Positions 1 through 35,846 of a DNA stretch of 35,846 nt are shown here, one piece after another. Position 1 is the stretch's first letter. Each line of letters begins with the position of its first letter. The position numbers and the translations under genes are program-made. This DNA comes from Rhodobacter sp. CACIA14H1 (GTDB taxonomy: Bacteria > Pseudomonadota > Alphaproteobacteria > Rhodobacterales > Rhodobacteraceae), in NCBI GenBank assembly GCA_000500915.1, contig AYNO01000019.1, positions 1 through 35,846 on the forward strand. Direction: 5' to 3'. The notes beneath the pieces are model-generated. The model did not search any database. It was not told the origin of the DNA and saw only the letters and a list, made by a program, of their open reading frames with translations.

Positions 1-66
1 TTGTGACAAAATGGGCGCCAAATGTCAGTCTGTCAATTGACATTTTGATGGCGTTTTGTCAGTCTG
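1..66 (+). promoter_or_regulatory. Repeat-rich operator-like leader of the TetR gene
   Basis: This short AT-rich stretch precedes the TetR gene. It holds the perfect palindrome TGTCAATTGACA at 31-42, nested in an inverted repeat AAATGTC (20-26) / GACATTT (39-45). A 10-bp direct repeat TGTCAGTCTG occurs at 23-32 and again at 57-66. TetR proteins commonly bind such palindromes in their own leader, so autoregulation is a reasonable inference. TTGACA at 37-42 could be a -35 box, but no convincing -10 follows at the right distance. The left boundary of the site is outside the window. Confidence 0.5.
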
Positions 67-71
67 GCGGC

Positions 72-656
72 ATGGCCATGACTACCGCCTCTGCCCCGCC
101 TGCCTCGGACCGTCTGGATGCCATTCTGGACGCGGCTTTCCATGCCTTTGCGACCTATGGCTATCGCCGCACCGCGATGGATGACATCGCGCGGGGGGCG
201 GGGATGTCACGATCGGCGCTGTATCTGCATTACCGCAACAAGGAGGATATCTTCCGGTCGCTGGCGGTGCGCTATTTCGACGAGGCGCTGCGCGACATGA
301 CGGCGGCGCTGGAGCGGCCCGGGCAGAGCGCGGAACAGGCCCTGCTGGCGGGTTTCGTTGCCAAGGACGGGAAATTCATGGAAGCCGTCCTGACCACCGC
401 GCATGGCGAGGAGCTGATGGATGCCGGTTTTTCGGTGACAGGCGATCTTGCCGCGGCGGGAGAGGCGCGGATGGTCGAGGTGCTGGCAGGCTGGCTGGGG
501 CGGCGGAAGCTGCCGGACGGCATCGGGTCGCCCGCCGAGGTGGCGCAGGCGATCATGGCGGCGGTGAAGGGGCTGAAGCTGTCGGCGCGGTCGCTGGAGG
601 ACTACCGCGCCGGTCAGGCGCGGCTGGCGCGGCTGTTCGCGCGGGCGCTGGCCTAG
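72..656 (+). CDS. TetR/AcrR family transcriptional regulator
   Basis: A 194-residue repressor-type protein. The N-terminal TetR helix-turn-helix spans about residues 14-60, with the typical segments TAMDDIARGAGMSRSALYLH and YRNKEDIF; the rest is a helical ligand-binding domain with no recognisable specificity. The frame is open back to a GTG at position 3, but that extension runs through the palindromic leader and is not TetR-like. ATG 72 (or the second ATG at 78) is therefore preferred, although neither has a strong ribosome site. Its stop shares the CTAG at 653-656 with the stop of the convergent RcnB-like gene. The target and ligand cannot be told from sequence; the leader palindrome suggests autoregulation. 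Confidence 0.85.
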   Translation: MAMTTASAPPASDRLDAILDAAFHAFATYGYRRTAMDDIARGAGMSRSALYLHYRNKEDIFRSLAVRYFDEALRDMTAALERPGQSAEQALLAGFVAKDGKFMEAVLTTAHGEELMDAGFSVTGDLAAAGEARMVEVLAGWLGRRKLPDGIGSPAEVAQAIMAAVKGLKLSARSLEDYRAGQARLARLFARALA

Positions 657-973
657 AAGACGCCGAGGTAGTCCAGCACGATGCCGGTGGCGATGGCCAC
701 GAGCAGCACTTCGCTGTCGATCATGATGTAGCGGTTGCCGTCGCGGGGTTCGGGCAGGCCGTAGCGGTCCCAGTCGTCGATCTGGTACCATGCCGCATTG
801 GCAGGCAGGCGTTCGCCGATGCGCCATTTCTTGGCCTGACCGGGCGGGACGCAGGGGACGGCCTTCTTGGCCAGTCCCGGCGGGCAAGCCTTGGGGCCGG
901 CCACTGCGGCCCCGGCGGACAGGAGGGCGAGGCCGGTCACGAGCGGGAGGAGGAGCGGGCGCAGCAGGGTCAT
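653..973 (-). CDS. RcnB-like small secreted protein
   Basis: A 106-residue protein with an N-terminal signal peptide (residues 1 to about 25, MTLLRPLLLPLVTGLALLSA). Two CPPGLAKK / CVPPGQAKK repeats follow, then a short domain with WRIGERLP, DWDRYGLPEP and a hydrophobic end. This is the architecture of RcnB-family (nickel/cobalt homeostasis) periplasmic proteins, many of which are of unknown role; metal binding is only inferred. The start at 973 has GGAAAG at good spacing, whereas an upstream ATG at 1012 would add 13 residues before the signal peptide and is rejected. Its last codons overlap the end of the convergent TetR gene. Confidence 0.75.
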   Translation of the reverse strand: MTLLRPLLLPLVTGLALLSAGAAVAGPKACPPGLAKKAVPCVPPGQAKKWRIGERLPANAAWYQIDDWDRYGLPEPRDGNRYIMIDSEVLLVAIATGIVLDYLGVF

Positions 974-1079
974 GGGTCTTTCCGTGGTTTCTTCACAAAG
1001 GTGAAGCGCCATTCTGCGCCCCTGGGCGGGGGGTGCAAGGCAGGGGCGTGCCGGTCGGCGGAAAGCAACCGATACGGGA

Positions 1080-1102
1080 ATTCCGTCAGTGTATTCCGTC
1101 AG
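1080..1102. repeat. 10-bp direct repeat upstream of the RcnB-like gene
   Basis: ATTCCGTCAG occurs twice, at 1080-1089 and 1093-1102, three bases apart. The second copy covers the stop codon of the HPt gene. It lies about 100 bp upstream of the RcnB-like start on the minus strand and could be a binding site. No function can be assigned. Confidence 0.35.
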
Positions 1103-1437
1103 GGGCCGGAATGGGCGGACATGGCCGCGCGGGTTTCTTCGGCGCGCAGGGGGATGGTGGCCAGAAGGGCGGGCAGCCGTGTGGCGTCGCCGGAACGGGC
1201 GGTATTTTCTATCTCTTTCAACAGGGCGTGCAGGCCCTTGGCGCCGGTTCCGGCGGCGGAGCCGGAGGTGCGGTGCGCGGTGCGGGCCAGCGTGTCGAGA
1301 TCGCCCTGCGACAGGAGCGTGTCGAGCGTCCGCGCCGTGTCGGCCACTTCGGCAAGCATCCGGTCGGCGAAGCTGCGCCAGACATCGTCGCCCAGCGTTT
1401 CGCGCAGTTCGTCGATCACGGCGGTATCGAGGAGCAT
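1099..1437 (-). CDS. HPt (histidine phosphotransfer) domain protein
   Basis: A stand-alone 112-residue HPt protein, expected to pass phosphate between a hybrid sensor kinase and a response regulator in the cytoplasm. The diagnostic segment TAHRTSGSAAGTGAKGL contains the phosphorylatable histidine (His55) followed by the small residues that let the four-helix bundle pack. Both flanks are alpha-helical and acidic, and the length is typical for a single HPt domain. The start at 1437 has AAGGAA seven bases upstream. No kinase or receiver gene lies in the window, so its partners are unknown. It sits between the RcnB-like and RTX genes with about 125 bp on each side, suggesting its own transcript. 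Confidence 0.85.
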   Translation of the reverse strand: MLLDTAVIDELRETLGDDVWRSFADRMLAEVADTARTLDTLLSQGDLDTLARTAHRTSGSAAGTGAKGLHALLKEIENTARSGDATRLPALLATIPLRAEETRAAMSAHSGP

Positions 1438-1504
1438 TGTCGTTCCTTGGGATTCGGTCGCGGAACCCTAGCCTTGGCGCGGCGCGGGCGGAAGGGCATA
1501 AGCA

Positions 1505-1534
1505 AGGGCAGGGCGGTGGGTACCGCCCTGCCCT
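1505..1534 (-). terminator. Hairpin terminator of the RTX gene
   Basis: A perfect 13-bp stem (1505-1517 with 1522-1534) around the loop GGGT lies 37 bp past the stop of the RTX gene on the minus strand. Only a weak T-rich tail (TTGCTTATG) follows on that strand. Stem length, position and orientation all suit transcription termination. Confidence 0.75.
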
Positions 1535-1570
1535 GCTGCCTGTCGCCTGCCTGCTGTCCGGTGTTCCGGA

Positions 1571-3745
1571 TCAGAAGAGGAAGTCGCCCGCCACCGGCAC
1601 TGCGGTGCCTGTGCCGATCTGGAAGTCGGCGATGCGGTCGCCGTTGATATCGCCATAGACGAAGCCGCCCTTGACCCAGAGGTCGCCCGCCGTGCCCGTT
1701 GCCGAGGAGACGAGGCGGAAGGCCTGGTCGCCGGAGGCTGCCGTGTTGGCGTCGATGCCGCGCAGGTCGATGCGGTCGATGCCGGTCTGGAAGTCGGTGA
1801 TCGTGTCCACGGTCGCCCCGCGGCTGTGCGAGACGGAGGAGAAGACGAAGGTATCCGCCCCCGCGCCGCCGGTCAGGATGTCGGCCCCTGCCCCGCCGTT
1901 CAGGATTTCGGCACCGTCGCCACCGTGCAGGCGGTCGTTGCCCGCATCGCCGCCGAGCGAGTCGTTGCCCGCCCCGCCGTCGAGCGTGTCATTGCCCGCC
2001 CCGCCGCGGAGGGTGTCGTCGCCGCCCATGCCGGCCAGCCGGTTCGCCGCGCCGTTGCCGGTGATGCGGTTGGCCATGTCGCTGCCCGTGCCGTCGATGG
2101 CCGCCGTTCCGGAGAGGGTGAGGCGTTCGGTATCCGCGCCCAGCGTGAAGCTGACCGAGGCGGTGACGGTGTCGGTGCCGCCCATGCCGCGCACGGCGAT
2201 GCCGGTCTTTGACACGGTGAAGCTGTCGCTGCCGTCGGTGCCCGTCAGGATGCTGGAGGTGGTGGTCGAGGTGGTGGTGTTCGTCGTGGCGGTGGCCGTC
2301 GCGGTCGTGGGCACCTTGCCTGCAGATTGCAGGATGCTGTCGGTGGCGCCGGCCGATTGCACCGACATGTCGGAGAGGCGGACGGTGGCGTCGTCGAATT
2401 TGACCCATTCCACGCCGGACAGCACGTCCTTGCCGTAGGTTCCGGCGATGTGTTCCACCGAGGTGGCGGTGACGCGATAGGCGCTGCGGTTGCCCGCATA
2501 GACCGCGACGTCGGTGCCCGCGCCGCCCGTCAGGCTGTCATCGCCTGCGCCGCCGATCAGGACATCATTGCCCGCGCCGCCCTTGAGCGTGTCGTTCCCG
2601 CCCGCGCCGTCCAGCCATGCGCCGGTCGCCACGCCCTGCACGTTGTCGCCAAGGCGGGTGCCCGACACCTTGTAGAACAGGGTGGTGTTGGCGGTCGGGT
2701 CGGTGACGGTGCCGTAGTGGGTGCCGTAGCTGTTGTTGAACATCGTGGGCGAGATGATGTCGGAATTCGCGTCGCGGACGGATTGTTCCACCGTGACCGT
2801 GTTCCCGTGGTGGCGGCCGCCGTGGTAGTTGATGTCGCGGTCGGTGCGCAGGACGTGGACATCGTTGCCGACGGCCGAGCGCCAGCTTGCGAAGAGGACC
2901 GAGTGACGCATGTCCGTGTCGGACAGGTTGGTGAAGGTGCCGTCATAGGTGTCGCGCAGCTGGTAGGCATAGCCGTTGCCGCCGTCGCCCTTGTTATGTG
3001 CGCCGGTGAAGGTCAGCCTGTCGGCCTGCACGTCGCGGGACAGGGCGAAGTTGGCGCCGATCGACGGCACGTCGCGGGCGGTGATGTCGTGGAGTTTGAC
3101 GCCTGCGGTGCCGTTCACCTCGATCACCGCGTTGCGGTCATAGGCGGAGAGGCGGTTGCTGAAATCGGACGGGTTGGCCTTGGCGAGGCCGTAATCCACC
3201 GTGAAGCCGCCGAGCGAGATCCTTTCGGCGAGGTTGATTTCCTTGACGGTCGTCTCGGTCGGGACGAAGTCGAAATGCACGCCGCTTGCCAGCGTGATGG
3301 TGTTGCCGTTGACGGCTGCCACCTTGACGATGGAGGTGCGCAGCGGGATGTCCGTGTTGCGCCAGGTGTCGTCGCCGATCTGGTCGTAGAAGGCGGTGGT
3401 GCTTTCACGGGCGAGGTACATGTAGTCGCCGGCGGCGAAGCTGTGGCTGCCGGTCAGGGTGATGGTCTTGCCGCCTTCGGCCACGTTCGAGGCGATCTTG
3501 TAGTCGCCGGTCATCGCGCCGTTGCCCAGCTTGAACGCTTCGGCCCCGAGGGAGGGGGGGAGCTTGATGATGGTCTTGTCGGAGCCTGCGCCGGTGATGG
3601 CGATGTCTTCGCGGGCGACGCGGATGGTGCGGTCGAAGGAATAGGTGCCTTCGGCGAGACGGAATTCGGTGCCGGCGGCGGCTTTGTCGATCATGGACTG
3701 GAACTGCGTGGCGGTGGTGCCGGTCGCAACGGTGATGATGGGCAT
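1571..3745 (-). CDS. RTX calcium-binding protein with N-terminal beta-helix domain
   Basis: A 724-residue protein of the hemolysin-type calcium-binding family, probably exported by a type I system. Residues 1 to about 370 resemble a right-handed parallel beta-helix of the polysaccharide lyase/epimerase type, opening with FQSMIDKAAAGTEFRLAEGT. A first RTX block (GGAGND-type nonapeptides) lies at about 380-412 and a Thr-rich linker at about 468-500. A second, longer RTX block at about 563-630 leads into a serralysin-type C terminus with DTFVFSS and ITDFQTGIDRIDLRGID. There is no Sec signal peptide, as expected for a C-terminal type I signal. The start at 3745 has AAGGATAGGA upstream; 32 extra N-terminal codons to 3841 are rejected. 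No T1SS genes are in the window. The carbohydrate substrate, if any, is unknown. Confidence 0.85.
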   Translation of the reverse strand: MPIITVATGTTATQFQSMIDKAAAGTEFRLAEGTYSFDRTIRVAREDIAITGAGSDKTIIKLPPSLGAEAFKLGNGAMTGDYKIASNVAEGGKTITLTGSHSFAAGDYMYLARESTTAFYDQIGDDTWRNTDIPLRTSIVKVAAVNGNTITLASGVHFDFVPTETTVKEINLAERISLGGFTVDYGLAKANPSDFSNRLSAYDRNAVIEVNGTAGVKLHDITARDVPSIGANFALSRDVQADRLTFTGAHNKGDGGNGYAYQLRDTYDGTFTNLSDTDMRHSVLFASWRSAVGNDVHVLRTDRDINYHGGRHHGNTVTVEQSVRDANSDIISPTMFNNSYGTHYGTVTDPTANTTLFYKVSGTRLGDNVQGVATGAWLDGAGGNDTLKGGAGNDVLIGGAGDDSLTGGAGTDVAVYAGNRSAYRVTATSVEHIAGTYGKDVLSGVEWVKFDDATVRLSDMSVQSAGATDSILQSAGKVPTTATATATTNTTTSTTTSSILTGTDGSDSFTVSKTGIAVRGMGGTDTVTASVSFTLGADTERLTLSGTAAIDGTGSDMANRITGNGAANRLAGMGGDDTLRGGAGNDTLDGGAGNDSLGGDAGNDRLHGGDGAEILNGGAGADILTGGAGADTFVFSSVSHSRGATVDTITDFQTGIDRIDLRGIDANTAASGDQAFRLVSSATGTAGDLWVKGGFVYGDINGDRIADFQIGTGTAVPVAGDFLF

Positions 3746-3805
3746 AGTCCTATCCTTCGGGGCAGCGCCAACGACAGGGTCGCAGGCCGTTTCTTCCGCT
3801 CCGTT

Positions 3806-3836
3806 CCGCACCGCTGCGTGTTTTGCTGCGGTGCGG
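3806..3836 (-). other. Hairpin in the 5' leader of the RTX gene
   Basis: CCGCACCGC (3806-3814) pairs with GCGGTGCGG (3828-3836) around a 13-nt loop. It is 60 bp upstream of the RTX start on the same strand and could affect leader folding or end an upstream transcript. The role is unknown. Confidence 0.4.
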
Positions 3837-4044
3837 CACAATCAGAACGTGAGGGATGGATAGGGGATCGGAGGGTGGCAGGGATAGCTGGCCGGACCGG
3901 TTGCCGCCTAGTCCGAAGGTCTGGTTCGGCGGCAGACTGCGCAAGGTTCGGCGGTCAACGGATGGGATGGGGGATGCCCTTCGGCGGTCGGTTGCCGACA
4001 GGTGTCGGCGCAGCGCACGGAGCGTGGCGATCCGACCGGAACGC

Positions 4045-4078
4045 GACGGGCGCGGCAGGGGGACCTGCCGCGCCCGTC
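4045..4078 (-). terminator. Strong hairpin terminator after the 4106-4447 gene
   Basis: A perfect 15-bp GC-rich stem (4045-4059 with 4064-4078) and the tetraloop GGGA lie 27 bp past the stop codon at 4106 on the minus strand. No T-run follows, as is common in high-GC genomes. Confidence 0.75.
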
Positions 4079-4105
4079 TGGAGCGCCGGGATGATTCGGG
4101 GCGGA

Positions 4106-4447
4106 TCAGGGGTTGGTCGTGCCGCCCGTGGTCCCGCCGGTCGTGCCGCCCGCGTCGGGTAGCGGTTCGGGCGCGGGGGTGACGTCCGGTGCGGGTGTCG
4201 TCGTTTCGGGTGCCGGATCGGGCAGGTCGTTCGCGCCTTCACCTTCGGCTGCCGGGGGGGCGGCTTCGTTCTGTTCGATGGTCACGTTGTTGCCGGGACC
4301 GGGCGCATCGGCTGCTTCGTCCATCATCCACCAGAAGATGATGGCGACCGCGAAGATCACCACGAGCGCGATGCCGATGAGCGGGCCGGCATGGCGTTCG
4401 CGGTCGCGCCGCAGGTCGGGGCGCAGGTTGGGATCGGGATTCGACAT
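4106..4447 (-). CDS. Small single-pass membrane protein with acidic Pro/Thr-rich tail
   Basis: A 113-residue hypothetical protein. A charged N terminus (RPDLRRDRERHAG) precedes one membrane helix at about residues 22-42 (PLIGIALVVIFAVAIIFWWM). The rest is a long acidic, proline- and threonine-rich tail ending in GGTTGG repeats, with no recognisable fold. By the positive-inside rule the tail is periplasmic. The start has AAGGAG nine bases upstream. A perfect EcfG-type promoter lies 32 bp upstream and a strong terminator follows, so it is a single-gene stress transcript. Similar anchored proteins are common next to stress genes in Rhodobacterales, but no function is known to me. Confidence 0.75.
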   Translation of the reverse strand: MSNPDPNLRPDLRRDRERHAGPLIGIALVVIFAVAIIFWWMMDEAADAPGPGNNVTIEQNEAAPPAAEGEGANDLPDPAPETTTPAPDVTPAPEPLPDAGGTTGGTTGGTTNP

Positions 4448-4478
4448 GGGGTTCTCCTTGTCTCTTCGATGGTCGGGG

Positions 4479-4503
4479 AACGGTTTCGGCGCGCCCCGGT
4501 TCC
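4479..4503 (-). promoter_or_regulatory. EcfG-type promoter for the 4106-4447 gene
   Basis: On the minus strand GGAAC (4503-4499), 16 bases, then CGTT (4482-4479): a perfect match to the alphaproteobacterial general-stress consensus GGAAC-N16/17-CGTT. The -10 is 32 bp from the ATG at 4447, an ordinary leader length. Confidence 0.75.
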
Positions 4504-4517
4504 GCCCTGCGGGGCGG

Positions 4518-5687
4518 TCAGGGTTGCAGGACGACCTTCACGCAGCCGTCCATCTTGTCGCGGAAGGCCTGATAGAGGTCGGGCCCGTCGGCGAGGCTGC
4601 CGCGATGGGTGACGACGAAGGACGGGTCGAAGCGGCCTTCGACGATGTGGTCCAGAAGCAGCGGCATGTAGCGTTGCACGGGCGTCTGGCCGGTGCGGAT
4701 GGTGATGCCGCGATTCATGGCCGAGCCGAAGGGGAGCTTGTCGATATAGCCGCCATAGACGCCCACGACGGAGACGGTCCCCCAGTTGCGGCAGGCATGG
4801 ATGGCCTGCCGCAGCGCGGCGGGGCGGTCGGTGCCCAGATAGGTGGCCACCTTGATGCGGTCGATCACGGCATCCGTCGTGCCCCATGTGTCGGCTTCGG
4901 ACCCCACGGCATCGATGCAGGCATCGGCGCCGCGTCCCTGCGTGCGGTCGAGGATTTCTTCCACCACGTCGCAGGAGCGGAAGTTTAGGCATTCCGCCCC
5001 CGCCTCGGCCGCCATGGTCAGCCGTTCGGGAACGCGGTCGATGGCGAAGACCCGTTCCGCGCCGAGAAGGAAGGCCGAGCGGATGGCCATCTGCCCGACG
5101 GGGCCGCAGCCCCAGACGGCGATGGTGTCGCCCTGCCGGATGTCGCAATGTTCGGCAGCCATGTAGCCCGTGGGAAAGATGTCGGACAGGAACAGCGCCT
5201 GGTCGTCCGGCATCCCCGCGGGCACGCGGATGGGGCCGACATCGGCGAAGGGGACGCGCAGGTATTCGGCCTGTCCGCCCGCGTAGCCGCCCAGCATGTG
5301 GGAATAGCCGAACATGCCTGCGGGCGAGTTGTGCCAGTACTTGCGGGCGGTTTCCCTGTCGGGGTTGGAATTCTCGCAGCCCGAGAACAGCCCGCGGCGG
5401 CAGAAGAAGCAGTCGCCGCAGGAGATGGTGAAGGGCACCACGACGCGGTCGCCGGGTTTGAGCGCGGTGGTGTCGCGCCCGACTTCCACCACTTCGCCCA
5501 TGGCTTCGTGGCCCAGCACGTCGCCGTGGTGCATGTGGGGGATCGCCCCGTCGTAGATGTGCAGGTCGGACCCGCAGATCGCGCAGGAGGTCACGCGGAT
5601 GATCGCGTCACGCCCGTCCTCGATGCGCGGATCGGGGACGGTGTCGCATTGCACCCGCCCCTTGCCGTGGAAGGTCAGCGCCCGCAT
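4518..5687 (-). CDS. Zinc-dependent alcohol dehydrogenase (MDR family)
   Basis: A 389-residue cytoplasmic NAD(P)-dependent oxidoreductase of the zinc-binding medium-chain dehydrogenase family (COG1063, formaldehyde/threonine dehydrogenase-like). Catalytic zinc ligands are visible as Cys38 (AICGSD) and His60-Glu61 (LGHEAMG). The structural-zinc lobe is intact with Cys90, Cys93, Cys96 and Cys104. The nucleotide-binding Rossmann turn is GCGPVG. The start ATG overlaps the stop of the DUF892 gene as TGATG, so the pair is translationally coupled and shares the EcfG-type promoter upstream of DUF892. An aldehyde/alcohol detoxification role under stress is inferred; the substrate is unknown. Confidence 0.9.
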
Positions 5688-6196
5688 CAGCGTTTCGCCT
5701 GAAGGTCGCTGTCGGCACGGGCCAGGAAGCTGCGCGTCAGGGGGGCCAGGTTTTCGGACAGCCAGTCGGCCATGGCGATTTCCTGCTGGAGGATCGGTTC
5801 CAGCACGGCCACGGCATCGGTCATGCCCAGTTCCTGCGCCCCCGCGATGAGCATCCGGTAGGAGGCGATTTCCATGTGTTCGAAGGTGTAGGAGGCGAGC
5901 GAGCCCTTCATCACCTCGTCCGCCGCGAAGACGCCGGAGAGGCCCTGCCCTGCCGCCATCAGCTTGCCCATCGTGTCCTTGATGGCCGAGGCACTGTCGC
6001 CATGGGTTTCCAGAAGGCGCGAGAGCGCGTCGCGCTGCGCCGTGGTTTCGCGGAGGTGCTGTTCCATCCGCATCCTGATGGCCGGATAGGTTTCCAGCCG
6101 CCCGATCTGGGCGTTCAGCATGGTTTCGGCCTGCGCCTCCATCGCATGGGCATCGCGCAGCCACATCATCCATGTTTCGTGGGCGGTGTCGGTCAT
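5687..6196 (-). CDS. DUF892 / YciE-type ferritin-like protein
   Basis: A 169-residue all-helical protein of the DUF892 (YciE/YciF) ferritin-like family, which is associated with general stress. It opens with the family hallmark [20 protein letters not shown]. Further helices carry E/H pairs ([11 protein letters not shown] and [12 protein letters not shown]) suitable for a di-iron site. The start at 6196 has AAGGAA at good spacing; twelve upstream codons are rejected. The stop overlaps the start of the alcohol dehydrogenase gene by one base. A perfect EcfG-type promoter ends 35 bp upstream. The precise biochemical role of the family is not established. Confidence 0.9.
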
Positions 6197-6230
6197 GGCG
6201 TGTTCCTTTGCTGAGGGTCCATGCCGGACC

Positions 6231-6255
6231 AACGGACGGGGCGGAGGACGGTTCC
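6231..6255 (-). promoter_or_regulatory. EcfG-type promoter for DUF892-alcohol dehydrogenase
   Basis: On the minus strand GGAAC (6255-6251), 16 bases, CGTT (6234-6231): a perfect consensus match, with the ATG 35 bp further on. It is arranged back to back with the plus-strand promoter at 6269-6294, the two -35 boxes being 13 bp apart. Confidence 0.75.
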
Positions 6256-6268
6256 GCGCCGCGGCAGA

Positions 6269-6294
6269 GGAACAGGGGGGGAGCGGGGGCCGTT
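6269..6294 (+). promoter_or_regulatory. EcfG-type promoter for the 6322-6767 gene
   Basis: GGAAC (6269-6273), 17 bases, CGTT (6291-6294): a perfect consensus match, 27 bp before the ATG at 6322. Confidence 0.75.
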
Positions 6295-6321
6295 GGCAGG
6301 GAAGGACCTATGGAGGAACCG

Positions 6322-6767
6322 ATGGCCAAGCGACCGACCCGACCGACCGATCCCGACCGGACCGATACGACCCCGCGCGGGGCGCGGACCGACAGCAATG
6401 TGACGAGGATTCCCGTGGCGGGGCGGCGCAGGCCCGCCGATGCGGTGCCGGACACGCCGTCGCCTTCGGATGACGACCTGACGGCGGATGCGCTGCGACA
6501 TGCGCTGGACCGTGGGCAGGGCGGGGACGAAGACGGATTTCATCGATCCTGCCGCCGCGCCTCTGGGCACGGATGACGAGGCGGGGGGGCATCCGCCGAC
6601 GCGCGAGCAGATCGTCGCGGCGGCGCGGCAGGAACTGGGACCGCCGCGCAGCCCGCATGAAAAGCGGGTGCGGCGGACGATCCCCGTTGCGGGCGAAGGA
6701 TGGTGTGGGGTTGGGTCTGGTGCTGGTTCTGGTGCTGCTGGTCGTGATGATGCTGGCGCTGTGGTAG
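6322..6767 (+). pseudogene. Small tail-anchored membrane protein gene with two frameshifts
   Basis: Read as one 147-residue protein if two bases are removed. The N-terminal third ([20 protein letters not shown] onward) is in frame 1. After about 6514-6516 (GGG) the natural sequence continues in frame 2 ([20 protein letters not shown], then PPTREQIVAAARQELGPP). After about 6682-6685 (CCCC) it continues in frame 3, giving LRAKDG and the membrane helix VGLGLVLVLVLLVVMMLALW before the stop at 6765-6767, two bases before the stop of the convergent gene. GGAGGA precedes the ATG, and a perfect EcfG promoter lies upstream. Each shift is explained by one extra base in a short G or C run, so this may be a decayed gene or an assembly error. 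Function unknown. Confidence 0.6.
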
Positions 6768-6769
6768 CG

Positions 6770-7021
6770 TCAGGGGTGGGCGGGCGGATCGCTGGCGGGA
6801 AAGCTGGCGTCGGACTGTTCGTCCACGATGTCCCAGCGTTCGGGGGGAAACTCCATCTCGGCCGTGCCGGCCTGACGGATGGGGCCGGAGGTGCGGGCGA
6901 CCTTCGTGCGTCTTGCGGTTTCGGCCACGCGGGCCGTGCGACCGGTCTGCAGCGTCTTGGCCAGCAGCAGTGCGGAGCCTGCGAGGAGGAGAAGCGAGAG
7001 CGTCGGGCGCATCCGGGACAT
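6770..7021 (-). CDS. Small membrane protein with C-terminal SFPASDPP motif
   Basis: An 83-residue hypothetical protein. An N-terminal hydrophobic segment (residues 6-21, PTLSLLLLAGSALLLA) is a signal anchor. A basic stretch (ARVAETARRTKVAR) follows, then a conserved tail with DEQSDASFPASDPP. This SFPASDPP signature recurs in many short proteobacterial proteins of unknown function. The start at 7021 has AAGGAAAGGA upstream, and a perfect EcfG-type promoter lies 29 bp upstream. It converges on the frameshifted gene with a two-base gap. A stress role is inferred from the promoter only. Confidence 0.75.
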   Translation of the reverse strand: MSRMRPTLSLLLLAGSALLLAKTLQTGRTARVAETARRTKVARTSGPIRQAGTAEMEFPPERWDIVDEQSDASFPASDPPAHP

Positions 7022-7049
7022 GGCAGTTCCTTTCCTTGGTCCCGGTGGC

Positions 7050-7075
7050 AACGCGGCGGTGGCGGCGGGTGTTCC
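7050..7075 (-). promoter_or_regulatory. EcfG-type promoter for the 6770-7021 gene
   Basis: On the minus strand GGAAC (7075-7071), 17 bases, CGTT (7053-7050): a perfect match. Its -35 box and that of the divergent promoter form the palindrome GTTCCCGGCGGGAAC at 7071-7085. Confidence 0.75.
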
Positions 7076-7080
7076 CGGCG

Positions 7081-7106
7081 GGAACGTGGTGGCGGGGCGC
7101 GGGGTT
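7081..7106 (+). promoter_or_regulatory. EcfG-type promoter (near match) for the 7138-7569 gene
   Basis: GGAAC (7081-7085), 17 bases, GGTT (7103-7106): one mismatch from the consensus -10. It is back to back with the perfect minus-strand promoter and 31 bp from the ATG at 7138. Confidence 0.6.
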
Positions 7107-7137
7107 GGCAGGGAAGACACCGGAGGAGGACCGAAAG

Positions 7138-7569
7138 ATGCATCCCGCGCTGACTGCACCGCTTGCCGTGGCCATAGCCCTGCCTGCCCTGTCCCTGCTG
7201 ACGGGGCGGGGGGCGCTGGCGCCTGTGAATGCCTCGGCCCACTGGCTGTGGCCGGAAGCGGGGCGCGACGGGTTCGACCCGCGCGAGACGCCGGTGGGGC
7301 TGGCGACCAACCTTGCGGCGGCGGCGATGTGGGGGGGCGTGATGGCGCTGGCCCTGCGGCGGACGCAGGCGCCCGTCCTGACGGCGGCGGGCGTGGCGGC
7401 GGGGGCGGCGCTGCTGGATTACGGGCTGCTGCCGCGCCGGATGTCGCCGGGATGGGAGAAGGCGCTGCCCGTGGGGGCCGTGGCGGCGGGGTTTGCCGCG
7501 CTGGCGGTGGGGATGCTGGCGGGGACGGTGGAGGAACGGGCGGAACCCCGTTTTCCGGTTTACGGGTAA
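7138..7569 (+). CDS. Hypothetical four-helix integral membrane protein
   Basis: A 143-residue protein with about four hydrophobic segments: LTAPLAVAIALPALSLLTG, LATNLAAAAMWGGVMALAL, VLTAAGVAAGAALLDYGLLP and VGAVAAGFAALAVGMLAGTV. A loop between the first two carries SAHWLWPEAGRDGFDPRETP. I do not recognise a named family. The start at 7138 follows GGAGGACCGAAAG. It has a near-consensus EcfG promoter divergent from the SFPASDPP gene and a bidirectional terminator just past its stop. It is probably a stress-induced inner-membrane protein, but the function is unknown. Confidence 0.7.
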   Translation: MHPALTAPLAVAIALPALSLLTGRGALAPVNASAHWLWPEAGRDGFDPRETPVGLATNLAAAAMWGGVMALALRRTQAPVLTAAGVAAGAALLDYGLLPRRMSPGWEKALPVGAVAAGFAALAVGMLAGTVEERAEPRFPVYG

Positions 7570-7575
7570 GCGAAA

Positions 7576-7603
7576 GCCCCGCCCCGGTTTCCCGGGGCGG
7601 GGC
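7576..7603. terminator. Bidirectional hairpin terminator
   Basis: A perfect 12-bp stem (7576-7587 with 7592-7603) around TTTC lies between the convergent stops at 7569 and 7626. On the plus strand it is followed by GTCCATTTT, so it most clearly serves the 7138-7569 gene; it can also stop transcripts from the KGG gene. Confidence 0.8.
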
Positions 7604-7625
7604 GTCCATTTTCCGTCGTCACCGG

Positions 7626-8078
7626 TCAGCGGTTGTTGTTGCCGCCGCCCGAGGACTGACCGCCCTTGCGGCCCGCTTCGGAGGCGCGGTCGCGGTCGTT
7701 CTTGAAGTTGCCGCCGGATTCCTCGCCGCCCTTGCGCCCGGCTTCGGCCGCGCGCTGCGGGTCGTTCTTGAAGTTTCCGCCGGACATCTCGCCCCCTTTG
7801 CGGCCGGCTTCGGCCGCGCGTTCGGGGTCGTTCTTGAAGTTGCCGCCCGAGACTTCGCCGCCCTTGCGCCCGGCTTCCGCCGCGCGTTCGGGATCGTTCT
7901 TGAAGTTGCCGGGGGATTCCGAGCCGCCCTTCGAGGCGATCTCGCGCTGCTTGTCGGGGTCCATCGCGGCGAAGCCGCGGCGGCTGTTGTCATCGCCGCC
8001 GGAACTGCCACCGGAGCTGCGCGAACTGCTGCCGCCGGATCCGCTGCCGCTGCCGCCGCGTTTGTCGTCTTCTGCCAT
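7626..8078 (-). CDS. KGG-repeat stress-induced protein
   Basis: A 150-residue hydrophilic, largely disordered protein of the KGG (GsiB/con-10-like) stress family. A Gly/Ser-rich leader is followed by the family core RRGFAAMDPDKQREIASKGG (about residues 33-52). Four tandem 22-residue units of the type GNFKNDPERAAEAGRKGG fill residues 58-145, and the tail is GGGNNNR. Such proteins are thought to protect cells in desiccation or osmotic stress; the mechanism is not established. The start at 8078 has GGAGGA upstream, and thirteen upstream codons are rejected. The gene follows the iron-permease-family gene by 35 bp. A near-consensus EcfG promoter overlaps the end of that gene. Confidence 0.9.
   Translation of the reverse strand: MAEDDKRGGSGSGSGGSSSRSSGGSSGGDDNSRRGFAAMDPDKQREIASKGGSESPGNFKNDPERAAEAGRKGGEVSGGNFKNDPERAAEAGRKGGEMSGGNFKNDPQRAAEAGRKGGEESGGNFKNDRDRASEAGRKGGQSSGGGNNNR
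7644..7907 (-). repeat. Four tandem 66-bp coding repeats (KGG units)
   Basis: Four in-frame 66-bp copies encode the 22-residue KGG unit. They differ at a few codons (DPER, DPER, DPQR, DRDR), as expected for an older tandem duplication inside the gene. Confidence 0.85.
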
Positions 8079-8113
8079 TCGTCGGTCCTCCTCGGGAGTA
8101 GGTGAGTGTCCTG

Positions 8114-8581
8114 TCAATCGCCGGAAGGGGTGGTTTGTTCCGGCCCGCGGGGGGCGATTTCCGTTGGCTTGCTGCGGTTTTGGGCCGGATTGCGCGGGGT
8201 TGACCTGCGCAGGCGGTCGGCCGCCTGTTTCATCTCGGCCAGCCGGAGAAGGCGGTCCGAAAGGGCGCGGAGTTCGTCATCCTCGAGGTTCTCGACACCG
8301 ATGAAGCGGTTGTCGGATTCGGTGGCGTAGATGAGTTCGTTCAGCTTGGTCTGGATGGCGCGGCTGTCGCGGTTCTGGGCGTGCTGGAGGAGGAAGACCA
8401 TCAGGAAGGTGACAATGGTGGTGCCCGTGTTGATGACGAGCTGCCAGGTCTCCGAGAAGCCGAAGAGCGGGCCGGTGGCCGCCCATGCCAGAACGGTGGC
8501 GAGGGCGAGGGTGAAGGCGGCGGGGCGGCCCGACCATTCGACCACGGCGCCCGAGAGTCGCAGGAAGGCGGTGCGGAACAT
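8114..8581 (-). CDS. Low-affinity iron permease family protein
   Basis: A 155-residue protein of the Iron_permease family (named after yeast Fet4, though the bacterial members are much shorter). There are two membrane helices at about 22-40 and 46-65 (FTLALATVLAWAATGPLFGF, then TWQLVINTGTTIVTFLMVFL). The characteristic cytoplasmic segment QHAQNRDSRAIQTKLNELIY follows, then a polar tail. Metal transport by such short proteins is not well established. It starts three bases after the stop of the alternative oxidase subunit I gene, so it belongs to that transcript. The association with a heme-copper oxidase suggests a link to metal supply, but this is inference. Confidence 0.85.
   Translation of the reverse strand: MFRTAFLRLSGAVVEWSGRPAAFTLALATVLAWAATGPLFGFSETWQLVINTGTTIVTFLMVFLLQHAQNRDSRAIQTKLNELIYATESDNRFIGVENLEDDELRALSDRLLRLAEMKQAADRLRRSTPRNPAQNRSKPTEIAPRGPEQTTPSGD
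8117..8141 (-). promoter_or_regulatory. Possible EcfG-type promoter for the KGG gene
   Basis: On the minus strand GGAAC (8141-8137), 16 bases, CGAT (8120-8117): one mismatch in the -10. It lies inside the last codons of the iron-permease-family gene and 39 bp from the KGG start, fitting stress induction of KGG separately from the oxidase genes. Confidence 0.45.
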
Positions 8582-8584
8582 GGG

Positions 8585-11080
8585 TCAGCCCGCGATGGCG
8601 AGGGAGGCGTGGGGGAAGGCCAGCACCACGATCCCCGTCACGGCCTGCCAGCGGTTCCATGTGGACAGCAGGCGCATGTCGGTGCGGCGGGCGTCGGAGA
8701 TGCGGCCCTGCAGCCTGCGGGCGATCGCGATGGCGCCGATGATGCTGCCGATGCCGCCATGGATGCAGAGCCACAGATAGAGCGCGAAGTGGGTGGCAGG
8801 CGCGGCGTGGGTGGTCGCGCCTTCGATGGTCTGCATCATGGCGATGGGGGTCAGCAGGACCGCGAGGTTCCATGTGAAGGCGCCGAGGATGTCGATCATC
8901 GCCTTGCGCCCGCGGCGGAGCGCCTTGTCGGCGGTGACGACCGCGCCGATCAGCGAGCCTGCCGTCACGAGCTGGAGTCCGGTGGGGATCTGCGGCAGGG
9001 GGGCGGCGTCCCAGTTGGGCGCGAAGGCGGTCAGGTAGAGGCAGGCGAAGACGAGCGAGGCGAGTGCGGCCGCGTCTGCGGCGATGGCGGTGCGCAGGCC
9101 ATAGACCAGCGGGCTGCGCGGGTGTTCGGTGTGTGGGGGCAGATGGGTGCCCTGCCCCGCCCCGATGCTGCCATGGTCGCGGCTGGTGGCGGGGTGCGGG
9201 GGCCACGAGGCGAGGATCGCCACGGCAAGGACGGCCAGCGCGGCGGCGAGGGTGTAGCTTTTCGCCAGCACCGCCATGACGGTGGCCGCCAGCACCAGCG
9301 CGGACCAGAGCGGACGGAAGCTGCGGGCGGGAAGGAGGATGACCTGTTCCGGTTCCGCCGTCACCGGATGGACGCCCATGGTTTCCATCCAGCCGTTGCG
9401 CGGCAGCGAGAGGTATCCGTCGCCACGCGCCGTCTGTTCGGCGATGCGGCGGGGATGCAGGGCGTCGGCGCGGCCTTTCACGGCGGGGATGGCGTCGAAG
9501 AGGTAGGGCGCGGGGGGCAGCGTGGGGGTCGCCCATTCCAGCGTCGCACCGCGCCACGGGTCCGGCGGGGAGCGGTGGGCGAAACGGGTGGAGAGCAGGA
9601 GATCGATGAAGACGGCGGCAAAGCCTGCGGCCATGACGAAGCTGCCCGCCGAGGAGACGAGGTTTGGCCATGTCCAGCCGGCATCGGCGGCGTAGCTTGC
9701 CACGCGGCGCGGCATCCCGAGCAGGCCCGTCAGGTGCATCACGCCGAAGGTCGCATTCATCCCGAGGAAGGTCAGCCAGAAGGCGGCGCGGGACAGCCAG
9801 CCTTCGGGCCTGCGCCCGGTGGCGAGCGGGAGCCAGTGGTAGAGCGCGGCGACCATGGGAAAGACGAAGCCGCCGAGAAGGACGTAATGCATGTGCGCGA
9901 CGACGAAGTGGGTGTCGTGTGCTTGGAGGTCGAAGGGGACGACGGCCAGCATTACGCCGGTCAGCCCCCCCGCCGTGAAGGTGAAGAAGAAGCCCAGAAC
10001 CCAGAGCATCGGGACGGGCAGCCTATCGCCCTTTGGCCTGCCGTTGGCGCGGGCCAGCGTGGCGATCCATGCGAAGACCTGGACACCGGTGGGAATGGCG
10101 ACCAGCAGGGAGGCCGCCGAGAACAGGCCGACTGTGCCATGGTGGATGCCTGCCGTGAACATGTGGTGTCCCCAGAGCAGGAAACTGAGCCCCGCGACCG
10201 AGAGGATCGCGCCGATCACCCAGCGGTGCGCCACGAGCGGGCGGCGGGCGAAGACGGGGACGATGGTGGAGATAACCGCGGCTGCGGGCAGGAACATGAC
10301 ATAGACTTCGGGATGGCCGAAGGACCAGAAGAGGTGCTGCCACAGGAGCGGGTCGCCGCCCCGCGCCGGATCGAAGAAGGGGACGCCCAGCGTGCGCTCT
10401 GCCTCGAGCAGGGTGGAGGCGACGATGAGGGGCGGGAATCCCAGCAGCATCATCGCGCCTACGACAAGCATGGTCCAGACCATGACGGGCATGTCCATCA
10501 GCCGCATCCCCGGCGCCCGCAGCAGAAGGACGGAGACGGTCAGTTCGACGGCGGCGGCGATGGCCGAAATCTCGACGAAGGTGATGCCGAGGAGCCAGAG
10601 GTCGGAGCCGATGCCGGGGGAAAAGGCGGACGAGGACAGCGGCGGGTAGAGGAACCAGCCTGCATCGGGGGCAAGGCCCATGCCCATGGCCGTGAGCAGG
10701 ATCAGCCCGCCGAAGAGATAGCACCAGTAGCCGAAGGCCGACAGGCGCGGAAAGGCGAGGTCGCGCGCGCCGAGCATCTTTGGCAGCAGGACCATCGCCA
10801 GACCTTCCAGCAGGGGAATGGCGAAGAGGAACATCATCACCGTGCCGTGGACGGTGAAGACCTGTGCATAGCGGCCCGGCGGCAGGAAGGCCGAGTCCGG
10901 TGTGGCAAGCTGGACGCGCAGGAGCATGGCCAGCAGCCCGCCGATGGCGAAGAAGGCCAGCGAGGTGAGGATGAAGCGCAGGCCGATGACATGGTGGTTG
11001 ACGGCGGCAAGGCGGCCGATGCCGGGTCCGGTGGCCCAGATGCGTTCCAGTTCGTCCTGATCGGCGGTGTGGTCCCTCAT
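8585..11080 (-). CDS. Cytochrome c oxidase subunit I with fused C-terminal (subunit III-like) extension
   Basis: An 831-residue heme-copper oxidase subunit. Residues 1 to about 520 are the subunit I core with all heme and CuB ligands visible: FTVHGTVMMF (low-spin heme), FGHPEVY (CuB His, D-channel Glu and the His-Tyr cross-link pair), GHHMFTAG, and HDTHFVVAHMHYV. The extension from about 590 adds roughly seven hydrophobic segments, consistent with a degenerate fused subunit III. The K-channel lysine is Gln334 (PTGVQVFAW), while the ctaD in this window keeps it (PTGIKVFSW). The D-channel entry Asp is kept (ARDLAFPR), but the downstream Asn is Ser. It overlaps the subunit II gene by 4 nt. It is probably a proton-translocating terminal oxidase with altered pumping. 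Confidence 0.88.
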   Translation of the reverse strand: MRDHTADQDELERIWATGPGIGRLAAVNHHVIGLRFILTSLAFFAIGGLLAMLLRVQLATPDSAFLPPGRYAQVFTVHGTVMMFLFAIPLLEGLAMVLLPKMLGARDLAFPRLSAFGYWCYLFGGLILLTAMGMGLAPDAGWFLYPPLSSSAFSPGIGSDLWLLGITFVEISAIAAAVELTVSVLLLRAPGMRLMDMPVMVWTMLVVGAMMLLGFPPLIVASTLLEAERTLGVPFFDPARGGDPLLWQHLFWSFGHPEVYVMFLPAAAVISTIVPVFARRPLVAHRWVIGAILSVAGLSFLLWGHHMFTAGIHHGTVGLFSAASLLVAIPTGVQVFAWIATLARANGRPKGDRLPVPMLWVLGFFFTFTAGGLTGVMLAVVPFDLQAHDTHFVVAHMHYVLLGGFVFPMVAALYHWLPLATGRRPEGWLSRAAFWLTFLGMNATFGVMHLTGLLGMPRRVASYAADAGWTWPNLVSSAGSFVMAAGFAAVFIDLLLSTRFAHRSPPDPWRGATLEWATPTLPPAPYLFDAIPAVKGRADALHPRRIAEQTARGDGYLSLPRNGWMETMGVHPVTAEPEQVILLPARSFRPLWSALVLAATVMAVLAKSYTLAAALAVLAVAILASWPPHPATSRDHGSIGAGQGTHLPPHTEHPRSPLVYGLRTAIAADAAALASLVFACLYLTAFAPNWDAAPLPQIPTGLQLVTAGSLIGAVVTADKALRRGRKAMIDILGAFTWNLAVLLTPIAMMQTIEGATTHAAPATHFALYLWLCIHGGIGSIIGAIAIARRLQGRISDARRTDMRLLSTWNRWQAVTGIVVLAFPHASLAIAG

Positions 11081-11844
11081 GGTTGCGACTCCAGCCAGCG
11101 GGCGAAGGTTTCGGGGGGCATCACCTCGACCATGAAGGGCATCCCGGGGTGGCCGATGCCGCAGTATTCGGCGCAGAGGCCTTCGTGGAAGCCGGGGGTT
11201 CCGGTGCGCAGCCACATCGTGGTCCGGTGGCCGGGGGTGGCATCGACCTTGCCCCCCAGTTGCGGCACCCAGAAGCTGTGGATGACATCCTCGGACAGGG
11301 TGGTGATCTCGATGTCGGTGGCGGCGGGAAGGCGCAGTATGCCGGGGGTGGCGGCGATGCGCGGGTGGTCCGTGTAGCGGAAGCGCCATTCCCACTGGCG
11401 GGCGGTGGCTTCGATCCTGAGGGGCGCTTCGTGGGGCGAGAAGCGGTGCATGGCGCCGCCCGTGACGGTGGCCCCCGCTGTCAGGGCGACGACGGCCGCC
11501 AGCGGCAGGGCGATGCCGCCCGCGACGAGGAAGGCGCGGTCGGGGACACGGCGGAGGAGGGCGGGGCGGAATGTGGCGACGAGTGCCAGGGCCGTGACGG
11601 CCAGCAGGACCGCGATGCCGCCGCCCAGCATGGCCCACCAGAGCCGGGCGACGGCTTCGGCGAAGGGCGATGCGGGCTGGAGCGTGGATGTGGCGGACTG
11701 GCAGCCGGTCGTCAGGAACCCCGCGCCCCCGAAGGCCGTTCGCCCTGCATGGACGACGGTGAACGATCCCCCGCGCGTGACACTGACCTGTCCGGCGCCG
11801 CGCAGATGGCCGACACGGCCTCGACCGTGGCGCTGGCCGGGCAT
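11077..11844 (-). CDS. Cytochrome c oxidase subunit II (CuA), lipoprotein-like N terminus
   Basis: The electron-entry subunit of the alternative oxidase. The mature part begins at the lipobox FLTTGC, whose Cys codon is 11703-11701, leaving 208 residues. It has two membrane helices (AMLGGGIAVLLAVTALALVA; FLVAGGIALPLAAVVALTAG) and a periplasmic cupredoxin domain. The CuA site is complete: HSFWVPQLGGKVD, then CAEYCGIGHPGM with both Cys, Glu, His and Met, so it accepts electrons from cytochrome c, not quinol. The start is unclear: no ATG, GTG or TTG lies in frame between the lipobox and the ATG at 11844, which gives an odd 47-residue leader overlapping the divergent DUF2231 gene. The stop overlaps the subunit I start as ATGA. 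Confidence 0.8.
   Translation of the reverse strand: MPGQRHGRGRVGHLRGAGQVSVTRGGSFTVVHAGRTAFGGAGFLTTGCQSATSTLQPASPFAEAVARLWWAMLGGGIAVLLAVTALALVATFRPALLRRVPDRAFLVAGGIALPLAAVVALTAGATVTGGAMHRFSPHEAPLRIEATARQWEWRFRYTDHPRIAATPGILRLPAATDIEITTLSEDVIHSFWVPQLGGKVDATPGHRTTMWLRTGTPGFHEGLCAEYCGIGHPGMPFMVEVMPPETFARWLESQP
11715..11740 (+). promoter_or_regulatory. EcfG-type promoter for DUF2231, inside the subunit II reading frame
   Basis: GGAAC (11715-11719), 17 bases, CGTT (11737-11740): a perfect match. The DUF2231 ATG at 11806 is 65 bp further; an earlier in-frame ATG at 11749 would be almost leaderless. The promoter overlaps the coding region for the subunit II signal sequence on the other strand. Confidence 0.65.
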
Positions 11845-12270
11845 CCGCTTCATGCGATGATGATACATTTCCCGATTGCCTTCGGTCTGGCCGCGCTGGC
11901 TTGCGACGGGATGCTGTGGTGGGGTGGCGATCCGTTCTGGATGCGGGCGGGGCTGTGGGCTACGGGCGGGGCCTTCCTGACGGGTGTGGCCGCCGGGGTG
12001 GTGGGCCTTGCGGAGCTGCTGCTGGTGCCGGGCATCCGGTTGCGGCTGTCGGGCTGGGCCCATGCGGTGGCGGCGACGGTCCTGATTGCCGTGCTGGGCG
12101 CGAACTGGCTGCTGCGGCTGGTCCGGCCCGAGGACGCTGTCGGGTCCGGTCTGGCGCTGTCGGCGCTGGGGGCGGTGATGACGGGGGTTGCGGGGTGGCA
12201 TGGGGGGAAGCTCATCTATCATCACGGGCTGGCGGTGCTGCCGCAGGAGGAAAGCGAGACCGAGGCCTGA
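11806..12270 (+). CDS. DUF2231 family membrane protein
   Basis: A 154-residue integral membrane protein of the DUF2231 family. It begins with the hallmark VALAGHPLHAMMIHFPIAFG, whose paired histidines could bind heme or metal. About four membrane helices follow, with GWAHAVAATVLIAVLGANWL and a C-terminal GVAGWHGGKLIYHHGLAV segment. The last has the histidine-rich GWxGGxLxYxHG pattern typical of the family. ATG 11806 is chosen because the family start lies just before the AGHPLH motif; ATG 11749 would add 19 polar residues. Transcription is probably from the EcfG promoter at 11715-11740. The gene overlaps the end of the convergent CopD-like gene by 49 bp. A role in membrane redox or metal handling is inferred. 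Confidence 0.8.
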   Translation: MADTASTVALAGHPLHAMMIHFPIAFGLAALACDGMLWWGGDPFWMRAGLWATGGAFLTGVAAGVVGLAELLLVPGIRLRLSGWAHAVAATVLIAVLGANWLLRLVRPEDAVGSGLALSALGAVMTGVAGWHGGKLIYHHGLAVLPQEESETEA

Positions 12271-12728
12271 GCCAGTTGCCGCAGGGCGCCGGGATCGAGG
12301 CAGGCGCCCAGATCGGGCAGCGCGGGTTTGGCAAGGACGGTGACGAGGACGGACAGGGCCAGACCGGAGCTGACCGAGGCGGAGGCGCGCAGGAGGTTCG
12401 GGGTCGGTGCGGCATCGGCGCCGAAGGTGGCGATGACCTGTCGCGCGGCGAGGACATGCATCACCGCAAGCCCCGCGACCAGCCAGAGCTTCAACGAGAA
12501 CCAGTCGGCGGCGAGGCGTGTCAGGCCGGCGAGGGCGAGTCCGGTGACAATGGCAAGGATCGCTGCGGGCGACAGGAGGACGAGATAGGCATGACGCGCC
12601 GCGCGGTGCAGCCTGCCCTGCGCCGCCGCGTGGCGGGCCTGCACGAGCAGGAGTGGCAGAGCGACGAGCCCTGCGATCCAGAGCGAGACGGAAAGGATGT
12701 GGATGGTCTTGAGCCAGAGCACGGCCAT
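12222..12728 (-). CDS. CopD/HemJ-like membrane protein
   Basis: A 168-residue integral membrane protein with four predicted helices. The opening WLKTIHILSVSLWIAGLVAL has the Trp-Lys-x2-His-Ile and Trp-x-Ala-Gly pattern shared by the CopD copper-resistance domain and by HemJ-type protoporphyrinogen oxidases. Later helices include YLVLLSPAAILAIVTGLALA and WLVAGLAVMHVLAARQVIAT. The start at 12728 has TGGAG seven bases upstream; an in-frame ATG at 12740 is an alternative. The C-terminal 49 bp overlap the DUF2231 gene. Proximity to heme-copper oxidase genes suggests a copper or heme role, but sequence alone cannot separate the two. Confidence 0.75.
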   Translation of the reverse strand: MAVLWLKTIHILSVSLWIAGLVALPLLLVQARHAAAQGRLHRAARHAYLVLLSPAAILAIVTGLALAGLTRLAADWFSLKLWLVAGLAVMHVLAARQVIATFGADAAPTPNLLRASASVSSGLALSVLVTVLAKPALPDLGACLDPGALRQLAQASVSLSSCGSTASP

Positions 12729-12781
12729 CGGCGACTCCATCGCTGGGCAGGTCCGGAAAGGGCCGCCGCCGGCGGGCCGGT

Positions 12782-12806
12782 GGAAGGGCGGGGTGCCGCC
12801 CCTTCC
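12782..12806 (-). terminator. Hairpin terminator of the PRC-barrel gene
   Basis: GGAAGGGCGG pairs with CCGCCCCTTCC (one bulged base) around GGTG, 16 bp past the stop at 12822 on the minus strand. Confidence 0.6.
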
Positions 12807-12821
12807 GGAAGTGCGGGAGCG

Positions 12822-13775
12822 TCAGCCGCCCGAGCCGGTGGTGCCTTCGGTTCCGGTGCCCGTGCCGGTGCCGGTATCCGTGCCCGTGCCCGTATCCGTG
12901 CCGGTGCCGGTGTCAGTACCGGTGCCGGTGTCGGTACCGGTGCCTGTCGAGGTGCCGGTATCCGTCGAGGTGCCGGTCGCGGTCCCCGTATCGGTCGTGG
13001 TCCCGGTGCCGGTGGTGCTGCCGCTGCCCGCCGCGCCCAGCGTCGAGGGATCGTCGGCGTCGAATTCCGGCAGGCCTTCGAGCTGGTCCTTGGTCCAGGG
13101 CAGATAGACGCGGAGGTCGTTGCTGCCGTCGCGGAAGACCTGCAGTTCGTTCAGCGGGACGGCCACGGTATGGGCGCCGATGCCGAGGAAGCCGCCCACA
13201 TCCAGCACGACATGGGTGATCTGGCCCTGGGTATCGACGGTCTGGCCTTCCGCGACCCCGGTTCCGGCCTCGGTCGAGACGGAGCCGTCTGCCACGGCGC
13301 CCGAATCGGTACCGGGTTCGGCGGTGCCGTCCGTATCGGTCATGTCGGTCGCGGTGTCGGCGGTTTCATCGGCCATTTCGCCAGCGGTATCCGCCGTGCC
13401 ATCGACCACGCCTTCGGTTGCCGTATCGGCGCCCGCATCGGCGTCGATGCCGACAGTCGTGTCGGTCCCCGTCCCCGTTGCCGCGCCGGAAACCGTGCCC
13501 GATGTGCTGCTGTCGAAGACGAAATCGGTGATTTCGCCGACGGATTCGCCATTCGCGTCATAGATCGTCGCGCCGCGCAGTTCTTCGGCGGTCAGGGCAG
13601 AGTTTTCGAACTGGGTATAGCCTTCGGGCGGCGTGACCGTTCCGGACATGCCCGTGTCGGTGGTGCCCGTGGCGGTGCTGTCGGTCGCAGAGCCGGTCCC
13701 CGTATCGGTCTGCGCATGGAGCGGCACAGCCGCGATCAGGCTGACCAGTGCGGTCGTCAGAAGCAGATTCTTCAT
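12822..13775 (-). CDS. Secreted PRC-barrel protein split by a low-complexity insertion
   Basis: A 317-residue exported protein. Residues 1-22 are a Sec signal peptide ending LHAQ. The first PRC-barrel half is at about 63-88 (ELRGATIYDANGESVGEITD). Residues 89-180 are an acidic Thr/Asp/Ala/Gly-rich insert with TADTA and TDT repeats. The second half resumes at about 181-238 (QGQITHVVLDVGGFLGIGAH, then VAVPLNELQVF). The tail 249-317 is an almost pure Gly-Thr-Asp repeat. PRC-barrel proteins of this secreted type are common in Rhodobacterales and of unknown role. AAAGGA precedes the start. A weak EcfG-like match (CGAAC-N16-TGTT, 13865-13841 on the minus strand) lies 66 bp upstream, and a terminator follows. 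Confidence 0.8.
   Translation of the reverse strand: MKNLLLTTALVSLIAAVPLHAQTDTGTGSATDSTATGTTDTGMSGTVTPPEGYTQFENSALTAEELRGATIYDANGESVGEITDFVFDSSTSGTVSGAATGTGTDTTVGIDADAGADTATEGVVDGTADTAGEMADETADTATDMTDTDGTAEPGTDSGAVADGSVSTEAGTGVAEGQTVDTQGQITHVVLDVGGFLGIGAHTVAVPLNELQVFRDGSNDLRVYLPWTKDQLEGLPEFDADDPSTLGAAGSGSTTGTGTTTDTGTATGTSTDTGTSTGTGTDTGTGTDTGTGTDTGTGTDTGTGTGTGTEGTTGSGG
12844..12990 (-). repeat. Low-complexity coding repeat (Gly-Thr-Asp tail)
   Basis: Tandem variants of GTGCCGGTATCC and GTGCCCGTATCC encode TGTDTGTG-like protein repeats. The units are imperfect, so the array is probably variable in copy number between strains. Confidence 0.75.
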
Positions 13776-13914
13776 CTGGACGTTCCTTTCTCATCGGATT
13801 GCTGTCCGCATGGCCCGGGAGCGTGGGCCTGCCCGTCCCCAACACCCAACTTGGAAAAAGGTTCGCTGCCCGCATTGCTTATTGGTCCGCTTGCGGCGGC
13901 AACGCGCCGAGCCG

Positions 13915-16041
13915 TCAGGGGGCGCCGGGGATGCCGAAGGCGGCGGTCCGGCCACTTCCGGCAAGCGGTATGCCTTTTGCCCTGAGCCGTTCGGTCAGCC
14001 TGCGGTTGACCTCGCGTCCCAAGGCCCATTGCTTGCCGGGCGCCGTGCGGAGTGTGCCTTTGATGATGATGCCCGTGGGGCTGATCTGGTCCACGCCCCA
14101 GAGGTCGAAGGGGGCAAGGGCGATGCCTGCAAAGGCGGGATCGGCGGCGGTTTCCGACGCCACGTCGCGCAGTGCGGCGAGCGCGGCATCCACATCCGCA
14201 CCGGGGGCAAGGGCGGCGGATACGGTATAGACGCCATAGCCGCGCGACGTGTTGCGCAGGGTCGTGACCGAGGAGAAGGGGATGGAATGCAGCGCTCCGT
14301 CCCCGTCGCGCAGGCGCAGGGTGCGGATCGTCAGCCCTTCGACAGTGCCGGTCTTGCCTGCGGCTTCGACCGTTTCGCCCACGGCGATGGCATCTTCGGC
14401 GATCAGGAAGAGGCCGGTGATGACATCGCGCACCAGTTGCTGTGCGCCGAAGCCGATGGCAAGGCCCGCGACCCCCGCCCCTGCCAGCAGCGGTGTCACG
14501 TCGAGTCCGAGGTTGGACAGGACAAGGATCGTGCCGATCACCGCAAGGGCGACGAGGGCCGCATTCCGGAGCAGGGGGACGAGGGTGCGGGCACGGGCCG
14601 AGGGGCTGGCGCTGCCGGAGGGATGCCGCGACAGGGACCATGCGGCCAGCGCATCGATCACCGCGCGGACCAGCCAGACGGCGAGGATCACGGCGGCGAT
14701 GGCAGCAAGGGGGCGCAGGACGGGGGCGCCCTGTCCGGTGGACCAGCGGAGCGGTTCGAGACCCCATGCCGACAGCACTGCGGTCAGCGCGGCGAGGATG
14801 ATGCCGGCCTGCACGGCCATGCGCAGCACATGGCCCGTGCGCATGGCAAGGGCGAGGCGCAGGCTTTCGGGGCCCGTCCGGCCCATGCGGGCCAGCAGCC
14901 CCGCGTGGGCCCGTTCCACCCCGAGCGTAAGTGCGAAGGCCGCCAGCAGGGCCGCGACCGACAGCCCGGCCGAGAGGAGGAAGCCGTCCCCGCGTGCGCC
15001 GCTGCCCAGCCGTGCCAGCAGGTTGAGCAGGACGAAGGCGGCGGCCAGCCGGTGCCAGTTGCGGGCGATTGCCGCCATGGCCCGTTCGGTGGCCGTGGGC
15101 GGATCTGCGGCGGGCGTGGCGGAGGGCGCGTCCAGCAGGAAGCGGATGGCGGGGCGTTCGGCGTGGATCGCCAAGAGCGCAAAGACCGCCGCGACCAGAT
15201 CGATGGTAAGGGAGGCGAGCGAGGCGATGCCGGGGCCGAGAGCCGCCCTTCCGGCCGGGCCGGCGACAAGGCGGGCGGCGGTGGCCGTGGCGGCGGTCCA
15301 GCCGACCAGTGGCCGGGGACGCGGAACCGAGGGGCGGCAGGCCGCCAGCGCGACGAGGAGGTAAAGCCATCCCAGCGTGGCCAGCGCCAGCCCTGCGGCA
15401 AGGCCGGTCATGGCCGGAAGCAGGAAGGTGCCCGCCGCCGCGCCGTCGAGCCGCAGGGCAAACGGCCAGAGCGCCGTCACGGCGGCGGCGCAGAGGACGG
15501 GGACCAGCGAGAGGACCGCGTGACGGAGGGCGAGGAACAGGCTGCTGCCCCATGTCCGTGCTGCGCAGGCCCGCGCGGCGATGCGGTCCCGGCGGCCGGC
15601 GGTCGCCCATCCGGCGGCAATCCAGACGGCAAGCGCCAGACCCCATCCCGGCAGGGCAAGGGCAAGATCGCTGCCGGGCGGGAGCAGGGGGCGTCCCACC
15701 GCGATGCGGGTGCGCCCCTCGGCCAGGGCGCGGCCGATATCGCGTTTCAGCCCGAGAAGGCGGTCGCGTCCCGGCAGGGCGGCGACGGTGCGCCCGATCC
15801 CTTCGGTCAGGGTTTCCAGCGGGCCGGCCGGCGGCGGGTTGGCCGCGGCCTGCGGCGGGCTGCGCAGGGACGAGATGGCGTCGGCAAGGGCCTGTCGCCG
15901 GGCATCGTCCTGCAGAACCTCCAGCGCACGGTCCAGCGCGAGGAGATCCGCCGCCGTGGCATCGGGCGCGGCATCCTGCGCGATTGCGGGTGGAGCAAGG
16001 AACAGGACCAGCGCCACGGCGAGGGCGGTTCTGACGGGCAT
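13915..16041 (-). CDS. MscS-family mechanosensitive channel, large form
   Basis: A 708-residue inner-membrane channel that would release solutes on hypo-osmotic shock. A signal peptide (1 to about 22, ending PAIAQ) leads a helical periplasmic domain to about residue 125. About ten membrane helices follow. The MscS core is near residues 520-640, with the pore and beta-domain segment LLAGAGVAGLAIGFGAQQLV, RDVITGLFLIAEDAIAVGE and the following VEAAGKTGTVEGLTIRTLRL. The C-terminal domain has SIPFSSVTTLRNTSRG. The start at 16041 has GGAG seven bases upstream. A near-consensus EcfG promoter (GGAAC-N16-GGTT) lies 26 bp upstream, fitting osmotic or general stress control. Divergent from the TadE gene. 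Confidence 0.9.
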   Translation of the reverse strand: MPVRTALAVALVLFLAPPAIAQDAAPDATAADLLALDRALEVLQDDARRQALADAISSLRSPPQAAANPPPAGPLETLTEGIGRTVAALPGRDRLLGLKRDIGRALAEGRTRIAVGRPLLPPGSDLALALPGWGLALAVWIAAGWATAGRRDRIAARACAARTWGSSLFLALRHAVLSLVPVLCAAAVTALWPFALRLDGAAAGTFLLPAMTGLAAGLALATLGWLYLLVALAACRPSVPRPRPLVGWTAATATAARLVAGPAGRAALGPGIASLASLTIDLVAAVFALLAIHAERPAIRFLLDAPSATPAADPPTATERAMAAIARNWHRLAAAFVLLNLLARLGSGARGDGFLLSAGLSVAALLAAFALTLGVERAHAGLLARMGRTGPESLRLALAMRTGHVLRMAVQAGIILAALTAVLSAWGLEPLRWSTGQGAPVLRPLAAIAAVILAVWLVRAVIDALAAWSLSRHPSGSASPSARARTLVPLLRNAALVALAVIGTILVLSNLGLDVTPLLAGAGVAGLAIGFGAQQLVRDVITGLFLIAEDAIAVGETVEAAGKTGTVEGLTIRTLRLRDGDGALHSIPFSSVTTLRNTSRGYGVYTVSAALAPGADVDAALAALRDVASETAADPAFAGIALAPFDLWGVDQISPTGIIIKGTLRTAPGKQWALGREVNRRLTERLRAKGIPLAGSGRTAAFGIPGAP

Positions 16042-16066
16042 CGGAAACTCCGCTTCGGTCAGGTGG

Positions 16067-16091
16067 AACCGGGGGGAGGAGGGAATGTTCC
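16067..16091 (-). promoter_or_regulatory. EcfG-type promoter (near match) for the MscS gene
   Basis: On the minus strand GGAAC (16091-16087), 16 bases, GGTT (16070-16067): one mismatch in the -10, the same variant as at 7103-7106. It is 26 bp from the MscS start. Confidence 0.55.
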
Positions 16092-16225
16092 GCCGCAGCG
16101 CAGAGGTGCCTTCCGGCAGCGGGACATTCTGCGAATGCCGCCGTTCCGACAAAGCGCCGCCGGAATTCGGCCCGAATCTACAACAATCACGGTGATAATC
16201 ATTCCGAATTGCGGAGGTGATTTCC

Positions 16226-16636
16226 ATGTGGTTGCGGTTTTCACCCAGAGAAATGTTCCACCGCTTTGCGCGGTGCGAGCAAGGTTCTGCCACAGTCGAG
16301 GCCGTGATCTGGTTTCCGGTCTTCGCTTTGATCCTGTGCCTTGTGGCGGATGCGGCGTTGATCTTCAGCAAGCAGGCCCTGGTGATGCGGGTCGTGCAGG
16401 ATGCCAACCGCGCCATGTCCGTCGGGCGGTTGATGACGGCGGCGGAGGCGCAGGATTACATCCGGTCGCGCATCGCCACGATCTCTCCCAATGCGACGGT
16501 GGTGACGACGGTGCAGGCGGGGGTGATCATCTCGACCGTCACGATGCCGTCGTCCGACCTGACGGCCACGCGCTTTGTGGAGCCCTTCGGGGGGCTGAAC
16601 GTCAGCGTTTCCTCGCAACAGATGTCGGAGGCATGA
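16226..16636 (+). CDS. TadE-like pseudopilin-type protein
   Basis: A 136-residue TadE-family protein. The N-terminal segment ARCEQGSATVEAVIWFPVFA is the TadE hallmark (Gly-Ser-Ala-x-Val-Glu before a hydrophobic helix, about residues 24-46). A small extracytoplasmic domain follows with TMPSSDLTATRFVEPFGGLN. The start at 16226 has GGAGG eight bases upstream; a GTG at 16217 is rejected. It is coupled to the next gene, whose region begins at the overlapping stop. No other tad genes (ATPase, secretin, prepilin peptidase) lie nearby, so the pair may use a system encoded elsewhere. An imperfect EcfG-like match (GGGAC-N16-CGTT at 16121-16145) is too weak to call. Confidence 0.8.
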   Translation: MWLRFSPREMFHRFARCEQGSATVEAVIWFPVFALILCLVADAALIFSKQALVMRVVQDANRAMSVGRLMTAAEAQDYIRSRIATISPNATVVTTVQAGVIISTVTMPSSDLTATRFVEPFGGLNVSVSSQQMSEA

Positions 16637-16638
16637 CC

Positions 16639-17943
16639 ATGCGCAGATTGATCGCCTTTTTCCGTGACGAGGCGGGCATGGGGACCTTCTTCAGCTTCTT
16701 CCTTGTCGTCACGCTGATGATGCTGGGGGGCTATGCCATCGACGTGCAGAACCTGATGGCCGCGCGGACGCGGCTGCAGGTGACGGTGGATGCGACGGCC
16801 CATGCGGCGCTGCTGGCACGCGAGACGATGTCGGCAGCGGCGGCGGCCGAAGCGGCGGTGGCGGTGGCCGCCCGGAACATGCCGCCCGGCCGTTATGGCG
16901 CGATCGTGCGGCCCGAGGATGTGGTCTTTGGCCGGTGGAACGAAACATCGCGCAGCTTCGTGCCGGATGCGGGGTCACGGTCGGCGGTGCAGGTGACGGC
17001 ATGGCAGGTGGATGAAAGGGGCAATCCGGTCGATACCTATCTGCTGCGCATCCTCGGGATAGATGACTGGCAGCTTTTCCGCACCTCGGTCTTTTCGACC
17101 TACAGGCCAAGCTGCCTGCGCGAGGGGTTCGTGGCGGATGGCGTCGTGGACCTGCAGTCGAACAATACCTACACCAACGGGTTCTGCATCCATTCCAATT
17201 CCTACGTCTCGTTGAATTCCAACAACACGTTCGAACCGGGAACGGTCGTGTCGATGGCCGATCTGGACGATCTGGAACTGCCGAATTCGGGCTATGCGAC
17301 CAACCTCGGGCTGGAGCGGGCGCTGCGGGAAGGGTCGTGGCACATCCGCATCGTTTCGCGCATCGACGACATCATCGCGCGGCTGGAGGCCTTCGATCCG
17401 GAGATCATGCCCGACTACATCCGCGGGACCGGCTTCCGTGTGCTGCCGGACAACCGCGTGCAGGACAGCGAGCTGGAGGACGGTTATGCCTACCGGTATT
17501 CCTGCGGCACGTCCGGCAACCAGACGCTGACGATCGACAACAATGTCCGGATCCGCGAGAACGTCATCATCACCGATTGCAGGATCAGCTACAGTTCCGG
17601 CGTGCGGATCGAGGATGCGGTGGTGGTGTCGAAGCATCTTTCGGACAATTCGCACAACGCCTCGGCTGGGCTGGTCATCGGCAAGGATGACGGTTGCGCA
17701 CCGGGGGGCGGGGCACAGCTTGTCACTATGGGCGGCATGGATTTCGCCGCCGACCTGCATATCTACGGCAGCCAGCTTCTGGCGATGGGCGATATCGAAT
17801 TCGCCGCGAATGCCGAAGGCGTCGAAGGGGCGGCGATGGTGGCGGGGGGCACCATCTCGGGCACGTCCAACATGAACATGGGGTTCTGCGGGACGGGCAT
17901 GGATGACAATTTCCACGCCGCCTATTTCAAGCTGGTCCGGTAG
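16639..17943 (+). CDS. TadG-like protein with beta-helix-like C-terminal domain
   Basis: A 434-residue protein of the Tad/TadG group. The N terminus has FRDEAGMGTFFSFFLVVTLM, one membrane helix, then DVQNLMAARTRLQVTVDATA, the usual putative Tad-domain opening. The domain from about 160 on is unusual: it is rich in Asn/Ser with short strand repeats (LQSNNTYTNGFCIHSNS; LNSNNTFEPGT; DNNVRIRENVIITDCRI; AAMVAGGTISGTSNMNMGF), as in beta-helix or bactofilin folds. No von Willebrand A domain is evident. ATG 16639 sits seven bases after GGAGG; ATG 16633, overlapping the TadE stop, is an alternative. It converges on the SDR gene with a two-base gap. Surface or pilus-tip function is inferred. Confidence 0.7.
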   Translation: MRRLIAFFRDEAGMGTFFSFFLVVTLMMLGGYAIDVQNLMAARTRLQVTVDATAHAALLARETMSAAAAAEAAVAVAARNMPPGRYGAIVRPEDVVFGRWNETSRSFVPDAGSRSAVQVTAWQVDERGNPVDTYLLRILGIDDWQLFRTSVFSTYRPSCLREGFVADGVVDLQSNNTYTNGFCIHSNSYVSLNSNNTFEPGTVVSMADLDDLELPNSGYATNLGLERALREGSWHIRIVSRIDDIIARLEAFDPEIMPDYIRGTGFRVLPDNRVQDSELEDGYAYRYSCGTSGNQTLTIDNNVRIRENVIITDCRISYSSGVRIEDAVVVSKHLSDNSHNASAGLVIGKDDGCAPGGGAQLVTMGGMDFAADLHIYGSQLLAMGDIEFAANAEGVEGAAMVAGGTISGTSNMNMGFCGTGMDDNFHAAYFKLVR

Positions 17944-17945
17944 CG

Positions 17946-18695
17946 TCAGGCGTAGATGTAGCCGCCGGAGACGATGATATTCTCGCCCGTCATGTACGTG
18001 TTGCGGGGGCCGCCTGCCATCAGCACCCATTCGGCCATCTCGGGCGGTTCGCCGCCGCGGCCGAGGGGGCTGGCCTTCGCCAGTTCCGCAAGGAAGCCCG
18101 AGGCGCGGGCCTTTTCCGTGGCCATGCCGGCGGGGGCGACGGAGTTGACGAGGATGCCGTCGGGCGCGACCTCGTGCGCCATGGATTTCGTAAGCGACAC
18201 GACAGCGGCCTTGGTGGCGGCGTAATGGGCGTTCTGCGGGTGGGCCTTGAAGGCATCGACAGAGGTGATGTTGACGATGCGGCCCCTGATGTGGCCGACG
18301 GGGTCTTGCCTCCGCATCTGGCGGATGGCGGCGACCATCATGTGGTAGGTGCCTTTGACGTTGATGGCGTTCGATGCGTCCCAGTCGTCATCGGAGATGT
18401 CGAGGATGGGGCGGCGCGGGTAGATCGCGGCGCTGTTCACCAGCGTATCGACACGGCCCAGTTGCGTGGCCACGGCGGCAAAGGCCGCATGGGCGGCGGG
18501 CGCGGTGCGGATGTCGCAGGCGGCATGGGCAGTGGGCAGCCCCTTGGCGCGGGCGGGGGAAAGCGCGGCTTCGGCGGCGTGGCCGTCGATGTCGATGATG
18601 CCGATGGCGGCGGCGCCTTCTTCGACCGCCATTTCGGCCAAGAGCGCGCCGAGGCCTGCGCCCCCGCCGACGATTATGACTGACAGGCCCTTCAT
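17946..18695 (-). CDS. Short-chain dehydrogenase/reductase (SDR), operon gene 9
   Basis: A 249-residue classical SDR. The nucleotide-binding turn is VGGGAGLG, the Asn-Ala-Gly region reads LVNSAAIY, and the active site has Ser in NITSVDAF with Tyr-x3-Lys in HYAATKAAVV. The C terminus AGGPRNTYMTGENIIVSGGY is typical of the family. It would oxidise or reduce a hydroxyl/carbonyl group with NAD(P)H; the substrate is unknown. It is the last gene of the nine-gene minus-strand operon and overlaps the preceding SDR by 4 nt (ATGA). Confidence 0.88.
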   Translation of the reverse strand: MKGLSVIIVGGGAGLGALLAEMAVEEGAAAIGIIDIDGHAAEAALSPARAKGLPTAHAACDIRTAPAAHAAFAAVATQLGRVDTLVNSAAIYPRRPILDISDDDWDASNAINVKGTYHMMVAAIRQMRRQDPVGHIRGRIVNITSVDAFKAHPQNAHYAATKAAVVSLTKSMAHEVAPDGILVNSVAPAGMATEKARASGFLAELAKASPLGRGGEPPEMAEWVLMAGGPRNTYMTGENIIVSGGYIYA

Positions 18696-19417
18696 GTCTT
18701 GTCCTTTCCTGCCGATCCGGTCGGCACCCCCTGCCGCGTCGGCAGGATGTCGAAGCGTGACACGTCCACATGCGGCGGCATGTTGAGGACGGCCAGAACC
18801 ATCTGCGCCACGTCCTGCGGTTGGACGGCCTGCCCGCCCTGATACATCGCCTTGCGGGCGTCTTCCGGCAGGCGGTCCCTGTAGAGGCCCGTTTCCACGC
18901 GGCCCGCGACGATTTCCGTGACGCGCAACCCGTGCGGTGCAAGGTCGAGGCGGAGCGACTGGGCAAAGCCCGCGATGGCGGATTTCGTGGCGCAGTAGAG
19001 TGCGAGGTTGGCGAAGGGCGCATGTCCGGCGGTGGAGCCGGTGAAGAAGATGTGGCCCGCGCCATTGGCGATCATGGCGGGCAGGAGGAGGCGCGTCAGG
19101 GCGAGGGTGGAGGTGAGGTTGACGGTGATGGCGCGGTCGATCTCACCCTCGTCCAGTTGGTCGAAGGGGGCGAGCGGGGGCATCATGCCCGCGTTGTTGA
19201 CCAGAACGTCGGGGGCAAGGTCCGCCACGGCGGCGCGGAGGGCGGGGCGGTCGGTCATGTCCAACGCAAGGGGGGTGATGCCGGGTTCGCGGGCAAGGTC
19301 CGCCAGCGCGGCGGGGTCGCGGCCAAGGGCGGTGACGTGGTGGCCGTTGTCGCGCAGGGCCAGCGCGATGGCGCGGCCGATGCCGCCGGTCGCGCCGGTG
19401 ACGAGTGCGTGTTTCAT
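18692..19417 (-). CDS. Short-chain dehydrogenase/reductase (SDR), operon gene 8
   Basis: A 241-residue classical SDR. The cofactor motif TGATGGIG is at residues 7-14, followed by VLVNNAGMMPP, the catalytic Ser in FFTGSTAGH and Tyr-x3-Lys in LYCATKSAIAG. The C-terminal part (VETGLYRDRLPEDARKAMYQ) is close to the SDR group annotated as 3-hydroxy acid or serine dehydrogenases, which is only suggestive. It overlaps the LysR gene upstream by 4 nt and the second SDR downstream by 4 nt, so the three are translated together. Confidence 0.9.
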   Translation of the reverse strand: MKHALVTGATGGIGRAIALALRDNGHHVTALGRDPAALADLAREPGITPLALDMTDRPALRAAVADLAPDVLVNNAGMMPPLAPFDQLDEGEIDRAITVNLTSTLALTRLLLPAMIANGAGHIFFTGSTAGHAPFANLALYCATKSAIAGFAQSLRLDLAPHGLRVTEIVAGRVETGLYRDRLPEDARKAMYQGGQAVQPQDVAQMVLAVLNMPPHVDVSRFDILPTRQGVPTGSAGKDKT

Positions 19418-20349
19418 GGCTGATCCCCTGCCCTGCCCCAATCCTCTTTCTCTACCCAGTCGGCGAAGGCCGCAACCTGTGGCACGCGGCGGTGGGCGCG
19501 GGGCAGGACGAGGTGGAAGCCCGGCACCTGATCGGGGGGCATGTGGTGCATCACATCGGCGCCGAAGGGCGCGACGAGTGCGCCGGAGGCGAGGTCCTGC
19601 CGTGCGTCTGCTTCTGAGATGAGGCCGACGCCCAGCCCCGCCAGCGTCGCCTGCCTGAGCGCCGCCGCATCGGCGATGCGGATGCCGTCGCGAGGGGTGC
19701 CGTGGACGCCCAGATGGGCCAGCACGTCGCGCCACAGCCTGTCGGACAGGACGGGGTGGAGGAGGGTCTGCCCCAGCAGGTCGGACGGGGTGCGGATGCG
19801 GGCGGCAAGGGCGGGGGTGCAGCAGGGCACCTTCCAGTCGGGAAGGAGGAGGGTCTGGTCCAGCCCCTTCCAGCCGCCGTAGCCCCATTGGATGGCGACA
19901 TCCACCTCGTCCCTGACGAAATCGGGCAGGTCCACCATCGTCGTCAGGCGCAGGTCGGCATCGGGCATGGTGTCGCGGAAGCGGGCGAGGCGGTCGAGGA
20001 GGTGGCGCGTGGCGAACCAGGGGCTTGCGTTGATGTTGATGCGGTTACGCTGGCGGGCGCGGGTGACGCGGCGGATGCCTTCGGTGATTTCGTCGAAACC
20101 CGCCTGAACGTGGTGCGCCAGAAGGATGGCATCGGCATTGGGTTCCACCGTGCGGGCGCGGCGGTCGAAGAGTTGGAGGTCGAGCGCCTCTTCCAGTTGG
20201 CGGATCTGCAGGCTGACGGCCTGCGGGGTGACGCGCAGTTCCTCTGCCGCCCGGCGGAAGCTGCGTTGGCGCAGGACGGCAAGGAAGACGCGCAGGGCGT
20301 TCAGCGGCAGGTGCCGCAGCGCCTGTTCGCGGTCGCCCTGCCCCGGCAT
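19414..20349 (-). CDS. LysR-family regulator (GcvA-like), operon gene 7
   Basis: A 311-residue LysR-type regulator. The winged helix-turn-helix is at about residues 17-75 (LNALRVFLAVLRQRSF, then VTPQAVSLQIRQLEEAL). The substrate-binding domain resembles the GcvA group, with ATRHLLDRLARFRD and the DVAIQWGYGGW segment. It is embedded within the operon: its start overlaps the stop of the flavoprotein gene (TGATG), and its stop overlaps the next SDR start. It therefore probably controls its own operon, likely at the palindromes near 29022-29044, with a pathway metabolite as effector. Both target and effector are inferred. Confidence 0.9.
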   Translation of the reverse strand: MPGQGDREQALRHLPLNALRVFLAVLRQRSFRRAAEELRVTPQAVSLQIRQLEEALDLQLFDRRARTVEPNADAILLAHHVQAGFDEITEGIRRVTRARQRNRININASPWFATRHLLDRLARFRDTMPDADLRLTTMVDLPDFVRDEVDVAIQWGYGGWKGLDQTLLLPDWKVPCCTPALAARIRTPSDLLGQTLLHPVLSDRLWRDVLAHLGVHGTPRDGIRIADAAALRQATLAGLGVGLISEADARQDLASGALVAPFGADVMHHMPPDQVPGFHLVLPRAHRRVPQVAAFADWVEKEDWGRAGDQP

Positions 20350-21557
20350 CAGATGACGGCCTTTTCAAGGAAGGGGCGGTTTTCGATGACGCGTTCGTAG
20401 CCGACTTCGGACAGGTCCAGCGTGCGGTATTCCCCGTGGATCACCAGTTCCGCCACGGCGCGGCCCGTGGCGGGGGCCTGTTGCAGCCCGTGGCCGGAGA
20501 AGCCGTTGGCGTAGATGAAGTTCTGCACTTCGGGGTGGCGGCCCACGATCAGGTTGTGGTCCATCGCGTTGAAGTCGTAATGGCCGGCCCATTGGTTGAC
20601 GAGCTTGATCGCCTCGAACTTCGGGGAGCGGTGGGCGAGGGCGGGCCAGATGATGTCTTCGAATTCCTCCCAGCGGGGTTCGAAATCGTCCCAGTCCACG
20701 GCGGGGTCTTCCACCGGCGGTGCGCCGGTCAGGAAGAAGCGGCCTTCGGGGCGGCAGAAGACGCCTGTGGGGTCGATCATCAGGGGCAGGCGTCCGCCGT
20801 TGACCGTGGCGCTGCCTTCGGGCGTATCGGCGCAGGCGAAGACGAAGGAGGTGCGCTTGCGCGGTTCCACCGGCACGTCCAGCCCCGCCATGCGGGCGGT
20901 CAGCGCGGCGCGGGGGCCGGAGGCGTTGACGATGGTGCCTGCGGCGATGGTCTGGCCGGATTTCAGCGTGACATGGGTGACGCGGTTACCTGTGCGGGTT
21001 ATGGCGGTGACTTCGTCATGGATATACTCCGCCCCGTTTTCCCGCGCCTTGGCCTTGAAGCCGTTCATCAGGCCGGTGTTGGAGAACCAGCCTTCGCCGG
21101 AGCGGCCGTATGAGGCGAGGATCAGGTCATCCACGTTCAGATGCGGGAAGGCGCGGTGCAATTCTTCCTGCCCCCACAGCACGACATCGGCACCGCAGGC
21201 GACCTGCACATCGTGGTTTTCGCGCAGGATCTGCGCCTGGTCTTCGGTGCGGGCAAGGAAGAGGTATCCGCCCTGATGGAAGTTCAGGTCGGGGGGTGCT
21301 TCGCCCCTGACCTGCATGGTCTGCGCGAAGTCGCGGATGAAGGCCGATCCGAACTGGCTGATCTTCACGTTGACCGGATTGGAGAATTGCATCCGGATCG
21401 AGGAGGAGGAGAGCGAGGTGGAGGCCCGCGCATAGGTCGGGTCGCGTTCCACCACGAGGACGGAGCCGGTGAAGGCGGGGTCGGCGGTCAGGAAATGCGC
21501 GACGGAGGAACCGATGACGGCCCCCCCGATGATGACCACGTCATAGGCGGTCTTCAT
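20349..21557 (-). CDS. DAO-type FAD-dependent oxidoreductase, operon gene 6
   Basis: A 402-residue flavoprotein of the D-amino-acid oxidase/sarcosine oxidase beta-subunit superfamily. The FAD-binding opening is YDVVIIGGAVIGSSVAHFL (Ala at the middle glycine position, a known variant in this family). SSSSIRMQFSNPVNVK follows, then NASGPRAALTARMAGL and a C-terminal FAD segment FIYANGFSGHGLQQAPATGR. It would oxidise a secondary amine or N-substituted amino acid at the inner face of the membrane or in the cytosol; no signal peptide is seen. It overlaps the uronate-dehydrogenase-like gene by 4 nt. The substrate is unknown. Confidence 0.88.
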   Translation of the reverse strand: MKTAYDVVIIGGAVIGSSVAHFLTADPAFTGSVLVVERDPTYARASTSLSSSSIRMQFSNPVNVKISQFGSAFIRDFAQTMQVRGEAPPDLNFHQGGYLFLARTEDQAQILRENHDVQVACGADVVLWGQEELHRAFPHLNVDDLILASYGRSGEGWFSNTGLMNGFKAKARENGAEYIHDEVTAITRTGNRVTHVTLKSGQTIAAGTIVNASGPRAALTARMAGLDVPVEPRKRTSFVFACADTPEGSATVNGGRLPLMIDPTGVFCRPEGRFFLTGAPPVEDPAVDWDDFEPRWEEFEDIIWPALAHRSPKFEAIKLVNQWAGHYDFNAMDHNLIVGRHPEVQNFIYANGFSGHGLQQAPATGRAVAELVIHGEYRTLDLSEVGYERVIENRPFLEKAVI

Positions 21558-22372
21558 TGCGCCGCCTCGTCGGGGTGGCCGAGGTCCACGAACCAGCCGC
21601 CGAGGCATTGGACGGCGGGAGCCTTGGGGTCTGGGGTCGGGGTGCGGGATTCCACGGCGGCGCGGTGGGGTTCGGTGCTGTCCTGCGGGTGGAAGCCCAG
21701 ATGGGCGGCAAGGCGGTTGTCCACGGGTTTCACCGCGTTGTCGGACATGCCGAAGGACAGGGTGAACCCCACGCGCGGCGCGGTGAGGGACGCGGTGACG
21801 AGGCGGATGCAGTCGTCGAAGGACAGCCAGGACCAGAGCATCCTGCGGTCCGCCGGTTCGGGGAAGGAGGAGAAGATGCGCAGCGCCACGGATTCGATGC
21901 CGAACTTGTCCCAATACAGGCGGCCGAGGTCTTCGACGAAGCATTTGGACAGGCCATAGAGGCTGTCGGGGCGATGGGGGCTGTTGGCGTCGATGTGGTC
22001 TTCCAGCCGGTGATAGCCGATGGCGTGGACGGAAGAGGCGTAGACCACGCGGGGGACGCCCTGTTTGCGGGCGGCTTCATAGACGTTGTAGCTGCCGATG
22101 ATGTTGGCGTTCAGGATCGTTTCCCACGGTTTTTCCAGCGGTGCGCCGCCGAAATGGACGATGGCCTGCACGCCTTCGGCGGCCTTCAGGATGGCATCCG
22201 CATCGGTCAGGTCGCAGATCACCGCCTCTTCGTTCGGTTGCAGGTCGGTGATGGGGGCGGCGTCGGTCAGGCGCAGTTTGCGGGCAAGGGGCGCAAGGCC
22301 GCGCCGGAGTTGCGTGCCGAGGCGGCCAGCGGCGCCGGTGATGAGGATCGTGTCGAAGCGGGGGGTGGTCAT
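21554..22372 (-). CDS. NAD-dependent epimerase/dehydratase, uronate dehydrogenase-like, operon gene 5
   Basis: A 272-residue extended-SDR protein. NAD binding is at ITGAAGRLGTQLRR, and the acidic residue for NAD preference is in LTDAAPI. The active-site Ser is in VYASSVHAIGYH and Tyr-x3-Lys in LYGLSKCFVEDL. Length and the FGGAPLEKPWETILNANIIG segment match uronate dehydrogenases, which oxidise hexuronic acids to aldaro-lactones. That assignment is by resemblance only. It overlaps both neighbours by 4 nt. In this operon it could act on any sugar-like or hydroxy intermediate. Confidence 0.82.
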   Translation of the reverse strand: MTTPRFDTILITGAAGRLGTQLRRGLAPLARKLRLTDAAPITDLQPNEEAVICDLTDADAILKAAEGVQAIVHFGGAPLEKPWETILNANIIGSYNVYEAARKQGVPRVVYASSVHAIGYHRLEDHIDANSPHRPDSLYGLSKCFVEDLGRLYWDKFGIESVALRIFSSFPEPADRRMLWSWLSFDDCIRLVTASLTAPRVGFTLSFGMSDNAVKPVDNRLAAHLGFHPQDSTEPHRAAVESRTPTPDPKAPAVQCLGGWFVDLGHPDEAAQ

Positions 22373-23589
22373 GCCGCGTCCTTTGCAGGGGAGAGCGCCG
22401 CGACGGCGCGGGATATGCGTGTGATCGCCTCGGACAGGATGGCATCCGAGGTGGCGGTGGAGATGCGGAAGAAGGGCGACAGACCATAGGCCGCGCCGGG
22501 GACGGCGCCGACATGCGCCTCGTCCAGCAGCCATGCGGTGACGGCGGTGTCGTCGGTCAGGGTCGCGCCCTTGGGCGTGGTGCGCCCGATCAGGCCCGCG
22601 CAGCCGATATAGGCGTAGAAGGCGCCCTCGGGCGGGTGCAGCGTCAGGCCGGGGATTTTGGCGATGCCTTGGACGACAAGGTTGCGGCGGCGTTCATAGG
22701 CGGCGCGCATGTCGGCGATGCAGTCCTGCGGGCCGGTCAGCGCGGCCAGCGCCGCCGCCTGCATGGGGGCGGCGACGGAGGTGACGGACTGGCTTTGCAC
22801 CACGTTCATCGCCTTGATGAGCCATGCAGGGCCGGCGGCATAGCCCACGCGCCAGCCGGTCATGGCATAGGCCTTGGCCGTGCCGTTCACGATGAGGGTG
22901 CGGTCGCGGAGCTGCGGGCAGGCCGCGCCGAAGCTGGTGAAGGGGCGGTTGTCGAAAGTGATGTGTTCGTAGATTTCGTCCGACAGGATCAGGACATGGG
23001 GGTGGCGGTCGAGGACTTCCCCCAGCGCCTTCAGGTCCGCTGCGGAATAGACCGCGCCGGAGGGGTTGCCGGGGGAGTTGAGGAAGAGCCACTTCGTTTT
23101 CGGCGTGATGGTGGCTTCGAGCAGGGCGGGCGTCAGGCGGAAGCCGGATTCTGCGGGGCAGACCGGCGTGACGGGCGTGCCGCCGAGGAGTTTGACCATC
23201 TCGGGGTAGCTGACGAAATAGGGGGCGGGAAGGATTGCTTCGTCGCCTTCGTCCAGCGTGGCCATGAGGGCGTTGAAGATGATCTGTTTCGCGCCATTGG
23301 CGACGGTGACTTCGTCGGGGCCGTGGTCGAGGCCGTTTTCGCGGCGGAACTTGCCGGCCACCGCATCGCGCAGGGCCGGCGTTCCGGCGGCGGCGGTGTA
23401 GAGGGTTTCGCCGCGAAGCGCCGCCGCATGGGCGGCGTCGGCGATGTGGCGCGGCGTGGGGAAGTCGGGTTCGCCGAGGCCGAGGTCGATCACGTCGATG
23501 CCCTGCGCCTTCAGCGCCTTGGCGGCGAGCGAGGCGGCCATCGAGGCCGAGGGTCTGACGGCGGCAAGGCGGTTTGCGGTGCGGGTCAT
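22369..23589 (-). CDS. PLP-dependent class I/II aminotransferase, operon gene 4
   Basis: A 406-residue fold-type I aminotransferase of the aspartate aminotransferase (AAT-I) group. The PLP Schiff-base lysine is Lys239 in NGTAKAYAMTGWRVGY. Other landmarks are LGLGEPDFPTP near residue 37, the Asn-Ser-Pro-x-Asn-Pro-Ser-Gly segment LNSPGNPSGAVY, and ILSDEIYEHITFD with the Asp/Tyr that contact the cofactor. It would pass the amino group of a pathway amino acid to a 2-oxo acid. It overlaps the HyuB gene upstream by 4 nt and the next gene by 4 nt. Confidence 0.92.
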   Translation of the reverse strand: MTRTANRLAAVRPSASMAASLAAKALKAQGIDVIDLGLGEPDFPTPRHIADAAHAAALRGETLYTAAAGTPALRDAVAGKFRRENGLDHGPDEVTVANGAKQIIFNALMATLDEGDEAILPAPYFVSYPEMVKLLGGTPVTPVCPAESGFRLTPALLEATITPKTKWLFLNSPGNPSGAVYSAADLKALGEVLDRHPHVLILSDEIYEHITFDNRPFTSFGAACPQLRDRTLIVNGTAKAYAMTGWRVGYAAGPAWLIKAMNVVQSQSVTSVAAPMQAAALAALTGPQDCIADMRAAYERRRNLVVQGIAKIPGLTLHPPEGAFYAYIGCAGLIGRTTPKGATLTDDTAVTAWLLDEAHVGAVPGAAYGLSPFFRISTATSDAILSEAITRISRAVAALSPAKDAA

Positions 23590-25208
23590 TTGTCGGCCTT
23601 TGTCACATAGCCCTTGGCGATATCGTCGGCGCGGGTCTTGGCGTCGCGTTTCGCGGGGTCGCCGAAGCCGCCGCCGCCGGGCAGGTGCAGGACAAGGCGG
23701 CGGCCTGCGGGAACGTGCTGCCAGCCCTTGGGGCGCAGCCGCGTGCCATCGTCCAGCGCGACGATGCCCGCCGCGCCGTCCTGCCCGCCGTCGCGGCCAC
23801 GGGCGGGGTGGTTGACGCGGTCGAACATGGCCGAGAAGTCGAATTCGTGGCCCTCCATCGGCGCGATTTCGATGATCTGGCCAAGGCCGCCGCGATATTC
23901 GCCGTCGCCACCGCTGTCGGGGCGCAGCTCCTTGCGCCAGACGATGATGGGGCCGGTCTGTTCGGTGGCCTCGATGGGCATGGTCATGACGCCGGAGGGG
24001 AAGGCGGTGGCGGAGAGGCCGTCAAGCGCGGGCCGTGCGCCCATGCCGCCGGAGTTGAACATCAGGATTTCGGCGCGGCGGCCTGATTGGCCTGCGGCGG
24101 GGCGGACGGACATGTGGATGTTCCACAGCGACGCCGCGCCTTCGGCCAGCACCTGACCGGGCAGCGCCTGCGCCAGCGCGCCGAGGACGAGGTCGGGGAC
24201 AAGGTGGCCGATGACATGGCGCACCGAGACGGGCGCGGGGCGCGGGGCGTTGAGGATGTTTTCGGGGGAGGAGATGGTGAAGGCTTCAAGGGATGCCCAG
24301 TTGTTGGGGATATCCGGCGCGATCACGCATTTCAGCGCGTAGCTGGCATAGGCCTTGGTGTAGATGACGGGGACGTTGATGCCCTTTGCGCTGACCGGGG
24401 AGGAGCCTGCGAAGTCGCAATGTACGCTGTCCCCGTCTATGGAGACACGGGCGGCAAGGCGCACGGGGCTGTCATAGCCGTCGGTATCCATGATGTTGGA
24501 CCACGCCCCCTGCGGCAGGGCGCGGATGTGGTCCAGCGTGGCGGTGCGGGTGCGGGTGAAGATGAAATCGCCCAGTGTGTCGAGCGAGGTCAGGCCGATT
24601 TCGCCCATCATCTCCATCAACCGGCGGTGGCCCACGTCGTTGCAGGCGGCGAGTGAGTAGAAGTCGCCCACCACCTGATCCGGTTCGCGGACATTGGCGC
24701 GCAGCAGGTGGACCAGCGTTTCGTTCACCTGTCCGCGTTCGGCGAATTTCATGATGGGGATCTGTATCCCCTCTTCATAGACCGACTTGCCGTCGGCCCC
24801 GAAGCCGCGCCCGCCCACATCGACCACATGGGCGGTGCAGGCGAAGAAGCCGACCAGACGGTCGCCAAGGAAGGAGGGGGACACCATCGTGATGTCGTGC
24901 AGGTGGCCCGTGCCCTTCCACGGGTCGTTGGTGACGTAGGTGTCGCCGGGATACATGCGGTCGCGGCCGATTTCGGTGATGAAATGGCCCACGGCTTCGG
25001 CCATCGTGTTCACATGGCCCGGCGTGCCGGTGACGGCCTGCGCCAGCATCCGGCCTTCGGGGTCGAAGACGCCTGCCGACAGATCGCCCGCTTCGCGCAC
25101 GCTGGTGGAGAAAGCGGTGCGGAGGAGGGTCATCGCCTGTTCCTCGACGACCGAGATCAGGCGGTTCCACATCACCTGCATGCGGATTTCTGCGGTGGCG
25201 TCGGTCAT
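23586..25208 (-). CDS. hyuB: Hydantoinase B/oxoprolinase family protein, operon gene 3
   Basis: A 540-residue HyuB-type subunit, the usual partner of HyuA in ATP-dependent hydantoinases, 5-oxoprolinases and the related acetone carboxylase family. Family landmarks include TLLRTAFSTSVREAGDLSAG, then TGTPGHVNTMAEAVGHF, YVTNDPWKGTGHLHDITM and the C-terminal LPGGGGFGDPAKRD. It overlaps the HyuA gene by 4 nt, consistent with a stoichiometric complex. Whether the target is a hydantoin, a lactam such as 5-oxoproline, or something else cannot be read from sequence. Confidence 0.88.
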   Translation of the reverse strand: MTDATAEIRMQVMWNRLISVVEEQAMTLLRTAFSTSVREAGDLSAGVFDPEGRMLAQAVTGTPGHVNTMAEAVGHFITEIGRDRMYPGDTYVTNDPWKGTGHLHDITMVSPSFLGDRLVGFFACTAHVVDVGGRGFGADGKSVYEEGIQIPIMKFAERGQVNETLVHLLRANVREPDQVVGDFYSLAACNDVGHRRLMEMMGEIGLTSLDTLGDFIFTRTRTATLDHIRALPQGAWSNIMDTDGYDSPVRLAARVSIDGDSVHCDFAGSSPVSAKGINVPVIYTKAYASYALKCVIAPDIPNNWASLEAFTISSPENILNAPRPAPVSVRHVIGHLVPDLVLGALAQALPGQVLAEGAASLWNIHMSVRPAAGQSGRRAEILMFNSGGMGARPALDGLSATAFPSGVMTMPIEATEQTGPIIVWRKELRPDSGGDGEYRGGLGQIIEIAPMEGHEFDFSAMFDRVNHPARGRDGGQDGAAGIVALDDGTRLRPKGWQHVPAGRRLVLHLPGGGGFGDPAKRDAKTRADDIAKGYVTKADK

Positions 25209-27283
25209 GCCTTGTCCTTTCGGAGGAGCAGGAGGGTGCCGTCGGCCTGCATCACGGCATCGAAGGGAGAGGTGACGATGGTGGCCGTTTCACGTTCCAC
25301 GATCACGGCGGGGCCGGGGATGCGGTCGGCTGCGGTCAGCGTGCTGCGGTCGTGGATGGCGGTGGGCAGGGGGCGGGCGGTCGCCGGGTCGAAGACGGGG
25401 CGGGTGTGGGTGGCGGCAACGGTGCGGGTTCCGGTCGTCAGGGTCACGCTGTCCGGTAGGGGGCGTTCGTCCTGCGCCTTGACGGACAGGGTGACGATCT
25501 CGATCTCCAGCCCCCCCAGCGCGTCGATGCTGCGGCCGAAGAAGCGGGCGTAATTGCTGCGGAAGGCGTCCTTCAGCATCGCGGCATCGGCGGAGGTGAA
25601 GGGGCGGTCGGGAAGGGTGACGGGGATTTCCCAGCCCTGCCCCGCATAGCGCATGAAGGCGGTGATCTCACGCTGGATCGGGCCTTGGGTGCCTTTGCGG
25701 ACAAAGCCTTCGGCGGTGGTCGTCAGGGTGGCGATCAGGGTGTTGAAGGTGTCTGCGTCGAAGGCGGACAGGCGGATGAGGTTGGACGCAAGCGATTCAT
25801 ATCCGAAGGGGGCTTTCAGGAAGCCGATGGCCGACCCAACCCCCGCGCCGGGGGGGACGAGGCAGCGGTCGATGCCCAGCTTTTCGCACAGTCGCGCGGC
25901 GTGGAGGGGGGCGGCGCCGCCGAAGGCCACCATGATGTTGTCCGATATGTCCTTGCCGTTTTCGACGGCGTGGACGCGGGCGGCGTTGGCCATGTTTTCA
26001 TCCACCACCTCGGATATCCCGAAGGCGGCGGCTTGCGCGTCGAGGGCAAGCCTTTGGCCGACATGGGTTATTATGGCGGTTTCGGCTGCTTCGGAGGAAA
26101 GGCGGATCGCGCCGCCTGCGAAATTGTCCGGGTCGATCTTGCCCATTGTCAGGTCGGCATCGGTGATCGCCGGACGGGTGCCGCCGCGCCCGTAGCAGGC
26201 GGGGCCGGGTTCGGAGCCCGCGCTTTCCGGCCCCGTCTGGATGCGGCCCATGGCATCGACAGAGGCGATGGAGCCGCCGCCTGCGCCGATCTCGATCATC
26301 TCGATCACCGGGATGGCGATGGGCATGCCGGAGCCTTTGGCGAAGCGGTAGGTGCGGGCGACTTCGAAGCTGCGGGCGGTCTTGGGGTGGAAATCCTCGA
26401 TCAGGCAGATCTTGGCGGTGGTGCCGCCCATGTCATAGCTGACGACACGGTCCAGACCGAAGCGGCGGGCGACATCGGCGGCGAAGATGGCGCCGCCTGC
26501 GGGGCCGGATTCGACAAGGCGGACGGGGAATTCGGCGGCGGTTTCCACGCTGACCAGACCACCGCCGGAATGGATCATGAAGACCGGGCAGGTCGCGCCC
26601 ATGTCGGCCAGCCGCGTTTGCAGGCGGCCGAGGTAGGCCGACATCTGCGGGCGGACATAGGCATTGGCGCAGACGGTGTTGAAGCGTTCGAATTCGCGCA
26701 TCTGGGGCGCGACTTCCGAAGAGATGGAGATGGGGACGGTGACCTTGCGCGACAGGATTTCGCGGGCGCGGGCTTCGTGCGCGGGGTTCATGTAGCTGTG
26801 GATGAAGCCGATGGCGACCGCGCCGTAACCGCCTGCGGCGATGCGGTCGGCAAGGGTTTCGAGGGCGGCTTCGTCGAGGGGCGCAAGCTCCTGCCCCTGC
26901 GCGCCGATGCGGCCTGCGACGGTGAAACGGTCTTCGCGCGGGATCAGGGGGGTGGGCAGGCGGAGGTTCAGGTCATATTGGGCGAAGCGGTTTTCGGTCC
27001 GCATTTCAGTGACATCGCGGAAGCCTTCGGTGGTGACGAAGGCCGTCTTTGCGCCGCGCCGTTCGATCAGGGCGTTGGTGGCAAGGGTGGTGCCGTGGAT
27101 GACGATTTCCAGCGCCGAAGGGGCGATGCCCGCATCCGCACAGACGATGGCGATGCCGTCGAGGATGGCCTGTTCGGGGGCGGTGTAATTGGTCAGGACC
27201 TTGGTGGAGAAGAGTTTTCCGTGCAGGTCCAGCACGATGTCGGTGAAGGTGCCGCCGATATCGGCGCCGAGGCGGATGGTCAT
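25205..27283 (-). CDS. hyuA: Hydantoinase A/oxoprolinase family protein, operon gene 2
   Basis: A 692-residue HyuA-type ATPase subunit of the usual length. The phosphate-binding motifs of the acetate/sugar kinase-like fold are GADIGGTFTDIVLDL (residues 6-20) and SYDMGGTTAKICLIE in the second half. Other family segments are HGTTLATNALIERRGAKTAF, then IGAGGGSIASVD and GSEPGPACYGRGG. With HyuB it would open a cyclic amide by ATP-driven phosphorylation. The start ATG at 27283 overlaps the stop of the ThDP enzyme gene as ATGA. The specific substrate is unknown. Confidence 0.9.
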   Translation of the reverse strand: MTIRLGADIGGTFTDIVLDLHGKLFSTKVLTNYTAPEQAILDGIAIVCADAGIAPSALEIVIHGTTLATNALIERRGAKTAFVTTEGFRDVTEMRTENRFAQYDLNLRLPTPLIPREDRFTVAGRIGAQGQELAPLDEAALETLADRIAAGGYGAVAIGFIHSYMNPAHEARAREILSRKVTVPISISSEVAPQMREFERFNTVCANAYVRPQMSAYLGRLQTRLADMGATCPVFMIHSGGGLVSVETAAEFPVRLVESGPAGGAIFAADVARRFGLDRVVSYDMGGTTAKICLIEDFHPKTARSFEVARTYRFAKGSGMPIAIPVIEMIEIGAGGGSIASVDAMGRIQTGPESAGSEPGPACYGRGGTRPAITDADLTMGKIDPDNFAGGAIRLSSEAAETAIITHVGQRLALDAQAAAFGISEVVDENMANAARVHAVENGKDISDNIMVAFGGAAPLHAARLCEKLGIDRCLVPPGAGVGSAIGFLKAPFGYESLASNLIRLSAFDADTFNTLIATLTTTAEGFVRKGTQGPIQREITAFMRYAGQGWEIPVTLPDRPFTSADAAMLKDAFRSNYARFFGRSIDALGGLEIEIVTLSVKAQDERPLPDSVTLTTGTRTVAATHTRPVFDPATARPLPTAIHDRSTLTAADRIPGPAVIVERETATIVTSPFDAVMQADGTLLLLRKDKA

Positions 27284-28944
27284 TTGGCGTCCTTGGCGGC
27301 AAGGGCGGCGGCCCGCATCTGGGAAAGGGTCTGGCGGGGGGTCAGCGCCTCGGGCGAGATGTTGAGGTCGAGGATGGCGCCGGTGGGCGAGGCGAGGGCG
27401 CGGGCGAAGGCGGCGGGGAAGTCGGCGGTGGTTTCGACCCTTTCGCCGTGGAAGCCGTAGGCGCGGGCGAGGGCTGCGAAATCGGGGCTGAACATGTCTG
27501 TGCCGGAGACGCGGCCGGGATAGTTGCGTTCCTGATGGGCGCGGATGGTGCCGTAGATGCCGTTGTTCAGGATGAGGACGATGGGCTGCGCGTTGTGCTG
27601 CGCGGCGGTCGCAAGTTCCTGACAATTCATCTGAAAATCGCCGTCCCCTGCAAAGCAGATCACGGTTTTCGCAGGCTCCGCGACCTTGGCCGCGATGGCG
27701 GCGGGAAGGCCGTAACCCATGGCGCCGGATTGCGGGGCGAGGAGGCGGGCATGGGGGCCGAAGGGGTAGAATTTGTTGGGCCAGACGGTGAAGTTGCCTG
27801 CGCCGTTGGTCAGGATGGCGTCTTCCGGAAGGGTGGCGCGGAGGTGGGCGGTGACGGCGGCCATGTCCACGGGGGAGGGCTGGGGGGGTGCGGTCAGGCT
27901 TGATTCGTAGCCGGCGCGGGCCTTGCTGCGCCAGTCGGACCAGTTTCCGGTCACGGGGCGGAGGGCGGCGGCGAAGGCGTTGGGGCCTGCGGGGATGGCG
28001 AGGGTGGGTTGGTACACCTTGCCGATTTCGAGGGGCGAGGGGTGGATGTGGATGATTTTCTGTTTCGGAACAGGCACTTCCAGCAGGGTGTAGGCATCCG
28101 TCGTCATTTCGCCGAAGCGGATGTTGAGGGCGAGGATGACGTCGGATTCGGCAATCAGGGCCTTGACGTGCGGGGGCATCCCGACGCCGGCCTCGCCTGC
28201 GTAGCAGGGGGAGTGGTTGTCGAAGCGGTCCTGATAGCGGAAGGCGGCGACGGCGGGGATGTTTGACGATTCTGCGAAGGATTGCAGGGACTTCCGGCCT
28301 TCGTCCGTCCAGTTGCAGCCGCCCAGCAGGATGAGGGGGCGGTGGGCGGAGGCGAGGAGTTCCAGCGCTTCCTCAAGGGCTTGCGGGGCGGGGGCGGGTT
28401 CGGTGAGGCGGGGCGCGGTGCGGAGGGGTTCGGTGGCCGTGAGGGTGGTTAACATATCCTCGGGCAGCGCGATCACGACGGGGCCGGGTCGGCCCGTGGT
28501 GGCGGTGATCCATGCACGCGACACGATTTCGGGGATGCGGTCCACATGGTCGATTTCCACCGCCCATTTCGCCATGGTTCCGAACACGGCGCGGTAGTCA
28601 AGTTCCTGAAAAGCCTCGCGTCCTTTCATGTCGGTGCCGACCTGTCCGACAAAGACCAGCATGGGCGCGGAGTCCTGCATCGCCGTGTGGATCCCGATGG
28701 AGGCGTTGGTGGCGCCGGGGCCGCGGGTGACCATGCAGAGGCCCGGGCGGCCCGTTAACTTTCCCCATGCCGCCGCCATGAAAGCGGCGCCGCCTTCGTT
28801 GCGGCAGAGGATGAAATCGAAGGTTCCGGCGGTGTCGTGCAGCGCGTCGAGGACGGCGAGATAGCTTTCGCCCGGAACGCCGAAAGCCTTGGTCGCGCCC
28901 AAGGAAACAAGGCTTTCCACGAGGAGTTGGCCGCCGTTGCGCAT
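27280..28944 (-). CDS. Thiamine-diphosphate-dependent enzyme (acetolactate synthase-like), operon gene 1
   Basis: A 554-residue ThDP enzyme of the acetolactate synthase large-subunit superfamily. Catalytic Glu50 is in CRNEGGAAFMAAAWG, the central domain has the Rossmann-like ILLGGCNW, and the ThDP/Mg motif runs from GDGDFQMN to ILNNGIYG. No regulatory subunit is adjacent, so a decarboxylase or carboligase for a catabolic 2-oxo acid is more likely than valine biosynthesis. The start at 28944 follows GGGAGCGACAG; a longer frame to 29100 has no support. It is the promoter-proximal gene of the nine-gene operon, with a 300-bp upstream gap holding palindromes and hairpins. Confidence 0.88.
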   Translation of the reverse strand: MRNGGQLLVESLVSLGATKAFGVPGESYLAVLDALHDTAGTFDFILCRNEGGAAFMAAAWGKLTGRPGLCMVTRGPGATNASIGIHTAMQDSAPMLVFVGQVGTDMKGREAFQELDYRAVFGTMAKWAVEIDHVDRIPEIVSRAWITATTGRPGPVVIALPEDMLTTLTATEPLRTAPRLTEPAPAPQALEEALELLASAHRPLILLGGCNWTDEGRKSLQSFAESSNIPAVAAFRYQDRFDNHSPCYAGEAGVGMPPHVKALIAESDVILALNIRFGEMTTDAYTLLEVPVPKQKIIHIHPSPLEIGKVYQPTLAIPAGPNAFAAALRPVTGNWSDWRSKARAGYESSLTAPPQPSPVDMAAVTAHLRATLPEDAILTNGAGNFTVWPNKFYPFGPHARLLAPQSGAMGYGLPAAIAAKVAEPAKTVICFAGDGDFQMNCQELATAAQHNAQPIVLILNNGIYGTIRAHQERNYPGRVSGTDMFSPDFAALARAYGFHGERVETTADFPAAFARALASPTGAILDLNISPEALTPRQTLSQMRAAALAAKDAK

Positions 28945-29021
28945 CTGTCGCTCCCTGCCGGTTGGTCGGGGCATCATGGCAGCGGGGGGCGGAAGGGAAA
29001 CCAAGTTCGGCGGGGGATCGG

Positions 29022-29044
29022 CAAGTTTTTCTTGTCTATCGACA
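29022..29044 (-). promoter_or_regulatory. Probable operator: adjacent palindromes upstream of the operon
   Basis: CAAG-N5-CTTG (29022-29034) is followed at once by TGTC-TATC-GACA (33-44, that is 29033-29044). The half-sites lie about 80 bp upstream of the first start codon and are the best candidate sites for the operon's own LysR regulator. Inference from position and symmetry only. Confidence 0.4.
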
Positions 29045-29139
29045 GCCGCACCGGCTGTGCCGGATGTTGTGCCGCATTCTGTACCGCAAACTGTCAGCAC
29101 GCAGCGGGCGGTGGTTTAACCTTTGCGCTTCGGGCGGGG

Positions 29140-29186
29140 GCGAAATCTGGCGCAGATTTCGCGGCGTTTTCTGAAGCAGAAATCGC
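29140..29186. repeat. First pair of 23-nt hairpin elements
   Basis: Two 23-nt units one base apart (29140-29162 and 29164-29186). Each is GCG, six bases, a five-base loop, six complementary bases, CGC. Arms are AAATCT/AGATTT (loop GGCGC) and TTTTCT/AGAAAT (loop GAAGC, one mismatch). The arm sequences differ but the pairing is kept. Confidence 0.75.
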
Positions 29187-29208
29187 ATGGCAGGCGGCGG
29201 GCGGGGGG

Positions 29209-29255
29209 CCCGAATTTGCGTCAGATTCCGGCGCGGTTTGTGCGTCACAAACCGC
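29209..29255. repeat. Second pair of 23-nt hairpin elements, covering the ctaD stop
   Basis: The same layout as the first pair, 69 bp away: units 29209-29231 (arms GAATTT/AGATTC, loop GCGTC) and 29233-29255 (arms GTTTGT/ACAAAC, loop GCGTC, full GCG/CGC clamp), one base apart. The ctaD stop codon (29247-29245) lies in the last loop, so this hairpin may also end the ctaD transcript. Confidence 0.75.
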
Positions 29256-30921
29256 TTCGGTGGCGGGGATGGCGGTCCCACTGGTCGGGGGTGGGCAGCA
29301 CCTCGAACGTGTGTTCGGGCGGTGGCGAGGGGAGCGTCCATTCCAGCGTGTCGGCATGTTCGTTCCACGGGTTCGCCACGGACAGCCTGCGGCCACGGGT
29401 CAGCGTCCAGACCATCGTGCCGAGGAAGAAGAGGAAGGAGACGAAGGACAGGAACGCGCCGAGGGTGGAGAGGCTGTTCCAGTAGGCGAAGGCCTCGGGG
29501 TAGTCGATGTAGCGGCGGGGCATCCCCTGACGGCCGAGGAAGTGCTGCGGGAAGAAGGTCAGCATGACGCCGGTGAAGAAGGACCAGAAATGGGTCTGTG
29601 CCGCCCATTCGGGATAGGCGCGTCCCGTCATCTTGGGCAGCCAGTAGTAGATGCCCGCGAACAGGGCGAAGACGGCGCCGATGGACATGACGTAGTGGAA
29701 ATGGGCCACGACGTAATAGGTGTCGTGATAGTAGCGGTCCATGCTGGCCTGCGACAGGACAACGCCCGTCACGCCGCCCAGCGTGAAGAGGAAGATGAAG
29801 CCGATGGCGAAGAGCATGGGGGCGCGGAGTTCGACGGAGCCGCCCCACATGGTGGCGATCCACGAGAAGACCTTGATGCCTGTCGGGACGGCGATCACCA
29901 TCGTGGCCAGCATGAAGTAGCTTTGCTGGGTCAGCGACATGCCCGCCGTGTACATGTGGTGCGCCCAGACGGCGAAGCCCAGCACGCCGATCCCGACCAG
30001 AGCATAGACCATCGGCAGGTAGCCGAAGATGGGCTTGTGCGAGAAGGTGGAAACTACGTGGCTGATGATGCCGAAGCCCGGCAGGATGATGATATAGACC
30101 TCGGGGTGGCCGAAGAACCAGAGGAGGTGCTGGTAGAGGACCGGGTCGCCCCCGCCTGCCGCGTTGAAGAAGGTGGTGCCGAAGTTGCGGTCGGTCAGTA
30201 GCATGGTGATGGCGCCGGCCAGCACGGGCAGGGCCAGCAGGATCAGCCATGCGGTGACAAAGACGGACCATGCGAAGAGCGGCACCTTGTGCAGCGTCAT
30301 CTTCGGGGCGCGCATGTTGAGGAAGGTGGTGATCATGTTGATCGCGCCGAGGATCGAGGACGCGCCGGAGACATGGACGGCGAAGATGGCAAGGTCGGCG
30401 GCGAAGTTGGCTTCCGTCGTGGACAGCGGGGGGTAGAGGACCCAGCCCACGCCGGTGGAGAGCTGGTCGTTGCCGCCCGGCGAGAGGAAGGAGGCGATGC
30501 CCAGTGCCACGCCCGCCACGAACAGCCAGTAGGACAGGTTGTTGAGGCGGGGGAAGGCCATGTCGGGCGCGCCGATCTGCAGCGGCAGGAAGTAGTTGCC
30601 GAAGCCGCCGAACAGCGCGGGGATCAGCACGAAGAACATCATCAGCACGCCGTGATAGGTGACGAAGCTGTTGTAGCGGTGGCCGTCCGGCGTACAGTCG
30701 CCCTGCGGCCAGAGGCGCAGCCCTTCCTGGCAGATGAATTGCACGCCCGGTTCCATCAGTTCGATCCGCATGAGGACCGAGAGGATCACGGCGATCAGGC
30801 CGACGAGGGCGGCGGTCAGCAGGTAGAGGATGCCGATGTCCTTGTGGTTGGTGGACATCAGCCAGCGGTGGACAAAGGCCGGACGGCGCGGCTGCGGCAC
30901 GGGCAGGTGGGCGTCGGTCAT
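29245..30921 (-). CDS. ctaD: Cytochrome c oxidase subunit I (aa3 type)
   Basis: A 558-residue canonical aa3-oxidase subunit I with twelve membrane helices. The heme and CuB ligands are present ([42 protein letters not shown]). D-channel residues Asp ([12 protein letters not shown]) and Glu (HPEVY) and the K-channel Lys350 (PTGIKVFSW) are all in place. The N terminus [20 protein letters not shown] is typical. It stands alone without subunit II or III, as in Rhodobacter and Paracoccus ctaD loci. GGAGGATCCC precedes the start, and a perfect EcfG promoter lies 33 bp upstream. The last codons and stop lie in a hairpin element. Confidence 0.95.
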
Positions 30922-30953
30922 GGGATCCTCCGGGGCGGCGCGTCCTGTCGCCC

Positions 30954-30978
30954 AACGTCGCGGGCGGGGCGACGTTCC
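30954..30978 (-). promoter_or_regulatory. EcfG-type promoter for ctaD
   Basis: On the minus strand GGAAC (30978-30974), 16 bases, CGTT (30957-30954): a perfect consensus match, 33 bp from the ctaD start. It sits in the 66-bp gap after the NTF2-like gene and lets ctaD be induced by general stress independently of that gene. Confidence 0.7.
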
Positions 30979-30987
30979 CTGCGGAGG

Positions 30988-31380
30988 TCAGTCGCCCTGC
31001 GTTCTGGCCGGAAGCGGGCGGAGCAGCGGGGCGCGGCCCGTGCCGTGGAGGGTGCGGTTGTTCACCAGCCACCGGCCGTTCACCTTGGACAGGGTCATGT
31101 AACTGATGACTTCGCCTTCGGGGTAGGTTTCGGCGAGTTTGAGGATGCCGACCGGTCCCTCCGTTTCGGCCAGGAGGATGCGGTAGCGGTGGCCGGGTCT
31201 GCGGCGCGGCAGGCGGAGGCGGCGGCAGACTTCCATGTATTCGGTGACGCCGCAGCGGATCAGGATGCCGTCCTGCTGGCCGGTGATGGTGGCCTCGGGG
31301 TGGAAGACTTCGCGGGCAAGCGCGGGATCACCGTGCAGCACGGCCTCGATCACGCCATGCGCGACCATGTTCAGGTCCAT
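30988..31380 (-). CDS. NTF2-like / lumazine-binding-like small protein
   Basis: A 130-residue cytoplasmic protein of the nuclear transport factor 2-like superfamily, closest to the putative lumazine-binding group. It has an N-terminal helix pair VAHGVIEAVLHGDPALAREV, a FHPEATITGQQDG strand, and the later strands YRILLAETEGPVGILKLAE and YMTLSKVNGRWLVNNRTLHG. Such cone-shaped folds act as enzymes or ligand binders, and the role here is unknown. The start at 31380 is chosen because the fold begins there; ten upstream codons to 31410 are rejected. A double GTTGCAAC palindrome lies 45-73 bp upstream. Confidence 0.75.
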   Translation of the reverse strand: MDLNMVAHGVIEAVLHGDPALAREVFHPEATITGQQDGILIRCGVTEYMEVCRRLRLPRRRPGHRYRILLAETEGPVGILKLAETYPEGEVISYMTLSKVNGRWLVNNRTLHGTGRAPLLRPLPARTQGD

Positions 31381-31424
31381 ACTTGTCCCGCCTGCGGCGC
31401 CGAACGGCAATCGTCAAACTCCTC

Positions 31425-31453
31425 GTTGCAACGGGGGGGACCCCCGTTGCAAC
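31425..31453. promoter_or_regulatory. Paired GTTGCAAC palindromes forming a 13-bp hairpin
   Basis: Two copies of the self-complementary octamer GTTGCAAC (31425-31432, 31446-31453) flank a G7-A-C5 core. The octamer centres are 21 bp apart, two helical turns, as in a dimer-of-dimers operator. The whole also folds as a perfect 13-bp stem with a 3-nt loop. It is downstream of ilvD and upstream of the NTF2-like gene, both on the minus strand. A possible promoter (TTGAAC, 17 bases, TGAAAT) just upstream would put the start of transcription at the octamers. Operator or terminator, or both. Confidence 0.5.
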
Positions 31454-31503
31454 CGATTTCATCACAAGTCTGTTATCTGTTCAATCGGCTATCGTTTCGC
31501 GAC

Positions 31504-33235
31504 TTAGAGGTCCATGTAGATGTGTCTTTCGGATTTGGCGCCGGGATGCGTGACGGCGCCCCAGCGGGCCCCGCCGACGAGTTTGGCGAATTTCCAGATG
31601 GCGCCGGTGGCGTAGAGGGTGGGTTTCGGGCCTTTCCACGCCGCGCGGCGGGTCTGGAGTTCCGCGTCGGACAGGGCGACGGAGAGTTCGCCGGTTATCG
31701 CATTAATAGTTATTACGTCTCCGGTCTGCAGCAGGGCGATGGGGCCGCCATGGGCCGCTTCCGGCCCGACATGGCCGACGCAGAAGCCGCGGGTCGCGCC
31801 GGAGAAGCGGCCATCGGTGATGAGGGCGACCTTCTTGCCCATGCCCTGGCCGGAGATGGCGGCGGTGGTGGCCAGCATCTCGCGCATCCCCGGGCCGCCG
31901 GCGGGGCCTTCGTTGCGGATGACGATGACTTCGCCCGCATTGTAGGCGCGGGCGCGGACGGCTTCGAAGGCCTCTTCTTCGGATTCGAAGACGCGGGCGG
32001 GGCCGGTGAAGACCTGTTCTTCCTGCGTCATGCCCGCGACTTTGACGATGGCGCCATCGGGGGCGAGGTTGCCGCGCAGGCCGACGACGCCGCCGGTGGG
32101 GGTGATGGGGGTGGCGGCGGGGTAGATGACGCGGCCGTCGGCTTCGCCGCGGATGTCGTCCAGTTCCTCGCCGATGGTGCGGCCGGAGGCGGTGATGCAG
32201 TCTTCGTGGATGAGGCCGAGCTTCTTCAGCTCTTTCATCACCACGGGGACGCCGCCTACTTCGTACATGTCCTTGGCCACGTATTTCCCGCCGGGGCGCA
32301 GGTCGCAGAAATAGGGCGTGTCGCGCATGATGTCGGTGACGTCGAAGAGGTCGAAGTCGATGCCTGCCTCGTGCGCGATGGCGGGAAGGTGGAGGGCGGC
32401 GTTGGTGCTGCCCCCCGTGCAGGCCACGATGCGGGCCGCGTTTTCGAGGCTTTTGCGGGTGACGACGTCGCGGGCGCGGATGTTCTTTTCGATGAGGGTC
32501 AGCACGGCTTCGCCCGAGGCGCGGCCGTAATGGTCGCGGCTTTCGTAGGGGGCGGGGGCGCCGGAGGAGTTGAGCAGAGCGAGGCCGATCGCTTCGGATA
32601 CGCAGGCCATGGTGTTGGCGGTGTATTGTGCCCCGCAGGCGCCCGCGCCGGGGCAGGCGACGCGTTCGAGGATGGCAAGCTCGGCATCGGAGAGGTTGCC
32701 CGCCTGATGCTTGCCCACGGCTTCGAAGACGTCCTGAACGGTGACGTCCTGCCCGTCGAGGCGACCGGGTAGGATGGAGCCGCCGTAGATGAAGACGGAC
32801 GGAACATTCAGGCGGACCATGGCCATCATCATGCCGGGCAGGGACTTGTCGCATCCGGCAAGGCCCACCAGCGCGTCGTAGCAATGGCCGCGCATGGTGA
32901 GTTCGACGGTATCCGCGATGGCGTCGCGCGAGGCGAGGGAGGAGCGCATCCCTTCATGCCCCATGGCGATGCCGTCGGTCACGGTGATGGTGGTGAATTC
33001 GCGGGGCGTCCCGCCGGCCTGTTTGACGCCCTGTTTGACGGCCTGCGCCTGACGGTTCAGCGCGATGTTGCAGGGCGCGGCCTCGTTCCAGCAGGTGGCG
33101 ACGCCGACCCAGGGGAGGTGGATTTCCTCTTCCGTCAGGCCCATGGCGTAGAAATAGCTGCGAGTGGGGGGCGCGGGCGGGGCCTTCGGTGACGTGGCGG
33201 CTGGGCAGGCGGTTCTTGTCGAAACGGGCGGTCAT
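31504..33235 (-). pseudogene. ilvD: Dihydroxy-acid dehydratase with N-terminal frameshift
   Basis: The branched-chain amino acid enzyme that dehydrates 2,3-dihydroxy-acids using an Fe-S cluster. Cluster ligands are in [13 protein letters not shown] and [15 protein letters not shown]. The natural start is 33235, with AAAGGA seven bases upstream, giving [20 protein letters not shown]. After APH the frame shifts: removing one base (the A at 33163 on the plus strand) restores [16 protein letters not shown], the conserved family sequence, and a 576-residue protein of normal length. As given, only reinitiation at ATG 33144 would yield a protein, lacking about 30 residues. This may be an assembly error. 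It follows the DUF6671 gene by 14 bp in the same operon. Confidence 0.8.
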
Positions 33236-33249
33236 CGTCTGTCCTTTGG

Positions 33250-34059
33250 TCAGGGATTGCAGGTGGGGCAATGGGCGGGGTCGGCTGTGCCCGGGCGGGG
33301 GCGGCGGTCGGTGGTGCCGCAGGCGGTGCAGCCGTGGATGTCAAAGGCCGGAAGGCGGGTGGGCGTGTCGCATTCCCCGCAGGGTAGGCCGGGATCGGTG
33401 GCAAGCAAGCCCCAGCCGGGGGCGTGGCATTGCGGGCAGGGCACGGAGAGGCGCTGCGCGAGGCGGGTGGCGAGGCTGGCGATGACGGACATGCGGCGGG
33501 GATTCATGTGGGCGCGCATGTCGGTCTGCAGGAAGGATTTGCCCGTGGCGCGGGAGAGGGTGGCGGCAAGGGTTTCGTGGTCGCGGATGCCTTTGGCAAA
33601 GGGGGGGCAGGTGGCGGAGGGCGCGACGATCACGGCGGTTTCGGGGAAGTTGATGCGAGTGAGGAAGGGCTGCGCCTCCTCCGGCGTGGCGGCTTCGTGG
33701 TGGTCGTAATTGGGCCGCGTGTCGCGGGTGCGTTCGATGACGTCCTGTCCCGTTTCGGCGTCGTGCCAGAGCAGGACTTCCTGACCCAGCGGGGTGAAGG
33801 GCAGATAGGGATGCGGGCCAAAGGCGCCTTCGGAGGCGATGCCGTGGCGCAGGCCCGTTGCCGCGATGGCGGCGCGGGCCTTGGCGCGGGCGGCCTGTTC
33901 CATCGTCCCCTGACGCGGGGTTTCGGCGGTGAAGGTGCCGAAGGCGTCGGTGTCGATGGGGGCCACGACAAGGGTGATGCCCAGCGTGGAAAGGGGCGGC
34001 GCGATGGCCGCCTCTTTCCCGTGCAGGGTGCCGAGGGCTGCGCGGTCGGGAAGCGTCAT
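33250..34059 (-). CDS. DUF6671 family protein with C-terminal zinc ribbons
   Basis: A 269-residue protein of the DUF6671 family. The N-terminal domain has [18 protein letters not shown]-like strands ([19 protein letters not shown]), [20 protein letters not shown] and [17 protein letters not shown]. The last quarter carries four Cys-x2-Cys pairs (CPQC, CGEC, CTAC, CPTC), enough for two zinc ribbons. It overlaps the end of the DabA gene by 4 nt (ATGA) and is followed 14 bp later by ilvD. The coupling to DabA suggests a role in inorganic-carbon metabolism or in metal loading, but no function is established. Confidence 0.82.
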
Positions 34060-35846
34060 GCCTGCGTTTCGGCTTCCCAGACCAGACCGGGGCGGTAGCG
34101 ATGGGCGATGCGCCCGCCTTCCAGCGCGAAGAGGTGCAGCCAGCCATTGTCGAACAGCGCCCTGACGCCGGGGTGGCGCGACAGGATGTCGTTCATGGCG
34201 TCCGTCGGAGCTTCGATCATCACCGACAGGCGCAGGGGGTCGTGGGCCAGAGCCGCCCCGTCATGCACCGCCTGCAGCGGCAGGCCGGGGCGCAGCGTCC
34301 CGCCGTTGCCCTGCACCACGCCGATGCCGCCGATGACGTTGTGGATCAGCTTGTTGCCGCCGCCGAAGGTGTCGGGCGCGACGGCGGAGCCGTAATATTG
34401 CAGGCTGATCCAGCTTGCCACCACCACGGGGGCGGTGATGATCAGTTCCAGCGTGCCGAAGCCCTTGTCCTGCTGCCAGTCGTAGGAGTGCAGGAAGGCG
34501 CGGCCGCCAAGGTCCACCCCTTCGGTCGCGGGGCGGGGGGCGGCGATGAAGGCGGCGCATCCGGCAAGGCCCCATTCGGGCCGCACCTCGGCCCAGTTGA
34601 GCGCCCGCTTTGCCACGGTGGCCCCCGTCGCGCCCGGCAGGCGGGCGGCGCGTTCGGCGCGGGCGGTCTGTGCGGCCTGGTCGAGCCATTTCCGCGTCTG
34701 CGCGAGGTCGGGGACGTGGTTGGCGGGGACGGACTTGGCGTAGAGCGTGATGGCGTCGGTGGTGGTGTCGTGCAGGCCCGCGACGAAACGGGTGTCTTCG
34801 GGCAGGGTGATCCCGTGGGCAGGCAGGCCCGCCCGCGTTTCGGGATCATTCAGCAGGTCGGCCAGCAGCCGTGCCGATACCTCGCCCGTCTGGCCGCCGC
34901 AGGCGCCGCAGTGATAGGCGCTTTCATGCGGGTTGTTCGTGACCTGCGCCCCGTGGCCGAGCAGCAGCACGAGCCGCGCATGGCCGGACTGCATCGACAT
35001 GGCCTTCAGCACCGCAGCGCCGGTTGCCGCCTTGGTCGCGGCATCCAGCGGGGTGGCGAATTGGGGCGCAGGGTCTTCCTCTGCCTTGTGGCCAAGGTGG
35101 AGGGAGGATTTAAGCAGTTTCCAGCCATAGGCCGGCCCCGCCGCCTCGACAAAGGCGAAGGAGGAGACGGCGGCCTGCCGGAAGCGGCCCCAGGCGCGGG
35201 TGGCGCGGGCGTCGATGCGGGCCCGGGTTTCGAAGGCGTCGGAGCCGTGGCTGTGGCTGTGCAGCGCGGGGTTCAGGAGGACGGGGAGGTGGGTCGCCAC
35301 CTCGTCCGTGCCGTGGGGGCGGTGGGCGACGGGCAGGCCGAAGAAGCCCGCGAAGCCGATGGTTTCGGCCTGCGGCGCGGTGGATTCCAGCGCCCGCCGG
35401 AACACTTCGGACCGGACGTCGATGCAGAAGGCGGCCTGCAGGGCGGGCCGTCCCTTGGCGGCGCGGGGGCCGGAGAGTTTGGCCATGAGGCCGCGCTGGT
35501 GGGCGCGTTCGGCGGCGTCCTGCAGGATGGCGTCGATGACCATGTCGGGGGTGGGCTGGACGGGGCTGGCATGGATCTGGACGGTCTGCGCCCATGCCTC
35601 GGCCACGGCGGGGGCGTGGGTCAGCAGCGCCTCTTCCCAGACCAGCCGGATGGCCAGCAGGTCGATGAGCGTGGTGTCGGTGTCGCCTGCCAGTTCGGCC
35701 TGCCAGAGCAGCCAGCGGGCGTGCTGTGCCCAGCCGCCGAGATCCATCAGCAGGCGGTGGAAGGCGGTGCCGGCGGCGGCTTCGGTGATGCCGAGCGTTT
35801 CGGAGGCCCGCAGGATGGCGCGTTCCGCCGTGTCGGGCGCGTTGGC
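34056..35846 (-). CDS. dabA: DabA-type inorganic carbon uptake subunit (DUF2309), partial
   Basis: The C-terminal 596 residues of a DUF2309/DabA protein; the frame stays open to the window edge, so the N terminus is missing. DabA is a zinc protein related to beta-carbonic anhydrases that, with the membrane subunit DabB, drives CO2 or bicarbonate uptake. Zinc and catalytic residues are visible: Cys and Asp in [13 protein letters not shown], and His and Cys fifteen residues apart in [20 protein letters not shown]. The C-terminal [20 protein letters not shown] segment is also typical. DabB would be expected upstream, outside the window. It overlaps the DUF6671 gene by 4 nt. Confidence 0.88.

Follow-up and report, generated by a model that had tools for sequence, protein, structure and literature searches.

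Control by the sigma factor EcfG is commonly regarded as part of the core physiology of the Alphaproteobacteria. In the scheme of this general stress response (GSR), PhyR is phosphorylated by a stress-sensing HWE kinase and then sequesters the anti-sigma factor NepR, which frees EcfG. Free EcfG transcribes operons situated behind GGAAC-N16/17-NGTT, its own divergent phyR/nepR-ecfG operon included. The motif described for Rhizobium etli is GGAAC-N16-CGTT (PMC3892343) and that for Sphingomonas melonis is GGAAC-N17-20-GTT (PMC6599016). PMC3892343 describes all members of the EcfG1 subgroup as chromosomal and all members of the EcfG2 subgroup as plasmid-borne, and its tree covers selected Rhizobiales, Caulobacterales, and Sphingomonadales. 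For Rhodobacter sphaeroides, loss of PhyR is reported not to impair significantly the resistance to oxidative, heat, and osmotic stress, and the protein is shown to act in membrane stress (PMC5830050). In Dinoroseobacter shibae, the 153-kb chromid pDSHI02 carries Dshi_3834-3836, described as a kinase, a sigma factor, and a hypothetical protein, and up in starvation with light/dark cycles versus dark (PMC4373377, PMC9426580). The chromid is reported essential under salt shock (PMC9426580). The words EcfG and PhyR are absent from PMC4373377 and NepR is absent from PMC9426580; current annotation of Dshi_3834-3836 reads kinase, sigma factor, and NepR.

The window analyzed here is a stretch of 35,846 nucleotides from Rhodobacter sp. 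CACIA14H1, a genome that belongs to the genus of Gemmobacter aquarius. The initial annotation read it as a dense cluster of EcfG promoters. A motif scan of both strands finds six exact GGAAC-N16/17-CGTT matches, identical in position and strand to those first listed; with two GGTT sites, these make up the EcfG-type motifs (GGAAC -35, (C/N)GTT -10, 16–17 bp spacer) found before window starts. One hundred dinucleotide shuffles of the window give a mean of 0.43 matches (largest 4, none reaching 6), in agreement with the earlier estimate of fewer than one by chance. The expectation drawn from the 69 exact sites in the 3,874,320 bases of the genome is 0.64, with a binomial P = 4.6e-5 for at least six. 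Distances run from the final T of CGTT to the start codon, with starts as called by a home-made gene caller. All six sites had been placed 27–65 bp from a start; five are found at 27–34 bp, but the site before DUF2231 is 65 bp away only if the ATG at 11749 (8 bp) is passed over for an in-frame ATG at 11806.

Four of the six sites are convincing as predicted promoters because their genes keep GGAAC-N16/17-NGTT approximately 28–32 bp upstream in G. aquarius. The first, GGAAC-N16-CGTT at 4479–4503 (minus strand), is 31 bp before the 4447 gene (4106–4447, minus), which encodes a 113 aa protein with a single hydrophobic stretch and a Pro/Thr-rich tail. A Pfam search matched no family to this protein; it matches the G. 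aquarius plasmid protein at 201897 (74% over 94 aa), and the orthologue displays GGAAC-N16-GGTT at 31 bp. The second, also with N16 (6231–6255, minus), is 34 bp before a DUF892 and alcohol dehydrogenase gene pair. The 169 aa DUF892 protein (5687–6196, minus; PF05974, E-value = 1.8e-44) presumably has a ferritin-like fold. The 389 aa zinc-dependent alcohol dehydrogenase (4518–5687, minus; PF08240 and PF00107) scores under the cut-off of TIGR02819, the glutathione-independent formaldehyde dehydrogenase family. Its start overlaps the DUF892 stop, and the two genes probably form one operon.

Divergent from the DUF892 site is GGAAC-N17-CGTT at 6269–6294 (plus), 27 bp before the 6322 gene (6322–6767, plus), which encodes a small protein with a C-terminal hydrophobic segment. 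By three-frame translation its reading frame appears to be shifted twice in this assembly; the matching G. aquarius reading frame has GGAAC-N17-GGTT approximately 28 bp upstream. The fourth site, GGAAC-N17-CGTT at 7050–7075 (minus), is 28 bp before the SFPASDPP gene (6770–7021, minus). The 83 aa product carries an SFPASDPPA motif, matches no family in Pfam or NCBIfam, and shares 55% over 78 aa with G. aquarius, where an exact CGTT site precedes the orthologue by 32 bp.

The near matches described for the 7138, MscS, and KGG genes are all present upstream, at 31, 25, and 38 bp, and are plausible as EcfG promoters. Back to back with the SFPASDPP site stands GGAAC-N17-GGTT at 7081–7106 (plus), a probable promoter of the 7138 gene (7138–7569, plus). 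This encodes a 143 aa hydrophobic protein, again with no family matched in Pfam or NCBIfam; the G. aquarius counterpart matches at 63% over 112 aa and has GGAAC-N16-TGTT at 29 bp. GGAAC-N16-GGTT at 16067–16091 (minus) is a probable promoter of a 708 aa MscS-family mechanosensitive channel (13915–16041, minus; PF00924 and PF21088). A weak EcfG-like site read by eye, GGAAC-N16-CGAT (or N17-GATT) at 8117–8141 (minus), overlaps the end of a called iron-permease gene and precedes a 150 aa KGG repeat protein (7626–8078, minus; PF10685, E-value = 2.1e-41, five matched stretches). Its G. aquarius orthologue is preceded by GGAAC-N16-GATT.

The two remaining exact sites are doubtful as EcfG promoters. 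That at 11715–11740 (plus), before the DUF2231 membrane protein (11749–12270, plus; PF09990, E-value = 2.6e-29), overlaps the called reading frame of the divergent gene coxB in its 5′ part. That at 30954–30978 (minus) is 32 bp before the start, at 30921, of ctaD, the 558 aa cytochrome c oxidase subunit I (29245–30921, minus; TIGR02891 above cut-off, PF00115). It is an 8-bp inverted repeat (AACGTCGC...GCGACGTT) immediately after the stop codon of the gene upstream, and a hairpin with AACG...CGTT arms yields half of the EcfG motif by construction. The fold is unexceptional (z = 0.73) and a terminator scan found no terminator there. The coherent stress set first proposed stands for DUF892, KGG, the small uncharacterized proteins, and perhaps MscS; ctaD fits less.

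Conservation in relatives had been named as a check, and the sites do recur before the G. aquarius orthologues of five genes (6322 by position), with the -35/-10 arrangement kept and the spacers differing. The counterparts of DUF892, 4447, SFPASDPP, and 7138 show GGAAC-N16/17-NGTT 29–32 bp upstream; the G. aquarius DUF892 reading frame is itself shifted. A close DUF892 homologue is found in one of 40 relatives searched (G008, 70–71%), with a partial one in G010 (53%), so that a single genome provides most of the evidence for conservation in the genus. Among 80 DUF892 homologues of named genomes, 62 have GGAAC, with NGTT 16–17 bp on, 36–80 bp upstream versus 10 with the reversed word CAAGG in the same interval, but Mesorhizobium and Sinorhizobium are strongly represented among these loci, which are therefore not independent. 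GGAAC is absent from the expected interval in five of the six Rhodobacterales-like DUF892 loci (L157, L158, L159, L204, and L223) and present in the sixth, L182.

A GC-rich genome could yield GGAAC...CGTT by chance, with short intergenic gaps mimicking proximity to starts. The raw counts agree with such a composition artefact: the genome holds 69 exact sites and 69 reversed-motif controls, G. aquarius holds 70 versus 179, and the ctaD match is an inverted repeat. Since the motif is no more common than its reversed control and 36 of the 69 sites are inside called genes, the first reading's own ground for refutation, a motif equally common within genes across the genome, applies by half. What argues against an artefact is position. 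Intergenic sites directed at a start 15–70 bp downstream number 18 of 69 versus 1 of 69 reversed controls (Fisher P = 2.4e-5). The window and a second contig, C1, which carries the regulator genes, together make up 2.6% of the assembly and hold 16 of the 69 sites (1.8 expected, P = 2e-11); 11 of these 16 are promoter-positioned versus 7 of 53 elsewhere. In a genome of the same genus whose best EcfG matches are only 24–30% identical (G003; 58 sites in total), 1 of 30 examined sites is promoter-positioned. With the arrangement kept before the five G. aquarius genes as well, a composition artefact is very improbable. The comparison of density across the genome, also proposed at the outset, thus backs the EcfG reading through both clustering and promoter position.

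The cognate system is found at C1:54750-58131, where profile searches identify PhyR (PRK09191 family) and an EcfG-type sigma factor (PRK12546), both above NCBIfam cut-offs, NepR (PF18557, above cut-off), and an HWE/HisKA_2 kinase. phyR is divergent from nepR-ecfG and the kinase gene is adjacent. Between phyR and nepR are two overlapping divergent sites, C1:55587-55611 (plus), 38 bp before nepR, and 55594-55618 (minus), 37 bp before phyR, putative autoregulatory promoters. Further C1 sites are 28–38 bp before DUF1328, DUF3008, and CsbD genes. The initial annotation, confined to the window, could see neither this locus, which lies on a different contig, nor the replicon context of the relatives.

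We infer, with a probability of about 0.85, that the left portion of the window forms one flank of a GSR island whose sites are read by RNA polymerase with the EcfG-type sigma factor encoded on C1. The cognate system, the promoter-position enrichment, and the recurrence in G. aquarius support the core of this reading, which covers the four convincing sites and probably also 7081–7106 and 16067–16091. Under stress, the HWE kinase would phosphorylate PhyR, PhyR would capture NepR, and the freed EcfG would bind these sites and transcribe the window operons and its own divergent phyR/nepR-ecfG operon. GGAAC-type -35 elements are common to ECF sigma factors, and the genome encodes more ECF-like proteins, at C38 and C98 (weak matches, 26–27% identity), so that another ECF sigma factor (RpoE/ChrR-like or a second ECF) might read the sites instead. 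We consider this improbable: the spacing and -10 equal the published EcfG motifs (PMC3892343, PMC6599016), and ecfG itself lies amid clusters of such sites in this genome, G007, G. fulvus, and D. shibae.

Judging by the gene order of G. aquarius, C1 and the window appear to be neighbors. The order is taken from its plasmid at 207.6–211.6 kb; the contig ends show no overlap. Of the 34 called window proteins, only 8 have matches of at least 45% identity on that plasmid, and the rightmost two thirds of the window falls outside the shared block.

G. aquarius, G. fulvus, and D. shibae each carry the regulators together with many predicted promoters on an extrachromosomal replicon. The G. aquarius plasmid has 18 of 70 genome sites in 6.8% of the genome, pDSHI02 has 17 exact sites versus 3 controls, and the G. 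fulvus p2 stretch has 10 versus 0. On the G007 chromosome, 10 of 76 sites are within 25 kb around ecfG. The clustering could still be accidental, a local grouping of stress genes particular to this assembly: 7 of the 18 promoter-positioned sites are elsewhere in the genome, 15 of 49 distinct non-plasmid G. aquarius sites are promoter-positioned, only 3 of the 10 G007 island sites meet the 15–70 bp rule, and Roseobacter litoralis pRLO149_94 is a counterexample, with regulators present but 3 exact sites, none promoter-positioned, and 5 controls. Given the four further co-clusters, on replicons or stretches picked for carrying ecfG and not randomly drawn, such an accident is unlikely.

Extrachromosomal replicons of this kind are marked by a DnaA-like rep, ParA, and ParB. 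Of the 7 genomes with the 88–100% EcfG type, 5 (G008, G010, G012, G013, and G016) have ParB of the G. aquarius plasmid type on the GSR-locus contig; no homologue was found in the present assembly (88% complete, 236 contigs). The promoters themselves are ordinary; the packaging of regulator and regulon on accessory DNA is notable. Tentatively, and at somewhat less than even odds, the Rhodobacterales GSR may be a portable module, in which phyR-nepR-ecfG-kinase and a dense share of promoters are carried on chromids, plasmids, or compact chromosomal islands, the sigma factor also driving genes of the host chromosome. If so, a whole cell would gain or lose its general stress tolerance along with a single replicon, and the 7 of 19 same-genus genomes without a close EcfG might be accounted for in this way. 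Stress tolerance would then be an acquirable trait, gained or lost as a package. Packaging would also offer a reason for the essentiality of the D. shibae chromid under salt shock, and a control mechanism is proposed for several small uncharacterized proteins (SFPASDPP, 7138, 4447).

The locus resembles the alphaproteobacterial PhyR-NepR-sigma EcfG system in its regulators, their divergent arrangement, the adjacent HWE kinase, the promoter motif, its distance to the start, and small targets of stress type, among them CsbD and DUF1328 proteins. It differs from the usual system in that a portion of the likely regulon is gathered around the regulator genes (approximately 100 kb here), and in close relatives this cluster is on an accessory replicon. 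As with R. sphaeroides (PMC5830050), the PhyR is a Rhodobacterales homologue. pDSHI02 likewise holds kinase, sigma factor, and NepR together with its EcfG sites, but its gene set overlaps that of the window only partly. R. etli EcfG2 is likewise an EcfG-type sigma factor on a plasmid (PMC3892343), whereas the relatives considered here carry the entire phyR-nepR-ecfG-kinase locus on a plasmid.

All six perfect GGAAC-N16/17-CGTT sites reported in the initial annotation (4503-4479, 6255-6231, 6269-6294, 7075-7050, 11715-11740 and 30978-30954) were recovered at these positions by motif search. The estimate of less than one perfect match by chance in the window also holds, as dinucleotide shuffles give 0.43 and none of 100 reaches six. 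The site density of the genome itself gives an expectation of 0.64 (six observed, binomial P = 4.6e-5). Five sites lie 27–34 bp before a start codon; at DUF2231 the distance is 8 or 65 bp. The observation is thus confirmed, and its reading as EcfG promoters is supported for four of the six sites and for two or three near matches. The DUF2231 and ctaD sites are doubtful. The former (11715-11740) shares bases with the 5′ part of coxB as called, and the DUF2231 start position is uncertain. The latter (30954-30978), which follows a stop codon, is itself an inverted repeat of 8 bp, and because of this repeat its status as a promoter is doubtful. The fold is unexceptional (z = 0.73) and a terminator scan detected no terminator there.

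Downstream of the 6269 promoter, the small protein gene at 6322-6767 (+ strand) displays two reading-frame changes. Its counterpart in G. aquarius (plasmid NZ_CP028919, about 199612-199940) shows a frame change too, at a different place. These may represent decay, recoding, or indels introduced by the sequencing of G-rich runs. On the minus strand, positions 8585-11080 encode an 831 aa cytochrome oxidase subunit I that is extended by a long stretch at its C-terminus, the COX1 match covering residues 32–482 with a score just under the CtaD equivalog cut-off. Positions 1571-3745, also on the minus strand, encode a long protein that combines RTX calcium-binding repeats with a C-terminal domain of the serralysin type.

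A comparison of motif density across the genome, proposed in the initial annotation, is uninformative as a raw count but telling with respect to position. There are 69 exact sites in 3.87 Mb and the reversed-motif control also gives 69; raw density was therefore dropped and position used as evidence instead. Promoter position was defined as intergenic, 15–70 bp before a start and oriented toward it. By this rule 18 of 69 sites are promoter-positioned versus 1 of 69 controls (Fisher P = 2.4e-5), and 36 of the 69 sites fall inside called genes, as expected of chance matches. Genes surrounding the 69 sites and 69 controls were called with a codon-usage script rather than a standard gene finder. 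When checked on the 18 exact sites of the G. aquarius plasmid, the script assigned promoter position to 5 before retraining and to 9 once retrained; by annotated starts, read by eye, 11 of 18 are situated 28–46 bp before a start, one of these inside an annotated divergent gene.

The regulators of the general stress response are found on another contig of the same genome, C1. Here nepR lies between the divergent phyR and an ECF sigma gene, followed by a HisKA_2/HWE kinase gene. NepR (PF18557), PhyR (PRK09191, with PF22029, PF22233 and a receiver domain) and the sigma factor (PRK12546) all score above cut-off. The phyR-nepR gap contains two exact sites, divergent and overlapping, and exact sites are also found 28–38 bp upstream of DUF1328, DUF3008 and CsbD genes. 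A similar overlapping pair, two GGAAC-N16-NGTT matches on opposite strands, is present in the window at 16065-16091, between MscS and a TadE-like gene. C1 also carries a second NepR-like reading frame (L032, 15125-15355, + strand) at 22 bits, below the 25.7 cut-off, which overlaps the end of a convergent 796-aa gene; an NCBIfam search of this frame gave zero matches.

C1 holds 10 and the window 6 of the 69 exact sites. Together these 16 sites fall in 2.6% of the assembly, where 1.8 are expected (P = 2e-11), and 11 of the genome's 18 promoter-positioned sites are among them. Genes from the window's left end have matches on the G. aquarius plasmid: an HTH gene at 208.3–208.8 kb and the two genes after it as far as 207.6 kb. 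The two genes that open C1 match 208.9–211.6 kb with opposite sense. This gene order suggests that the window and C1 probably belong together, head to head, with approximately 0.1 kb between them. Since no sequence overlap was found between the contig ends, the joining is one we infer. At a threshold of at least 45% identity, matches on the G. aquarius plasmid were obtained for only 8 of the 34 proteins in the window and 23 of the 62 in C1, thus the shared part is a block and not the whole contigs. The ParB of that plasmid was not found in the window's own genome, and the window is therefore not claimed as plasmid DNA. RepC-type genes of this genome are located on two other contigs, C186 and C235.

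Conservation of the sites is seen in G. aquarius. On its plasmid, counterparts of DUF892, 4447, SFPASDPP and 7138 have GGAAC-N16/17-NGTT 29–32 bp upstream and the 6322 counterpart about 28 bp upstream, as do a ferritin-like protein gene (33 bp) and a catalase gene (28 bp). For KGG, inspection by eye of both genomes shows GGAAC and, after a spacer of 16 or 17 bp, GATT. The same upstream check of the PRC-barrel and ADH counterparts gave zero motif matches. When NGTT other than CGTT is taken as the −10, 23 additional sites appear on the plasmid, of which 10 are promoter-positioned versus 0 of 10 reversed controls. The DUF892 homologue (200064-200569) is split over two reading frames with its promoter site kept, and is without a gene entry in the PLSDB table. 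Among 40 relatives a close DUF892 homologue is found only in G. aquarius, with a partial one in G010. By this distribution the cluster itself is accessory.

The upstream regions of 80 DUF892 loci from named genomes were surveyed as well. GGAAC occurs 36–80 bp before the start in 62 loci, all with NGTT 16 or 17 bp on, and the reversed word CAAGG occurs in this interval in 10 of 80. Strict CGTT is found in 8 of 80, and was rejected as the −10 form for other genera, where NGTT is the general form. The 18 loci without GGAAC include three from Halomonas, Pollutimonas and Candidimonas, which are outside the Alphaproteobacteria. Five others (L157, L158, L159, L204, L223) are from Tabrizicola, an alphaproteobacterial MAG and Gemmobacter, and thus are evidence against universality in this order.

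Among 19 genomes of the genus, EcfG is present at 88–100% identity in seven (G000, G008, G010, G012, G013, G015, G016) and at 66–69% in five (G001, G007, G014, G017, G018); seven, including G003, have no match above 39%. NepR was rejected as a marker of the response, as G001, G007, G017 and G018 are NepR-negative yet carry EcfG homologues at 66–67%. NepR counts are for this reason lower bounds (at least 89 of 198 family genomes and at least 8 of 19 genus genomes). G007 was rejected as a control free of the response, since ecfG is present, and G003 was used instead. For both, positions were counted with the forward motif alone. In G003, 1 of 30 examined sites (58 in total) is promoter-positioned. 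In the one-contig genome G007, 62 of 76 sites were examined (30 + 22 + 10 of an island). The 25-kb island surrounding ecfG holds 10 of the 76 sites, 9 of the 10 intergenic and 3 meeting the 15–70 bp rule, versus 2 of 52 examined outside. This chromosomal island (G007 C1:1902718-1927939) belongs to a second EcfG lineage (67% identical) and includes a 2796-aa gene.

In G. aquarius the regulator locus is at 42.0–45.4 kb on the 284-kb plasmid (NZ_CP028919.1, 284,025 bp), which carries DnaA-like, ParA-like (AAA ATPase) and ParB genes at 151–155 kb. A 6.5-kb query from the second contig of the relative G008 matched this plasmid record at 100%, and G008 is G. aquarius. The plasmid has 18 of the 70 exact sites in 6.8% of the genome, half of the 18 promoter-positioned by script. 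The remaining 52 places reduce to 49 distinct sites after dropping duplicate IS copies; 15 of the 49 are promoter-positioned, which suggests that the regulon probably extends to the chromosome. The plasmid's ParB shares a contig with ecfG in five of the seven genomes of the 88–100% EcfG type.

In PLSDB, EcfG homologues (E ≤ 1e-30) are found in 38 of 72,556 plasmid records, including G. fulvus, D. shibae, R. litoralis, Ketogulonicigenium and Pseudorhodobacter. D. shibae pDSHI02 (the first 150,000 of 152,970 bases examined) has 17 exact sites versus 3 controls, with 11 versus 0 promoter-positioned; the 11 include sites in front of nepR-ecfG, a DNA-starvation protein gene, DUF1328 and a PRC-barrel gene. 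On G. fulvus p2 (48.7 of 310.7 kb examined), 10 exact sites stand against 0 controls, and 7 of them are promoter-positioned. R. litoralis pRLO149_94 has 3 exact sites versus 5 controls and none promoter-positioned, a clear counterexample with regulators on a plasmid without such promoters. On pDSHI02 (NC_009956.1) the exact site 121263-121288 points at a series of genes on one strand (113801-121288), from gluconate 2-dehydrogenase subunit 3 through to coxB and ctaD; the window likewise has a cytochrome oxidase cluster beside stress genes.

The window motif equals the EcfG motifs in passages of published reports on R. etli (GGAAC-N16-CGTT; PMC3892343) and S. melonis (GGAAC-N17-20-GTT, with many tabled distances of 24–50 bp; PMC6599016), thus the promoters in themselves are ordinary, of a kind already known. 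Passages on the 153-kb chromid of D. shibae report a kinase, a sigma factor and a hypothetical protein of this replicon as induced (PMC4373377) and describe the replicon as essential during salt shock (PMC9426580). A literature search of titles, abstracts and some passages, with most subscription journals outside its coverage, gave no account of a Rhodobacterales plasmid or chromid that carries both a primary general stress response locus and the promoters belonging to it. The finding added here, with one clear counterexample, is the computed packaging of regulator and predicted regulon together on accessory DNA in relatives.
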